NCBI GenBank assembly: GCA_017463245.1 | Contig: JAFTPN010000081.1 | Span: 1 to 53,662 of the forward strand | Direction of reading: 5' to 3' | DNA from: Clostridia bacterium | GTDB lineage: Bacteria; Bacillota; Clostridia; Christensenellales; Aristaeellaceae | DNA: 53,662 nt | Part shown: piece by piece, positions 1 to 53,662 of the stretch | Layout: every line of letters begins with the position of its first letter | Numbering within the stretch: position 1 is the stretch's first letter | Translations under genes and position numbers: made by a program | Notes under the pieces: model-generated | What the model was told of the DNA's origin: nothing | Databases searched by the model: none | The model's input: only the letters and a program-made list of their open reading frames with translations

Positions 1-726
1 GAAGTCGGGAGCCTTGAGGGAGGCGCCGCCGATGAGGCCGCCGTCGATCTCGGGCTGAGCCATCAGACCCTTGACGTTCTTGGGGTTCATGGAGCCGCCG
101 TACTGGATGCGCACCTTGTCGGCGATGTCCTGGCCATACTTGCGGGCCAGGGCCTTGCGGATCACGCCGATGGTCTCGTTGGCCTGCTCGTCGGTAGCGG
201 TGAGGCCGGTGCCGATGGCCCACACGGGCTCGTAGGCGACCACCACGTCGGCCACCTGCTCGTTGGTCAGGCCGGTGAGGGCGATCAGGGTCTGGTACTC
301 CACCAGAGCATCGGTGTAGCCAGCCTCGCGCTCTTCCTTCAGTTCGCCCACGCACAGGATGACCTTCAGGCCAGCGGCCACGGCGGCCTGCACACGCTTG
401 TTCACAGTAGCATCGGTCTCGCCGAAGTACTGGCGGCGTTCGCTGTGGCCGATGACCACATACTCAACACCGGCAGCCACCAGCATGTCGGCGCTCAGCT
501 CGCCGGTGAAAGCGCCAGAAGCGGCCCAATGCACATTCTGGGCGCCCAGGTGGATGTTGCTGCCAGCAGCAGCTTCCTTCACAGCAGCAAAGTCCACAGC
601 AGGCACGCACACAACCACATCGCAGCTCGCGTCAGCCACCAGGGGCTTCAGCTCGTTCACCAGGGCAGCAGCCTCGGCAGGAGTCTTGTTCATCTTCCAG
701 TTGCCAGCAATAATAGCCTTACGCAT
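1..726 (-). CDS. tpiA: triosephosphate isomerase, C-terminus cut by window edge
   Basis: Interconverts dihydroxyacetone phosphate and glyceraldehyde 3-phosphate in glycolysis (cytosol). The 242 residues present begin [15 protein letters not shown] (catalytic Lys13 in NWKMN), then show the active-site histidine motif IGHSERR, the catalytic glutamate loop [10 protein letters not shown] and the phosphate-binding IQYGGS. Bacterial enzymes are about 250 residues, so roughly ten residues lie beyond position 1. The ATG at 726 follows AAAGAGG at good spacing. It lies downstream of pgk on the same strand but is separated from it by a 412-bp repeat-filled gap. Family assignment is essentially certain. 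Confidence 0.97.
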
Positions 727-740
727 TGTAAACCTCTTTC

Positions 741-1067
741 TTGAAACCTACGGTTTCAAACTTCCATTTATTTCGCCTTCGGCGACCAAAGGGGCGTTGC
801 CCCTTTGGAAACCCTACCAGAGGCGCTGCCTCTGGACTCCGCGAAGGGCTTTCAGCCCTTTCGAAACCCATCGGCTGATGTCATGCTATTTGGTTTCCTT
901 GTGGGGGTCACGGCGCATAACGGATGCGCCGCGACGCAGGGGCAGTGGCTAAGCCTCCCTTGTGTAAAGGGAGGTGGCAGCCGCTTGCGGCTGACGGAGG
1001 GATTGGGTGCCGCACTTTTAATTCCGCATTCCGAATTCCGCATTCCGAATTCCGCATTCCGAATTAA
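741..1067. repeat. composite intergenic repeat, copy 1 (modules A-B-C-F)
   Basis: Fills the tpiA-pgk gap. In order: a TTGAAACC/GGTTTCAA hairpin (741-759) next to the tpiA ribosome site; module A mini-hairpins with stems AAAGGGGC/GCCCCTTT, CAGAGGC/GCCTCTG and AAGGGC/GCCCTT (about 787-863); module B, GGGGTCACG plus the GGCGCA/TGCGCC hairpin (about 905-940); module C, CCTCCC...GGGAGG followed by an AGCCGC/GCGGCT hairpin (about 953-1003); module F, six ATTCCGM heptamers (1020-1065). No ORF in it looks real. The same order recurs at six other places in the window. Confidence 0.9.
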
Positions 1068-1092
1068 CCCTCGCCCTTCCCCAACGGCAAAT

Positions 1093-1123
1093 GTTCCCGC
1101 GCTCCGTTTCAGAGCGCGGGAAC
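1093..1123 (-). terminator. 12-bp stem hairpin behind pgk
   Basis: GTTCCCGCGCTC (1093-1104) pairs perfectly with GAGCGCGGGAAC (1112-1123) around a 7-nt loop, 15 bp beyond the pgk stop. The following U-run is poor on the minus strand, so it may be a weak terminator or an mRNA 3'-end stabiliser between pgk and tpiA. Confidence 0.5.
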
Positions 1124-1138
1124 CATGCAATTCGTGGA

Positions 1139-2335
<1,197 letters not shown>

Positions 2336-2405
2336 GAACCAACACTCCTTTGAATCGTTTACATGTATTGCATTTATTGCATAAGCCTCATTTTCAGGCG
2401 TGCAA

Positions 2406-3437
2406 TCAGTTTTGTCCGGCCAGCGCCAGCATGGCCTTGGCCGCGCCCTCGTCGGTGATGAGGGCTGCATGGGGATACCGTTTCACAATGGCCGCAATGG
2501 CCTGCGCCTTGCGCTTGCCCGCCGCCACGGCGATCATCTGGCAGGAGGGCTTGAGCCGGTTCAGGTCAACGCCCACGCTGGAAAACGCCAGCAGCACGTC
2601 GCCTTTGCCGTTGAAGTAGTAGCCCAGCGTCTCGGCCACAGCGCCGCCTTCTTCCAGCTTGCGCATCTGCGGCACCGAGAGCTTGCGCTCCTGGGCGCTT
2701 TCATCCGCCCGGCCAATGCCGTGGAGGATCACATCCGCCCGCTGCAGGCGATCCATGGCCTCCCGCACTTCGGGCACCTTGAGCATCTCCTGCATGGCAG
2801 AAGCATCCATCCGATCCGGCAGGTGGATCAGCCGATGGTGTCCGCCCAGCCGCTGGGCGATCTCCGCCGCCAGGGTGTTGGCCTGATAGGCCACCGAGCG
2901 ACCCAGGCCGCCCCGGGCAGGCACTACCATCACGTTCAGGGGCGTAGCGGACTGCATATATCTGGCCGTGGCAGCCATGGTGCTGCCGCCGGTCACCGCC
3001 AGGGTGCTGCCGTTTTGCAGCGTTGCCCGCACGCGGCTGGCCGCCATGCGCCCCACATCCTGCAGGATGCTCTCGTCCCCGTCGGCATCGCCAGCCGCCA
3101 CATGGACATGGCCGATGCCGTAGGCCGCCGCCAGGCGGGTTTCCAGATCCGTCAGGCCATGCATGGCGCGGCTGAAGGCCTGCACACCGGGCAAAAGCTC
3201 CTGCCCCTTGGCGGTGAGCATCATGCCCGAGGCGTTCAGGTCGATGAGACCTGCATCCTTCAGGGCTGTCGCATCGCTGCGGACTTCCCTCTCCGGCAGT
3301 TCAAGCTTTGCAGCCAGCTGCCTTCTGCCCACCGGTGCCATGGCAGCGATGCGCTCCAGCACCAGCGCGCGGCGGGCGATCTCCCCTGCCAGTTCAGGCG
3401 CCAGCTGCCGCATCAGTCGCACGAAATCGTCCTGCAT
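2406..3437 (-). CDS. cggR: central glycolytic genes regulator, SorC/DeoR-type repressor
   Basis: Likely repressor of the downstream glycolytic genes, sensing fructose 1,6-bisphosphate as known for CggR. 343 residues: an N-terminal winged-helix region (about 20-75, with [18 protein letters not shown]) followed by a SorC-type sugar-binding domain containing GSTMAATAR, the VVPARGG stretch and [10 protein letters not shown]. The ATG at 3437 has GGAGG seven bases upstream; an in-frame ATG ten codons earlier lacks one. The gene heads cggR-pgk-tpiA. In Bacillus the gap gene sits between cggR and pgk; here it is absent. Symbol is given by context plus domain type. Confidence 0.85.
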
Positions 3438-3469
3438 GGTCATCCCTCCGGGCGCAATCCGTCCCATCC

Positions 3470-3498
3470 ATCATACCACGAACACCCAACAATTACAA
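3470..3498 (-). promoter_or_regulatory. promoter for cggR-pgk-tpiA
   Basis: On the minus strand TTGTAA (3493-3498), 17-bp spacer, TATGAT (3470-3475), 32 bp before the cggR start. A second -35-like TTGACA lies just upstream but at the wrong distance (29 bp). Confidence 0.6.
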
Positions 3499-3540
3499 GC
3501 CTTTTGTCAAAGTTTTAACGGGCAGCTGCCGCCCAGCGGG

Positions 3541-4572
3541 TCATTTTTCCTCCGGCCGGACGAAATCCGTCCAGGTGCGGTTTTTGAACATGGTGCGGAA
3601 CTGCTTGTACTTGTAGGAATCCCGCCAGCCGTTGTCCGTGCAGGAGCCGATGGTGAAATTGCAGTTGGTCTCCGGGTTCGCCTCAATGAAGCGAGCCTGC
3701 TGCTCCTTGCTCACATTGGCCTGCGTACACCAGAAGCGCTCCAGCTCCAATCCATCCAGCACGGAAAGATCGGTATCCTTCAGCTTGGTGCGGCACAGGT
3801 TCAGGTCCCGCAGGCTGCTCATGCCCGCCAGGGGCGAAACATCGCTAATGTTGTTCATGAACAGCTCCAGGTATTCCAGGTGCTCCAATTGGGCAATGGG
3901 CGTCACATCGGTGATGCGGTTGTCCGCCAGGATCAGCACCCGCAACTCCGGCAAGTACTTCAGCCAGGAGAGATCCTTCACCGCATTGTGACCCACGTCC
4001 AGCGCCCGCAGGCCGGGCACATACTTCAGGTTCTCAAAGTGCTTCTCCGTCAGGTCGGGCTTGCCGTCCACGGATTTCAGGGTGGAGAAGGCCGTGGCGT
4101 CGCTGCGGAGGCGGTACTTGCTGGAGATATACACCAGCCAGTTGAACTTGATTTCCGGGTACTCCTCCATCAGCGGCACGATGATCTCGTTGTCCAGCTC
4201 GCGATGGTTGAAGGAGTTCACCTGCTTCACATTGGGCATGTTGGTGAGGAACCAGCGCAGGTCGCTCTCCGTCACCTTGGCCTTGCCGTTGTCCAGGTCA
4301 AGCACTTCGCTCTCGCTGTCGATCCAGCTGTTGCAATACCAGATGGTGAACTTGAACTTGGAGCCCTCGGGCATTTCCGCCATCAGCTTTTTCAGCTGCT
4401 TGATGGAGAACTTGGTCTGCTCTATGTCGAACTCCATGGGCTGGTTTTCCTTGATGTAGGCCATCACCTTGTTGAAGTTCTTCTTGTTCAGGGAGGCCTC
4501 GTCCGCCAGGGCACAGGAGCACACCGTGACAAGCACCAGCAGCAGCGCGATGATCCGGCAAAGATGTTTCAT
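3541..4572 (-). CDS. secreted leucine-rich-repeat protein
   Basis: 343 residues with a clear signal peptide (MKHLCRIIALLLVLVTVCSCALADE). A cysteine in VTVCSC could be lipobox-like, but the ALA-DE site favours ordinary cleavage. Residues about 180-290 hold at least four bacterial LRR units of the type LRALDVGHNAVKDLSWLKY, LRVLILADNRITDVTPIAQ and LEYLELFMNNISDVSPL, which is the internalin-like pattern. The C-terminal part (about 290-343) has CTQANVS and SCTDNGWRDS and no recognised domain. LRR proteins usually bind proteins or glycans; the partner here is unknown. ATG at 4572 has AGGAGG twelve bases upstream, a little far. It is divergent to bofA with only 58 bp between starts. Confidence 0.8.
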   Translation of the reverse strand: MKHLCRIIALLLVLVTVCSCALADEASLNKKNFNKVMAYIKENQPMEFDIEQTKFSIKQLKKLMAEMPEGSKFKFTIWYCNSWIDSESEVLDLDNGKAKVTESDLRWFLTNMPNVKQVNSFNHRELDNEIIVPLMEEYPEIKFNWLVYISSKYRLRSDATAFSTLKSVDGKPDLTEKHFENLKYVPGLRALDVGHNAVKDLSWLKYLPELRVLILADNRITDVTPIAQLEHLEYLELFMNNISDVSPLAGMSSLRDLNLCRTKLKDTDLSVLDGLELERFWCTQANVSKEQQARFIEANPETNCNFTIGSCTDNGWRDSYKYKQFRTMFKNRTWTDFVRPEEK

Positions 4573-4596
4573 GGAATGGTTCAGCCTCCTTCTTTC

Positions 4597-4618
4597 CCCT
4601 GCATAGACTGATGCAGGG
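4597..4618. promoter_or_regulatory. 8-bp inverted repeat between divergent LRR gene and bofA
   Basis: CCCTGCAT (4597-4604), 6-nt loop, ATGCAGGG (4611-4618), perfect. Its right arm overlaps the bofA ribosome site GGGAGGTG (4616-4623). It could be an operator or a hairpin that occludes translation; nothing further supports either. Confidence 0.4.
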
Positions 4619-4630
4619 AGGTGTTTGCAC

Positions 4631-4888
4631 ATGGTGATGGTCTATCCGCGCCTGATACTTCTGCTTGCAGGCGTGGCGCTTGTGTTGCTCATACTCGTTT
4701 TGCATTTTGACCCAGCCTGCCCCTCTGCCCGCCTGGTTCGCCACAGCGTTGCCGGGCTGTTTGCCCTGCTGCTATGGAACGCCCTCCCCCTGCCACAGCT
4801 GGGGGTGAATCCCCTGTCGGCATGGGTGGCAGGCGCCTTGGGGCTGCCGGGCATGGGGCTGCTGGCCGTGCTGGCACAACTGCCTTAG
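4631..4888 (+). CDS. bofA: BofA-family pro-sigma-K processing inhibitor
   Basis: In Bacillus, BofA is an outer-forespore-membrane protein that holds the SpoIVFB protease inactive until the sigma-K checkpoint. This 85-residue protein has two hydrophobic helices (about 5-25 and 36-50) and the family C-terminal signature LGVNPLSAWVAGALGLPGMG, close to the LGIHVPIN...GILGIPG block of BofA. ATG at 4631 has GGGAGGTG at 7-8 bases; a TTG at 4625 is in frame but too near the ribosome site. Its stop codon overlaps the thiI stop codon on the opposite strand. A spoIVF locus is not in the window. Confidence 0.75.
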   Translation: MVMVYPRLILLLAGVALVLLILVLHFDPACPSARLVRHSVAGLFALLLWNALPLPQLGVNPLSAWVAGALGLPGMGLLAVLAQLP

Positions 4889-6030
4889 CAGTGGTGAATC
4901 TCAATGCCCGCGATGGCTTCCTCGATCAGCGCCTCGGCGTCCAGCTTGCTCTCGCCCTCCAGGATCTTGTCCATCTTGGGGTTGGTGGCGGGATGCTTGG
5001 GGGTGAACACCGTGCAGCAGTCCTCATAGGGCAGCGAGGAGGTCTCGAAGGTGCCGATCTTCTGGGCTATGTCGATGATCTCCACCTTGTCAAAGCCGAT
5101 CACCGGGCGGAACACGGGCATGGTCACCACGCTGTCGGTGGTGCCCAGGGCAGTCATGGTCTGGCTGGCCACCTGGCCGATGCTCTCGCCGGTGATCAGC
5201 GCGCTGGCGTGTTCCATCTGCGCCACCCGCTCGGCAATGCGCATCATAAAGCGGCGCATGATCAGCGTGGTGTAGTCGTCGGGACACTTCTCGTGGATCT
5301 CCATCTGGATCTTGGTGAAGGGAACCACATGCACCCGGATGCCGCAGCAGCTCTCGGACAGGATGCGAGCCAGGTCCAGCACCTTTTCCAGGGCGCGGTC
5401 GCTGGTGTAGGGGTAGGAGTGGAAATGCACCGCGCTGATCTGCACGCCGCGCTTGGCGATCATCCAGCCCGCCACAGGGCTGTCGATGCCGCCGGAGAGC
5501 AGCAGCGTCGCCCGGCCATTGGTGCCCACGGGCATACCGCCCACAGCGGGGATCACCCGCACATACAGGTAGGCCGAATCGCGAATCTCCACATTCACGG
5601 TGTAGTCCGGGTTCTTCACATCCACCTTCAGGTCGGGATTGGCGCGCAGGATGCGGCCGCCCACCTGGGCGTTGATCTGGGGAGAATCCATGAAATACCG
5701 CTTGTCGCTGCGGCGGGCAGAGACCTTGAAGGTGCCCTTCAGCCCGGCGGCCATGTTCACCGCCTGCTGGCAGATGGCCTCAAAGTCGTCCTTGGGCATC
5801 TCGATGGCGGGGCACACGCTGTGCACGCCAAAGACCTTGGTCACCCGGCGGATGCACTCCTCCAGGTCGGTGAAATCAGAAACGAAAATGCGGCTGTCGT
5901 TCACCCACACATTGCCGCCCAAGTCCTTCACCGCATGCCTGATCTTCTTGATCAGCTCGCGGATGAAATACGGGCGGTTCAGGCCCTTGAGGAAGATCTC
6001 GCCATATCGAACCAGCAGCAACTCGCGCAT
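4885..6030 (-). CDS. thiI: tRNA 4-thiouridine synthetase ThiI (no rhodanese domain)
   Basis: Makes 4-thiouridine at position 8 of tRNA, using ATP and persulfide sulfur; also linked to thiazole synthesis in some bacteria. 381 residues: N-terminal ferredoxin-like and THUMP region (about 1-165), then an adenylating PP-loop domain with SGGIDSP at 179-185 and ITGESIGQVASQT. It lacks the C-terminal rhodanese domain of the E. coli protein, as in Bacillus, where a dedicated cysteine desulfurase supplies sulfur; such a gene lies 13 bp upstream. ATG at 6030 is preceded by AGGAGAG. Convergent with bofA: the two stop codons share three bases. Confidence 0.95.
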   Translation of the reverse strand: MRELLLVRYGEIFLKGLNRPYFIRELIKKIRHAVKDLGGNVWVNDSRIFVSDFTDLEECIRRVTKVFGVHSVCPAIEMPKDDFEAICQQAVNMAAGLKGTFKVSARRSDKRYFMDSPQINAQVGGRILRANPDLKVDVKNPDYTVNVEIRDSAYLYVRVIPAVGGMPVGTNGRATLLLSGGIDSPVAGWMIAKRGVQISAVHFHSYPYTSDRALEKVLDLARILSESCCGIRVHVVPFTKIQMEIHEKCPDDYTTLIMRRFMMRIAERVAQMEHASALITGESIGQVASQTMTALGTTDSVVTMPVFRPVIGFDKVEIIDIAQKIGTFETSSLPYEDCCTVFTPKHPATNPKMDKILEGESKLDAEALIEEAIAGIEIHHC

Positions 6031-6043
6031 GGTAACTCTCCTA

Positions 6044-7195
6044 TCATCGTCTGACATATTTATGCAGCATATCGTAATGCTTTTTGATGCATTCCACAGC
6101 GTAGTCGATCTCCTCCGCTGTGTTTTCCGGGCAGAAGCTGAACCGCAGCGCGGCGTCGGCCATCTGGGTGGACAGCCCCATGGCCGTCAGCACGCCGGAG
6201 ACCTTCTGCTTGCGGCTGGCGCAGGCAGAGCCAGCGGACACATACACCCCATTGCCCTCCAGGGCAAAAAGCATGGTCTGGCTGCGCACGGGAGGCAGGC
6301 TCACGTTGAGGATGTGGGGCGCACAGGCCGCATCATCCAATGCGGGGCCGTTCAGCACGGCGGCAGGCACGGCGGCCTGCAGGCTCTCCCACATATGGCG
6401 CTTGAGCGCCATCATGCGCGCTGCGCCGTCCTTGGGATAGGTGCGCACCGCCTCACCCAGACCCACAATACCCGGCACATTCTCCGTGCCGGAGCGGTAG
6501 CCGTCCTCCTGGCCGCCGCCGAACACAATGGGGTTCAGCTTGTGATTCTTGTTTACGATCAGCCCGCCCACACCCTTGCAGGCGTGGATCTTGTGGCCGC
6601 TGAAAGCGTAGGTCTGGATGCCCAGCTTGCCGAAATCCATCGGCACCCGCAGGAAGCCCTGCACGCCGTCCACATGAATGGCCGCCTGGGGGCATTTCTC
6701 ATTGCGCAGCCGCACCACTTCGTTCAGGGGCTGGATGGCGCCGGACTCGTTGTTCACCTGCATCACGCAGATGAGATGCACGCTTTCATCCAGCAGCGCA
6801 TCCAGCGCAGCCAGATCCAGCACGCCGTCGCGCTTCACCAGCAGCAGGCACACCTGATGCCCCATGCGGCGGATCTCCTCCTCGCAGGCCAGCACAGCGG
6901 GGTGCTCCACATTCAGGATCAGAACCTTGCCGGGCTTCTTCATCCGGCGCAGGTGACCGAAGATGGCAATGTTGTCCGCCTCCGTGCCGCCGGAGGTGAA
7001 GATCAGCCGGTGCCCCGCCGCGCCCGCCGCCTCCAAACAGGCCTTGCGGGCTGCGGAGACAAGCTTCTCCGCCTGCATGGCGGGCTTGTAGAGCGCCGAG
7101 GGGTTGTGCCAGCTTTGCGTCATGGCCGCAGACATAGCAGTCACCACCGCGTCGCTGGGACGGGTGGTGGCGCTGTTATCCAAATAAACTTCCAT
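6044..7195 (-). CDS. cysteine desulfurase (NifS/IscS class)
   Basis: Takes sulfur from cysteine as enzyme persulfide, most likely for ThiI. 383 residues, PLP fold type I: DNSATTR at the N-terminus, SGGTEADN (68-75), the cofactor lysine in SGHKIH (Lys202) and the sulfur-carrying cysteine in SAGSACASR (Cys325) on a short-loop region typical of the NifS (group II-like in loop) desulfurases found beside thiI. ATG at 7195 uses the AGGAG embedded in the stop of the upstream gene (3-bp gap). It probably corresponds to NifZ of Bacillus by neighbourhood. Confidence 0.95.
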   Translation of the reverse strand: MEVYLDNSATTRPSDAVVTAMSAAMTQSWHNPSALYKPAMQAEKLVSAARKACLEAAGAAGHRLIFTSGGTEADNIAIFGHLRRMKKPGKVLILNVEHPAVLACEEEIRRMGHQVCLLLVKRDGVLDLAALDALLDESVHLICVMQVNNESGAIQPLNEVVRLRNEKCPQAAIHVDGVQGFLRVPMDFGKLGIQTYAFSGHKIHACKGVGGLIVNKNHKLNPIVFGGGQEDGYRSGTENVPGIVGLGEAVRTYPKDGAARMMALKRHMWESLQAAVPAAVLNGPALDDAACAPHILNVSLPPVRSQTMLFALEGNGVYVSAGSACASRKQKVSGVLTAMGLSTQMADAALRFSFCPENTAEEIDYAVECIKKHYDMLHKYVRR

Positions 7196-7198
7196 GCT

Positions 7199-7729
7199 TT
7201 ACTCCTGCATAGCACCGTGGGGCAGATAGAACTTGATGTAGCTCACCATTTCCTCACTGGGTTCAAACACGATCAGCCGCTTGTTGCTTTCCTTCTGAAC
7301 ATAGAAGTAATACAGCTCGGAGCCGCGGTTGAGGAACCAGTTGTTGCGCTTGATGCCGCTCATGCTCACATAGCGCTGGAAGGCCTTGCCGCTCACCTTG
7401 CCAAAGGCCTCCACGCGGTTCACCGCCAGGCTGCCCAGGCTCTTGCGCTTCTGGTTGTTGAACACCATGGCAAAGTCCAGCGCGCCATTGGTGAAGGTAT
7501 ACTCATACTCGGCACGCAGGCGGTCGCGGTACAGGAAGAGCAGGAAAGCGCCGCCCAGGCTGATCACCGTGATGGCCAGGGACAGGAAGTCAAAGGCCAT
7601 GAACAGGGTCTGCAGCATCATAAAGCCAAAGATGGCCAGGAAGATCATCAGCACCATGGACAGCATGAACAGCAGTTCGTTCACGCCGCGCTGCTTCTTC
7701 ACCACAACTTCTTCAAGAAAACGATCCAT
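7199..7729 (-). CDS. two-TM membrane protein of unknown function
   Basis: 176 residues. Two transmembrane helices near the N-terminus (about 20-42 and 48-67), then a roughly 105-residue soluble domain with EYEYTFTNGALD, SLGSLAVNRVEAF and a closing IVFEPSEEMVSYIK. The layout and the EYEY..TNG.LD motif recall the uncharacterised Clostridial family DUF6106, but this was not searched. GGAGG nine bases before ATG. It lies in a leftward cluster between a PAP2-like gene (33 bp) and the cysteine desulfurase (3 bp), so it is co-transcribed. No function is proposed. Confidence 0.7.
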   Translation of the reverse strand: MDRFLEEVVVKKQRGVNELLFMLSMVLMIFLAIFGFMMLQTLFMAFDFLSLAITVISLGGAFLLFLYRDRLRAEYEYTFTNGALDFAMVFNNQKRKSLGSLAVNRVEAFGKVSGKAFQRYVSMSGIKRNNWFLNRGSELYYFYVQKESNKRLIVFEPSEEMVSYIKFYLPHGAMQE

Positions 7730-7762
7730 TTCGTCATTCCTCCGTGTTGAATATTATCTCGC

Positions 7763-8215
7763 TCACAGCAGGATATACACCAATGCCGTGATCAAACCAA
7801 GGATCGCGCCCGCCAGCACCTCCAGCGGCTTGTGACCCACCAGCTCCTTCAGGTCATCCTCGGCAATGGGCTTGCCGTCGATGAACACCTGCCGCAGGAT
7901 CTCGTTGATGACCTGCGCCTGGATGCCGGTCTCCCGGCGAACGCCGGTAGCGTCGTACATCACCACCGAGGCAAACACCACGCACATGGCGAACTCAACC
8001 GAGCCGAAACCAACCAGCCGCCCTACCATAATGCCCAGCGACACCACAAAGGCGGTGTGGGAGGAGGGCATGCCGCCGGAACCGAAGAACCGGCCCCAGT
8101 CCCATTTCTTTTCCACCAGCCAGTAGGTGGGGATCTTGATCGCCTGGGCCACGAACCACGCCGTTACTGCGCACAGCAGCGCACGGTTCTGAAAAATGCC
8201 AAGCAAGTCGTTCAT
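7763..8215 (-). CDS. divergent PAP2 family (YuiD-like) membrane protein
   Basis: 150 residues with about four hydrophobic helices. Family motifs GGMPSSHTA (phosphatase-like loop), YDATGVRRETG and ELVGHKPLEVLAGA identify the divergent PAP2 / DUF212 group related to acid phosphatases and phosphatidic acid phosphatases. The substrate is unknown, plausibly a lipid phosphate. GGAGG nine bases before ATG. It is first gene behind its own promoter-like sequence and is followed by the membrane protein, desulfurase and thiI genes. Confidence 0.85.
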   Translation of the reverse strand: MNDLLGIFQNRALLCAVTAWFVAQAIKIPTYWLVEKKWDWGRFFGSGGMPSSHTAFVVSLGIMVGRLVGFGSVEFAMCVVFASVVMYDATGVRRETGIQAQVINEILRQVFIDGKPIAEDDLKELVGHKPLEVLAGAILGLITALVYILL

Positions 8216-8258
8216 CAGGGTTATCCTCCGCTCGTGCCAATCATTTGCACCAATTTAT

Positions 8259-8288
8259 ATTGTACCCGCTTTCGCCATCCCCGCGCAA
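8259..8288 (-). promoter_or_regulatory. promoter-like sequence before the PAP2-thiI gene group
   Basis: Minus strand TTGCGC (8283-8288), 18-bp spacer, TACAAT (8259-8264), about 44 bp before the start at 8215. A CGCGCA/TGCGCG inverted repeat overlaps the -35 and could be a terminator stem or operator. Confidence 0.5.
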
Positions 8289-8326
8289 GTCCCTGCGCGA
8301 AAATTAACGAAATAGCAATATTCGCC

Positions 8327-9202
8327 TTACATCACACGCTCCAGGGTGGAAAGCGCCAGCTCCCGCAGGAAGCAGCCGCTATCGCCAAAGCCCTCCAGCG
8401 CCTTGTCGGCCTGATGGATATGCTCCGCCGCGTCCGCGTGGGTCTGCTCCACGCCCCGCACGGCCACCCAGGTCAATTTGCCCAGGGCAGCATCCATGCC
8501 GGTGTTCTTGCCCAGCAGGGCGGCGTCGCCCACCACGTCCAGCAAATCGTCCACCATCTGGAAAGCCATGCCCAGGTGGTAGCCATAAGCAATGCCCCGC
8601 TGCACCTGTTCGTCCGTGGCGCCTGCCAGGATCAGCCCCGCCTCCATGGGCGCGGTGAGCAGATCCGCCGTTTTGTGGGCGTGGATGTAGCTCACCTTGT
8701 CCAGCGTGGGCTCGCTGCCCTCTTCCGTCACGTCGATGGTCTGTCCCGCCACCATGCCGGTCACGCCAGCACGGCGGGCAATGGCCTCCGCAGCGCGAAC
8801 GCCCCGCATATCGGGCATGGCGCAAGCCGCGCGGAGCATCAGCTCCATGGCCGCGCTCAGCAGCCCGTCCCCGGCCAGGATGGCCACGTCCTCGCCAAAC
8901 ACCTTGTGGTTGGTGGGCCTGCCCCGGCGCAGGTCGTCGTTGTCCATGGCAGGGAGATCATCGTGGATGAGGCTGTAGGTGTGGATCATCTCCAGCGCGC
9001 AGGCAAAGGGCAGAGCGTTGAGCACATCGCCGCCCGCCATGTCGCAGGCCGCCAGCAGCAGCACCGGGCGCAGACGCTTGCCGCCCGCCGCCAGGGAATA
9101 CTCCATGGATTCCAGCAGCTTTGCCGGGATGTACCCCAGGCTGCGCAGCTGGGGCGACAGGGCGTCGTTCACCATTTGCAGGTATTCAGCATAGGTTTTC
9201 AT
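8327..9202 (-). CDS. ispA: farnesyl diphosphate synthase
   Basis: Condenses isopentenyl and allylic diphosphates to C15 for the isoprenoid and undecaprenyl pathway. 291 residues, the usual length. The first aspartate-rich motif DDLPAMD is at 81-87, with GKRLRP (41-46) upstream; the second, DDLLD, is at 218-222. The two-residue insertion in the first motif is typical of bacterial short-chain enzymes. The ATG overlaps the xseB stop (ATGA), with GGAGG seven bases upstream, the arrangement xseA-xseB-ispA seen across Firmicutes. Confidence 0.95.
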   Translation of the reverse strand: MKTYAEYLQMVNDALSPQLRSLGYIPAKLLESMEYSLAAGGKRLRPVLLLAACDMAGGDVLNALPFACALEMIHTYSLIHDDLPAMDNDDLRRGRPTNHKVFGEDVAILAGDGLLSAAMELMLRAACAMPDMRGVRAAEAIARRAGVTGMVAGQTIDVTEEGSEPTLDKVSYIHAHKTADLLTAPMEAGLILAGATDEQVQRGIAYGYHLGMAFQMVDDLLDVVGDAALLGKNTGMDAALGKLTWVAVRGVEQTHADAAEHIHQADKALEGFGDSGCFLRELALSTLERVM

Positions 9203-9435
9203 TCTTCGTCCTCCAAAGGCACTTCCTCGTCCTCGCCCGCGGCGTTCTGACGGATCACCGTCAGCCGCTGGGTGGCGGCTTGCAGCTCCTTCTCCATGGC
9301 AGAGAGCATGGCCATGCCTTCCTCGTACTGCTTCATGGATTCCTCCAGGGGCAGGCTGCCGTTTTCCATCCGGGCAATGAGGCTTTCCACAGCCTCCAGC
9401 TGCTGTTCAAAGGTCAGCTTCTTTTTTGCTGCCAT
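9199..9435 (-). CDS. xseB: exodeoxyribonuclease VII small subunit
   Basis: Small subunit of the enzyme that degrades single-stranded DNA to oligonucleotides; several copies bind XseA. 78 residues, with the family pattern TFEQQLEAVESLIARMENGS...LEESMKQYEEGMAM, a helical hairpin. GGAGG lies seven bases before the ATG at 9435, so this is preferred over an ATG two codons upstream, which abuts the ribosome site. It overlaps ispA by ATGA and starts just beyond the xseA stop. Confidence 0.95.
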   Translation of the reverse strand: MAAKKKLTFEQQLEAVESLIARMENGSLPLEESMKQYEEGMAMLSAMEKELQAATQRLTVIRQNAAGEDEEVPLEDEE

Positions 9436-9437
9436 GT

Positions 9438-10688
9438 TCATTCCTCCATCCGAACCGCCACGGTTCCATCCCGGAAGCGCAGCGTCATCTGCGGCACAGC
9501 GGAGGCCGCATCGGGGATCACCTTATCGCCGCATAGCACCAGGGCATAGCCCCGCTCCAGCACCCGGGCAGGATTCAGGGCATCCAGCTTTGCTCTGCTG
9601 GCAGCCACCTTCTCCTGCTGATGGCGCAGCTTCGCGTCCATCAGGTGATCCAGCTTCAGCCGCATCAGCGCCAGCCGGGGCGGATACAGCGCCACCCGGT
9701 CGTCCACGCAGCGGTCGAGCCGGGCTTGCAGCTTCTGCATACGGCTGCGCAGCTCCATCAGCTGCCGGTCAGGCCGCAGGGCTTCCATGTGCCGCTGGCA
9801 CAGCGCCAGTCGCGTCCGCGCCTGATGTACCTGCGCCATGGCCGCCTGGGTCAGGTGGCCGCGCATCATGTGCAGGCCGTCGATCAATTCCGCCTTGTCC
9901 GGCACCGCCAATTCCGCCGCATGGCTGGGCGTAGACGCCCGCACGTCCGCCGCGAAATCGGCAATGGTCACGTCGGTCTCATGCCCCACGGCGGAGATCA
10001 CCGGGATGGGGCTTTCCGCAATGGCTCGCGCCACGATCTCTTCATTAAACGCCCACAGATCCTCCATGGAGCCGCCGCCGCGCCCGGTGATGATCACATC
10101 CACGCCGCTCAGCGTGCCCGCCTTGCGGATGGCCGCAGCGATGCTCTCCGCCGCGCCCTCGCCCTGCACCTGCACAGGCAAAAGCACCAGCGGCACGCCT
10201 GCATCGCGCCGGGCGGATACATTGCGGATATCCTGCAGCACAGCACCCGTGCGGGAGGTCACCACGGCGATCTTCTTCGGCCGCAGCGGCAAGGGGCGCT
10301 TGCGCCCCGCATCGAAGAGGCCCTCGGCAGCCAGCTTGGCCTTCAGCGCTTCAAACTGCTGGTACAGCGTGCCCAGGCCATCCGGCCGCATATTCTCGGC
10401 ATAAAACTGGTACTGCCCGCCCTCGGCATAGAGGCTCACGCTGCCGGAGAGGATCACCTGCATGCCGTCCATGGGGCGCAGGGACATCCGCATAGCGTTC
10501 TGCCGGAACATAACGCAGTTGATGCGGCTATGCTCGTCCTTCAGGGTGAAGTACCAATGCCCGGAGGTGTGGCGCTTGAAGTTGCTGATCTCCCCCCGCA
10601 GCCGCAGGGAGCGGAGCATGGGGTCAGCCGCCAGGGTGCGGCGAACGTACTCGTTCAGGTCGCTGACCTGAAGGATCCACTCGCTCAT
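9438..10688 (-). CDS. xseA: exodeoxyribonuclease VII large subunit
   Basis: Catalytic subunit of exonuclease VII. 416 residues: OB-fold nucleic-acid-binding domain at about 5-100 ([20 protein letters not shown]), then the catalytic domain with [15 protein letters not shown], the [19 protein letters not shown] motif, ISAVGHETD and STPSHAAE, followed by a long coiled-coil region (about 275-375) and the C-terminal [12 protein letters not shown]. Slightly shorter than E. coli (456). It overlaps folD by 4 bp. Confidence 0.97.
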
Positions 10689-11533
10689 GCCAGCGTCCGC
10701 TCAGCGGCCTCCAGGGTGTTCTGCAACAGCATGGTGATGGTCATGCGGCCCACGCCGCCGGGCACAGGGGTGATCCACCCGGCCACTTCCTTCACATTGT
10801 CGAAGTCCACGTCGCCCACCACCTTGCCGTCCACGCGGTTGATGCCCACGTCAATGACAATGGCGCCGGGCTTGACCATATCAGCGGTGATGAACTTGGC
10901 CTTGCCCACGGCGGCCACCAGCACATCGGCACGGCGGGTATGGGCAGCCAGGTCAGCGGTGCGGCTGTGGCAGATGGTCACGGTGCAGTTTTCCTGCAGG
11001 AGCAGCACCGCCATGGGCTTGCCCACGATGTTGCTGCGCCCCACCACCACGGCCTCCTTGCCGGAGAGGTTCACACCCGTGCGGCGGATCATCTCCAAAG
11101 CGCCCTTGGGGGTGCAGGCCACCACGCCGTTCAGGCCGTTCAGCAGCTTGCCCGCATTCTGCACATGGAAGCCGTCCACGTCCTTCTCCGGCACGATCAC
11201 CGCCAGGGCGGCGGCCTCGTCCAGGTGCTTGGGCAGGGGCAGCTGCACCAGAATGCCATGGATGGCAGGATCGTTATTCAGCGCCCGAATCTGCTCCTCC
11301 AGCTCCTGCTGGGTGGTCTCCTCCGGCATACGGATGGTGACGGAGTGCATCCCCGTCTGCTCGCAGCCGATGCCCTTGTTGCGCACATAGATCTGGCTGG
11401 CAGGATCCTCGCCCACCAGGATCACCGCCAGGCCGGGGGTGACCCCCTTGGCCTTCAGCGCGGCCACCTTTTCCGCGATCTCTGCACGCAGAGCATCCGA
11501 CATAACCTTGCCATCAAGCAGCTGTGCAGCCAT
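10685..11533 (-). CDS. folD: methylenetetrahydrofolate dehydrogenase / methenyl-THF cyclohydrolase
   Basis: Bifunctional enzyme joining 5,10-methylene-THF to 10-formyl-THF, NADP-dependent. 282 residues. Seen: SQIYVRNK with catalytic Lys53, the ILVQLPLP substrate motif, [15 protein letters not shown] (nucleotide-binding) and the C-terminal [16 protein letters not shown] is eight bases before ATG. With fhs (formate-THF ligase, elsewhere in this window) it supplies one-carbon units. Confidence 0.97.
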
Positions 11534-11536
11534 GGC

Positions 11537-12385
11537 TTATTCCTCCTTCAATTCCTTGCGATAGGCTAAATATCGTCCCACCCGCTGGAATCCCAGCTCT
11601 GCCAGGATGGGCAGGGCATGTTCTTCCTCTTCAAAATAGGACATATGGCTGTGGCCTGCCAAGTGGATATCGTTCAGGCAGGCCGCCATCATGGCGCGGT
11701 AGCTTTCCGGCAGGAAGTCCCCGCCGCCAAAGTCCACGCTGAACACCTCCGGCCAGTCCCCTGCCCTGCACACCAGCGCAGCCACCGCCGCGCCCTGCTG
11801 GCGGTGCAGGTACACCTTCCAGTTGGGCAGGTCAGCCAGGATGCGCTCTGCATTCCAGTACATATCCGGCCAGTTGTGCAGGCGGCGGAAGTCGCTTTCG
11901 TCGGCTGCCGTCATCAGCGCCACATCCTGCGGCACAGGCACAGGCTGGTACTGGTCAAAGAACAGGGTGTGGTTCACGGCATTCTCCAGCAGGGTGAAGC
12001 CGCACTTCTCCAGCGCCGCCGCAGCCTGAACATTTGCGCCGTCCAGGCCAATGTCCAGCGTCGCGCCGGGATGTAGCCGCGCCACATGCGCCGCTAACTC
12101 CCGCGCAGCTTCCTCCACATGGCTTTCCACCAGGAAGCTCACGGTCATGGCGTAGTTTTCCTCCGGGATGGCGTACCATTGGATCCACCCGCGCACTTCC
12201 CCGTCATGCCGGAACAGCAGCACCTCTTCATCGCTGAAGCCGCGCCGCGCCCGCGCCATGAAGTCCTCCCGGGTCTTGATGCCGTCCCGATAGCTGGGAT
12301 AGCTGGCATGCGCCGCCGTGGTGGCCAGGTCGTATGCCCAGGAGGCATAGCGGTCAAACTCCGCCTCCGTCAATCGTGTAAGCAT
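11537..12385 (-). CDS. GNAT-fold acetyltransferase-like protein
   Basis: 282 residues. The architecture looks like two GNAT-like halves: an N-terminal one around ALEKCGFTLL (about 125-135) and a C-terminal one ending in LAELGFQRVGRYLAYRKEL (about 258-277), where the 'A...GF...G' helix-strand of acetyltransferases is visible. A classical Q/RxxGxG/A loop is not evident, so catalysis is uncertain. It overlaps the upstream TsaD-like gene by 16 bp and is 3 bp from folD, hence co-transcribed. Substrate unknown. Confidence 0.6.
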   Translation of the reverse strand: MLTRLTEAEFDRYASWAYDLATTAAHASYPSYRDGIKTREDFMARARRGFSDEEVLLFRHDGEVRGWIQWYAIPEENYAMTVSFLVESHVEEAARELAAHVARLHPGATLDIGLDGANVQAAAALEKCGFTLLENAVNHTLFFDQYQPVPVPQDVALMTAADESDFRRLHNWPDMYWNAERILADLPNWKVYLHRQQGAAVAALVCRAGDWPEVFSVDFGGGDFLPESYRAMMAACLNDIHLAGHSHMSYFEEEEHALPILAELGFQRVGRYLAYRKELKEE

Positions 12386-13335
12386 AAGCTCTCCCGATAC
12401 TTCTTCGCGCCGATCAGCGCCGCACCCACGGCATTGTCGCCGCTGTATTCAGGCTTGCCGAAGCAAACCCGGAAGCCCTTGTCCTTCTTATGGATTCGCT
12501 CTGTCACCAGCTGGCGGAACAGCGCCGAGCTGGCCACGCCCCCGGCGATCAGCACCTGACGGATGCCCGTGTCCCGGCTGCCCGCCAAAATCATGCGGCT
12601 CACGGTGCGCGCCAGCAGGTCGTAGACCTCCCGGGCGATGTCCTCTTTGGGCATTTCGCCCTGCCTGATCCACCGCTGCACCTGACTTTCCGTGCCGGAG
12701 AAATGGCAATGCAGGTCTCCATCCGCCATGTTGGCGGGAAGTTTCGCTTCGCTTGTTCCCTGAACGGCCAACTTTTCCAGGTGCGGCCCCGCCGGGAACG
12801 GCAGTCCCAGCGCCACGCCCACGCGATCCACCACCTGCCCGGCGTGCAAGTCCAGCGTGCCGCCCAGCAGCGTCAGCTCGTCCCCGCGAAGGGCGAGCAG
12901 CTCGGTGGTGCCGCCGGAGAGATGCACCGCCAGCAGGTCGCCTTCTTCCACGCCGCTGTCCACCATGGCCGCCGCCACGTGGCCGCGCTGATGGGTGGAC
13001 GCAAAGCAAGGGACGCCAAGCATGGCGGCCAAGCCGCGCGCCTGAGCATCCCCCACCTGAAACACGGGCATATAGGATTCTTCCTCGTCCCTGGGCTGGC
13101 GGGACGCGCACACCGCCACGATCTCGTGACCCTTGGTGTACTCGCCCAGCTCTTCCAGCCTTTCGGGCAGCTGACGGACATGAATGAACACGGCCTCGCT
13201 CTGTCGCAGGCCGCGTTCACCCTCTTTCACAGGCAATAGCTTCCGGCAGCTGGCCAGCACCTGACCGTCCACCGTCACCGCCGCCACCGAGGTGGTGTAG
13301 CAGCTGGTGTCCAGCCCGATGATGATCTGACTCAT
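12370..13335 (-). CDS. TsaD/Kae1-like ASKHA protein (probable paralogue of TsaD)
   Basis: 321 residues of the peptidase-M22/Kae1 fold: N-terminal GLDTSCYTTSVA, the metal-binding HQRGH (His115, His119), LSGGTTELL, and VLIAGGVASSALFR near the C-terminus. TsaD makes the threonylcarbamoyl group of t6A37 in tRNA together with TsaB and TsaE. Here no tsaB/tsaE genes are adjacent; the gene sits inside nusB-folD-xseAB, a position where Clostridia often carry a second TsaD-like protein of unknown role. The HxxxH pair is retained. It may be the only TsaD or a paralogue; the window cannot decide. Confidence 0.75.
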   Translation of the reverse strand: MSQIIIGLDTSCYTTSVAAVTVDGQVLASCRKLLPVKEGERGLRQSEAVFIHVRQLPERLEELGEYTKGHEIVAVCASRQPRDEEESYMPVFQVGDAQARGLAAMLGVPCFASTHQRGHVAAAMVDSGVEEGDLLAVHLSGGTTELLALRGDELTLLGGTLDLHAGQVVDRVGVALGLPFPAGPHLEKLAVQGTSEAKLPANMADGDLHCHFSGTESQVQRWIRQGEMPKEDIAREVYDLLARTVSRMILAGSRDTGIRQVLIAGGVASSALFRQLVTERIHKKDKGFRVCFGKPEYSGDNAVGAALIGAKKYRESLCLHD

Positions 13336-13787
13336 GCCTGTGCCGCCTCTTTCCGGCGCAGGATGGTGCCCAGCACGCCGTTGATAAACCGGCCGCTGGC
13401 AGGCTCGGAATACCGGCTGGCCAGCTCCACGGCCTCGTTGATGGCCACGCTGCCGGGAACATCGTCCTCGTGCAGGATCTCCCAGGTCGCCAGGCGCAGG
13501 ATGGTCAGATCCACCCGGGGCATACGCTCGATGGTCCAGTCCTTGGCAGCGGCCTGGATCTGCTCGTCCAGCTCGTCCAGGTTGTTCACCACGCCATCCA
13601 GCACCCGGGTGATGTACTCCCGGTCAGCCTTGCCGGGCTCGTTGTCCCGCACGGCCTCCACACCGGGAACACCCTGCTCCCGCAGCTCGTCATAAACCAT
13701 CTGCAGCGTCTCTTCGCCACCCTGGCCACCAGCCAGCTTTTCATAAATCATCTGCATCACTGCAGCCCGCGCAGTCACTCGCGCCAT
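13332..13787 (-). CDS. nusB: transcription antitermination protein NusB
   Basis: Binds boxA RNA with S10 (NusE) to make rRNA transcription resistant to termination. 151 residues, all-helical; N-terminal RVTARAAVMQMIYE and the C-terminal SVAINEAVELASRYSEPASGRFINGVLG block are diagnostic. ATG at 13787 follows AAAGAGGAG. First gene after repeat block 2 and first of a tight run (4-bp overlap with the TsaD-like gene). No clear promoter separates it from amaP, so it may be read from the asp23-amaP transcript or from within the repeat. Confidence 0.96.
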   Translation of the reverse strand: MARVTARAAVMQMIYEKLAGGQGGEETLQMVYDELREQGVPGVEAVRDNEPGKADREYITRVLDGVVNNLDELDEQIQAAAKDWTIERMPRVDLTILRLATWEILHEDDVPGSVAINEAVELASRYSEPASGRFINGVLGTILRRKEAAQA

Positions 13788-13805
13788 AATGTATACACTC
13801 CTCTT

Positions 13806-14183
13806 TTGAAACCTGCGGTTTCAAGCTTCCCTTGTTTCGCCTTCGGCGACCAAAGGGGCTTTGCCCCTTTGGAAACCCTACCAGAGGGCACCGCCCTCTG
13901 GACTCCTGCTTAAGGGATTTCATCCCTTAAGAATCCCTTTCGGGGATGCCATGCTCTCTGGTCTCCGAGCAGGGGTCACGGCGCATAACGGATGCGCCGC
14001 GACGCAGCGGCACCCGCCAAAAGCCTCCCTCTCGAGGGAGGTGGCCGAGCGTAGCGAGGACGGAGGGAGTGGTTCTGCCCCCTTGCCTCAACGCCAAGCA
14101 TTCCCGCGCACCTGTAGGGGCGATCTGTGATCGCCCGCCCGTCCACAAACTAAATTCCGAATTCCGCATTCCGAATTCCGAAT
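13806..14183. repeat. composite intergenic repeat, copy 2 (A-B-C-E-F)
   Basis: Fills the amaP-nusB gap. TTGAAACC/GGTTTCAA hairpin (13806-13824) beside the nusB ribosome site; module A with stems AAAGGGGC/GCCCCTTT, AGAGGGC/GCCCTCT and TTAAGGGAT/ATCCCTTAA (about 13853-13930); module B (about 13973-14010); module C with CCTCCCT/AGGGAGG (about 14025-14075); module E, a TGTAGGGGCGA/TCGCCC hairpin (about 14110-14142); module F, four ATTCCGM heptamers (about 14155-14183) running into the amaP stop codon. No coding signal. Confidence 0.9.
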
Positions 14184-15320
14184 TTACTCCGCTTCTTTCT
14201 CGCCTTCCGCTTCCACGTCCGCCTCTTCCGCGCCGTCCAGCGCAGCCAGCTCGGCAATGGATTCCTCGTCCGCTACATAATCGGCAGCTTCTTCCACGGT
14301 TTCGATTTCTTCGACTTCCTCGGCTTCAGCGGTTTCTTCCACCGCTTCCACTTCCTCCACCTCGTCGGTCAGGCCGGAGAGGGTCTCCAGCTCGTCGGCA
14401 GCGGCGACCTCGGCAGCTTCTTCTTCGGCCTTTTCCCACGCAGCAACGATCTCCTCCGCAGGCACCTTCTTTTCAAAGGATTCCACTTCCTCGTCAGAAG
14501 GCACGTTGGCCTCCCAGGCTTCGGTAGCTTCCTCGGTGGGGATATCGGCTTCCTGCTCTTCTGCCACAGGCTCTTCGGCAGCTTCCTCAGCGGGGGCTTC
14601 CACCGGAGGCATGGGCATATTGGCAGGCTGCTCTTCTTCGCCAAACAGGCGCTGATGCAGGCACTTTTCCTCCGGCGCCTTCACCTCGGCAGGGGCGGGC
14701 TCGGCAGGCACTTCCGGCACCTGTTCTGCCTCGCGGGGCAGGGGCGCGGGATTCTCCAGCATTTCGGATACGGCATAGATGGAGGGCTTGGCCTTGGCGC
14801 TGGTGGCTTCCACCTGCACCTTCACTTCCTGCACATCCACACCGGAGCAGGCCGTGACATACTGCTTGATCTGCTTCTGCAGGGCACTCACAGCCAGGGG
14901 GATGTTCACCCCGGTGGCCAGACCCACTCGCAGGCCAATGGTCAGGCCGTCGCGGCTGTTGTCCAGCGTGGTGCTGGACACGTGCAGCTCTTCGTGCTTG
15001 GCCACGCACTTGTTCACCAGATCCTCAATGGCGCGGATGGAGATGCTCAATTCACCCACATCGGTGGTCTGCACCACAAAGCCCTTGCGCTTGGAGCGGC
15101 GCAGCGCCACCCGGAAGCACAGGATGCCCACCAGCAGCACCACAGCGCCGCCGCCCACCATGAACAGAATGTGGGATGCGGACTTGAACGCAGCGATCTT
15201 CGCCAGACGGTCGAGGATGCCCACGTCAAACAGAGTATCGGCCAGCGGCACCACGGCCAGACACACCAGCAGGATACCCGCCAGCGCAGCGATCAATCGG
15301 TCAATCACGCGAAGCTTCAT
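14184..15320 (-). CDS. amaP: AmaP-like alkaline-shock membrane anchor with long acidic tail
   Basis: In Staphylococcus AmaP anchors Asp23 to the membrane. 378 residues: two transmembrane helices (about 9-29 and 48-71), a conserved cytosolic domain (about 80-185; GELSISIRAIEDLVNKC, TIGLRVGLATGVNIP, VQEVKVQVE), then about 190 residues dominated by Glu and Ala. AmaP proteins are usually near 180-200 residues, so the acidic tail roughly doubles the length. ATG at 15320 has AAAGGAGG at eight bases; an upstream in-frame ATG does not. It lies downstream of an Asp23-type gene, with a terminator hairpin between. The stop codon is flush with repeat module F. Confidence 0.8.
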   Translation of the reverse strand: MKLRVIDRLIAALAGILLVCLAVVPLADTLFDVGILDRLAKIAAFKSASHILFMVGGGAVVLLVGILCFRVALRRSKRKGFVVQTTDVGELSISIRAIEDLVNKCVAKHEELHVSSTTLDNSRDGLTIGLRVGLATGVNIPLAVSALQKQIKQYVTACSGVDVQEVKVQVEATSAKAKPSIYAVSEMLENPAPLPREAEQVPEVPAEPAPAEVKAPEEKCLHQRLFGEEEQPANMPMPPVEAPAEEAAEEPVAEEQEADIPTEEATEAWEANVPSDEEVESFEKKVPAEEIVAAWEKAEEEAAEVAAADELETLSGLTDEVEEVEAVEETAEAEEVEEIETVEEAADYVADEESIAELAALDGAEEADVEAEGEKEAE

Positions 15321-15359
15321 ATTTACAGCCTCCTTTGCCATATCCTATGCATCTTCGTG

Positions 15360-15400
15360 AAAAAAAGCTTCACCGGCAAGGCAAAGCTGTCCTGCCGGTG
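15360..15400 (-). terminator. intrinsic terminator between asp23 and amaP
   Basis: Minus-strand hairpin CACCGGCAGG...CCTTGCCGGTG (15371-15400) followed after AAGC by seven T. It would lower but not necessarily stop transcription into amaP, giving more Asp23 than anchor. Confidence 0.7.
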
Positions 15401-15407
15401 GAAAGGT

Positions 15408-15899
15408 TTACGCCTCGGTTTCCTGGGTGGTCTCGCTCTCCGCAGCGGGAGCTTCCGCAGCCGCAGGAGCCTCGCCAGCCTCCAGCACAGCCTGCTGGGC
15501 GCCGGCGGTCAGGGCGCTGTTTTCCTTTTCAAAGCTCACGCCCTGCACATGAACGTCCACGCGCACAACGTGCAGGCCGGTCATGCTCTCAATGGCGCGG
15601 CGCACATTCTCCTGCGCGTCCTGACCAGCCTTCTGGATGGGCGTGCCGTATTCCATGATCACGTAAAGGTCAACGCTGGCCTCTTCCGTGCCGATCTCGA
15701 CCTTCACGCCCTTGGTGATGTTGCTGTTCTTTTTGCTGAGGATGCTGCCGGAAACATTGCACATGCTGGCAATGCCCTCCACCTCGCTGGCCGCAACGCC
15801 CGCGATGGAAGCAACCACCTCATTGGCATAAATGATGTTGCTGGTCTGTTCAGTATCCATATCCACCGTCAAGGGGAGATTATCCTTCTTGCTTGCCAT
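15408..15899 (-). CDS. Asp23/Gls24 family envelope stress protein
   Basis: 163 residues. The Asp23 core (about 15-125) shows IIYANEVVASIAGVAASEVEGI, the KGVKVEIGTEEASVDLYVIMEYGTPI stretch and QENVRRAIESMTGL, followed by a short Ala/Glu-rich tail. The family forms membrane-associated assemblies linked to cell-envelope homeostasis. ATG at 15899 has GGAGGTG seven bases upstream; the open frame continues far upstream only through repeat DNA. Paired with the downstream amaP-like gene. Confidence 0.92.
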   Translation of the reverse strand: MASKKDNLPLTVDMDTEQTSNIIYANEVVASIAGVAASEVEGIASMCNVSGSILSKKNSNITKGVKVEIGTEEASVDLYVIMEYGTPIQKAGQDAQENVRRAIESMTGLHVVRVDVHVQGVSFEKENSALTAGAQQAVLEAGEAPAAAEAPAAESETTQETEA

Positions 15900-15954
15900 A
15901 ATATTGCACCTCCTCAGGTTTCCATAACAGTATAACAGATTTTCCGCCCTTTGA

Positions 15955-16380
15955 CAAGCCCAAGGGGCTTTGCCCCTTGGGGAACCCCGCCAGAGGCTCT
16001 GCCTCTGGACTCCGCGAAGGGTCTTCGACCCTTTCGAAACCCTTTTTGGGGGATTGGAGCAGGGCGGTATTCTTGCAGGGGTCACGGCGCATAACGGATG
16101 CGCCGCGACGCGGGGCAAGCGGCGTTCCACCTCATCCGGCCTCACGGCCACCTTCCCCTCAAGGGGAAGGCAAGGCTTTTGCTCTCCACCAAAGGCTTCC
16201 CCTTGAGGGGAAGCTGTCCCGAAGGGACTGATGAGGTGGAAAGTCTCTCCCCTGCGTCGCGGTGCGCCCTTTGCGCACCGTGACCCCCGCTTGGCAGGCG
16301 CACGCTGCGCCATCCCCGAAAGGGAGTCCAGAGGGATGAAATCCCTCTGGCGGGTTTCCAAAGGGCGGAGCCCTTTGGCG
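15955..16380. repeat. composite intergenic repeat, copy 3: palindromic A-B-D-B'-A'
   Basis: 481-bp gap between asp23 and aspS. Left half: module A (about 15960-16045; stems AAGGGGC/GCCCCTT, AGAGGC/GCCTCT, AAGGGTC/GACCCTT), module B (about 16078-16115). Centre: module D (16126-16240). Right half: module B inverted (about 16252-16290) and module A inverted (about 16310-16380), ending at the aspS stop codon. The whole block is therefore one large imperfect inverted repeat. No gene seen. Confidence 0.9.
16126..16240. mobile_element. module D: 115-bp MITE-like inverted-repeat element
   Basis: Ends are TCCACCTCAT and ATGAGGTGGA (10-bp terminal inverted repeat). Inside, CTTCCCCTCAAGGGGAAG and CTTCCCCTTGAGGGGAAG palindromes flank a variable centre. 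Further copies are at 43149-43262 and 51067-51184. There is no ORF; if mobile, it needs an enzyme encoded elsewhere. Confidence 0.6.
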
Positions 16381-18153
16381 TTACTCCTCGTCCTTCACAA
16401 TGGCGATGTGCAGCTCGTCAAGCTGCTTCTGTTCCACGGTGCCGGGGGCGCCCATCATCACGTCCTGGGCGTTCTTGTTCATGGGGAACACGATGACCTC
16501 GCGGATGGACTCCTCGCCAGCCAGCAGCATCACCATGCGGTCGACACCGGGGGCGATACCGGCATGGGGCGGAGCGCCGTAGCAGAAGGCGTTGTACATG
16601 GCGGGGAACTTGGCCTTCACGTCCTCCTCGCCCAGGCGCACCATCTGGAACGCCTTGATCATGATCTCCGGATCGTGGTTACGCACAGCGCCGGAGGACA
16701 ATTCCACGCCGTTGCACACCAGGTCGTACTGGAAGGCGGTGATGGACAGGGGATCCACCTCGCCCGCAGCGGCCTTGTTCAGGATCTCCAATCCGCCGTT
16801 GGGCATGGAGAAGGGATTGTGGCAGAACTCCAATTCGCCGGATTCCTCGCCGATCTCGTACATGGGGAAATCCACGATCCAGCAGAACTCGTAGCGCTCC
16901 CGGTCGATGTGCTGGGGCGCCAGCTCGGCCACCATCTTGCGCAGGGTGCCTGCGGTCTTCTGGGCGGCCAGCTTCTTGCCCGCGGTGAGGCCAACGAAGG
17001 TGTTGGGCTTCAGGTTCAGCTTGGAGATGATCTCGTCCTTCTTGTCCTGCAGGAACTTGGCGATGCCGCCGGCGATTTCGCCCTTTTCGTCCACCTTGAA
17101 CCAGAAGGCCTTGTTGCCGGTCACCACTTCCACATCGCCGCAGAGCTTGTCGATCTGCTTGCGGGTGGCGATCATGTCGGAGACAACGACGGCCTTCACC
17201 ACATTGCCCTCGAAGGGACCGAAGCCGCAGGAGCCGATGAGCTCGGTCACGTCGGTCAGGGTCAGGTCGATGCGCAGATCAGGCTTGTCGGAGCCGTACA
17301 CATCCATGGCCTCGTTGAAGGGGATGCGCTTGAAGGGCGCGGAGGAAGCAATGTTGTACTTGCCATACTTGGCGAAGATGGGGGGCAGCACATCCTCCAG
17401 CACGGCGAACACGTCGTCCTGGGAGGCAAAGGCCATTTCCATGTCCAGCTGATAGAACTCGCCGGGGCTGCGGTCGCCGCGGGCGTCCTCGTCGCGGAAG
17501 CAGGGGGCGATCTGGAAATACTTGTCGAAGCCGGAGGTCATCAGCAGCTGCTTGAACTGCTGGGGAGCCTGGGGCAGGGCGTAGAACATGCCGGGATGCT
17601 TGCGGGCAGGCACCAGGTAGTCGCGGGCGCCCTCGGGGGAAGAAGCGGTCAGGATGGGGGTGGTGATCTCCAGGAAGCCGTGCTCGTTCATGGCGTTGCG
17701 CAGGGCGGACACCACATTGCAGCGCATGATGATGTTCTTCTTCACCTCGGGGTTGCGCAGGTCCAGGTAGCGGTACTTGAGGCGCAGGGTCTCATCGGCT
17801 TCCTTGGAGCGGTTGATCTGGAAGGGCAGCTCGTTGTAGCGGCAGCGGCCCAGCACCTCGATCTTCTCCGGCACCACTTCGATATCGCCGGTCTCCATCT
17901 TGGGGTTCTTGGAGTCGCGCTCGCGCACCACACCGGTCACGGCAATGGTGGACTCCTTGTTCAGCCCCTTGATCACGGCCATCATATCCTCGGTCTCCAC
18001 CACGATCTGGGTGGTGCCGTAGAAGTCGCGCAGCACCACGAAGGCCAGGCTGCCGGACACTTCGCGGACGTTCTCCATCCAGCCGCAGAGCTTCACGGTC
18101 TTGCCGCAGTCAGCCATGCGCAGTTCATTACAGGTATGTGTACGGTTCTGCAT
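16381..18153 (-). CDS. aspS: aspartyl-tRNA synthetase
   Basis: Class II synthetase charging tRNA-Asp (and perhaps tRNA-Asn; no GatCAB in view). 590 residues, the bacterial-type length: OB anticodon-binding domain (1-105, GWMENVREVSGSLAFVVLRD), motif 2 around FRDEDARGDRSPGEFYQLDMEM, the bacterial GAD insertion (about 290-410), and motif 3 GVDRMVMLLAGEESIREV. ATG at 18153 follows GAGGTAAATGTT. It is downstream of hisS by 57 bp, so it falls under the same T-box. The stop codon abuts repeat copy 3. Confidence 0.97.
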   Translation of the reverse strand: MQNRTHTCNELRMADCGKTVKLCGWMENVREVSGSLAFVVLRDFYGTTQIVVETEDMMAVIKGLNKESTIAVTGVVRERDSKNPKMETGDIEVVPEKIEVLGRCRYNELPFQINRSKEADETLRLKYRYLDLRNPEVKKNIIMRCNVVSALRNAMNEHGFLEITTPILTASSPEGARDYLVPARKHPGMFYALPQAPQQFKQLLMTSGFDKYFQIAPCFRDEDARGDRSPGEFYQLDMEMAFASQDDVFAVLEDVLPPIFAKYGKYNIASSAPFKRIPFNEAMDVYGSDKPDLRIDLTLTDVTELIGSCGFGPFEGNVVKAVVVSDMIATRKQIDKLCGDVEVVTGNKAFWFKVDEKGEIAGGIAKFLQDKKDEIISKLNLKPNTFVGLTAGKKLAAQKTAGTLRKMVAELAPQHIDRERYEFCWIVDFPMYEIGEESGELEFCHNPFSMPNGGLEILNKAAAGEVDPLSITAFQYDLVCNGVELSSGAVRNHDPEIMIKAFQMVRLGEEDVKAKFPAMYNAFCYGAPPHAGIAPGVDRMVMLLAGEESIREVIVFPMNKNAQDVMMGAPGTVEQKQLDELHIAIVKDEE

Positions 18154-18177
18154 AACATTTACCTCGCTTCACAAATT

Positions 18178-18210
18178 ACATTCCGAATTCCGCATTCCGA
18201 ATTCCGAATT
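18178..18210. repeat. ATTCCGM heptamer tract between hisS and aspS
   Basis: Four tandem heptamers ATTCCGA/ATTCCGC, directly touching the hisS stop codon. Module F alone, without the other modules. Confidence 0.85.
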
Positions 18211-19473
18211 TTACTTCAGCATTTCCTGCACGGCATTCGCCGCCTCGGCCATGGGAATGGTGCATTCTTCCTTGGTGTTCATGTTCTTGATCTTCACCAC
18301 GCCGTTTGCCACTTCGTCATCGCCCAGGGTGGCGCACAGGGGCGCGCCGGTCTTGTTGGCATACTTGAACTGTGCCTTCAGGCTGCGGCCGGTGTGATCC
18401 ATATCGGCGCGGATGCCTGCCTGGCGCAGCTGCTGCACCAGGGAGAAGGCCGCGACCTTGTTCTCGCCCATGAAGGTGACGAACACATCGTACTGGTTGG
18501 GCTTGGGCAGCTCGATGCCCTCGCCCTCCAGCAGCATCAGCACGCGCTCGATGCCCATGCCGAAGCCCACCGCGTGCAGCGCAGGGCCGCCCAGCTGCTC
18601 CACCAGATTGTCGTAACGGCCGCCGCCGCACACGGTCAGGTTGCCGTCCTTGGTGGTGGTGATCAGCTCAAACACGGTCTTGGTGTAGTAGTCCAGGCCG
18701 CGGACGATGCGGCTGTCGATCTGGTAAGGAATGCCAGCGGCCTCCACGCACTTCTGCAGCTGGGCGAAGTGCTCCTTGCACTCGTCGCACAGCACGTCCA
18801 GCATGGAGGGAGCGTCCTTCACCAGCTCCTGGCAATGCTTTTCCTTGCAGTCCAGCACGCGCAGGGGGTTGCGCTCGAAGCGGGTCTTGCAGGTGGCGCA
18901 CATCTCGTTGATGCGGTCAGCCAGGTATTCCTTCAGCAGCGCGTGGTACTTCGGGCGGCACTCAGGGCAGCCGATGGAGTTGATGTTCACGGAGAGATTC
19001 TTCACCCCCAGCCTGCTCAGCAGGGTGAAGGCGGCCATGATCAACTCCGCATCGGCGGTGGCGTCCTTAGCGCCGAAGCACTCCATGCCAAACTGGTGAT
19101 GCTCGCGCAGGCGGCCGTTTTGCGGCGCCTCATAGCGGAAGATGGGGGCGTTGAGGTAGTACATCTTGCAGGGCAGGGCATCGGCATAGAGGCTGTGCTC
19201 CACCAGGGCGCGCACGGCGCCGGCGGTGCCTTCGGGCTTCAGGGTAATGGAGCGGTCGCCCTTGTCCTTGAAGGTGTACATTTCCTTCTGCACGATGTCG
19301 GTGGTGTCGCCCACGCCGCGCAGGAACAGCTCGGTATGCTCGAACACGGGGGTGCGAACCTCGCGGAAGCCCGCCTCGGCAGCCACCTGCCGCTGCATCG
19401 CTTCTACATATTGAAAGCGGTAGCTGTCCTGGGGCAGCACATCCTTTGTGCCGCGGGGAGCCTGAGTCAACAT
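18211..19473 (-). CDS. hisS: histidyl-tRNA synthetase
   Basis: Charges tRNA-His. 420 residues. Class II motifs: APRGTKDVLP at the start, motif 2 FRYEAPQNGRLREHHQFGMECFG, the histidine-A motifs RIVRGLDYYTKTVFE and GGGRYDNL, motif 3 GFGMGIERVLMLL, then an anticodon-binding domain (about 325-420). ATG at 19473 has GGAGGG seven bases upstream. Preceded by a T-box leader and followed by aspS, an order common in Firmicutes. Confidence 0.97.
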   Translation of the reverse strand: MLTQAPRGTKDVLPQDSYRFQYVEAMQRQVAAEAGFREVRTPVFEHTELFLRGVGDTTDIVQKEMYTFKDKGDRSITLKPEGTAGAVRALVEHSLYADALPCKMYYLNAPIFRYEAPQNGRLREHHQFGMECFGAKDATADAELIMAAFTLLSRLGVKNLSVNINSIGCPECRPKYHALLKEYLADRINEMCATCKTRFERNPLRVLDCKEKHCQELVKDAPSMLDVLCDECKEHFAQLQKCVEAAGIPYQIDSRIVRGLDYYTKTVFELITTTKDGNLTVCGGGRYDNLVEQLGGPALHAVGFGMGIERVLMLLEGEGIELPKPNQYDVFVTFMGENKVAAFSLVQQLRQAGIRADMDHTGRSLKAQFKYANKTGAPLCATLGDDEVANGVVKIKNMNTKEECTIPMAEAANAVQEMLK

Positions 19474-19504
19474 AACAAATCCCTCCTGTATGGTATCCTG
19501 CATA

Positions 19505-19728
19505 GAAAAACCCCATGCAGAAAGTAAGTCTGCATGGGGCGAAAAAGCATTTTCGCGGTGCCACCCTGCTTCGCGGCAGTCTGCCGCCTTGTTTCCCCTG
19601 TAACGCGAGGACGCGCCTGATTCTCACCAGGTGGCTCCGAGGTGTCTCCGTGCGGCTCCCGACGGGAATTTTCAGCACCCATTCCCTCTCTGTGGACGGC
19701 CTCCGCACGCTCTTCTCATCACGGCCAT
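19505..19728 (-). promoter_or_regulatory. T-box riboswitch upstream of hisS-aspS
   Basis: Minus-strand leader. The T-box sequence AGGGTGGCACCGCG lies at 19554-19567 and is followed by the terminator. Upstream, a Stem I with an AGAGAGG...GGGTGCTGA apical part and a GTGC/GCAC lower helix is visible. The likely specifier region reads GGAGACACC: it contains GAC (Asp, followed by A as usual) and the overlapping CAC (His) in GACAC at 19642-19646. Uncharged cognate tRNA pairing with the T-box and specifier should favour antitermination. Confidence 0.92.
19506..19540 (-). terminator. T-box intrinsic terminator
   Basis: CCCCATGCAGA pairs with TCTGCATGGGG (stem at 19511-19539) followed by TTTTT, 33 bp before the hisS start. 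Confidence 0.9.
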
Positions 19729-19735
19729 ACAAGAA

Positions 19736-19764
19736 ATTTTATCAGGAATTTCGGTACTTGTCAA
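19736..19764 (-). promoter_or_regulatory. hisS-aspS promoter
   Basis: Minus strand TTGACA (19759-19764), 17-bp spacer, TAAAAT (19736-19741), placing the transcript start right before the T-box leader. Confidence 0.85.
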
Positions 19765-19777
19765 CGGGAAGGAAGCT

Positions 19778-19888
19778 TAATTCGGAATGATGAATTCGGA
19801 ATGCGGAATTGATAGTGCACCTTTTGCATGACCAATGGTGAACCAGTTCACAAACTTAATTCCGAATTCCGCATTCCGAATTCCGAAT
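19778..19888. repeat. two opposed heptamer tracts
   Basis: An inverted, degenerate module F (CGGAAT units, about 19778-19812) and a normal four-unit ATTCCGM tract (about 19858-19888) flank about 45 bp of non-repeat DNA. The second tract touches the stop codon of the neighbouring gene. This is the only F tract in inverted orientation. Confidence 0.8.
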
Positions 19889-20851
19889 TTACCACGTCGC
19901 TTTCAGCGCTTCCTTCACACAGTCCTGATGGTCGCTGTCCACCCGGTTGGTCTCGTGGGTCTTGCTTCCGGTGAAGTGGATGCAGAAGTGTCCGTTGAAG
20001 CCATTGCTGATGGTGCTGGTGCCGTGGGGCATGCCGTTCATGGAGGCGGCGTAGACGTGGCCGTTGTATTTCACCAGAATGGGGCGGCGCGTCCAGCTCC
20101 AGCTGCCGCCGTAGATGGACTTCATGGTGGCGGTGTCCTCCTTGCTGGCGGGCTCGGTGTCCATGTGGTTGGCGCCGCTCCACCGCACGGCGGTGAAGGT
20201 CTTGCCCGTCAGCACGTCCTTGATGGTCACCGTGGCGCCCTTGGGGATGGTGTTCTCGCTGCCGAACCATTTCAGGGATTCCGTCTGGATGGCCTTGTCG
20301 TCCGCAGCGTTCTGGCCGAAGAGGGTCTTGATGGTCACCTTGCCCGCAATGCCGTCCCGACTCAGGCCGTGCTTCTTCTGGAAGGCCTTCACCGCCGCGG
20401 TGGTGCCGCTGCCGTAGATGCCATCGATCTTTCCTTTATAATGGCCTTTGATCTGCAAAGCCTGCTGCAGCTTCTTCACATGGCTGCCGGTATCGCCGGG
20501 GCGGGAGGTGGCGGGCGCGTCGCCCAGGTCGGCAATGGACTGCTTGCTTTCCTCTTTGGCGGTGGTCTGCTCTTCCACCTTGCCGCTGACCTTGACGTAT
20601 TGCTTCATCACATAACCGGTGTATTTGCCATAGCTGACCTTGTACCAGTCCCCGGTGGAGGAAAGCACCTCCAGGGTGTCGCCCCTGTCCAGGGTCTGCA
20701 AGGCCTTGCTGGTTTTGCTGGCGGACTTGCGCAGCACCAGCGACGAGGTATTCACCTTGCCCTGTGCCGCCTGAGCCGCCGGGGCAAGCAACAGCAGCAC
20801 CGCCGCCAGGCCGCCCGCTGCCAGGCGACGCAGTTGGTTCATCTTCTGCAT
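19889..20851 (-). CDS. secreted SH3 / peptidoglycan-binding protein with conserved C-terminal domain
   Basis: 320 residues. Signal peptide (about 1-29, ending AAQA), bacterial SH3 domain (about 32-88; SSLVLRKSASKTSKALQTL, GDWYKVSYGKYTGYV), a short linker, a PG_binding_1 domain (about 118-180; GDTGSHVKKLQQAL, IDGIYGSGTTAAVKAFQKKHGL), and a C-terminal domain (about 195-320) with ANHMDTEP, NGMPHGTSTI and GHFCIHFTGSKTH. The His/Cys-rich last motif suggests an enzyme active site reminiscent of L,D-transpeptidase folds, but the canonical HG...SHGC signature is not present. Role in wall or spore envelope is plausible. Start chosen by AAAGGAG eight bases upstream. Confidence 0.8.
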   Translation of the reverse strand: MQKMNQLRRLAAGGLAAVLLLLAPAAQAAQGKVNTSSLVLRKSASKTSKALQTLDRGDTLEVLSSTGDWYKVSYGKYTGYVMKQYVKVSGKVEEQTTAKEESKQSIADLGDAPATSRPGDTGSHVKKLQQALQIKGHYKGKIDGIYGSGTTAAVKAFQKKHGLSRDGIAGKVTIKTLFGQNAADDKAIQTESLKWFGSENTIPKGATVTIKDVLTGKTFTAVRWSGANHMDTEPASKEDTATMKSIYGGSWSWTRRPILVKYNGHVYAASMNGMPHGTSTISNGFNGHFCIHFTGSKTHETNRVDSDHQDCVKEALKATW

Positions 20852-20873
20852 GGGATCAACTCCTTTCCGCCTC

Positions 20874-20902
20874 ACTTTATTACATTTCTATGACGTTTTC
20901 AA
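20874..20902 (-). promoter_or_regulatory. promoter of the SH3/peptidoglycan-binding gene
   Basis: Minus strand TTGAAA (20897-20902), 17-bp spacer, TAAAGT (20874-20879), 23 bp before the start codon. Confidence 0.55.
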
Positions 20903-20971
20903 GAAAATCGCCGTCATATTTACAAAACTGTTAGACCTGTAAACCGCCGCAGAAAAACTTCGCGCCGGGTG

Positions 20972-21000
20972 TTGACATTTCCCGGCAGAGCGTGTATAAT
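20972..21000 (+). promoter_or_regulatory. rplJL promoter
   Basis: TTGACA (20972-20977), 17-bp spacer, TATAAT (20995-21000): a consensus sigma-A promoter, with about 165 bp of leader to rplJ. Confidence 0.92.
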
Positions 21001-21019
21001 GACATACGGTTTTTGAAGA

Positions 21020-21090
21020 AACCTGTGCCGTAGACAGCCGGTATCCGCAAGGATCTAAGGGAGTCCGCTCCGCCTGCCGAGGTGTGAAGG
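21020..21090 (+). ncRNA. ribosomal protein L10 leader
   Basis: The leader contains the conserved L10-leader elements CCGTAGACAGC, GGATCTAAGG and TCCGCCTGCCGAGG in order (21028-21082). In Firmicutes L10 (or L10-L12) binds this RNA to repress its own operon. It is followed by an attenuator hairpin. Confidence 0.85.
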
Positions 21091-21109
21091 ATAGTTTTTG
21101 TCAAGCTCT

Positions 21110-21138
21110 CCCTTGCGCCTGCGCAAGGGTTTTCTTTT
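21110..21138 (+). terminator. attenuator in the rplJ leader
   Basis: CCCTTGCG (21110-21117), CCTG loop, CGCAAGGG (21122-21129), then TTTTCTTTT. It stands between the L10-binding RNA and rplJ, so it suits premature termination when L10 is in excess. Confidence 0.85.
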
Positions 21139-21170
21139 ACTCTCAAACCATTGAGGAGGTGCAAGAAGAA

Positions 21171-21671
21171 ATGAGCAAGAATCGTGAGTTGAAGGTTCAG
21201 GTCGTGGCTGAGATTGTTGAGAAGATCAAGAATTGCCAGTCCATGGTGATCTGCTCCTACTCCGGCCTGACCGTGGAACAGGTGACCAACCTGCGCAAGC
21301 TGTGCCGTGAGCAGGAAGTTCAGTACTGCGTGCTGAAGAACCGCCTGGTGCTGCGCGCCCTGCAGGAGTGCGGCATTTCCGGCCTGGAGAATCTGCTGGA
21401 AGGCCCCAACGCCTTCGTGTTCTCCACCAAGGACGTGACCAACGCCCCCAAGGTCGTGAACGACTTCATCGAGAAGAACAAGCTGCAGTCCCTGGAGATC
21501 AAGGGTGGCATGATGGGCACCGAGATCCTGGATGTTGCTGGCGTGAAGGCCCTGGCCTCCCTGCCCAGCCGCGAAGAACTGCTGGCCACCATGGTGGGCT
21601 GCCTGGTCTCCCCCGTGTCTTCTCTGGTTGCCGTGCTGGACGAAATCGCCGAGCAGAAGGCTGCCGCCTAA
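21171..21671 (+). CDS. rplJ: 50S ribosomal protein L10
   Basis: Base of the ribosomal L12 stalk. 166 residues; N-terminal rRNA-binding domain with VICSYSGLTVEQVTNLRK and YCVLKNRLVLRAL, G/P region GPNAFVFSTKD, C-terminal helix LAVLDEIAEQKAAA for L12 dimers. ATG at 21171 follows GAGGAGGT. The L10 leader lies upstream and rplL 69 bp downstream. rplKA, often upstream in Firmicutes, are absent here. Confidence 0.97.
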   Translation: MSKNRELKVQVVAEIVEKIKNCQSMVICSYSGLTVEQVTNLRKLCREQEVQYCVLKNRLVLRALQECGISGLENLLEGPNAFVFSTKDVTNAPKVVNDFIEKNKLQSLEIKGGMMGTEILDVAGVKALASLPSREELLATMVGCLVSPVSSLVAVLDEIAEQKAAA

Positions 21672-21740
21672 TCCCCATGGCCGCCTGACGGCCGCATAAC
21701 AAAACAACAGACATTTTTCTAAATTTGGAGGGAAAATCAA

Positions 21741-22112
21741 ATGACTCATCAGGAAATTCTGGACGCTATCAAGTCCATGACTCTGCTGGAGATCAAGGAA
21801 CTGGTTGACGCTATGAAGGAAGAGTTCGGCGTGACCGGCGCTATCGCCGTTGCCGGTGGTGCTGCTCCCGCTGCTGCCGCTGCTGCCGAGGAAGAGAAGA
21901 CCGAGTTCGACGTTGTGCTGAAGGACGCCGGCTCCGAGAAGATCAAGGTCATCAAGGTTGTGCGCGAAGTCGTGTCCGGCCTGGGCCTGAAGGAAGCCAA
22001 GGAAATCGTGGAGTCCGCTCCCAAGACCATCAAGGAAGGCGTGTCCAAGGAAGACGCCGAGAAGATCGCCGAGCAGTTCAAGGCTGTGGGCGCCACCGTG
22101 GAAATCAAGTAA
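21741..22112 (+). CDS. rplL: 50S ribosomal protein L7/L12
   Basis: Stalk protein that recruits translation GTPases. 123 residues: N-terminal dimerisation helices (about 1-33), Ala-rich hinge ([14 protein letters not shown]), C-terminal domain with [39 protein letters not shown] upstream of ATG. A strong terminator follows. Confidence 0.98.
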
Positions 22113-22132
22113 TTTCACACAGTGTCTTCACA

Positions 22133-22161
22133 AGAGAGTCCGAAAGGGCTCTCTTTTTTTT
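22133..22161 (+). terminator. rplJL terminator
   Basis: AGAGAGTCC / GGGCTCTCT stem with a GAAA loop and eight T, 20 bp past the rplL stop. Confidence 0.92.
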
Positions 22162-22327
22162 ATCGGCCATTCCACGGCGCAAGGCCGTGTACTGGCTACA
22201 CTTCGGCCAACGCAAGCGTTGACCTCGTTAGTCGGGACATACGTCCCTCCCTTTTTTATCGGCCATCGCAAGCATGACTCTTTTTTGCATTACAGGGAAC
22301 CTTTTCCTCCCCCAAATTCTCTTATAA
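22162..22327. repeat. mini-hairpin array with duplicated TTTTTTATCGGCCAT
   Basis: No gene. Holds hairpins CACGGC/GCCGTG (about 22172-22188), AACGC/GCGTT (about 22209-22220) and GGGAC/GTCCC (about 22235-22248) before a T-run. TTTTTTATCGGCCAT occurs twice (about 22156 and 22252), as if a terminator tail was duplicated. Resembles module A in style but not in sequence. Confidence 0.5.
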
Positions 22328-22345
22328 GTGTAAATCGATTTACAC
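22328..22345. promoter_or_regulatory. 18-bp perfect palindrome before the ECF sigma gene
   Basis: GTGTAAATCGATTTACAC, 15 bp before the ATG, just after a TATAAG -10-like box (about 22323-22328). Position and symmetry suit a repressor operator or mRNA hairpin. Confidence 0.6.
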
Positions 22346-22360
22346 ACCACGGAGGAACCT

Positions 22361-22837
22361 ATGACACACGAAGAATTTGCCCGGCGCATCGTGGCCATGC
22401 AGGGTACGCTCTACCGCGTCTCCTGCACCCTGCTGCCGCAGCTGTGCGACCGGGAGGATGCCGTGCAGTCCGCCATTGAAAAGGCATGGTGCAAGCAAGC
22501 CACGCTTAAAGATGAAAGCCGCCTGCAGGCCTGGATGATCCGCATACTGATCAACGAATGCCACGCCATCCATCGCAGCCGCAGGCGGGAGATCCCCATG
22601 GACATCCTGCCGGACACCCCCGCGCCGCCCGGTGCCGACCCCGATCTGTATCGCTTCTTCACCGCCCTGCCGGATAAGCTTCGTCTGCCCATGGTTCTGT
22701 TTTACCTGGAGGGTCACGAGATCAAGGATATCGCCGCGATCCTCCATCTGCCCACCGGAACCATCAAATCCCGCCTGGCGCGCGGGCGTGAAATGATGCG
22801 CCGCAACAAAGCATTCGAGGAGGTGCAGGATCTGTGA
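22361..22837 (+). CDS. ECF-type RNA polymerase sigma factor
   Basis: 158 residues. Region 2 (about 10-75; LCDREDAVQSAIEKAW, LQAWMIRILINECH) binds -10 DNA and polymerase; region 4 (about 100-150; LPDKLRLPMVLFYLEGHEIKDIAAILHLPTGTIKSRLARGRE) is the helix-turn-helix for the -35. No extra domains, so a small SigV/SigW-like group IV factor. GGAGG is seven bases before ATG. It overlaps by 4 bp the next gene, a membrane protein that is likely its anti-sigma factor. Confidence 0.92.
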   Translation: MTHEEFARRIVAMQGTLYRVSCTLLPQLCDREDAVQSAIEKAWCKQATLKDESRLQAWMIRILINECHAIHRSRRREIPMDILPDTPAPPGADPDLYRFFTALPDKLRLPMVLFYLEGHEIKDIAAILHLPTGTIKSRLARGREMMRRNKAFEEVQDL

Positions 22838-23691
22838 CGATCAAGGAGCTTGACTTGCAAAATGCCGTTTACGGCGACATTCCCCAGAGCTTCCAGCACC
22901 GCGTGCAATACGCCCTGCACCGCACAGAAAAGGAGGAAGTTCCCGTGAAACGATTTACCCTGCGCACCGCATTGATCACCCTTTTGCTCATCACCATGGT
23001 GGGCGTGGCGCTGGCCGCCATCTCGTCCATCACCGCAGAGCGCTACGGCCAGCAGTATGGCGAAGCATACAAAAACGCCCTGCTGCAAAGCGACATCGAC
23101 GCATCCCTGCGCACCAAGCAGCTGGGCGATGTGATCTACCAGCTGGATGACGTGATCGTCACCGGTATCACGATGGACAACGAGAAGGACAACCAGGGTG
23201 AAGACCCCATGTCCGTCAGCGACCTGGTCTGCTCCCGCATCTACGCCACCGGCACCATCCGCACGGCTGATGATGCCAACGCCGTGCTGATCTGCGAGGA
23301 CTACCTGACCACCGACCCCTGGAATTACAGTCCCTACCACAACGGCGGCCGCGATACCATCCCCGCAGGTGCCATTTCCGTGAAGGACAAGGCAGCCGCA
23401 ACCAACGCTGACATTCTGTGCGTTCGCGCCAGCGCCAACGGTCTGGTGGGTGCCGATGGCGAGTTCATCGAAGCCGACTGCGGCGGGGATGTGATTGTCC
23501 AGGAGGATGGCACCATGGTCTTCTACATGGAGATCGACCTGGCCGATCCCATCCCCCGTCAGGAGGAATACACCATCAGCATGTATCTGTCCAACCACCA
23601 GGTCACCCCGGAAGGCGAACACCTGATGGACACCCGCATCGGCGAGGATTGGGTGTTCACCATTTCGCCCACCAAGGCAAGCGACAAGTAA
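22834..23691 (+). CDS. putative membrane anti-sigma factor
   Basis: 285 residues; GTG start inside the sigma gene stop (GTGA). A cytosolic segment of about 40 residues (DLQNAVYGDIPQSFQHRV), one transmembrane helix (about 46-63), then about 220 extracellular residues with no recognised domain, containing DDVIVTGITMDNEKDN and RQEEYTISMYLSNHQVTP. Tight coupling to an ECF gene and single-pass topology argue for an anti-sigma role; no zinc HxxxCxxC motif is present, so it is not of the ZAS type. DUF4179-like families have this plan, not verified. Confidence 0.6.
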   Translation: MTIKELDLQNAVYGDIPQSFQHRVQYALHRTEKEEVPVKRFTLRTALITLLLITMVGVALAAISSITAERYGQQYGEAYKNALLQSDIDASLRTKQLGDVIYQLDDVIVTGITMDNEKDNQGEDPMSVSDLVCSRIYATGTIRTADDANAVLICEDYLTTDPWNYSPYHNGGRDTIPAGAISVKDKAAATNADILCVRASANGLVGADGEFIEADCGGDVIVQEDGTMVFYMEIDLADPIPRQEEYTISMYLSNHQVTPEGEHLMDTRIGEDWVFTISPTKASDK

Positions 23692-23698
23692 CACCCCT

Positions 23699-23728
23699 GG
23701 GACTGTTCCAACTGGAGCAGTCCTTTTT
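23699..23728 (+). terminator. terminator of the ECF operon
   Basis: GGACTGTTCC pairs with GGAGCAGTCC (one G-T pair), then TTTTTT. Confidence 0.85.
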
Positions 23729-23731
23729 TGC

Positions 23732-23760
23732 TTGCAATAAACACTTCTCTACGATATAAT
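23732..23760 (+). promoter_or_regulatory. fhs promoter
   Basis: TTGCAA (23732-23737), 17-bp spacer, TATAAT (23755-23760), 49 bp before the start codon. Confidence 0.8.
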
Positions 23761-23808
23761 AAACAGGAATTTGTGTTTTCCTACTGCTATATAAAGGAGA
23801 TTGATCCC

Positions 23809-25479
23809 ATGCCTACGGATATCGAGATCGCCCAGGCGGCGTCCCCCCGCAAGATCGAGGAGATCGCCCGCTGCGCCAATATTCCCGAAGATGCCCTGGT
23901 TCCCTATGGCCGCTACATTGCCAAGGTGGATCCCATGCAGATCCCCCAGCGCGAGAAGAAGGCCAAGCTGATCCTGGTCACCGCCATCAACCCCACCCCC
24001 GCTGGCGAGGGCAAGACCACCGTGTCCGTTGGCCTGGCCGACGGCATGACCAAGATCGGCAAGAAGGCCATGCTGGCTCTGCGCGAGCCGTCCCTTGGCC
24101 CGGTCTTTGGCATGAAGGGCGGCGCCACCGGCGGCGGCTATGCCCAGGTGCTGCCCATGGAGAACATCAACCTCCATTTCACCGGCGACCTGCACGCCAT
24201 CACCGCTGCCAACAACCTCTTGGCCGCCATGGTGGACAACCACATCCAGCAGGGCAACAAGCTGGGCATCGATCCCCGCACCGTCACCTGGCGCCGCTGC
24301 CTGGACGTGAACGACCGTCAGCTGCGCTCCATCGTCTCCGGCATTGGCGGCAAGGCCAATGGCATGCCCCGCGAGGACGGCTTTGACATCACCGCCGCCA
24401 GCGAGGTCATGGCCGTGTTCTGCCTGGCGCAGGATCTGGCTGACCTGAAGGCTCGCCTGGCGCGTCTGCAGGTTGCCCGCACCTTTGCCGGCACCCCCGT
24501 CACCGCTGGCGACATCCATGCCGAGGGTGCCATGACCGCCCTCCTGCGCGACGCCATCCAGCCCAACCTGGTGCAGACCATCGACGGCACGCCCTGCCTG
24601 ATGCACGGCGGCCCCTTCGCCAACATTGCCCACGGCTGCAACTCCGTCATCGCCACCAAGACGGCCATGAACCTGGCTGATTATGTGGTGACCGAGGCAG
24701 GCTTCGGCGGCGACCTGGGCGCCGAGAAGTTCCTGGACATCAAGTGCCGCCAGAGCGGCATCTGGCCGGACGCCATCATTGTGGTGGCCACCGTCCGCGC
24801 CCTGAAGCATCACGGCGGCTGCCCCAAGGATCAGCTGTCCGTGGAAGGCGTGGAATACCTCAAGAAGGGTCTTTCCAACCTGATGGCGCACATCGACCAT
24901 GTGAAGAACGTGTGGAAGCGCCCGGTCATTGTGGCCATGAACCGCTTCATCACCGATACCGATGCTGAAATGGCCGCCCTGCGTGCTGCCTGCGAAGAAG
25001 CCGGTGCGCCCGTGGAGCTGTGCGACGGCTGGGCTCGCGGCGGCGCTGGCGTGACCGAGCTGGCCGAGCTGGTCTGCAGCACCGTGGACGCCCAGACCGA
25101 CAACACCCCCTCCTATACCTACGAGGATGACCTGAAGCTGGCCGACAAGATCACCGCCGTGGCGCAGCGCATCTATGGTGCCAAGGACGTGGCCTTTGGC
25201 GGCAGCGTGCTCAAGCAGCTGGCCAAGCTGGAGGAAGAAGGCTGGGGCAAGTGCCCGGTGTGCATCGCCAAAACCCAGTATTCCTTCTCCGATGACCCCA
25301 AAGCCCTGGGCGCGCCCAAGGACTTCACCCTGCACATCCGCAGCGTCCGCCTCTCCGCAGGCGCAGGCTTCGTCGTCGCCTTCGCCGGTGACATCATCGC
25401 CATGCCCGGCCTCCCCCGCATCCCCGCCGCCGAAAACATCGACGTCAACGAAAACGGCAAAATCGTGGGTCTGTTCTAA
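23809..25479 (+). CDS. fhs: formate-tetrahydrofolate ligase
   Basis: Makes 10-formyl-THF from formate, THF and ATP, feeding purine synthesis or the methyl branch of acetogenesis. 556 residues, typical. Seen: the P-loop PTPAGEGKTT (62-71), GMKGGATGGGYAQVLPMENINLHFTGD, the monovalent-cation/THF region and C-terminal MPGLPRIPAAENIDV. ATG at 23809 follows AAAGGAGA. Single-gene unit between a terminator and repeat copy 4, which starts at the stop codon. With folD it covers formate to methylene-THF; no other Wood-Ljungdahl genes are in view. Confidence 0.98.
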   Translation: MPTDIEIAQAASPRKIEEIARCANIPEDALVPYGRYIAKVDPMQIPQREKKAKLILVTAINPTPAGEGKTTVSVGLADGMTKIGKKAMLALREPSLGPVFGMKGGATGGGYAQVLPMENINLHFTGDLHAITAANNLLAAMVDNHIQQGNKLGIDPRTVTWRRCLDVNDRQLRSIVSGIGGKANGMPREDGFDITAASEVMAVFCLAQDLADLKARLARLQVARTFAGTPVTAGDIHAEGAMTALLRDAIQPNLVQTIDGTPCLMHGGPFANIAHGCNSVIATKTAMNLADYVVTEAGFGGDLGAEKFLDIKCRQSGIWPDAIIVVATVRALKHHGGCPKDQLSVEGVEYLKKGLSNLMAHIDHVKNVWKRPVIVAMNRFITDTDAEMAALRAACEEAGAPVELCDGWARGGAGVTELAELVCSTVDAQTDNTPSYTYEDDLKLADKITAVAQRIYGAKDVAFGGSVLKQLAKLEEEGWGKCPVCIAKTQYSFSDDPKALGAPKDFTLHIRSVRLSAGAGFVVAFAGDIIAMPGLPRIPAAENIDVNENGKIVGLF

Positions 25480-25843
25480 CCAGAGGCTCTGCCTCTGGAC
25501 TCCGCCCAAGGGCTCTGCCCTTGGGGATCCCGGTCAGGGCTCTGCCCTGACAACCCGCGAAGGGACTTCGTCCCTTTCGAAACCCATCCTGTGTGGACAT
25601 ACAGGGTGGGTTTTCCTTTGGGGTCACGGCGCAAATACGGTTGCGCCGTGACGCGGGGACTGTTTGGTTTCGCACTCCAAAAGCCTCCCTCTCGAGGGAG
25701 GTGGCCGAGCGCAGCGAGGACGGAAGGAGTGGTTCTGCCACTTGCCCCACACCAAACTTCCCTTGCACCTGTAGGGGCGATCTGCGATCGCCCGCCCGCC
25801 CACAAACTAAATTCCGAATTCCGCATTCCGAATTCCGAATTTC
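25480..25843. repeat. composite intergenic repeat, copy 4 (A-B-C-E-F)
   Basis: Starts one base after the fhs stop. Module A here has four mini-hairpins: AGAGGC/GCCTCT, CAAGGGC/GCCCTTG, TCAGGGC/GCCCTGA and GAAGGGAC/GTCCCTTTC (about 25481-25582). Module B is GGGGTCACG with GGCGCAA/TTGCGCC (about 25620-25658); C about 25680-25740; E about 25768-25800; F four heptamers (about 25810-25840). The gap lies between convergent fhs and cysK and holds no gene. Confidence 0.9.
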
Positions 25844-25848
25844 CCCAC

Positions 25849-25880
25849 AAAAAGAACGCCTCCCTCGAGGCGTTCTTTTT
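25849..25880. terminator. bidirectional terminator serving cysK (and the fhs side)
   Basis: AAAAAGAACGCCTC, 4-nt loop, GAGGCGTTCTTTTT: a perfect A-tract/stem/T-tract symmetric terminator, 3 bp from the cysK stop. Confidence 0.92.
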
Positions 25881-25883
25881 GCA

Positions 25884-26807
25884 TCACGCAAACATTTCTG
25901 TCGATAAATATCTCTCTCCCGAGTCCGGCAGCAGCGCCACAATGACCTTGCCTGCGTTTTCCGGCCGCTGTGCCAGCAGCTTGGCGGCGTGCAGCGCCGC
26001 ACCGGAGGTAATGCCCACCAGCAGGCCTTCCTTGGCCATGGCGCGGCCTGCGGCAAAGGCGTCCTCCGCCTCAATGGGGATGATCTCATCCACCACGCTG
26101 CGGTCAAAGTTCTCCGGCACAAAGTTCGCGCCGATGCCCTGCAGCTTGTGTGCGCCCGCCTGGCCGCCACTGAGCAGCGGCGAGGCCGCAGGCTCCACGC
26201 CCACCACGCGGATGGCCGGGTTCTGCTCCTTCAGGTACTTGCCCGTGCCGCTGATGGTGCCGCCGGTGCCCACGCCCGCCACGAAGATATCCACCTTGCC
26301 CGCCGTGTCCTGCCAGATCTCCGGGCCGGTGGTGGCGTAGTGGGCGGCAGGGTTGGCCGGGTTGTCAAACTGCCCGGCGATGAAGCTCCCCGGTATGGCT
26401 GCGGCCAGCTCCTGCGCCTTGGCAATGGCGCCCGCCATGCCCTGTGCGCCGGGGGTCAGCACCACCTCAGCACCGTAGGCCTTCAGCAGGTTGCGGCGCT
26501 CCACGCTCATGGTTTCCGGCATGGTGAGGATCACCCGGTAGCCCCGGGATACGCCCACCGCCGCCAGGCCGATGCCCGTGTTGCCGCTGGTGGGTTCGAT
26601 GACGGTCGCCCCCGCCTTGATCAGCCCGCGCTGCTCCGCATCATCCAGCATGGCCTTGGCCACGCGATCCTTGGCGCTGCCCGCAGGGTTGAAGCACTCC
26701 AGCTTGGCCAGGATGGTGGCGTTCAGCCCGTTATCCTGCTCGAAGCGGGTAACCTCCATCAGCGGCGTGCGGCCGATCAGTTCCGATACGCTGCGAAAAA
26801 CCGGCAT
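25884..26807 (-). CDS. cysK: cysteine synthase (O-acetylserine sulfhydrylase)
   Basis: PLP enzyme making cysteine from O-acetylserine and sulfide. 307 residues; cofactor lysine in NPAGSAKDR (Lys46), [11 protein letters not shown], the phosphate loop [15 protein letters not shown], and C-terminal [11 protein letters not shown]. Third gene of the dapF-dapL-cysK operon, 3 bp behind dapL. A cystathionine-synthase alternative is unlikely given length and motifs. Confidence 0.95.
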
Positions 26808-26810
26808 GGC

Positions 26811-28043
26811 TTACGCCTCCTTCAGCTTGCTCACGCGTTCCATGGCCTGCCTGGTCTTTTCCAGGGTGTTGAAGGCCGTCAGGCGGAAATAGCCTTCGCC
26901 GCTGGGACCAAAGCCGGAGCCAGGGGTACCCACGATGTGACACTTGTCCAGCAGCAGGTCGAAGAACTCCCAGCTGGTCATGCCTTCCGGCACCTTCAGC
27001 CAGATGTAGGGGGCGTCCACGCCGCCGAACACGGTGAAGCCCTGCTCCGCCAGGCTTTCGCGGATGATCTTGGCGTTGGCCATATAGGCGTCGATCACTT
27101 CCTTGATCTGCTTCTGGCCTTCCTCGGTATACACCGCCGCGGCAGCCCGCTGGATGGGGTAGCTCACGCCGTTGAACTTGGTGGCCATGCGGCGCTTCCA
27201 CATGGCGTTCAGCTCGATCTTGTTGCCCTTGCTGTCCAGGCCGCAGACCTCGTGGGGCACCACCGTATAGGCGCAGCGGGTGCCGGTGAAGCCAGCCGTT
27301 TTGCTGAAGGAATTGCACTCAATGGCCACTTCCTTCGCGCCCTCCACCTCATAGATGCTCAGCGGCACGTTGGGGGTGTTGATGAAGGCACGATACGCCG
27401 CATCATAGATGATGATGGCGCCGTTCTCCTTTGCCCAGTCCACATACACCTTCAGCTGTTCCTTGGTCAGCACGGTGCCGGTGGGGTTGTTGGGATAGCA
27501 CAGGTAGATCACATCCACCGGGCGATCCGGCACAGGCGGCACAAAGTCGTTTTCAGCATTGCAGGGCAGGTACACCAGCTTGTTCCAGCGGTCGCCCACA
27601 TATTCACCGGCGCGGCCAGCCATGGCGTTGCTGTCCACATACACAGGATACACCGGGTCGGTCACGGCGATCACCGCATCCTCGCTGAACAGCTCCTGGA
27701 TGTTGCCCACGTCGCTCTTGGCGCCATCGGAGATGAACACCTCGTCAAAGGCCAGCTCCACGCCGCGGGAGGTATAGTCGCCCTCGCGGATGGCGTTCAC
27801 CAGGAAGTCATAGCCAAAGTCCGGGCCATAGCCGCGGAAGGTCTCCTGCTGACCCATTTCATCCACAGCCTTGTGCATGGCCTCGATCACCGCAGGCACC
27901 AGGGGCTTGGTCACGTCGCCAATGCCCAGGCGGATGATATCCGCCTCCGGATGCTCCTGCTGGTAGACCTTCACCCGGCGGGCGATCTCCGCAAAGAGGT
28001 AGGAACCGGGCAGCTTCTGAAAATGATCATTCACATGAAACAT
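26811..28043 (-). CDS. dapL: LL-diaminopimelate aminotransferase
   Basis: Converts tetrahydrodipicolinate directly to LL-diaminopimelate using glutamate, bypassing the succinyl or acetyl routes. 410 residues, class I aminotransferase. Seen: [26 protein letters not shown], the [12 protein letters not shown] segment characteristic of Dap[10 protein letters not shown], and the PLP lysine in [12 protein letters not shown] (Lys248). ATG preceded by AAGGAGG. Between dapF (12 bp) and cysK (3 bp), so pathway partners are adjacent. Confidence 0.96.
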
Positions 28044-28055
28044 GTTGTTTCCTCC

Positions 28056-28892
28056 TTATTCCTCTGGCCAGATGCCGTCGAACACGAACTCGGCAGGCCC
28101 TTCCTTGTACACATGATTGTCCTCCGGCGACCACTCCACTTGCAAAACGCCGCCGTTGAGCTTCACCTCCGCGCTGCGGTCAGCCTTGCCCGTCAGCACC
28201 GAGGCCACCAGCGCCGCGCAGGCGCCCGTGCCACAGGCCAGGGTCTCCCCTGCGCCACGCTCCCACACCCGCATCCGCAGGTGGTGGCGATCCTTCACGG
28301 TCACGAACTCCACATTCGTCCTGTTGGGGAAGATGCGGTGATTCTCGATGATGGAACCCAGGCTGGGCAAGTCCACATCGTCCGGGTCGTTGACGAAGAT
28401 CACGCAATGGGGGTTGCCCATGGACACGCAATGGATGGGATAGACCATGCCGCCCACCTCCAGCCGATGACCCAGGATGATCTCGCCCGGCAGATCCACC
28501 GGCACCATGCGGGGGTTCAATTCCGGCGAGCCCATATCCACCCGCACGGAATGCACCTTGCCGCCACGGGTGCGCAGCTGCAGGTGCTTCAGCCCTGCGC
28601 CGGTCATCAGGCTGATCTCCGTTTTGTCGGTCAGCCCGCGCTCGTAGACATATTTGGCGATGCAGCGGGTGGCGTTGCCGCACATTTCGCTTTCGCTGCC
28701 ATCGCTGTTGAAGATCCGCATCCCGAAGTCCGCCACTTCGCTGGGCTCGATCAGCACCAGGCCGTCGCTGCCCACGCCAAAGTGGGGACGGCTCATGTGG
28801 ATGGCCAGCGTAGAGGGATCGCGCACAGTTTCCTCAAAGCAGTTCACATAGATGTAGTCGTTGCCGATGCCCTGCATCTTCGTAAAGCGCAT
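28056..28892 (-). CDS. dapF: diaminopimelate epimerase
   Basis: Interconverts LL- and meso-diaminopimelate for peptidoglycan and lysine. 278 residues; the two catalytic cysteines lie in MCGNATRC (Cys71) and LACGTGACAA (Cys220), with KMQGIGNDYI at the N-terminus and SMGNPHCVIFV mid-protein. ATG at 28892 follows AAGGAG. First gene of dapF-dapL-cysK behind a good promoter. Confidence 0.97.
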   Translation of the reverse strand: MRFTKMQGIGNDYIYVNCFEETVRDPSTLAIHMSRPHFGVGSDGLVLIEPSEVADFGMRIFNSDGSESEMCGNATRCIAKYVYERGLTDKTEISLMTGAGLKHLQLRTRGGKVHSVRVDMGSPELNPRMVPVDLPGEIILGHRLEVGGMVYPIHCVSMGNPHCVIFVNDPDDVDLPSLGSIIENHRIFPNRTNVEFVTVKDRHHLRMRVWERGAGETLACGTGACAALVASVLTGKADRSAEVKLNGGVLQVEWSPEDNHVYKEGPAEFVFDGIWPEE

Positions 28893-28927
28893 AACCTCGC
28901 TCCTTACCCAAAAATCGAATATGATCC

Positions 28928-28956
28928 ATTATAGATTATTTTCCCGTCCGCGACAA
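28928..28956 (-). promoter_or_regulatory. dapF-dapL-cysK promoter
   Basis: Minus strand TTGTCG (28951-28956), 17-bp spacer, TATAAT (28928-28933), 36 bp before the dapF start. Confidence 0.75.
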
Positions 28957-28965
28957 CAAAAATGC

Positions 28966-28996
28966 AACAAAAATACCGCGACTTTTTCAGCCGCGG
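28966..28996 (-). terminator. terminator behind the TraX-like gene
   Basis: Minus-strand stem CCGCGGCT / AGTCGCGG with a GAAAA loop (28976-28996), followed by TATTTTTG. Confidence 0.75.
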
Positions 28997-29006
28997 CAGG
29001 TTCGCG

Positions 29007-29747
29007 TTAGAAGATATGCTCCAGAATGATCAGCACCACCAGATGGGCGGGATAGATGGCGTAGCTCAGCCAGGTGGGCAGCTTGATGTCCCACTTGCGG
29101 GGAATGCGCACCAGCATCAGCGGCAGGGCAAAGATGGCCAGGCCCTGCAAGCGCAGCCAGGGTGCCGCGAGCGTCCCGAAGGGCGAGGGCAGGCCGCTCA
29201 GCTTCAGGCCAAAGAACTCCGTGACCGTGATGGAGCTGGAGCCCCAATATAGGCAGAAGGCGATCATCACCGCGGCGATGGCGCCCCGGCTGTTCCGCGC
29301 CGCGTAGAGCAACATCACCAGCAGCACGCCCCGCCAGCCGTAGTCGCAGCCCAGCACCACCGCCGCCGCCAGCGCCAGCACCGGCGCCCAGATGTGGCTG
29401 AGGAACTTCTTCTCCCGTATGCCCCACAGGGCGCACAGGGCAATGGCCAGGGTGAGGAAAATGTTCGGCTCGCGCCAGGTGTGGTTCAGTCCCCACATAT
29501 ACAGCGGCTGGGACACCAGGCCGATCAGCACCACCCGCAGGAGGTATTTCGGCACGCTGCGGGTGTAGTGGAAGCCCACCACCATGCACCAGCAGTACAG
29601 CGGAAAGGCAATGCGTCCCAGCATCCGCATTTCCAGCACACCGGGCAGGAGCATCTTGCCCGCATGATCGCAGAACATAAAGATCAGCGCCAGTATTTTC
29701 AGCCAGCCTGTGGCCGTGTTGCCCCCAAGGGGTCTGCGTGCCTCCAT
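29007..29747 (-). CDS. TraX family membrane protein
   Basis: 246 residues with about seven to eight transmembrane helices. The TraX pattern is seen in GWLKILALIFMFCDHAGKML, LGRIAFPLYCWCMVVGFHYTRS, LVSQPLY and the closing YAIYPAHLVVL. TraX of F plasmid acetylates pilin; chromosomal Firmicute homologues are acyltransferase-3-like proteins of unknown substrate. No conjugation genes are near. ATG at 29747 has GGAGG nine bases upstream. Monocistronic between its own promoter and terminator. Confidence 0.85.
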   Translation of the reverse strand: MEARRPLGGNTATGWLKILALIFMFCDHAGKMLLPGVLEMRMLGRIAFPLYCWCMVVGFHYTRSVPKYLLRVVLIGLVSQPLYMWGLNHTWREPNIFLTLAIALCALWGIREKKFLSHIWAPVLALAAAVVLGCDYGWRGVLLVMLLYAARNSRGAIAAVMIAFCLYWGSSSITVTEFFGLKLSGLPSPFGTLAAPWLRLQGLAIFALPLMLVRIPRKWDIKLPTWLSYAIYPAHLVVLIILEHIF

Positions 29748-29779
29748 GAATATCGTCCTCCGCAAACAGGATATGACAG

Positions 29780-29808
29780 AGTATAGCACGCATCCCGAAA
29801 ATGTGCAA
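29780..29808 (-). promoter_or_regulatory. promoter of the TraX-like gene
   Basis: Minus strand TTGCAC (29803-29808), 17-bp spacer, TATACT (29780-29785). Confidence 0.7.
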
Positions 29809-29891
29809 ATTCATTCCCCTGTCATGGCGAATTCATCTGTTCGTCACTTTGGCCGGATAGGATAAGGAAAACATGGGAGGGGGTGTCGGCC

Positions 29892-30248
29892 ATGCGCCGC
29901 TGGATGATTCTTGTGCTGGTGCTGCTGCTTGCAGGCGCAGGGCTGTGGTTTGGCTGCACCCGTTCGGCATCGCCGCCCTCCGCCGAAGGCGCCACCAGCA
30001 TGGCCGCCCTGGGGCTGGTGCTGCTGGACAGCGACGAGGGCGTTTCCGTGCTGGCCGTAAAGGACAAAAGCCCCGCCGAATATGCAGGCATCCACCCCGG
30101 CGATCTGCTCCTGCAGGCCAATGGTCATCCCTTCAGCACCATTCTCCAATTGGAGGCGCTGCTCCCGCCGGCAAAGCAGTCCGCCCTGCAATTGCAGCTC
30201 ATGCGCCGCCAGCAGGACGTGATGACCGTGCAGCTGCATCTGCGATAA
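29892..30248 (+). CDS. small membrane-anchored PDZ-domain protein
   Basis: 118 residues. An N-terminal hydrophobic helix (about 4-20) ends LWFGC, a poor lipobox, so it may be a lipoprotein or an anchored protein. Residues about 38-118 form a PDZ domain (LGLVLLD, VLAVKDKSPAEYAGIHPGDLLLQANG, LQLQLMRRQQ). No protease domain is attached. ATG at 29892 has GGAGGGGG eight bases upstream; an in-frame GTG nine bases earlier abuts it. It lies 55 bp before a two-component system and could be its accessory, though that is inference. Confidence 0.75.
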   Translation: MRRWMILVLVLLLAGAGLWFGCTRSASPPSAEGATSMAALGLVLLDSDEGVSVLAVKDKSPAEYAGIHPGDLLLQANGHPFSTILQLEALLPPAKQSALQLQLMRRQQDVMTVQLHLR

Positions 30249-30255
30249 ATCCCCA

Positions 30256-30285
30256 TTGTGCAATGATGAAAAATCATGGTATACT
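30256..30285 (+). promoter_or_regulatory. promoter of the two-component genes
   Basis: TTGTGC (30256-30261), 18-bp spacer, TATACT (30280-30285), 18 bp before the response-regulator ATG. Confidence 0.6.
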
Positions 30286-30303
30286 GATACATGAGGTGAT
30301 CCT

Positions 30304-30972
30304 ATGACGCTGTTGATCGTGGACGACGAGCAGCGGATCCGCGAGCTGATCCGGAAATATGCCATGTTTGAGGGCTATGAAGTCGAAGAGGCCACCAATG
30401 GCATGGAAGCCATTGAGAAAGCGCGGCAGAAAAGCTACGACCTGATCATCATGGATGTGATGATGCCGGAGCTGGACGGCTTTTCCGCCTGCCGAGAGAT
30501 CCGCAAGACCAGCCAGGTACCCATGCTGATGCTCTCTGCCCGGGGCGAGGAATACGACCGTATCCACGGCTTTGAACTGGGCGTGGACGACTATGTGGTG
30601 AAGCCCTTCTCTCCCAAGGAACTGATGATGCGGGTCAGCGCCATTCTCAAGCGCAGCGGCGCTTCCCGCCAGGAAAACGACCTGGTGGTGCTGGGGGAAC
30701 TGACGGTGGACTTCACCGCCCGGCGGGTGATCCTTTCCGGGCAGCAGCTGGACTTGAGCCCCAAGGAATACGACCTGCTTTTCTACATGGTGCGCAACCG
30801 GGGCATCGCCCTGACCCGCGAAAAGCTCATCAGCGAGGTGTGGGGCTACGATTTCTTCGGCGACGACCGCACCCTGGACACCCACATCAAGCTTTTGCGC
30901 CGCCAGCTGGGCAGCTATGCCGAAAAGATCACCACGCTGCGAGGAGTGGGATATCGCTTTGAAAAAGAATAA
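30304..30972 (+). CDS. OmpR/PhoB-type response regulator
   Basis: 222 residues. Receiver domain 1-115 with the acidic pocket LLIVDDEQ, phospho-acceptor Asp51 in LIIMDVMMP, and the switch lysine in VVKPFSP. Winged-helix DNA-binding domain about 128-222 (LSPKEYDLLFYMVRNRG, RTLDTHIKLLRRQLG, RGVGYRF). GAGGTG upstream of ATG. The partner kinase overlaps by 14 bp. Target genes unknown. Confidence 0.95.
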   Translation: MTLLIVDDEQRIRELIRKYAMFEGYEVEEATNGMEAIEKARQKSYDLIIMDVMMPELDGFSACREIRKTSQVPMLMLSARGEEYDRIHGFELGVDDYVVKPFSPKELMMRVSAILKRSGASRQENDLVVLGELTVDFTARRVILSGQQLDLSPKEYDLLFYMVRNRGIALTREKLISEVWGYDFFGDDRTLDTHIKLLRRQLGSYAEKITTLRGVGYRFEKE

Positions 30973-32413
30973 GCTTGGCATCAGGAGCCGCATCATGCTG
31001 TACCTGGTGCTTTTCGTGGCATTTGTCATCAGCATCATGTGGCTGTTTCAGATCGTGTGGCTGGACGACTTCTACCGCTATTACAAAACCAATCAGGTCA
31101 AGTCCGCCGCCACGGCGCTGCTGGACAACCTGAACAACGAGGAAGTGGAAGTTCTGGCCGACCAGCTGGCCTCCCAGAACGATGTGTGCATCCTTTTGCT
31201 GGACACCAGGCACCGTCCCGTGCTTTCCAGCGAGGACACCCAGTTCTGCCTCATCCACCGCATGAACGTCCGCGACCTGGGCTGGTGGTGCGAGCGCATC
31301 CCTGAGGACGGCAGCGTGATGGTCGAGCAGTTCAACGTGCAGCCCTTCAAAAACGACCGCTACAACGACCGCCGCTTTGTGGGCGCGGTGCCCCCCATCA
31401 GCGAGACCGAGCACCAGAGCCTGCTCTACGCCCGGCGCATCACCCTGCCCACGGGCGAGGACGGCTATATGCTGCTCAACACCATGATCACCCCGCTGGA
31501 CGCCACGGTGACCACCCTGCGCTCGCAGCTGCTGTTGATCACCACGGTGGTGCTGCTGGGTGCGCTTTTGCTGGCAGCGGTGATCTCCCGCAACGTGTCC
31601 CGCCCCATCATCGAGACCAACGAGGCCGCCCGCCAGCTTTCCCACGGCCGCTTCCAGCAGCCCAAGCACGGCGGCAACTACCGGGAAATGGCCGAATTGA
31701 ACGCCACCCTTGCCCGCGCAGCCGACGACCTGAACCAGGTGGAGCGCTTGCAGCACGAGCTCATCGCCAACATCAGCCATGACCTGCGCACGCCCCTGAC
31801 CATGATCGGCGGCTATGCGGAGGCCATGCGGGACATCCCCGGCGAGAACACGCCGGAGAATATGCAGATCATCATCGATGAGACCGCCCGCCTCTCCACC
31901 TTAGTGGGCGAGGTGATGGACTTCTCCCGCCTGCAATCCGGCGCGCTGCCCATGAACATGGCCGCCCTCGACCTGACAAGTGCCGTGCAGGAAATCATCA
32001 GCCGGGTGGGCAAGCTGGTGGAGGCCAACGGCTACGCCATCCACTTCGACCCGGAGAGCAGCCTCACCGTCACCGCCGATGAAAAGCGCATCGGCCAGGT
32101 GGTCTACAACCTGCTGGGCAACGCCCTGACCTACACCGGCGAGAGCAAGCAGGTCTATGTGACCCAGGAGCTGCGCGGCGACCGGGTGCGCATCGCCATC
32201 CGTGACACCGGCAAGGGCATCCCGGAAAGCGAGCTGCCCCTGATCTGGAACCGCTACTACCGCACCAAGGAGACCCACAAGCGCGCCATCATCGGCAGCG
32301 GGCTGGGGCTGTCCATCGTGCGGAGCATCCTGGAACAGCACCAGGCGCCCTACGGCGTGGACAGCACCGAGGGCGAAGGGACGACGTTCTGGTTTGAATT
32401 GCCGGTGGCATAA
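30959..32413 (+). CDS. sensor histidine kinase
   Basis: 484 residues from a TTG start at 30959, the in-frame start nearest a GAGGAG site; the next ATG would remove part of the first helix. TM1 about 11-33, an extracellular sensor region of about 155 residues without a known domain, TM2 about 190-212, HAMP linker, dimerisation helix with the phospho-histidine in ANISHDLRTPLTM (about residue 274), and ATPase domain with YNLLGNALTYT (N box), DTGKGIP (G1) and GSGLGLSIV (G2). Forms a pair with the overlapping response regulator; the signal is unknown. Confidence 0.94.
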   Translation: MKKNKLGIRSRIMLYLVLFVAFVISIMWLFQIVWLDDFYRYYKTNQVKSAATALLDNLNNEEVEVLADQLASQNDVCILLLDTRHRPVLSSEDTQFCLIHRMNVRDLGWWCERIPEDGSVMVEQFNVQPFKNDRYNDRRFVGAVPPISETEHQSLLYARRITLPTGEDGYMLLNTMITPLDATVTTLRSQLLLITTVVLLGALLLAAVISRNVSRPIIETNEAARQLSHGRFQQPKHGGNYREMAELNATLARAADDLNQVERLQHELIANISHDLRTPLTMIGGYAEAMRDIPGENTPENMQIIIDETARLSTLVGEVMDFSRLQSGALPMNMAALDLTSAVQEIISRVGKLVEANGYAIHFDPESSLTVTADEKRIGQVVYNLLGNALTYTGESKQVYVTQELRGDRVRIAIRDTGKGIPESELPLIWNRYYRTKETHKRAIIGSGLGLSIVRSILEQHQAPYGVDSTEGEGTTFWFELPVA

Positions 32414-32447
32414 GAAAAGACGCTGCTAATACGCAGCGTCTTTTCTT
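32411..32447. terminator. bidirectional terminator between convergent genes
   Basis: TAAGAAAAGACGCTGC...GCAGCGTCTTTTCTTA: 8-bp G+C stem (32419-32426 / 32433-32440) extended by A/T tracts. It overlaps the stop codons of both the kinase and the SipL-like gene. Confidence 0.92.
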
Positions 32448-33975
32448 ATGCCATCCTGTGCCACACCACCACGCCCTGCCCCGGCTTGGGTTCCTCCGCC
32501 AGTTCCGGGTTCAGGTCGCGGATCTCCCTTTCCGGCACCCGGTAGCGCCGGGCAATGTCCCACAGCTGCTCCCCGGGCTGGGTGAAATACAGCACGATGC
32601 TCCCGTCCACAGGCGGGGCAGCCACGGGCAGCACGTCCGTCACCAGGCGCAGGGAGGCAGTCTCCGCGCCGCTGACGCACAGGTGCATGATGTAGCGCAG
32701 CTCGACCCTGTCGCTGGTAATGGCGCTGGCGTCCACCTCGCCGCATTGCAGGGTGATGAAGTCATCCTCCCCCGCCTGCGCCGCAAAGGTGACCCGGAAC
32801 GGCTCGGCGCAGGTGGCAGCCACGGGCTCGTCGGAATCGTCGGTCATGTAGAGCAGGGTGACCTCCAGCATGCCCTCCACCGTCAGCCGACCGCCGATCT
32901 GCTCCCGCCCGGCGATCATGGGCGTGGCAAAGGCGCACAGCACGCCCCGTACCGCCGGGCTGCCCTCCGGCAGCATCAGCATGGCCTTGCCGCTTTCCGC
33001 CGCCTGCTGGGCATGATCCTCCACCCGGCAGCCCAGCTCCCTGGCGGTGATGCGCAGGTCATCCCCCTGCAGGGTATAGGCGTCGTCCAGCAGGGTGATG
33101 CTCTCCTTCCGGTCTGCCCAGGCCTTGAGGCCCAGCAGCACCTCCGCCCGCAGGGTGCGCTGGCCATCGCCCATGTCCTGGCTGGCCACCGCCACATCCC
33201 GCAGGATGGCATCGGCGCGGAGCGTCTCGCCGTCCTCGCCCGTCAGCTCCACGCTCTGCTCAAAGGGAATGCTGTGCCGGGTGATCACCACCGGCTTGCC
33301 CGGCAGATCAGAGGCATGCACGGCCTCCAGCTCCACCTGGCCGCTGACCCCCGCCCGTCCCAGCCCGCCAGTCGTTTCACCCATTTGCACCCGGGCGGTG
33401 GCATAAAGCGTTTCGCGGATCTGCAAGCTCTCCGGCAGGGCAAATTCCTCCCGCAGCAGCTTTTCCGTGTCTCCATTGGCCACGGTGCGCTTCACGGTGA
33501 TCGCCCTGGCGCGGCTTTCCACGCCATCCACACCAGCGATGCCTGTCACCGCCTCCACGGGCTGCTGGCTCACCGAGCGGCCATGGAGACCCACCACCGC
33601 CCGCAGATTCAGCCTGCCGCTTGCCGCAGAGGCGTCCACGTGTTCCACCCAGGCATCAGCGCAGCACAGGTTCCTGGGCTGCGCGCCGGGCAGCTCCATC
33701 ACATGGGTGAAGTCCGCGGTGGCCTCCATGGCGTTCACCCGGCTGTGATCCCCCTGGGTATACAGCGCATGAAACACCACCCGCCCCATCACAGACACAC
33801 GATCCTGCATGGCCTCCACATTTTCGATCACCGCCATGCCGCCCGCGTGCAGCACCCGCGCCTCCTCCCGCAAGCCGCCGGGCAGGGTGATCTCCCCCTC
33901 CACCACGGCCTGGCTCTGTCCCCGGCCGGTGGGCTGCTCCAGCTGAATGCTCTCCTTCACCAATCGCATATCCAT
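32446..33975 (-). CDS. SPOCS (DUF3794) + LysM protein, SipL-like spore coat morphogen
   Basis: 509 residues. The body contains repeated SPOCS/DUF3794 segments (for example VVEGEITLPGG near the N-terminus, GVSGQVELEAVHASDLPGK, GGRLTVEGMLEVTLLYMTDD), and the C-terminus (about 462-507) is a LysM domain (YFTQPGEQLWDIARRYRVP, IRDLNPEL, KPGQGVVVW). This is the plan of SipL in Clostridioides difficile, which binds SpoIVA to build the spore coat. ATG at 33975 has GGAGG 11 bases upstream. A sigma-E-like promoter precedes it, matching mother-cell expression. SpoIVA is not in the window. Confidence 0.8.
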   Translation of the reverse strand: MDMRLVKESIQLEQPTGRGQSQAVVEGEITLPGGLREEARVLHAGGMAVIENVEAMQDRVSVMGRVVFHALYTQGDHSRVNAMEATADFTHVMELPGAQPRNLCCADAWVEHVDASAASGRLNLRAVVGLHGRSVSQQPVEAVTGIAGVDGVESRARAITVKRTVANGDTEKLLREEFALPESLQIRETLYATARVQMGETTGGLGRAGVSGQVELEAVHASDLPGKPVVITRHSIPFEQSVELTGEDGETLRADAILRDVAVASQDMGDGQRTLRAEVLLGLKAWADRKESITLLDDAYTLQGDDLRITARELGCRVEDHAQQAAESGKAMLMLPEGSPAVRGVLCAFATPMIAGREQIGGRLTVEGMLEVTLLYMTDDSDEPVAATCAEPFRVTFAAQAGEDDFITLQCGEVDASAITSDRVELRYIMHLCVSGAETASLRLVTDVLPVAAPPVDGSIVLYFTQPGEQLWDIARRYRVPEREIRDLNPELAEEPKPGQGVVVWHRMA

Positions 33976-34004
33976 GATTGCGTATTCCTCCTTCCGTCTG
34001 CCTG

Positions 34005-34033
34005 ATTGTATGTTTCGCATTCCCATTGTATTC
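34005..34033 (-). promoter_or_regulatory. candidate sigma-E (mother-cell) promoter
   Basis: Minus strand GAATACA (34027-34033), 14-bp spacer, CATACAAT (34005-34012). The -10 matches the sigma-E consensus CATACAMT fully and the -35 matches KMATATT at five of seven positions; no sigma-A pair is evident. 29 bp upstream of the SipL-like start. Confidence 0.6.
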
Positions 34034-34070
34034 TTAATGTTTCCTCACCAAATTCTCATCTGTTGCCTCC

Positions 34071-34099
34071 TTTTCACATTCTTCCAAGTGTGCTATAAT
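34071..34099 (+). promoter_or_regulatory. xpaC-telA promoter
   Basis: TTTTCA (34071-34076), 17-bp spacer, TATAAT (34094-34099). A GCCTGC/GCAGGC palindrome (about 34107-34120) lies at the predicted transcript start. Confidence 0.65.
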
Positions 34100-34146
34100 A
34101 GTACCAGCCTGCCCGGCAGGCGATGAAAGGAATGGATTCACCAGCA

Positions 34147-34962
34147 ATGAGCAAAAAGAACAAGAACAAGCGCAAGAACAAGGGCTTCAAGGCCGGACTG
34201 ATCACCGGCGGCATCATTGCCCTGCTATACTCCGCTGTCTTTCCCCTGTTCCGCATCAGCGATTTTCTCCTTTGCGGCGGCTTTGCGATCCTCCTGGGCA
34301 AGATCGTCAGCATCATGGCCTCCGGCCTTGACCTGACCACCCACAACAAGCAGGACGCCAAGAAAGCTGCCAATGATGTGGAGGAGCTCCCCCTCTCCGG
34401 CGACGAGACCGCCGATGCGGTGATCGCCAAGGGGCAGGAGATGCTCCACCAGATCCGTGCCGAGAACGACGCCATCCCCGATGCCGTGCTTTCCGGCCAG
34501 ATGGACGAATTGGAGCGCCTGTGCGTGCAGATCTTCAAAACCGTGGCCGAAAAGCCCATGAAGGCCAGCCAGATCCGCAAGTTCATGAACTACTACCTGC
34601 CCACCACTCTGAAGATGCTGGCCAGCTACCGCACCATGGAGCAGCGCGGCGTTTCCGCTGCCGACATGGCCGAGGCACGCTCCACCCTGATCCGCGGCAT
34701 GGGTATGGTGCTCACCGCCTGCCAGAAGCAGCTGGATAACCTCTACAAGGACACCATGCTGGACGTGACCACCGACATCGACGTGCTGGAGCAGATGCTC
34801 AAGCGCGATGGCTTTACCGAGGGTGAATTGGGCACCGCCCACACCAAGGCGCCCACCGCCACCTCTGCCCAGATGCAGCAGGGCACCCCGGTGATCAACA
34901 CCCCCAAGTCCGACGATGACTTTGTTTCCTTCTACTCTAACCGCAATGTTCAGAAGAAATAA
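34147..34962 (+). CDS. XpaC-family membrane protein
   Basis: 271 residues. A Lys/Asn-rich start (MSKKNKNKRKNKG), two hydrophobic helices (about 15-35 and 40-58), then a helical domain with MHQIRAENDAIPD-like sequence and SQIRKFMNYYLPTTLKMLASYRTME, characteristic of the 5-bromo-4-chloroindolyl phosphate hydrolysis (XpaC) family, almost always next to telA. Biochemical function is not established. Start uncertain: ATG 34147 is 15 bases from AAAGGA; in-frame ATGs at 34123 and 34132 are alternatives. Confidence 0.85.
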   Translation: MSKKNKNKRKNKGFKAGLITGGIIALLYSAVFPLFRISDFLLCGGFAILLGKIVSIMASGLDLTTHNKQDAKKAANDVEELPLSGDETADAVIAKGQEMLHQIRAENDAIPDAVLSGQMDELERLCVQIFKTVAEKPMKASQIRKFMNYYLPTTLKMLASYRTMEQRGVSAADMAEARSTLIRGMGMVLTACQKQLDNLYKDTMLDVTTDIDVLEQMLKRDGFTEGELGTAHTKAPTATSAQMQQGTPVINTPKSDDDFVSFYSNRNVQKK

Positions 34963-34977
34963 AAGGAGGCCTTCCCC

Positions 34978-36144
34978 ATGAGCGAAACCAACCAGACCCC
35001 CATGCTGTCCCTGACCCCCGAAGCGCCCGAAGTCACCGCGCCCGAAGCGCCCGCCGTGGAGTCCATCCAGGAGCAGCCCGCTCCTGCCGAACCCGCCAAG
35101 GCTCCCCGCCTGGACGACAGCCAGCTCACCGATGCCGAGCGCAAGGCCATTGAGGACTTCCTGGGCAAGCTGGACGTGACCAACCCCGACCATGTGCTGC
35201 TCTTCGGCGCTGACGCCCAGAAGAACATTGCCGATTTTTCCGATGTTGCCCTGGAAGCCGTGAAGACCCAGGATACGGGCGAAGTGGGCGACATGCTGGT
35301 GGATCTAGTTTCCGAGCTGAAAGGCTTTGAGAAGGACACCGAGGAGCCCAAGGGCATCATGAAGCTCTTTTCCAAGGCCGAAGACCGCGTGGAGCGCATG
35401 AAGGCCAGCTTCAACAAGGTCAGCGTGAATGTGGAGAACATCGCCTCCTCCCTGGAGAACCACCAGGCGCAGCTGCTGAAGGACGTGGCCATGTTCGACC
35501 GCCTCTACGACAAGAACAGCGAGTATTTCCGTCAGCTGACCCTGTACATCATCGCCGGCGATGAGAAGCTGGCCCGCGTCCGCGAGAACGAGCTGGCCGA
35601 GCTGATGGCCGCCGCCGAGAAGTCCGGCGATGCCCTGGACGCCCAGAAGGCCAACGACCTGGCCGCCCAGTGCGACCGCTTTGAGAAGAAGCTCCACGAC
35701 CTGAAGCTCACCCGCCAGGTCTCCATGCAGATGGCGCCCCAGATCCGCCTGCTGCAGAACAACAACAGCCTCCTGGTGGAGCGCATCCAGTCCACCCTCT
35801 CCAACACCCTGCCCCTGTGGAAGAGCCAGATGGTGCTTGCCCTTGGCCTGCACCACTCCCAGCAGGCGCTCAGCGCCCAGACCGCTGTGACCAACATGAC
35901 CAACGAGCTGCTGCGCAAGAATGCCGAGACCCTCAAAATGGGCACCATCGAAACCGCCCGCGAGGCCGAGCGCGGCATCATCGATATCGAGACCCTCATC
36001 GATACCAACCAGAGCCTCATCGATACCATCAACGAGGTCATGGCCATCCAGCAGAACGGCCGCACCCAGCGCATCGAGGCCGAAAAGACCCTCTACCAGA
36101 TGGAAGCCGACCTCAAAAAGAAGCTCCTCCAAACCAACCTGTAA
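34978..36144 (+). CDS. telA: TelA-family toxic anion resistance protein
   Basis: 388 residues, mainly coiled coil. After a Pro/Ala/Glu-rich N-terminus (about 1-45), the TelA domain runs to the end, with LVSELKGFEKD, LENHQAQLLKDVAMFDRLYDKN, LYIIAGDEKL and the near-C-terminal QMVLALGLHHSQQAL, ETAREAERGIIDIETL. Named after tellurite resistance but more widely tied to envelope stress and drug tolerance in Gram-positives. AAGGAGG precedes ATG; 15 bp behind xpaC, so one operon. The stop codon touches repeat copy 5. Confidence 0.92.
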   Translation: MSETNQTPMLSLTPEAPEVTAPEAPAVESIQEQPAPAEPAKAPRLDDSQLTDAERKAIEDFLGKLDVTNPDHVLLFGADAQKNIADFSDVALEAVKTQDTGEVGDMLVDLVSELKGFEKDTEEPKGIMKLFSKAEDRVERMKASFNKVSVNVENIASSLENHQAQLLKDVAMFDRLYDKNSEYFRQLTLYIIAGDEKLARVRENELAELMAAAEKSGDALDAQKANDLAAQCDRFEKKLHDLKLTRQVSMQMAPQIRLLQNNNSLLVERIQSTLSNTLPLWKSQMVLALGLHHSQQALSAQTAVTNMTNELLRKNAETLKMGTIETAREAERGIIDIETLIDTNQSLIDTINEVMAIQQNGRTQRIEAEKTLYQMEADLKKKLLQTNL

Positions 36145-36438
36145 CCAGAGGAGGCTCTGCCTCCTCTGGACTCCACCGCCCAAGGGCTCTGCCCTTGGGG
36201 AACCCGCTTAAGGGTCTTCGACCCTTAAGAATCCCTTTCGGGGATGGCATAGTTGGGTAATCTTCGAGCAGGGAGTTCAAAGCGGCGCATGGCGAGGCCA
36301 AAAGCCTCCCTCCCCGAGGGAGGTGGCAGCCGCTTGCGGCTGACGGAAGGAGTGGTTCTGCCGCTTCCCCCAACGCCATTCATTCTCCCCGCGCCACACT
36401 CTCAATTCCGAATTCCGCATTCCGAATTCCTAATTTCC
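36145..36438. repeat. composite intergenic repeat, copy 5 (A-B degenerate-C-F)
   Basis: Begins at the telA stop. Module A stems: AGAGGAGGC/GCCTCCTCT, CAAGGGC/GCCCTTG, TTAAGGGTC/GACCCTTAA (about 36147-36232). Module B is reduced to a short GGCGCATGGC remnant (about 36281). Module C about 36303-36360, F four heptamers (about 36402-36435). It ends 20 bp before the lemA-like start; no gene within. Confidence 0.88.
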
Positions 36439-36457
36439 TTTGGAGGCTTTCGCCGTA

Positions 36458-37006
36458 ATGAAAGATTCCCTTTCTACGTTTTTCTGCATTCTGCTGACCA
36501 TCGCCCTGGTGGCAGGCGCTGTGTGCATCGGCGCTGTGCGCGGCTGGCATGGCGAGCAGGTCGCCGCCCTGGAGGCCGTCTCCGTGGGCAGCGATCTCAG
36601 CGAGCCGCTGCACAACCGTGGCATGGATGCCGCTAACCTGGCCGTGGTGGCCTCCCGCCATCTGACGGCGAAGGATCCCGACGTGGTTCTCCTTCAGCAG
36701 AGTTATTTCACGATCTGCAAGACCAATTCGTCCGCCATCGAGCGGGCGCAGGCGGATGCCCATATCTCCATTGCTGCCGCCAGCCTGGCCGAGCGGCTGC
36801 CGCAGTTGGCTTCTGTGCAGGCCAGCCAGCGGGATCAGGCCTACATCACCGCCCTGACCCGCACCCTCAGCCAGCCCACCACCTTTGCAGAGGATTACGC
36901 CACCGCCCTGGAGGACTACAACACCCGGCTGAACTCTTCCCTCACCGGCAAGCTGGCCATGCTGCTGGGCGTGGAGCCCATCCCGGTGACCGCAGGAGGT
37001 AATTGA
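36458..37006 (+). CDS. LemA-like membrane protein
   Basis: 182 residues: one N-terminal transmembrane helix (about 8-28), then a helical domain whose end, DYATALEDYNTRLNSSLTGKLAMLLGVEPIP, resembles the YN..l.s.P...a...gf pattern of LemA. The middle is divergent and an RYDLIPNL-type motif is not found. The downstream TPM gene, a standard partner of lemA, supports the call. ATG at 36458 has GGAGG 11 bases upstream. The role of LemA/TPM pairs is poorly known (membrane quality or stress). Confidence 0.6.
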   Translation: MKDSLSTFFCILLTIALVAGAVCIGAVRGWHGEQVAALEAVSVGSDLSEPLHNRGMDAANLAVVASRHLTAKDPDVVLLQQSYFTICKTNSSAIERAQADAHISIAAASLAERLPQLASVQASQRDQAYITALTRTLSQPTTFAEDYATALEDYNTRLNSSLTGKLAMLLGVEPIPVTAGGN

Positions 37007-37007
37007 T

Positions 37008-37799
37008 ATGAAGAAAATCATTTGCCTGCTGCTTACCGTGCTGCTGCTCTGCTCCACCGCCCTGGCCGAACCCCGCTACCCTGAAAAGCTGGGCGAGGTC
37101 ACCGATGCTGCCGCGGTGCTGAGCCAGTCCACTGTGAAGGATCTTGTGAAGTTCGCCGAAGAGGTGGACGACGAGACCTCCGTCGATTTCTGTGTGGTCA
37201 CCGTGGACTTCCTGGACGGCGAGACCCTCGAGGACTACGCCGCCGGATTGCGGGACAAGTGGAACCTGCACAGCGACGACCTGCTGCTGCTCATCGCCGT
37301 GGGCGAGGACAAGTTCGGCACCTTCGGCGGTGACGACTTTGACCGCAAGGTTTCTCCCCAGGTGCAGGAAAAGCTGCTGAACACCTACTTCACCGCCCCC
37401 TTCCTGCAGCAGAACTACAACGAGGCCATTGCCCAGTACATCCCCGCCCTGGCCACCGAGATCAACAAGGCCTACGACGAGAACATCAAGCTGAACGGCC
37501 TGTTTGGCCACACCGACGTTCCCACCATCAACTGGGCTGAGGAATGGAGCCAGCGTTGGGCTGAAACCAACGTGAAGGTCAGCACCGATGTGAAGGTCAA
37601 AACCGGCCTGGAGCGCGTGACCCAGGAGGACAAGGACACCGGCTTCTCCCTGGGCAAGGTGATCCTCACCGTGTTCCTGCTCATGGTGATCTTCGGCAAA
37701 AAGAACCGCCGTGGCCGCAATGGCTGCGGATGCGGCTGTGCGCCCTTCTCCAGCATTCTGGCGGCGCTCGGCCTGTGGAAACTGTGGGATAACGAGTAA
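37008..37799 (+). CDS. TPM-domain protein (YgcG-like)
   Basis: 263 residues. Signal peptide (1-20, TALAE), TPM domain (about 24-150: EVTDAAAVLSQSTVKDLVKFAEEVD, DFCVVTVDFLDGETLEDYA, LRDKWNLHSDDLLLLIAVGEDKFG), an intermediate region, a C-terminal transmembrane helix (about 221-235), then a basic, Cys/Gly-rich tail NGCGCGCAPF. One base separates it from the lemA-like gene. Family members from plants and bacteria have reported phosphatase activity, but the general role is unsettled. Confidence 0.85.
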   Translation: MKKIICLLLTVLLLCSTALAEPRYPEKLGEVTDAAAVLSQSTVKDLVKFAEEVDDETSVDFCVVTVDFLDGETLEDYAAGLRDKWNLHSDDLLLLIAVGEDKFGTFGGDDFDRKVSPQVQEKLLNTYFTAPFLQQNYNEAIAQYIPALATEINKAYDENIKLNGLFGHTDVPTINWAEEWSQRWAETNVKVSTDVKVKTGLERVTQEDKDTGFSLGKVILTVFLLMVIFGKKNRRGRNGCGCGCAPFSSILAALGLWKLWDNE

Positions 37800-37805
37800 C
37801 TTTCA

Positions 37806-37827
37806 GCCCGGCATTGAGTTGCCGGGC
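37806..37827 (+). terminator. hairpin behind the lemA-TPM genes
   Basis: GCCCGGCA, TTGAGT loop, TGCCGGGC, followed by CGCTTTGCGTTTT, a broken U-tract: probable but imperfect terminator. Confidence 0.6.
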
Positions 37828-37884
37828 CGCTTTGCGTTTTGCAGGGTTCTGGTTTTCTGATTCGTTTTTATGGAGGGAAGCACC

Positions 37885-38484
37885 GTGCGCATCATTGGTC
37901 TCACCGGCTCCATTGCCTGCGGCAAGAGCAACGTATCCGCCACCCTGGCGGAGCTGGGCGCCTATGTGATCGACGGTGATCTGCTCTCCCGCCAGGTCAC
38001 CGCCCCCGGCGGCATCGCCCTGCCCGCCATCCGCGAAAGCTTCGGCGATGGCGTTTTCAACCCCGATGGTACCCTGAACCGTCGTGCCCTGGGCAGCGTG
38101 GTTTTCGGCAATGAGGAAGCCCGCGCCCGGCTCAACGCCATCATCCACCCCATGGTGAAGCAGCTCACCCGCCAGCACATCGATCAGGCGCAGCATAGCG
38201 GCGCACCCCTGTGCGTGCTGGACATGCCCCTGCTCTACGAGGCGGGCATGGACGACCTGTGCCACCGGGTCTGGTGCGTGTGGCTGCCCCGGGAGATCCA
38301 GCTGCAGCGCCTCATGGCTCGCGACGGCTTTACCCTTGCGGAAGCCGAAGCCCGCCTGGCCAGCCAGCTTTCCGCCGATGAAAAGGCCGCCCGCGCCCAT
38401 GTGGTGATTGACACCAGCGGCTCCATCGAATACACTAAGTCTATGATCCCCGCCCTTTATGCCCAGGAGATCGCCCTGGCCTGA
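37885..38484 (+). CDS. coaE: dephospho-CoA kinase
   Basis: Last step of coenzyme A synthesis. 199 residues; Walker A in GLTGSIACGKSN (5-16), DGDLLSRQV, HPMVKQL and the LID region. GTG at 37885 is preferred because GGAGG stands eight bases before it and the protein then begins MRIIGLTGS as in the family; an ATG five codons earlier is inside that ribosome site. Starts a run with the transglycosylase gene (14 bp gap). Confidence 0.95.
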   Translation: MRIIGLTGSIACGKSNVSATLAELGAYVIDGDLLSRQVTAPGGIALPAIRESFGDGVFNPDGTLNRRALGSVVFGNEEARARLNAIIHPMVKQLTRQHIDQAQHSGAPLCVLDMPLLYEAGMDDLCHRVWCVWLPREIQLQRLMARDGFTLAEAEARLASQLSADEKAARAHVVIDTSGSIEYTKSMIPALYAQEIALA

Positions 38485-38498
38485 CAAAGGAGGCTCCC

Positions 38499-39356
38499 AT
38501 GGAAACACCCACGCCTACGCCCCAGCGCAACCGCCGGGCTGACCGATACAAGCAGGAGAGCGGCATTGCGCCCTCGCCGGAATTGTTGCAGCGCACCGCG
38601 CCACCCTCCCCTGCCCCAGCGCCCGCGCCCCTGGTGGACGAGGCACCGCCCCCGCCCATGGCTCGCCCCAAGCCCGCGCCCCGCAGGCAGGAAAAGCGCA
38701 AGCTGCCCCTGTGGATCACCGCCAGCATCATCGCACTGTTGATCTTGCTCCTGGCGCTCCTGGCCGCCCAGAACCTGATGCAGGCCTACATCGTTCAGCA
38801 GCAGAACGCCCGGGAGGCCGCCTATCAGAGGATCGTGGACAACCACCCCATTTATTTCAAAGACCTCATCGACCAATACGCAGCCGAAAACAATCTCCAG
38901 CCCGCCTTTGTGGCGGCCATCATCCTCAACGAAAGCTCCTTCCGCACCGATGCGGAGTCCAGCGTGGGCGCCCGCGGCCTGATGCAGCTCATGCCCGACA
39001 CGGCTGAGTGGATCTCCGGCAAGCTGGGCGACAGCTATTATTCCTTCGACCATATGTGGGAGGCCGAGCAGAACATCCGCTACGGCTGCTGGTACCTGAA
39101 CTACCTCAGCAAGCTGTTCCGGGGCGACCCGGTGACCATGGCCAGCGCCTATCATGCCGGGCAGACCACCGTGACCGGCTGGCTGAGCGACCCCGCCATG
39201 TCCCCTGACGGGCTGAGTCTGAGCCTTTCCGGCATGAAGGACGGCCCCACCAAAACCTATGCAGGGAGAGTGACCCAAGCCTATGCGATCTACGATGCGC
39301 TTTTTTATCAAACGGCTCCTGCCCCTGGTGCTGAGCCTGCTGCTTCTGTGCAGTAA
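38499..39356 (+). CDS. membrane-anchored lytic transglycosylase (SLT domain)
   Basis: 285 residues: Pro-rich cytosolic N-terminus (1-66), one transmembrane helix (about 71-91), then an SLT goose-lysozyme-like domain (about 118-270). The catalytic glutamate is Glu145 in AIILNESSFR; SSVGARGLMQLMPDTA, QNIRYGCWYLNYL and ASAYHAGQTTVTGWL complete the signature. It cleaves glycan strands of peptidoglycan to anhydro-muramyl products. Behind coaE, as often in Clostridia; the 3' end overlaps the next gene by 74 bp. Confidence 0.95.
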   Translation: METPTPTPQRNRRADRYKQESGIAPSPELLQRTAPPSPAPAPAPLVDEAPPPPMARPKPAPRRQEKRKLPLWITASIIALLILLLALLAAQNLMQAYIVQQQNAREAAYQRIVDNHPIYFKDLIDQYAAENNLQPAFVAAIILNESSFRTDAESSVGARGLMQLMPDTAEWISGKLGDSYYSFDHMWEAEQNIRYGCWYLNYLSKLFRGDPVTMASAYHAGQTTVTGWLSDPAMSPDGLSLSLSGMKDGPTKTYAGRVTQAYAIYDALFYQTAPAPGAEPAASVQ

Positions 39357-40860
39357 CGCCCTGGCCACCAACGTGGGCGACAGCCTCATCGTGGGCATCC
39401 AGTCCACCAAGACCACTCGCCTCCAGCCCCTTGACCCCGTGGAGCGGGACATGATGAGCGTCTACGACCTGGTGTACGAGAGCCTGATCACCATCGACGA
39501 CGATTACCTCCCCCAGGCCGGTCTGGCCGAGAGCTGGGAGGAATCCGGCGGCGGCAAGACCTGGACGTTCCAGCTGCGCGAGAACATCTTCTTCTCCGAT
39601 GGCACGCCCATGACTGCCCACGACGTGGTGGCCACCGCCCAGTACATCCTTGACCGCGCCAACGAGGAGGATTCCCAGAACCCCGGCTATTACTTCAACC
39701 TGAAGTACTTCATCAAGAGCATCTCCGCCTCCGGCGACCACACCGTGGTGGTGAAAACCGCCAACGGCCGCCACTACTGGGGCGTGCTCTATGCCATGAC
39801 CTTCCCCATCCTGCCCAAGGACAAGGTCACCGCCGATAATCCCCCCGGCACCGGCGCTTACATGATCTCCACCTTCGAGGCCGGCGACTACATCTGGCTG
39901 CAGCAGAATCCCCACTGGTGGCAGACCCGCCCCCAGGTGCAGGAGATCATGGTCATCATGCACGATTCCCCCAAGGCAGTTATCGAGAGCTACGAATACG
40001 CCCGGGTGGACACCATTTTCACCCGCTCCATCGCCGCCGCCCAGCACAAGAGCGGCACCACCTCCCTGGCGCTGGACTACCGCACCAACCAGCTGGAGAC
40101 CGTGCTGATCAACCACAAGTCCTTCCCCCTGGATTCCCTGGCCGTGCGCCAAGCCATCCGCTATCTCATCGACCCTGACAAGATCGCCAGCCAGGTGTAC
40201 ATGGGCATGGTGGAGCGCACCGACACCCCCATGATCCCCGGCACCTGGATGTACAACGACACGCTGAGCAACTATTTCGTCACCGATGTGGAAGCCGCCC
40301 GCCGCCTGCTGGAAGAGGACGGCTGGTCTGACACGGACGAGGACGGCGTGCTGGACAAGCTGGACTCCAAGGGCAACAAGAAAAACCTGCACCTGCGCAT
40401 TTACGTTTACGAAGAGCCGGACAACAATGTGCGCGTAGAGACCGCCAACCTCATTGCCGATATGCTGGGACAGGTGGGCATTTCCACCAAGGTGGAGATC
40501 ATGACCTTCACCGATATCCAGGCCAAGCTGAAGGCCGCCTCCTTCGACCTGGCGCTGGCCTCCTTCGCCATGGACGCCTGCCCCGATCCGGGCTACCTGC
40601 TCATGACCGGCAACACCGGCAACTATGGCCTCTACAAGAGCACCGACATGACCAACCTCTGCAAAGACCTGCGCACCCAGCTCACCCAGGACGGCTACCG
40701 CCAGTCCCTGTGGAACATCCAGTCCCGCTTTGCCGAGGACATCCCCTTCATCTGCCTCTTCTACCGCTCCGGCTCCGTCCTCACCCGCCAGATGTACACC
40801 ACCGCCCGCGATGTCCGTGAACTCGAACTCCTCCGCGGCATCGACACCTTCCACCCCTAA
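39283..40860 (+). CDS. family 5 extracellular solute-binding protein (oligopeptide type)
   Basis: 525 residues (SBP_bac_5). Secretory signal (RLLPLVLSLLLLCSNALA) without a lipobox cysteine at the cleavage site, so not an evident lipoprotein. Core motifs: AGLAESWEESGGGKTWTFQLRENIFFSDGTPMTAHDV, PPGTGAYMI, VRQAIRYLIDPDKI; a DTDEDGVLDK segment (about 348) looks like a calcium-type loop common in this family. No permease or ATPase genes are nearby. Start 39283 lies inside the transglycosylase gene; ATG 39295 is an alternative. The stop touches repeat copy 6. Confidence 0.9.
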   Translation: MRSTMRFFIKRLLPLVLSLLLLCSNALATNVGDSLIVGIQSTKTTRLQPLDPVERDMMSVYDLVYESLITIDDDYLPQAGLAESWEESGGGKTWTFQLRENIFFSDGTPMTAHDVVATAQYILDRANEEDSQNPGYYFNLKYFIKSISASGDHTVVVKTANGRHYWGVLYAMTFPILPKDKVTADNPPGTGAYMISTFEAGDYIWLQQNPHWWQTRPQVQEIMVIMHDSPKAVIESYEYARVDTIFTRSIAAAQHKSGTTSLALDYRTNQLETVLINHKSFPLDSLAVRQAIRYLIDPDKIASQVYMGMVERTDTPMIPGTWMYNDTLSNYFVTDVEAARRLLEEDGWSDTDEDGVLDKLDSKGNKKNLHLRIYVYEEPDNNVRVETANLIADMLGQVGISTKVEIMTFTDIQAKLKAASFDLALASFAMDACPDPGYLLMTGNTGNYGLYKSTDMTNLCKDLRTQLTQDGYRQSLWNIQSRFAEDIPFICLFYRSGSVLTRQMYTTARDVRELELLRGIDTFHP

Positions 40861-41150
40861 GGGGCTTTGCCCCTTATGAATCCCCACCAGAGGGGCGTTG
40901 CCCCTCTGGACTCCCCACGAAGGGTCTTCGACCCTTTCGAAACCCATGCGGGGATGGCGCTGCTAAGCGGTCTCCGAGCCGGGGTCACGCCGCGCAACGG
41001 GCGCGCCGCGACGCGAGACCGTTAGTGAGGCTCCCCTTCGTAGGGGAGCTGTCCCGAAGGGACTGAGGGGTTGAGCCTCCCTTGTGTAAAGGGAGGTGGC
41101 AGCCGCTTGGCTGTACAAATGTAGGGGCGAACTGTGTTCGCCCGCCCCTC
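40861..41150. repeat. composite intergenic repeat, copy 6 (A-B-D/C partial-E)
   Basis: Begins at the stop codon: stems AAGGGGC/GCCCCTT, AGAGGGGC/GCCCCTCT, AAGGGTC/GACCCTT (about 40859-40945); module B with CCGCGC/GCGCGC-type stem (about 40980-41016); a half-copy of D (AGGCTCCCC...GTCCCGAAGGGACTGA, about 41030-41066); a C fragment (about 41072-41110); E with GGGGCGAA/TTCGCCC (about 41121-41146). Module F is displaced beyond the next small gene. Confidence 0.88.
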
Positions 41151-41173
41151 CACCCACCAAGGATTGATATATC

Positions 41174-41374
41174 ATGGCCTACTTCTGCTGTCTGCTGCTT
41201 GCCATCGTTGGCCTGCTCATGATCCTCAAGCCCGCCCTCTACTGGGACTTGACCGAAAGCTGGAAATCCAACGGCACCCAGCCCTCTTCCGAATACCTGG
41301 ACAACATTCGCATCAAGGGGTATATGTTTGCAGGCTTTGCCGTGCTGCTTGTGCTGATCCTTCTGCTTTCCTGA
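41174..41374 (+). CDS. small two-TM membrane protein (DUF6199-like)
   Basis: 66 residues: TM helix about 2-19, a loop with LYWDLTESWKSNGTQPSSEYLDNIRIKG, TM helix about 49-65. The W...SWKS...PSe.Y...RI.G pattern resembles the DUF6199 family of small membrane proteins, by memory only. AAGGA ten bases before ATG. It sits between repeat module E and a stray F tract, as though inserted in a composite repeat. Function unknown. Confidence 0.65.
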   Translation: MAYFCCLLLAIVGLLMILKPALYWDLTESWKSNGTQPSSEYLDNIRIKGYMFAGFAVLLVLILLLS

Positions 41375-41389
41375 CCCTGGTACCCCACT

Positions 41390-41425
41390 CTCAATTCCGC
41401 ATTCCGAATTCCGAATTCATAATTA
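41390..41425. repeat. ATTCCGM heptamer tract before prmA
   Basis: Three to four heptamers ending CATAATT, 20 bp before prmA; the displaced module F of copy 6. Confidence 0.8.
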
Positions 41426-41445
41426 CTTTCAAAGGATGATGTTCA

Positions 41446-42393
41446 ATGGATTGGGTTGAAATTTCCGTACACACCACCACCCTGGGCGCGGACATGGTGT
41501 CCGAAGCCCTCATTGCCCACGGTGCCACCGGCACCATGGTGGAAGACCGCGCCGATATCCCCGACCCCACCAAGCCCAACGGCATCTGGGAGATCATTGA
41601 TCCCAATTTGATCAACACCCTGCCCGAGGACGTGCTGGTGCACGCCTGGTTCGAGCCCGATGCCTCCTTTGCCGAGAAGATGCAGGCACTTTCTGCCCAC
41701 CTGGAGGAGATCCGCAACGCTGCAGCGGACTTCGACTTCGGCACCCTGGCCATCGATACCCTCAACGTGAAGGACGAGGACTGGTCGGAGGTGTGGAAGA
41801 AGTTCTACAAGCCTTTCCGTGCTGGCAAGTCCCTGGTGGTGAAGCCCACCTGGGAATCCTATGAGCAGCAGGAGGGTGACCGCATCATCGAGATCGACCC
41901 CGGCATGGCCTTTGGCAGCGGCACCCACGAAACCACCGGCATGTGCCTGGAGCTGCTGGAAGAAGCCCTGCAGGGCGGCGAGCGCGTGATCGACGTTGGC
42001 ACCGGCAGCGGCATCCTGGCCATCGGCGCCGCCATGCTGGGCGCCAAGGATGTGCTGGCCATCGACATCGACCCCACCGCCGTGCGCGTGGCCAGGGAGA
42101 ATGTGGAGCACAACGGCCTGCAGGACACCATCACCACCCTGGAGGGCAACCTGCTGGACAAGGTGGACGCCCAGTGTGAACTGTGCGTGGCCAACATCAT
42201 TGCCGATGTGATCTGCATGTTCGCCGCTCCCCTGAACGACCACATCGTCCCCGGCGGCCTGTTCATCTGCTCCGGCATCATCAAGGAGCGGGAGCAGGAT
42301 GTGCATGACGCCCTCACCGCCGCTGACTACACCATCCTGAAAATCGCCCGCAAGGGTGAATGGGTGGCCATGCTCTCCCGGAGGCACGACTGA
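41446..42393 (+). CDS. prmA: ribosomal protein L11 methyltransferase
   Basis: Methylates lysines and the N-terminus of L11 with SAM. 315 residues: N-terminal substrate-binding domain (about 1-95), linker, then a class I methyltransferase domain with DPGMAFGSGTHETT, VIDVGTGSGILAI (motif I), VLAIDIDPTAV and ANIIADVI. AAAGGATG precedes the ATG. Immediately followed by rsmE with TGATG overlap, a conserved pair. Confidence 0.96.
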   Translation: MDWVEISVHTTTLGADMVSEALIAHGATGTMVEDRADIPDPTKPNGIWEIIDPNLINTLPEDVLVHAWFEPDASFAEKMQALSAHLEEIRNAAADFDFGTLAIDTLNVKDEDWSEVWKKFYKPFRAGKSLVVKPTWESYEQQEGDRIIEIDPGMAFGSGTHETTGMCLELLEEALQGGERVIDVGTGSGILAIGAAMLGAKDVLAIDIDPTAVRVARENVEHNGLQDTITTLEGNLLDKVDAQCELCVANIIADVICMFAAPLNDHIVPGGLFICSGIIKEREQDVHDALTAADYTILKIARKGEWVAMLSRRHD

Positions 42394-43124
42394 TGCACCG
42401 CTTCTATGCTGATGAATCCGGCATTGCCGACGGCCTTGTCCGTTTGAATGCCGAGGATGCCCACCACGCCCAGCGTGTCCTGCGCATGAAGGTGGGCGAA
42501 GAAGCTCAAATTTTCTGCGACCAGCGCCGCTACACCGCTCAGATCACCGACATGGACGACGGCGTGACCCTGCGCATCCTGGAGGAACTTCCCTCCACCG
42601 AGGCGGCGCTGCGCATCACCCTCTATCAGGGTCTGCCCAAGGCCGACAAGATGGAGCTGATCACCCAGAAGGCCGTGGAACTTGGCGCTGACCGTGTGGT
42701 TCCCGTGGCCATGAGCCGCTGCGTGGTGCAGCTGAATAGCAAGGACGGCGCGAAAAAGCAGGAGCGCTGGCAGAAGATCGCCCGTGAAGCCTGCAAGCAG
42801 TCCGGTCGGTGCATGATGATGCCCGTGGACGCCCCCATCTCCTTCAAGGAGCTGCTGCGCCGCCTGCCCGCCCACGCTGCCGCCATTGTCCCCTGGGAGG
42901 ACGCCCAGGGCTACTCCCTGCGCACCTTCCACCAGCAGCATCCCGATGTGCGGGATGTAGCCATCGTCATTGGCCCCGAGGGAGGTATGTCCCCGGAGGA
43001 AATCGGCCAGATGAAGGAAGCCCGCTGCCAGTCCGTGACCCTGGGGCCGCGCATTCTCCGCACGGAGACCGCCGGGCTTTCTGCCATCAGCGCACTTTTG
43101 TGCCTGTACGGGGATATGGAGTAA
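42393..43124 (+). CDS. rsmE: 16S rRNA (uracil1498-N3)-methyltransferase
   Basis: SPOUT-class rRNA methyltransferase. 243 residues; N-terminal PUA-like domain (about 1-70; DAHHAQRVLRMKVGE), C-terminal knot domain with ALPKADKMELITQKAVELG-like segment, IVIGPEGGMSPEEI and LGPRILRTETAGLSAISAL. ATG at 42393 has GGAGG eight bases upstream and overlaps the prmA stop by one base. Confidence 0.96.
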   Translation: MHRFYADESGIADGLVRLNAEDAHHAQRVLRMKVGEEAQIFCDQRRYTAQITDMDDGVTLRILEELPSTEAALRITLYQGLPKADKMELITQKAVELGADRVVPVAMSRCVVQLNSKDGAKKQERWQKIAREACKQSGRCMMMPVDAPISFKELLRRLPAHAAAIVPWEDAQGYSLRTFHQQHPDVRDVAIVIGPEGGMSPEEIGQMKEARCQSVTLGPRILRTETAGLSAISALLCLYGDME

Positions 43125-43148
43125 AGCTGCTAAGCTCATGTGCTGCTT

Positions 43149-43262
43149 TCCACCTCATCCGGCCTCACGGCCACCTTCCCCTCAAGGGGAAGGCTCAAGC
43201 GTGCGCACCGACAAAGGCTTCCCCTTGAGGGGAAGCTGTCCCGAAGGGACTGATGAGGTGTA
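43149..43262. mobile_element. module D MITE-like element, solo copy
   Basis: TCCACCTCAT ... ATGAGGTG ends; internal CTTCCCCTCAAGGGGAAG and CTTCCCCTTGAGGGGAAG palindromes, and GTCCCGAAGGGAC. Fills the rsmE-mtaB gap; the only module present here. Its right end is 35 bp from the mtaB start. Confidence 0.65.
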
Positions 43263-43296
43263 GTCCTCAAACTTATACTCACTGGAGTTGACCTCA

Positions 43297-44595
43297 TTGA
43301 ACACCGTAGCATTCCACACTTTAGGTTGTAAAGTCAACCAATACGACACCCAAGCCATGCTGGAACTCTTCCGCGCCGCAGGCTACGCCATCCTCCCCTT
43401 CCACGAGAATGCGGATGTCTACGTGGTAAACACCTGCACCGTCACCGGCACCGGCGACAAGAAATCCATGCAGATCACCCGCCGATTGCGCCGGGAGCAT
43501 CCGGAGAGTGAGATCATCCTCTGCGGCTGCCTTGCCCAGCGCAAGGGCGAAGAGCTGCTGGACACCGGCGCCCGGCTGATCCTTGGCACCCAGCGCCGGG
43601 GCGAGGTGGTCACCCTGCTGGAGCAGGCCGTGCGCGAGGGCAAGCAGATCTGCGCCGTGGACGCCCTCACCACCGCCACGCCCTTCGAGAACCTGACCAT
43701 CACCGATCAGGAGGAGCACACCCGCGCCACGCTGAAAATCCAGGAGGGCTGCAACAACCATTGCACCTACTGCATCATCCCCAGCGTGCGCGGCCCCATC
43801 CGCTCCCGCCCCCTGCACGAGGTGGCCACCGAAGCCCGCCGCCTGGCCGATGCTGGCTTCCGCGAGCTGGTGCTGACGGGCATCCACCTTTCCAGCTACG
43901 GCAAGGACTTGCAGGATGGCTCAACCCTGCTGGACGCCATCCAGGCCGTGCAGGATGTGCCGGGGGTAAAGCGCATCCGCCTGGGCAGCCTGGAGCCCAC
44001 CATCGCCACGGCGGAGTTCTCCGCCCGTCTGGCGCAGATGGACAAGGTCTGCCCCCAGTTCCACCTGGCGCTGCAATCCGGCAGCGATACCGTGCTGGCA
44101 CGCATGGCTCGGCGCTACAACAGCCGGATGTACCTCACCGCGGTGGAGAACCTCCGCGCCGCCTTCCCCCACGCCGCCTTCACCACCGATGTGCTCACCG
44201 GCTTCCCCGGCGAAACGGAGGAAGAATACCAGGAGACCCGCCGCATGATCGAAAGGGTCGGCTATGCGAAAATCCACGTGTTCCCCTACTCCCAGCGGGA
44301 AGGCACCAAGGCCGCTGTGATGCCGAACCAGCTGCCCAACGCCCTGAAGGATCAGCGTGCCCGGGAGCTGATCGCCCTGGGTGAGACCACCGCCCGCGCC
44401 TATCAGGAAAGCTGGCTGGGCTGCACCGCCACCGTGCTGGTGGAGGAGCAGGACGCCGCCGGCAACTGGCTGGGCTACACCCCGGAGTACATCCAGGTCA
44501 CGCTGCCGGACTGCCCTGCTTGCCAAAGCGGCGCGGTGGTAGATGTGCGGCTCACTGAAATCCTCGGCGAGGGCATGAAAGGAGAACTGGTATGA
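43297..44595 (+). CDS. mtaB: tRNA t6A37 methylthiotransferase MtaB
   Basis: Radical-SAM enzyme adding methylthio to t6A at tRNA position 37. 432 residues: N-terminal UPF0004 domain with three Fe-S cysteines (TLGCKVNQ, NTCTVT, LCGCLAQR), radical-SAM motif CNNHCTYC, and a C-terminal TRAM region. NTCTVT and the protein length favour MtaB over MiaB or RimO. TTG at 43297 is chosen because GGAG lies nine bases upstream; a TTG three codons earlier abuts it. Overlaps the lipoprotein gene by ATGA. Confidence 0.93.
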   Translation: MNTVAFHTLGCKVNQYDTQAMLELFRAAGYAILPFHENADVYVVNTCTVTGTGDKKSMQITRRLRREHPESEIILCGCLAQRKGEELLDTGARLILGTQRRGEVVTLLEQAVREGKQICAVDALTTATPFENLTITDQEEHTRATLKIQEGCNNHCTYCIIPSVRGPIRSRPLHEVATEARRLADAGFRELVLTGIHLSSYGKDLQDGSTLLDAIQAVQDVPGVKRIRLGSLEPTIATAEFSARLAQMDKVCPQFHLALQSGSDTVLARMARRYNSRMYLTAVENLRAAFPHAAFTTDVLTGFPGETEEEYQETRRMIERVGYAKIHVFPYSQREGTKAAVMPNQLPNALKDQRARELIALGETTARAYQESWLGCTATVLVEEQDAAGNWLGYTPEYIQVTLPDCPACQSGAVVDVRLTEILGEGMKGELV

Positions 44596-45161
44596 AGCGC
44601 GTCTTATTTCTGATGTTGCTTTGCGCCACGCTGCTTCTGACTGGCTGCGCTGAGCAAAAGCCCGCCATGTACATGGAGCCTGCCAAGGAACAGCCCCTGC
44701 ATCAGGCTTCCTTCAACCAGACCTACGACTTCCGCATGGACGATGGCCTGAAAAGCGTCGTGATGGAGGTATGGGAGCTGGTGGACGGGCAATGGACAGT
44801 CCTTGGCGGCGGACGCATCGGCGCCTCCATCAAGGAAGGCCAGTTCGCCCTTGCCTTCAACACCCTGCCGGAGGGCGTCACCTACTCTGTCGGCGGTGCC
44901 GGCTACACCTATACCATCAACAAGGATTTCGCCGTTGATTTCGCTCCCGCTGGCAGCGCCATGTACACCACCATGCTCACCCAGCTGCAGGAGATCGCCT
45001 ACGAAACGCCCATCCCCATGGCGATGCAGCTTTTCACCACCAACCAGAACACGCAGTACATCGGCGTGGATTTCTTCCACCAGCCGCAGCTCATTGCTGC
45101 CGAAGGGCATGACCATGTGTACGCTGTAACGCTTACCTTCTCCACCACCACTATGGAATAA
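44592..45161 (+). CDS. lipoprotein, paralogue 1
   Basis: 189 residues with a lipobox (LLLTGC, Cys19) after MKRVLFLMLLCAT. Then KPAMYMEPAKEQ and a beta-rich body (DDGLKSVVMEVWELVDGQWTVL, GRIGASIKEGQFALAFNTL), ending GHDHVYAVTLTFS. No known domain recognised. The next gene shares the plan (PAMYMEPA / PAMYIEPA motif, closing GHDHVYAV / GHEHVFFV), so the two are tandem duplicates. Overlaps mtaB by 4 bp and is therefore co-expressed. Confidence 0.8.
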   Translation: MKRVLFLMLLCATLLLTGCAEQKPAMYMEPAKEQPLHQASFNQTYDFRMDDGLKSVVMEVWELVDGQWTVLGGGRIGASIKEGQFALAFNTLPEGVTYSVGGAGYTYTINKDFAVDFAPAGSAMYTTMLTQLQEIAYETPIPMAMQLFTTNQNTQYIGVDFFHQPQLIAAEGHDHVYAVTLTFSTTTME

Positions 45162-45176
45162 GAAAGGAAAATTGCT

Positions 45177-45806
45177 TTGAAACGCAAGCTGCTTTTGCTC
45201 CTGATGTGCGCCGCGCTGCTGCTCACCAGCTGCGCCCAACAGCCTGCCACAGATGACAGGCCTGCCATGTACATTGAGCCCGCTCAACTCACCGTCCAGG
45301 AAGAGCTGATCAAGAGCATTGCCAGCCAGGGACGCAACTGCAACATCTATGATTTTCAGTTGGGCAAAGAACAGCTGGGCATTACTGTGAGTGTCTACCG
45401 CCTGGAAAACAAGCAGTGGCAATTGTACACCGGAGGCAGCCAGCTGCATCTGCCCGCCCAGGAAGGCAAAGGCCGCTTCGCCTTGAACTTCGGTCCCCTG
45501 ACGGAGGGCATCCTCACCAGCATGCTGGATGAAAAAAACAATGTCATGACCCTGCGTCAGGCTCCCACAGATATCCTCTACGATGTTACTGGGCTGAATG
45601 TCACCACCTCCCAGCTTTCCGCGCTGGCGGAGGTCAGCTACGGTGAGGAGATCCCGCTGATGCTGCAATTCATTTCCTCCCAGCTGCCGGAGGATAACTC
45701 CAACGCTGTCATCACCATCCAGCCGGAAGAACTGGCAGCACTTGGACACGAGCACGTTTTCTTTGTTACCGCCGTGTTTTCACCCATGTCTTCCAACCAC
45801 GAATAA
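45177..45806 (+). CDS. lipoprotein, paralogue 2
   Basis: 209 residues; TTG start at 45177 with AAAGGAAA upstream. Lipobox LLLTSC (Cys19), then PAMYIEPAQL, SVYRLENKQWQLYTGGSQLHLP, GKGRFALNFGPLTEG, and an end LAALGHEHVFFVTAVFS matching paralogue 1. Identity is low by eye, so the duplication is old. 15 bp behind paralogue 1 and 15 bp before hinT. Surface role unknown. Confidence 0.8.
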   Translation: MKRKLLLLLMCAALLLTSCAQQPATDDRPAMYIEPAQLTVQEELIKSIASQGRNCNIYDFQLGKEQLGITVSVYRLENKQWQLYTGGSQLHLPAQEGKGRFALNFGPLTEGILTSMLDEKNNVMTLRQAPTDILYDVTGLNVTTSQLSALAEVSYGEEIPLMLQFISSQLPEDNSNAVITIQPEELAALGHEHVFFVTAVFSPMSSNHE

Positions 45807-45821
45807 GAAAGGATGATTCCC

Positions 45822-46166
45822 ATGAACAACTGTCTCTTCTGCAAGATCATCGCCGGTGATATCCCCTCCACCAAGGTTTACGAGGACGAGAAGGTTTACG
45901 CCTTCCGCGACATCAACCCCCAAGCGCCCACCCATGTGCTGGTGATCCCCAAGCAGCACGTCAGCGGTATGTCCGCCATCGATGAGGCCGACGACGCCAC
46001 CCTGGCCGCCTGCCTGCGCGCCTGCAAAAAGGTCGCCGAGCTGGAAGGCCTGACGGAAGGCGGCTTCCGCGTGGTGTCCAACTGCGGCGATCACGCCTGC
46101 CAGAGCGTCCATCACCTGCATTTTCACGTGCTTGGCGGCCGCCAGCTGACGGAAAATATGGCCTGA
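45822..46166 (+). CDS. hinT: HIT-family nucleotide phosphoramidase
   Basis: 114 residues. HinT hydrolyses nucleoside phosphoramidates. N-terminal NCLFCKIIAGDIPSTKVYED, then the histidine triad HHLHFHVLGG near the C-terminus (about 100-109), and PTHVLVIPKQH. ATG at 45822 is eight bases behind AAAGGA; an ATG three codons earlier overlaps it. End of the mtaB operon, before rpsU, a frequent clostridial order. Confidence 0.95.
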   Translation: MNNCLFCKIIAGDIPSTKVYEDEKVYAFRDINPQAPTHVLVIPKQHVSGMSAIDEADDATLAACLRACKKVAELEGLTEGGFRVVSNCGDHACQSVHHLHFHVLGGRQLTENMA

Positions 46167-46210
46167 TCCGGTTTTTACAAAAAAATTCTTGAGAAATTCT
46201 TGTTTTCCCA

Positions 46211-46239
46211 TTGACGCGAAACTTGAAAAACGATATAAT
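46211..46239 (+). promoter_or_regulatory. rpsU promoter
   Basis: TTGACG (46211-46216), 17-bp spacer, TATAAT (46234-46239). An AAATTCTTG direct repeat lies just upstream. Confidence 0.85.
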
Positions 46240-46312
46240 AGCTGTACGGTTCGCCATCCGTCCGTCTTAGCCGGCTGATGTCAAGGCGAGATGAGCGAGA
46301 GGAGGGATAACA

Positions 46313-46486
46313 GTGTCCGAGGTACGAGTCCGCGAGAATGAATCTCTGGAGAGTGCGCTCAAGCGTTTTAAGCGGCAATGTGCCCGCGCAGGCGTCATTC
46401 AGGAGGTCCGCAAGCGTGAGCATTACGAAAAGCCCAGCGTGAAGCGTAAGAAGAAGGCTGAAGCCGCACGCAAGCGCAAGTACTAA
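46313..46486 (+). CDS. rpsU: 30S ribosomal protein S21
   Basis: 57 residues, translated by hand: [19 protein letters not shown], then [21 protein letters not shown] and a basic tail ending RKRKY. This is the complete S21 family pattern. GTG start at 46313 with AGGAGGG seven bases upstream. S21 helps 30S subunits recognise mRNA leaders. Own promoter and terminator; the leader of about 70 nt has no further signal seen. Confidence 0.96.
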
Positions 46487-46499
46487 TTTCGTACAAACT

Positions 46500-46528
46500 C
46501 CCTTCCCCATCACGGGGAAGGGTTTTTT
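46500..46528 (+). terminator. rpsU terminator
   Basis: CCCTTCCCC, ATCAC loop, GGGGAAGGG, then six T. Confidence 0.93.
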
Positions 46529-46569
46529 GTTTGTTCCAAACAATGCGAGGCGACGAAGAAAGCTACGCC

Positions 46570-46598
46570 TTGACGAATCTGTGAGAAGATGGTAGGAT
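46570..46598 (+). promoter_or_regulatory. promoter of the small RHH-like gene
   Basis: TTGACG (46570-46575), 17-bp spacer, TAGGAT (46593-46598), 20 bp before the ATG, with GGGAGGTG between. Confidence 0.6.
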
Positions 46599-46617
46599 CG
46601 AGGGGAGGTGAGTGCAT

Positions 46618-46848
46618 ATGGCTGAAAATGAGAAGCCCCGCAAAGGGAAAGTTGACTATCTTCGAGATAGAGAATTATCCCATGTGTTTAGTGTTAAGGT
46701 TCGCAAATCTACTGGAATGGTCGAAGCCCTAAAGGAAATGACCCAAAATACGGGTATTCCACGAAATGCATACATCATCAATGCTGTATGTGAAAAGCTC
46801 ATCCAAGACGGCTACAATCCAGACCATTACAAGCCTGATCCCGAATAA
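46618..46848 (+). CDS. small ribbon-helix-helix-like protein
   Basis: 76 residues; charged N-terminus (ENEKPRKGKVDYLRDRE), then SHVFSVKVRKSTGMVEALKEMTQNTGIPRNAYIINAVCEKLIQ, which fits a strand followed by two helices as in Arc/CopG proteins (DNA-binding or antitoxin). Codon usage is visibly AT-richer than the housekeeping genes on either side. It has its own promoter and terminator and stands 220 bp before hicAB. Function unproven. Confidence 0.6.
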   Translation: MAENEKPRKGKVDYLRDRELSHVFSVKVRKSTGMVEALKEMTQNTGIPRNAYIINAVCEKLIQDGYNPDHYKPDPE

Positions 46849-46868
46849 TCTCAGATCCTATGACGAGT

Positions 46869-46893
46869 GCAGGAAATTCATCCTGCGCTTTTT
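46869..46893 (+). terminator. terminator behind the RHH-like gene
   Basis: GCAGGA, AATTCA loop, TCCTGC, then GCTTTTT. Confidence 0.8.
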
Positions 46894-46950
46894 CTTTACC
46901 CTTCAATACTTCTTATGGACTTAATAGACACACTAATAGTCTTGCATTGT

Positions 46951-46970
46951 GCGAAAGAACGTTCGCGAAC
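46951..46970. promoter_or_regulatory. overlapping palindromes upstream of hicAB
   Basis: GTTCGCGAAC (46961-46970) is a perfect 10-bp palindrome, overlapping GAACGTTC (46957-46964). It lies four bases before the -35 of the first hicA promoter, a natural place for HicB autorepression. Confidence 0.5.
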
Positions 46971-46974
46971 TCTC

Positions 46975-47002
46975 TTGACTGGTTTGAAATATGTGGTATG
47001 AT
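46975..47002 (+). promoter_or_regulatory. hicAB distal promoter
   Basis: TTGACT (46975-46980), 16-bp spacer, TATGAT (46997-47002). Confidence 0.6.
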
Positions 47003-47020
47003 GTACGGGAAGAGAATATC

Positions 47021-47049
47021 TTGACACCACGGGCGATACCATATATAAT
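47021..47049 (+). promoter_or_regulatory. hicAB proximal promoter
   Basis: TTGACA (47021-47026), 17-bp spacer, TATAAT (47044-47049): consensus boxes, but the -10 ends only 19 bp before the hicA ATG and 7 bp before its ribosome site, so the leader would be very short. Confidence 0.7.
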
Positions 47050-47068
47050 CAAATTCGGAGGAATGATA

Positions 47069-47323
47069 ATGTCTAAGTGGGAAAAGCTGTTGCAGCGAAT
47101 CTTGGAACTCTCCAAGGATATGCGATTCGAGGAATTGCGGAAGGTGCTGGAAAGCTACGGATATCGAATGGATGCACCGCGAGGCGGAAGCAGCCATAGG
47201 ACATTCCGGAAAGCCAAGCACCAGCCGATCACCATTCCGATCAATAACCCCATCAAGCGGGTATATGTGGAAATGGTAAGAGATGTAATAGAAAGTGAGG
47301 TGGGCAGCGATGAGAAAAATTGA
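47069..47323 (+). CDS. hicA: HicA-type mRNA interferase toxin
   Basis: 84 residues, double-stranded-RNA-binding-like fold. Seen: FEELRKVLESYGYRMDAPRGGSSHRTFRK with the catalytic histidine in GGSSHRTF, and ITIPINNPIKRVYV. HicA cleaves mRNA and is neutralised by HicB. It is longer at the N-terminus than the smallest HicA (about 60). GGAGG seven bases before the ATG at 47069. Toxin-first order with a 14-bp overlap to hicB is typical. Confidence 0.92.
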   Translation: MSKWEKLLQRILELSKDMRFEELRKVLESYGYRMDAPRGGSSHRTFRKAKHQPITIPINNPIKRVYVEMVRDVIESEVGSDEKN

Positions 47324-47669
47324 AGAGTATCTTGCCATGCCGTACAGACTGGAAATCACTCCTGATCCGGATGAAGGTGGATTCGTCGCCTCTTATCCAG
47401 AACTTCCTGGGTGCCTGACTTGTGCGGAAACGATGGAAGAGGTCATCAGGAATGCAGAAGATGCCAAGCGTCTTTGGCTGGAAGCAGCTATCGAAGAGGG
47501 CATTGAGATCCGCGAACCTGGCATGATCGAGGACTATTCCGGACAGTTCAAACTCCGAATCCCGAAATCCCTGCACAAATCCCTTGCGGAACATTCCAAG
47601 CGAGAAGGTATCAGCATGAATCAGTATTGCTTGTACTTGCTGGCTAAACATGATGCCGCTTGGAGGTAA
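47310..47669 (+). CDS. hicB: HicB-type antitoxin
   Basis: 119 residues. HicB RNase-H-like domain (about 8-60: YRLEITPDPDEGGFVASYPELPGCLTCAETMEEVIRNAEDAKRLW) followed by a C-terminal ribbon-helix-helix (about 84-115: FKLRIPKSLHKSLAEHSKREGISMNQYCLYLLA), which would bind the operator upstream of hicA. ATG at 47310 within hicA, with GAGGTGGG upstream. AT-richer than the flanking core genes, like hicA, hinting at transfer. Confidence 0.93.
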   Translation: MRKIEEYLAMPYRLEITPDPDEGGFVASYPELPGCLTCAETMEEVIRNAEDAKRLWLEAAIEEGIEIREPGMIEDYSGQFKLRIPKSLHKSLAEHSKREGISMNQYCLYLLAKHDAAWR

Positions 47670-47691
47670 ATCTTAATAGGTACAAAACGTA

Positions 47692-47724
47692 GACACGCTG
47701 AAACAACAGCGTGTCTTTTCTTTT
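47692..47724 (+). terminator. hicAB terminator
   Basis: GACACGCTG, AAACAA loop, CAGCGTGTC, then TTTTCTTTT. Confidence 0.93.
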
Positions 47725-47765
47725 AGGAAAGGAGGCTTTGCAATTGATTCTCAGCGCTCACCAAT

Positions 47766-47795
47766 GTGCGGGCGAACACAGTTCGCCCCTACAAA
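47766..47795. repeat. solo module E, inverted
   Basis: GCGGGCGAA...TTCGCCCCTACA hairpin, the reverse complement of module E in copy 6. No other module here. Confidence 0.75.
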
Positions 47796-47880
47796 TGCAC
47801 GTTACAGTTTGAACAGCATACAAGCAACTTTTTTCGCCCTGCTTTCCTTTTGTTTTTCCGTAAAATTTCCAGCCAATCTC

Positions 47881-47909
47881 TTGCGATTTTTCGTTCCATT
47901 TGTTATACT
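47881..47909 (+). promoter_or_regulatory. promoter of the methyltransferase-like gene
   Basis: TTGCGA (47881-47886), 17-bp spacer, TATACT (47904-47909), 34 bp before the chosen start. Confidence 0.7.
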
Positions 47910-47943
47910 ATCCTTATCATCCATGAAAAAAGAAGAGGGCTTC

Positions 47944-48954
47944 ATGAATTACTGCTTTCAATTACTGCCTCACGCCAACATACGTTATCAGGAATCGCTG
48001 AACCTGCTGGGTACAGCCGAGCTTTCCTGCATGCTCAAGGCCTTGCATATCGAATCCGAAGTGCAGCTTCGCACCATTGGCGGAGCGCCTTTTCTCTGCT
48101 TTGAAGCACCGGAGCTGACCGACAGCCAGCTTTCCGCCCTCTCCCGCCACAGCGCGCTGACGCTTTTGTGCCAGGAGGAAAACGGCCTGCTGCGCCCCCT
48201 GGAGCGCCCCGCTGCCGATTACCTCCCCCGCGACCTGGCGGAGGTGCTGAAATACAAGGGCAAAACCAGCGCCGTGTTCACCCACATGATGATCAACCTG
48301 GCGCTTACTGCCAGCAAGTCCTTTGGCGCTGCGCAGCCCGTCACCGTGCTGGATCCCCTCTGTGGCCGCGGCACCACGCTGTTTGTGGCGCTGCAGCAGG
48401 GCATGAACAGCGTGGGCATCGACCTGGATCGCAAGGATCTGAAGGAAGCCGCTGACTACTTCAGCCGCTACCTGCAATATCACCGGCTGAAGCACAAGCT
48501 GGAGCAGGGCTCCCGCACGGTGCGGGGCAACAGCGTGCCCGATGCGGTGTACACCCTGGCCACCAGCAAACAGGCCTTTCAGGCAGGTGACACCCGCAGC
48601 CTGCGCATGCTGCTGGGCGACACCAGCTACATCTCCGCCCTGCTGAAAAAGACCCCTGCGGATATTCTCGTCACCGACCTGCCCTATGGTGTGCAGCACG
48701 CACCCCAGGAGGGGCGCCGCCCGGAGAACTTCCCCGGCATGCTGCGCCGCGTGCTTCCCGCCTGGAAGGACGCCCTCAAGCCCGGCGCAGGCCTGGCCAT
48801 CAGCTTCAACAGCCTCACCCTGCCCCGCGCCACCTTAGTGGAACTGCTGGAAGGCGCTGGCTTCCAGGTGCTGACGGAAGCACCCTACGATAACTTTGAG
48901 CATTTTGTGGAACAGGCCGTGACCCGCGATGTGGTCGTGGCGCGCAAAGCATAA
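47944..48954 (+). CDS. class I SAM-dependent nucleic-acid methyltransferase (TRM11/UPF0020-like)
   Basis: 336 residues. An N-terminal part (about 1-85) rich in beta structure with no clear motif, then a Rossmann methyltransferase core: VLDPLCGRGTTLFVALQQG (SAM motif I), SVGIDLDRKDL, and motif IV DILVTDLPYG, a variant of the (N/D)PPY of amino-methyltransferases. This suggests an RNA or DNA base-amine methylase, probably tRNA or rRNA guanine-N2, but the target is unknown. ATG at 47944 follows GAAGAGGG; an in-frame ATG seven codons upstream lacks a ribosome site. Confidence 0.75.
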   Translation: MNYCFQLLPHANIRYQESLNLLGTAELSCMLKALHIESEVQLRTIGGAPFLCFEAPELTDSQLSALSRHSALTLLCQEENGLLRPLERPAADYLPRDLAEVLKYKGKTSAVFTHMMINLALTASKSFGAAQPVTVLDPLCGRGTTLFVALQQGMNSVGIDLDRKDLKEAADYFSRYLQYHRLKHKLEQGSRTVRGNSVPDAVYTLATSKQAFQAGDTRSLRMLLGDTSYISALLKKTPADILVTDLPYGVQHAPQEGRRPENFPGMLRRVLPAWKDALKPGAGLAISFNSLTLPRATLVELLEGAGFQVLTEAPYDNFEHFVEQAVTRDVVVARKA

Positions 48955-49018
48955 AAATCCCCTCTTTGATCATATCCTATCTTATCTTTTCTGTACGCAT
49001 TAGTAGGAGGCAATACCC

Positions 49019-50908
49019 TTGACAACGCAAGAACTGAATGCAAAAACGGTGATCGAACTGCGAAAGCTGGCCAAGGAAAACGGCGTGAAGCTGGGCGCAG
49101 GGGTTTCCAAGAGCGACATTGTGGCCAAGCTGGCCGCTGCCCTTGGCGATGCGCCCGCCCCCGCCGTGGCGGAGGAAGTCACCGCCGAGGCCGTCATTCC
49201 GGAGGATAACGCCCCCATCACAAAGCCTGAGCCTGCCGCCCAGCCCCAGTTCAAGGCTGCCTGGCACAACCCTGCGCCCCGCTACAACAGCAAGCCTGCT
49301 TATCAGGCGCCCACCTACCCCCAGCGTCCCGCCTGGCAGAGCAACCAGGCGCGACCCGCCATGGAGGTGCAGCGCCCCGCGCCCGTGCGCCAGAACACCT
49401 ACACCCCCCGCTTCGGCCCCGGTGCCTCCACGCCCGCCAATGAGCAGCGCGAGGAGGAGTATCGCCCCTTCCGCAGCGAGCCTGCTGCCCGCACCGGCTT
49501 TGGCCCCGCCGCCCAGGAGCGCCGCCCTGCCTATGGCGAAGCGCCCCGGGGCGAATATGGCCAGCAGCGCAGCTTCGAGCAGCCCCGGCAATACGAGGCA
49601 CAGCCTGCCTACTCCAACAACAATACCTACAATAACAACTACAATTCCGGCTACAACCGTGGCTATGCGCCCCGCCCGGCCTACAATCAGCCCCGGGAGC
49701 AGGCCGCCTATCCCCAGCAGCAGGATCCCTCCGCCCCCAACCCCGCCGTGACCGAGCTGCTGGCCGCCGGCGAGTGCGGCGACGGCAGCGGCGTGCTGGA
49801 GCTGCATCCCGATGGCTACGGCTTCCTGCGCTCCGACCATTTCCTGCCCTCTGCCAAGGATATCTATGTTTCCATGGCGCAGATCCGCCGCTTCGGCCTG
49901 CGCACCGGCGACCGGGTGGTTGGCAAGACCCGCCCCCAGCGCGATGGCGACAAGTACACCGCCATGCTCTACATCACCGAGGTCAACGGCCAGAATGCCG
50001 ACGAAACCCAGACCCGCCCCTCCTTTGAGGAGCTGACGCCCATCTATCCCACCCGCCGCATCGACCTGGAAGCCCACGACGGTGCCAAGCTGGACGATAT
50101 GCGCCTCATCGACCTGATCGCCCCCCTGGGCTTTGGTCAGCGCGGTCTGCTGCTCTGCCCGCCGGACACCGGCAAAACCACCCTTTTGCAGAACTTTGCC
50201 AATGTGATCACCGCCAACCACCCCGATGCCACCGTGATGGTGCTTCTCATCGACGAGAACCCGGAGGACGTGACCCTCTTCCGCGACCAGGTGAACTGCC
50301 AGGTGCTGGCCTCCACCTTTGACCAGCCCCCGGAGAACCACCTGCGCCTCACCGACATGGTGCTGGAGCGCGCCCAGCGCCTGGTGGAGCAGGGCAAGGA
50401 CGTGATCCTCATTGTGGACAGCCTCACCCGCCTGGCCAAGGTGTACACCACCGCCGCCGCCCAGCAGGGCCGCAGCCTGCCCGGCATGGTGAACCCCACC
50501 AGCCTGTTCCGTGCCAAGAAGCTCTTCGGCGCTGCCCGCTGCGTGAAGGAGGGCGGCAGCCTCACGGTCATCGGCGCCATGAACATCGAGACCGGCTCCA
50601 AGGTGGACGACAGCGTGGTGGAGGAATTCAAGGGCACCGCCAACATGGAGCTGGTGCTGGACGTTTCCCTGGCGCACGCAGGCGTCAAGCCGCCCATCAA
50701 CCTGCAGCTCTCCGGCACCAAGCGCGCCGAAGCCCTGCTGAACGACGCCCAGCTGGAAGGCCTGCGCCTCGTCCGCTCTGTGCTGGGCACCACCCGCCCC
50801 AACGCCGCCATCCCCCAGATCCTCTCCCTCCTGTCCAAAACCGACTCCAACGACGCCTTCCTCGCCAAATTCAAGGACTGGGTCGCGCTCATGGAGAAGA
50901 GCAGGTAA
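49019..50908 (+). CDS. rho: transcription termination factor Rho, divergent, with long N/Q/Y/P-rich insertion
   Basis: Hexameric RNA-dependent ATPase that ends transcription. 629 residues versus 419 in E. coli. N-terminal Rho_N helices (about 1-42, IELRKLAKENGVKLGAGVSKSDIVAKLA), a low-complexity insertion (about 45-245: many Pro/Arg/Gln/Tyr, with a YSNNNTYNNNYNSGYNRGY core), cold-shock RNA-binding domain (about 255-330, HPDGYGFLRS), and RecA-like ATPase. The P-loop reads PPDTGKT (family PPKAGKT); Walker B VDSLTRLA is intact. The loop after it (QQGRSLPGMVN), the AHAGVKPP segment and SGTKRAE differ from the usual Q-loop, R-loop and SGTRKEE. TTG start with AGGAGG eight bases upstream. The stop touches repeat copy 7; rpmE follows, as in many Firmicutes. 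Confidence 0.92.
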   Translation: MTTQELNAKTVIELRKLAKENGVKLGAGVSKSDIVAKLAAALGDAPAPAVAEEVTAEAVIPEDNAPITKPEPAAQPQFKAAWHNPAPRYNSKPAYQAPTYPQRPAWQSNQARPAMEVQRPAPVRQNTYTPRFGPGASTPANEQREEEYRPFRSEPAARTGFGPAAQERRPAYGEAPRGEYGQQRSFEQPRQYEAQPAYSNNNTYNNNYNSGYNRGYAPRPAYNQPREQAAYPQQQDPSAPNPAVTELLAAGECGDGSGVLELHPDGYGFLRSDHFLPSAKDIYVSMAQIRRFGLRTGDRVVGKTRPQRDGDKYTAMLYITEVNGQNADETQTRPSFEELTPIYPTRRIDLEAHDGAKLDDMRLIDLIAPLGFGQRGLLLCPPDTGKTTLLQNFANVITANHPDATVMVLLIDENPEDVTLFRDQVNCQVLASTFDQPPENHLRLTDMVLERAQRLVEQGKDVILIVDSLTRLAKVYTTAAAQQGRSLPGMVNPTSLFRAKKLFGAARCVKEGGSLTVIGAMNIETGSKVDDSVVEEFKGTANMELVLDVSLAHAGVKPPINLQLSGTKRAEALLNDAQLEGLRLVRSVLGTTRPNAAIPQILSLLSKTDSNDAFLAKFKDWVALMEKSR

Positions 50909-51233
50909 GGGGCTTCGCCCCTTAACCCCAGCAGAGGCTCTGCCTCTGCACTCCGCCAAAGGGTCTTCGACCCTCTGGACTCCCTTTCTGGGATTCCCGG
51001 CATGGCGGTCTCCGAGCAGGGGTCACGCCGCGCTATGGGCGCGCCGCGACGCGGGGGAAGAGGCTTTCCACCTCATCCGGCCTTCGGCCACCTTCCCCTC
51101 AAGGGGAAGGCTTTACGCCGGACAACTGCAAAAGGCTTCCCCTTGAGGGGAAGCTGTCAGCGCTTGCGCTGACTGATGAGGTGTAGACCACAAACTAAAT
51201 TCCGCATTCCGCATTCCGAATTCCGAATTATTC
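50909..51233. repeat. composite intergenic repeat, copy 7 (A-B-D-F)
   Basis: Begins at the rho stop. Module A stems AAGGGGC/GCCCCTT (loop TTC), CAGAGGC/GCCTCTG, AGGGTC/GACCCT (about 50906-50985); B with CCGCGC/GCGCGC-type stem (about 51019-51056); D (51067-51184) with CTTCCCCTCAAGGGGAAG and its partner; F four heptamers (about 51198-51232). No gene. It ends 14 bp before the rpmE promoter. Confidence 0.9.
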
Positions 51234-51246
51234 TTAAAAAAATCTC

Positions 51247-51275
51247 TTGCATTCAGTCCGCATCTATGCTATAAT
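51247..51275 (+). promoter_or_regulatory. rpmE promoter
   Basis: TTGCAT (51247-51252), 17-bp spacer, TATAAT (51270-51275), 52 bp before the ATG. Confidence 0.8.
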
Positions 51276-51327
51276 CGTCCATGCGGTAAATGCCGATCAT
51301 TGCATACGCGAAAGAGGTGAAACAGCA

Positions 51328-51528
51328 ATGAAGGAAAAGATTCATCCCCAGTACGGCAAGTGCATCGTTCGCTGCGTATGCGGTGAGACGTTTGAAACCG
51401 GTTCTACCAAGAAGGAAATGAAGGTGGATATCTGCTCTAAGTGCCACCCCTTCTACACCGGCAAGCAGAAGCTGGTCGATACCGGCGGCCGTGTTGATCG
51501 CTTCAAGAAGCGCTTCGGCCTGGAGTAA
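51328..51528 (+). CDS. rpmE: 50S ribosomal protein L31, zinc-binding type
   Basis: 66 residues. Cysteines in VRCVCGETF and [11 protein letters not shown] form the zinc site of the C+ L31 type, which serves as a zinc store; the alternative zinc-free paralogue is not in the window. C-terminal [21 protein letters not shown] is diagnostic. ATG at 51328 follows AAAGAGGTG. A terminator follows, then DUF1385. Confidence 0.97.
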
Positions 51529-51537
51529 TGAAAGACT

Positions 51538-51566
51538 ACAGCGTGTCATTCGGCACGCTGTTTTCT
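51538..51566 (+). terminator. rpmE terminator
   Basis: ACAGCGTG ... CACGCTGT stem (51538-51545 / 51554-51561), then TTTTCTTA. Confidence 0.82.
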
Positions 51567-51689
51567 TATGCCATTTTGCACTCCCCGGCAGGGATTGCCC
51601 CCTGCTATGTTGAATATTGAATTTGGTTTGATATGCGCAAACCCCACTATGTACGACCCGCGCTATTGCGCAGAAATGAGGTACCATTT

Positions 51690-52718
51690 ATGGCAAACAA
51701 AGCTCCCGCCTGCCCCCGCGTTGATATCGGCGGCCAGGCCGTGATGGAAGGCGTGATGATGAAGTCCCCCGACGCCATCGCCATCGCCGTCCGCCGCCCG
51801 GATGATTCCATTGTTGTCAAGCGCAGCGAATATGTCGCGCCCTCCAAAAAGCACAAGTGGATGGGCTGGCCCATCCTTCGCGGCATTGTGAACTTCTGCA
51901 CCATGCTGTCCATGGGCATGAACACCCTGCAAACCTCCACCGAAATGCTGGGTGCGATGGACGAAGAACCCACCAAGTTTGAGAAGTGGCTGGCCAAGAA
52001 GCTGGGCAAGGGCGTGGACAAGGTGGTCATGGGCGTGGCCATGGTGCTGGCGGTGATCCTCTCCGTCGGCCTGTTCTTCGTGATCCCCGAGGCCTGTGCC
52101 AGCGGCCTGCGTGCCCTGGGGCTTGGCCGCATTGCGGTCAACCTGCTCTCCGGCCTGGTGCGCATCGGCATCCTCATCGGCTACATGATCTTCTGCTCCT
52201 TCGTGCCGGATGTGCGCCGCACCTTCCAGTATCACGGTGCAGAACACAAAACCGTCTACTGCCACGAGGCGGATAAGCCCCTCACCCCTGAGAATGCCGC
52301 CCCCTTCACCACCCTGCATCCCCGCTGCGGCACGGCTTTCCTGCTCATCGTGTTCACGCTGAGCATCATCCTCTTCACCCTGGTGGGCTACAATGGCGAC
52401 CAGTACATCCTGCGCCTTTTGTCCCGCCTGGCGCTTTTGCCCATTGTGGCTGGCGTGAGCTATGAGGTGCTGAAGGGTCTCGCCCACAGCGACAACAAGC
52501 TGACCAACGCCCTGCGCTGGCCCGGCCTGCAATTGCAGCGCCTCACCACCAAGCAGCCCGATGAAAAGATGCTGGAGATCGCCATCGTGGCCATGAACGT
52601 GGCGCTCCACGGCCTGCCCGAAAACGCCCCCACCACCGAGGAAGGCTACACCCTGCTCCACTCCTACAAGGAATCCGAGAAGGGCTATGTTTTCCCCGCC
52701 GAGGAAGCTGCCCAGTGA
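51690..52718 (+). CDS. DUF1385 (YqhQ-like) membrane protein
   Basis: 342 residues. The family hallmarks are VDIGGQAVMEGVMMKSPDAIA at the N-terminus, then GWPILRGIVNF, several transmembrane helices (about 115-137, 155-180, 218-240, 250-268), FQYHGAEHKTVYCHE and HPRCGTAFLLIV. The conserved His, Glu and Cys suggest a metal site; function is unknown. Start MANKAPACP at 51690 has GAGGT seven bases upstream; the frame extends 19 codons further without a ribosome site. Overlaps prmC by 4 bp, the classic rpmE-DUF1385-prmC-prfA order. Confidence 0.92.
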   Translation: MANKAPACPRVDIGGQAVMEGVMMKSPDAIAIAVRRPDDSIVVKRSEYVAPSKKHKWMGWPILRGIVNFCTMLSMGMNTLQTSTEMLGAMDEEPTKFEKWLAKKLGKGVDKVVMGVAMVLAVILSVGLFFVIPEACASGLRALGLGRIAVNLLSGLVRIGILIGYMIFCSFVPDVRRTFQYHGAEHKTVYCHEADKPLTPENAAPFTTLHPRCGTAFLLIVFTLSIILFTLVGYNGDQYILRLLSRLALLPIVAGVSYEVLKGLAHSDNKLTNALRWPGLQLQRLTTKQPDEKMLEIAIVAMNVALHGLPENAPTTEEGYTLLHSYKESEKGYVFPAEEAAQ

Positions 52719-53542
52719 CGCCCCAGGCGTTGATCCGCGAAACCACCGCGCTGTTTCAGGCGGCAGGCATCCCTGATCCCGCCTGGGACAGCGCGCTCCT
52801 GCTTGCCCACCTCACCGGCAAGCCCGCCCTGAACCTGCGCCTGGACATAGACACCCAGCTGGACGATGCTCTGCTGAACCAGTTTTACGCCCTGCGGGAC
52901 AAGCGCCTGCAGCGCATTCCCCTGCAATATCTGCTCCACCAGCAGAGCTTTATGGGGCATGATTTCTATGTGGACGAGCGCGTGCTGATCCCCCGCCCCG
53001 AAACGGAGCTGCTCACCGAGCTGGCCATCAGCGAAATGCAGCACCGCCACACCGCCCTGGACCTGTGCTGCGGCAGCGGGTGCATCGGCATCAGCCTGGC
53101 GCTGGCCGTGCCCGGGGCTGATGTCCACAGCGCCGACCTGTCCCCCGACGCTCTGGCCGTGACCCGCCGCAACGCGGAGGAGCTGGGCGCAAATGTGACC
53201 CTGCACCAGGGCGATCTCTTTGCCGCGGTGGAAGGGATGCGATTCGACCTCATCATCAGCAACCCGCCCTACATCCCCACCCAGGACTGCCGCACCTTGC
53301 AGGCCGAGGTGATGCAGGAGCCCGGCATGGCGCTGGATGGCGGCGCGGACGGCTACGACTTCTACCGCCGCATTGCCAATGAAGCATCCGCCCACCTGAA
53401 CGCCAACGGCGTGGTGCTGCTGGAGGTAGGCTACGACCAGGCCGAGGGCGTGGCCGCGCTGCTGCGCCAGGCTGGATTCCGCCAAACCTGCATCCACCAA
53501 GACCTGCAAGGCATTCCCCGCATGGTGGTCGCCCACCTGTAA
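52715..53542 (+). CDS. prmC: release factor glutamine methyltransferase
   Basis: Methylates the GGQ glutamine of release factors with SAM. 275 residues; N-terminal helical domain (about 1-80), DERVLIPRPETELL, SAM motif I LDLCCGSGCIGISLA, and the substrate motif IISNPPYIP. GTG start inside the DUF1385 stop (GTGA). Its substrate RF1 is encoded directly downstream. Confidence 0.96.
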   Translation: MTPQALIRETTALFQAAGIPDPAWDSALLLAHLTGKPALNLRLDIDTQLDDALLNQFYALRDKRLQRIPLQYLLHQQSFMGHDFYVDERVLIPRPETELLTELAISEMQHRHTALDLCCGSGCIGISLALAVPGADVHSADLSPDALAVTRRNAEELGANVTLHQGDLFAAVEGMRFDLIISNPPYIPTQDCRTLQAEVMQEPGMALDGGADGYDFYRRIANEASAHLNANGVVLLEVGYDQAEGVAALLRQAGFRQTCIHQDLQGIPRMVVAHL

Positions 53543-53552
53543 CGGAGGCGCT

Positions 53553-53662
53553 ATGTTCGAGAAATTTCAATGGATCCTCTCCCGGTTCGAGGAGCTGTCC
53601 GTGGCCATCGGCCAGCCGGAGGTGCTTGCCGACCAGGCCAAATACCAGCAGCTGCTGAAGGA
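53553..53662 (+). CDS. prfA: peptide chain release factor 1, N-terminal fragment
   Basis: Only the first 36 residues are in the window (MFEKFQWILSRFEELS, then PEVLADQAKYQQLLKE), matching the first helices of RF1, with the expected Glu/Leu pattern. GGAGG just upstream of ATG at 53553, ten bases behind prmC. Recognises UAA and UAG stop codons; cut by the window edge. Confidence 0.9.
   Translation, partial: MFEKFQWILSRFEELSVAIGQPEVLADQAKYQQLLK

Follow-up and report, generated by a model that had tools for sequence, protein, structure and literature searches.

A composite non-coding repeat at gene ends in an uncultured gut Clostridia genus, with slot contents that differ between related species

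The 53,662-nt stretch of DNA analysed here (the window) comes from an uncultured genus of gut Clostridia, and seven of its gaps carry a non-coding repeat of 300-400 bases that is present in dozens of copies. The core of the repeat is A-B, which consists of a run of small hairpins (A), a linker, and a single, imperfectly paired hairpin in which an A-C mismatch is conserved (B). Behind B, at fixed distances, come the slots for C or D, for E and for F. D is made of two C-like halves that form an inverted pair. C, E and F also occur alone, partly as inverted pairs, while in the composites they are mostly present as single halves.

Two of the seven gaps contain all five slots. The first of these is A3-B-C-E-F at 13806..14185 (A 13850-13931, B 13972-14004, C 14022-14045, E 14113-14140, F 14154-14185), and the second is A4-B-C-E-F at 25480..25845, which begins right behind a stop codon at 25479. 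The composite at 741..1069 is A3-B-C-F (A units 786-860, B 904-936, C 952-978, F 1021-1069), and its A side is directed toward the start of a minus-strand gene. At 36145..36439, right behind a stop codon at 36144, is A3-(degenerate B)-C-F; at 40858..41147 is A3-B-C-C-E, in which the TAA stop codon lies inside the first hairpin; and at 50906..51233 is A-B-D-F, which begins at a stop codon. These six are on the plus strand. The remaining gap, 15955..16380, is a double unit, A3-B-D-B'-A' (B 16078, D 16130-16236, inverted B 16254-16287, inverted A 16328-16378), so half of this gap belongs to the other strand. Apart from the inner half of this double unit, all window composites point one way.

An earlier note on this DNA described seven gaps with the same modules in the same order. 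The gaps and the order are real, and A and a C or D are found in all seven, but the contents are less uniform: B is present in six (only the degenerate remnant at 36145 is missing from the count), F in five and E in three (13806, 25480 and 40861). For the gap at 40861, the nearest F is farther on, in a lone copy on the plus strand (41394..41428) behind a short frame 3' of the composite. Lone modules reported near 18178, 43149 and 47766 were seen again, namely an F on the plus strand (18180..18211) that adjoins the stop codon of a gene on the minus strand (18211-19473), a D (43153..43258), and an inverted E on the minus strand (47766..47793). There is also an additional inverted pair, F'-F, at 19778-19890, in an insertion of approximately 120 bp (19775..19893) that adjoins a stop codon.

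Order was assessed from neighbouring modules in 436,162 bases of the same genome (the window and 20 further stretches). There were 86 forward pairs, 2 backward, 51 within the same slot and 15 on opposite strands; with A set aside, the ratio was 53 forward to 1 backward. The stretches of relatives gave 187 forward, 3 backward, 143 same-slot and 16 opposite-strand pairs. Outside the window, then, the order A-B-C/D-E-F is nearly absolute, whichever strand is read. The distance from B to D is 18-19 nt in 19 of 19 cases, and the spacers between modules are similar in both sequence and length among copies. Together with the order, this bears out the view that the gaps did not fill by random accumulation, and the original observation holds in substance and is partly confirmed. 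The outcome that the earlier note had named as contrary, independent modules in random order, was found in part, since C/D, E and F do stand alone; beside A-B, however, the order is not random. Among 48 copies from this genome, eight of the ten slot pairs have contents that are not associated at p<0.05, the exceptions being linker and F (p=0.006) and B and C/D (p=0.013).

The lone copies and inverted pairs of C/D, E and F, which have different, patchy ranges within the taxonomic order, might instead suggest separate mobile families that stack in tolerated places, each beyond the previous one, so that module order simply records the sequence of arrival. D in particular appears to have entered its slot lately; it is found behind B in either orientation, 19 times in this genome and once in the relatives read, and other insertions were found inside hairpin modules. 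Stacking would not be expected to leave inter-module spacers that are alike between copies, and, within composites, E and F rarely occur more than once or in the other orientation. We therefore consider stacking quite unlikely as the general explanation.

A strict pattern for the B core occurs at 74 places in the genome, and the reversed control pattern at none. With the order counts, this copy number places the repeat in the class of composite small interspersed repeats, which also holds BOX and BIME. A fixed polarity with respect to the chromosome strand was considered and dropped, because contig C57 carries B in both directions and the whole genome has 36 forward and 38 reverse copies. The genome is a fragmented draft of 92 contigs, several of which start within about 250 bases of a B; evidently, the repeat breaks assemblies. 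In the sister species G064, the 600-kb contig C39 has only three B in the 400 kb read, which we do not take as a regional bias because repeat-free contigs assemble longer.

Comparison with relatives separates the sites of the repeat from its contents. Ten of 11 composites are at the same place in G064, and none of the 11 compared is at a site that is clearly new since the split from this nearest species. The contents are less stable, although absences in relatives are overcounted because the modules were detected with regular expressions tuned on the window's own genome (the G064 E beside 25480, whose tag reads CGTAG, is one that was missed). At the 13806 site, G064 has A3, F and a C that contains an insertion; at 36145, its B is intact; and at 50906, it has the same A part, another B, and C instead of D. 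The 15955 site holds A-B-B'-A' in G174 and G184, and a different repeat in G064 and G089. A different repeat also occupies the 43153 site in G064 and G174, where G184 has a short spacer. Both the lone F at 18180 and the F'-F insertion are missing from G064, G184 and G089.

Of 20 site pairs between this genome and G064, only one is alike in all five slots. The C/D state is alike in 4 of 20 pairs, as compared to 29% of unmatched pairs. At orthologous sites, the linker, B, E and F agree more often than in unmatched pairs, and so part of the content is inherited. Spacer likeness (out of 30) is 26.7 for module-free spacers, 20.4 for composite spacers and 15.1 for unrelated ones. In a comparison that uses the regular expressions only to find B, the C/D region resembles a paralogue better than its orthologue at 17-18 of 19 sites, and at none of the 19 when the start of the stretch is compared, with choice of the best of 47 paralogues tilting the result somewhat toward paralogues. 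This comparison was made with G064 only, and retained 19 of 20 pairs with flank identity of at least 90%; five of the 19 had a good match on just one flank, and one pair is possibly mispaired because two sites (L003 and L011) were paired with the same G064 locus.

We consider it probable that the gaps are copies of one composite non-coding interspersed repeat, between which slot segments have been exchanged. The unit would have come together a single time and multiplied in an ancestor of the genus, and today copies would rarely arise or vanish. Segments of some 40-90 nt may be exchanged between copies, by gene conversion or by template switching at hairpins, and mobile halves such as D may re-enter the same slot. 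Exchange between equal slots would explain why order survives while contents are rewritten. Because D occurs in either orientation, targeted entry fits it better than conversion. The pieces that copies share exactly are consistent with such a segment size: among the 48 copies these are 39-93 nt, with a median longest piece of 59 nt (one tandem duplication aside). No slot exchange was caught within one species.

The earlier note had raised the possibility of a non-coding mobile unit. A MITE-like, non-autonomous element that still transposes as a whole from A to F would account for a repeat that is dispersed in dozens of copies and keeps its order and spacing, and for sites such as C57:86659, which is filled in this genome and in G064 and is empty in G174 and G184 (30- and 22-bp spacers). 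We find it distinctly unlikely that the unit moves whole today, since the best whole-unit identities among the 48 copies are only 0.63-0.86, with no pair above 86%, and no clearly new site was seen among the 11 compared with G064. In addition, no terminal inverted repeats of the whole unit were seen (by eye, the A and F ends are unlike), and no transposase is tied to A or B. Misassembly of short-read metagenome bins could also mimic slot swaps, given the fragmented drafts, of which those that carry names are such bins, and the contigs that start near B. This is very improbable, because the exact matches are so short, the differences in slot content recur against the assemblies of four relatives, and the variants differ at many positions rather than just at a join.

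A more elaborate possibility, which we regard as unlikely, is that the repeat is a non-coding cassette system with a fixed syntax, in which the mismatch hairpin B and the REP-like halves of C, E and F would serve as exchange points. Single-strand-acting enzymes or hairpin-triggered repair would then swap one slot at a time among dozens of gene 3' ends, and 3' regions would be rewritten between species faster than coding parts mutate.

Composites usually begin at a stop codon; as judged from a gene caller that was started from amino-acid frequencies, 38 of 49 lie behind a same-strand gene (median distance 0 nt), and the other 11, three of them in the window, are in the opposite sense. Divergent spacers are nearly free of them (1/43 versus 39/148). 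Because most copies thus lie, in A-to-F sense, in the 3' UTR of the preceding gene, any effect would most likely be on transcript 3' ends, as suggested by position. A selected RNA or DNA structure, whose architecture is kept by a function in transcript ends or supercoiling, as proposed for REPs, would fit this placing. It would also fit the strong predicted RNA fold of 25477-25845 (z -8.3), the compensating changes in the B stem (40 double changes versus a shuffle maximum of 20) and the GGGTTTT near B in 16 of 48 A-B linkers. Slots are often missing, however, contents differ between orthologous genes, B is scarce on C39, the repeat has no Rfam match in the stretches scanned, and a terminator scan of 25400-26000, covering this copy only, was negative. 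Maintenance by selection is accordingly very doubtful as the main explanation.

Module E, which combines TGTAG with a hairpin and forms inverted pairs 67-69 bp apart, is by its sequence features a GTAG-type REP. A strict E pattern occurs at 119 places in the genome, and the first 49 listed include 11 inverted pairs. E is also found in frame within a REP-transposase-like gene. Two such genes (L055 and L056) score 25.7 and 23.2 against Y1_Tnp, barely above the cut-off of 23, and 64.4 and 66.5 against the REP-transposase model NF047646, below its cut-off of 80. E resembles the GTAG REPs and REPINs in tag, hairpin and inverted pairs, and may also share an associated transposase, but no other module qualifies, and here the copies of E are embedded in the reading frame of the transposase-like gene itself. 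In the available text of PMC3733652, GTAG repeats are described from Proteobacteria, Cyanobacteria, Chloroflexi and the PVC group, and the words "firmicutes" and "clostridi" are absent from its main text; REPs and REPINs with RAYT transposases are also the subject of PMC3116915. B was considered as a CGTC REP, defined by a CGTC tag outside an 8-9 bp stem with AT in the first two positions, and rejected: in the backward reading of B, the GTC within the tag is itself paired, to GAC, and the stem begins with G-C pairs.

That bacteria carry composite repeats is no new finding, but the reason for their module order can seldom be tested. BIMEs are mosaics of REP-like palindromes and other motifs outside genes, with one palindromic unit repeated in alternating orientation. 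The present repeat is a similar mosaic, but its different families occur once each and in one orientation, with opposite-strand pairs making up 15 of 154 neighbours. Enterobacterial BIMEs are named in both PMC3049150 and PMC2817692. To BOX, known from Streptococcus pneumoniae and S. suis, the repeat is similar only in its architecture, and the sequences are probably different. According to the consulted sections of PMC3049150, BOX is likewise an ordered composite of stem-loop modules, with lone modules besides and more than 100 copies (125 BOX, as compared to 74 B cores here), at sites of which many are old and shared and few are new; in S. suis, seven subsequences occur in particular permutations. 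As far as those sections go, it is the number of boxB that varies in BOX, whereas in the present repeat alternative families occupy a slot and orthologous contents differ; BOX is in excess between convergent genes, whereas the copies here abut stop codons. On the searches made, we class the family as a new one of the BOX/BIME kind, unusual in what appears to be slot-by-slot exchange of its parts. Comparison between species separates site, order, spacing and content here: the first two persist, and the content changes. The question of module order thereby becomes open to testing with collections of strains, and the repeat offers a natural example of what appears to be slot-wise exchange of small structured DNA segments at the ends of genes. 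The repeat also makes base-by-base comparison of orthologous 3' regions in such genomes unsafe.

Within the genomes sampled, the A-B core was met only in this genus: the strict B core was found in 7 of 200 genomes of the family, all seven of this genus, and, among 81 genomes of the order, one A-unit pattern was confined to the window's own. That the repeat has no named family holds for Rfam and the literature searched, although its architecture is of a known kind. At gathering score, Rfam gave no match to a composite in the window (only L10_leader elsewhere), and only SRP RNA, SAM and tRNA in 100 kb of C57 at composites; at E<=1, the two matches for 25470-25890 were both far below cut-off. A search of the literature for such composites in Clostridia returned none, and surfaced papers on BOX and REP. 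With the copy at 25480-25845 as the query, there was no plasmid match, and a phage collection gave partial matches (14-30% of the query) to four unannotated records from human faeces.

The composite is an ordered non-coding repeat of intergenic gaps, composed of a run of mini-hairpins (module A), an imperfect hairpin (B), C or D, a GTAG-type REP hairpin (E) and ATTCCGM heptamers (F). The earlier note had placed these modules in seven gaps of the window, and reading of the gaps, a repeat search and module detectors located A, B, C/D, E and F where claimed, although the filling of the slots needed correction. According to the detectors, all slots are filled only in the gaps starting at 13806 and 25480, and E and F occur in three and five of the seven gaps, respectively; both reading and detectors show that an intact B is missing at 36145, and that 15955-16380 holds a double unit, A-B-D-B'-A' (primes denote inverted modules). 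Three modules previously noted as single were present when their places were read. Comparison with Rfam gave no match at gathering score at the window's composite and single-module places. An ordinary ribosomal protein L10 leader (RF00557, 47.9 bits) lies at 21010-21144.

Module order was counted in 436,162 bases of the window's own genome (the window plus 20 stretches drawn from three contigs, covering C57 and C68 in full and C18 from 1 to 120,000), the contigs being picked by length among those holding B, with contigs lacking any B unrepresented. Same-strand neighbor pairs number 86 in A-B-C/D-E-F order and 2 against it (53 forward versus 1 backward without A), and the remaining pairs are same-slot (51) or opposite-strand (15). 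Stretches from seven relatives gave 187 forward versus 3 backward pairs, 143 same-slot and 16 opposite-strand, with forward pairs coming from five of the seven and many loci having been fetched for holding B. Distances in the own genome are narrowly distributed for B-D (18-19 nt in 19/19), D-E (40-42 nt in 11/11), C-C (20 nt in 9/9), C-E (63-68 nt in 13/14) and E-F (13-18 nt in 12/13), and fall into two groups for B-C (13-17 nt and 28-33 nt, each in 14/30) and for the last A to B (39-45 nt in 41/51; 69-75 nt in 9/51). A recognized A unit lies within 180 nt of 52 of the 55 B modules, and for the other three A is broken, duplicated or imperfect by eye. The inter-module spacers are similar, not identical, from copy to copy; separate insertion at each site is disfavored because the spacers are alike.

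A simple gene caller served to place 51 own A-B composites relative to genes (the sample plus 30 B loci). The A-side gene points towards the composite in 38 of the 49 having such a gene, with a median of 0 nt from stop codon to first recognized A unit (≤5 nt in 27/38, ≤30 nt in 34/38), and in several composites the TAA stop codon is within the first hairpin. Three of the 11 orientation exceptions lie in the window (741, 13806 and 15955). Of 43 composites flanked by a gene at either end, 25 have both genes pointing in their own A-to-F direction and 10 have both pointing the opposite way; convergent genes flank another 7, and divergent genes only 1. By comparison, 39 of the 148 sample spacers of ≥100 bp, counted with those holding composites, are divergent (p=0.0002).

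The comparison of orthologous stretches covered most of the window, together with two regions of C57 (20 kb each) selected because B is abundant there. The sister species (G064), the nearest relative compared, has a composite in the same orientation at 10 of the 11 own sites with an alignable spacer, the sole exception being 15900-16380, where it has another repeat. Some composites are absent from the further relatives G174 and G184, which have spacers of 30 and 22 bp at C57:86659. The contents of shared sites are mixed. The own genome and G064 share nearly the same A part at 50909 and carry different variants of B and of the C/D slot, and some slots are alike and others not at 25480, 36145, 40861 and C57:11257, 86659 and 91743. 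All five slots are alike in only 1 of 20 own/G064 pairs; individually, the linker is alike in 14/20 (versus 33% for unmatched pairs), B in 5/20 (11%), C/D in 4/20 (29%), E in 13/20 (48%) and F in 11/20 (29%). For G174, none of 19 pairs is alike in all slots and B is alike in one.

A label-free comparison used 30-nt windows positioned from the B start in 19 own/G064 pairs whose flanks reach 90% identity or more. In windows 30-60 nt past the B start, a paralogue matches ≥4 bases more than the orthologue does at 17-18 of 19 sites (mean orthologue fit, 16-18/30), versus 0 of 19 at -180 (26.7/30). Spacer identity between the two species is 26.7/30 for module-free spacers, 20.4/30 for composites and 15.1/30 for unrelated sequence. 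Among 48 own copies, the slots are nearly independent (2 of 10 slot pairs associated), the best whole-unit identity is 0.63-0.86, and the longest exact piece common to another copy is 39-93 nt, one tandem duplication aside. Recent copying of whole units is disfavored because near-identical pairs would be expected, and there are none among these 48. The data are best fitted by an old composite: its copies would stay at their sites and exchange segments between corresponding slots, and mobile halves such as D would enter slots from outside. In locus L018, a linker-B-D segment is tandemly duplicated within one composite (exact shared piece, 234 nt).

We read D as two C-like halves arranged head to head. 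Behind B, it was seen 19 times in the own genome and just once among the 116 B modules read in relatives, and so seems to have arrived lately, at one place. Both orientations occur among the 48 own copies (14 and 4), which speaks for an entry that was at least partly targeted. The RNA fold of the composite at 25477-25845 is strong (z -8.3), and a terminator scan of that one copy found none; GGGTTTT occurs near B in 16 of 48 A-B linkers. BOX elements are nearest to the composites in architecture and slow site turnover, followed by BIMEs and REPINs. Searches of an open-access library turned up no report of this composite or of REP composites in Clostridia.

The strict B pattern occurs at 74 places in the 2.70-Mb own draft (36 forward, 38 reverse; 0 for the reversed control), and in 7 of 200 family genomes, each belonging to this genus (11 genomes in the set). 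Named genome contigs hold B at no fewer than 80 loci. Every locus listed comes from a metagenome bin labeled Clostridia or Clostridiales, and the titles that name a source give the gut of water deer, roe deer or sheep. At the level of the order (81 genomes, counting the own one), the strict E pattern occurs in 6, F in 2, a D half in 2 and one A unit pattern in 1. Judging from these strict-pattern ranges, the A-B core seems characteristic of the genus, and the other module families have a wider, patchy range. On a 600-kb contig of the sister species (G064:C39), only 3 B were found in 400 kb read, a scarcity that could reflect either biased assembly or a true absence from that region.

Across 40 distinct 34-nt B sequences, taken from the own genome and from relatives, pairing prevails (85-100%) at 11 of 12 stem positions, and at the remaining one A stands opposite C in 37. 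Double-change cells number 40, versus a mean of 11 and a maximum of 20 in 500 shuffles and ≤5 with one side slid; the B detector demanded 9 of 12 pairs and so favors pairing, although most loci were fetched by patterns that left the varying upper stem unconstrained. E consists of TGTAG plus a hairpin; its strict pattern has 119 places in the own genome, and inverted E pairs 67-69 bp apart number 11 among the first 49 places listed. A REP-transposase-like gene, a 165-aa open frame at L055:1456-1950 (G000:C60), carries two in-frame copies of E, one of them inverted; its relative at L056:1465-1962 (G205:C63) carries two in-frame repeats of the E kind with a different loop stem. The REP variants differ between the two genes and occupy corresponding places. 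Both match Y1_Tnp slightly above cut-off and the NCBI REP-transposase model under cut-off, and among solved structures the L055 product has a single relative at E≤1, a TnpArep chain (E=0.003). Inverted pairs are more frequent off than in composites, with 3/8 versus 0/17 for F (p 0.02), 9/14 versus 8/26 for C-type (p 0.05) and 3/6 versus 1/13 for E (p 0.07), the C-type and E differences falling short of the 0.05 level.

Other insertions and repeats were also seen. An insertion starting at about TGAGCGATGCGAG and ending at about CGATTGAGG lies within hairpins of A or C modules (in G064 at window 13758-14183, in L017, and in G184 at C57:11257), and a second one (~80 bp, AT-rich palindrome in its interior) interrupts D at an identical point in two copies (L058 near 16897-17109; L062 16832-17379). 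A further repeat with motifs CGAAGGTTTCCAAAGGGC and GGTCGCCGCCGCAGCGGCGAAA, partly resembling A read backwards, is found in G064 and G089 at window 15941-16380, where the own genome has a composite, and in G064 and G174 at 43125-43356, where it has D. Two dispersed repeats have many copies in G064: one of ~180 bp (L062:19807-19987), also in G174, G089 and G184, and one of ~150 bp (L058:1-152).
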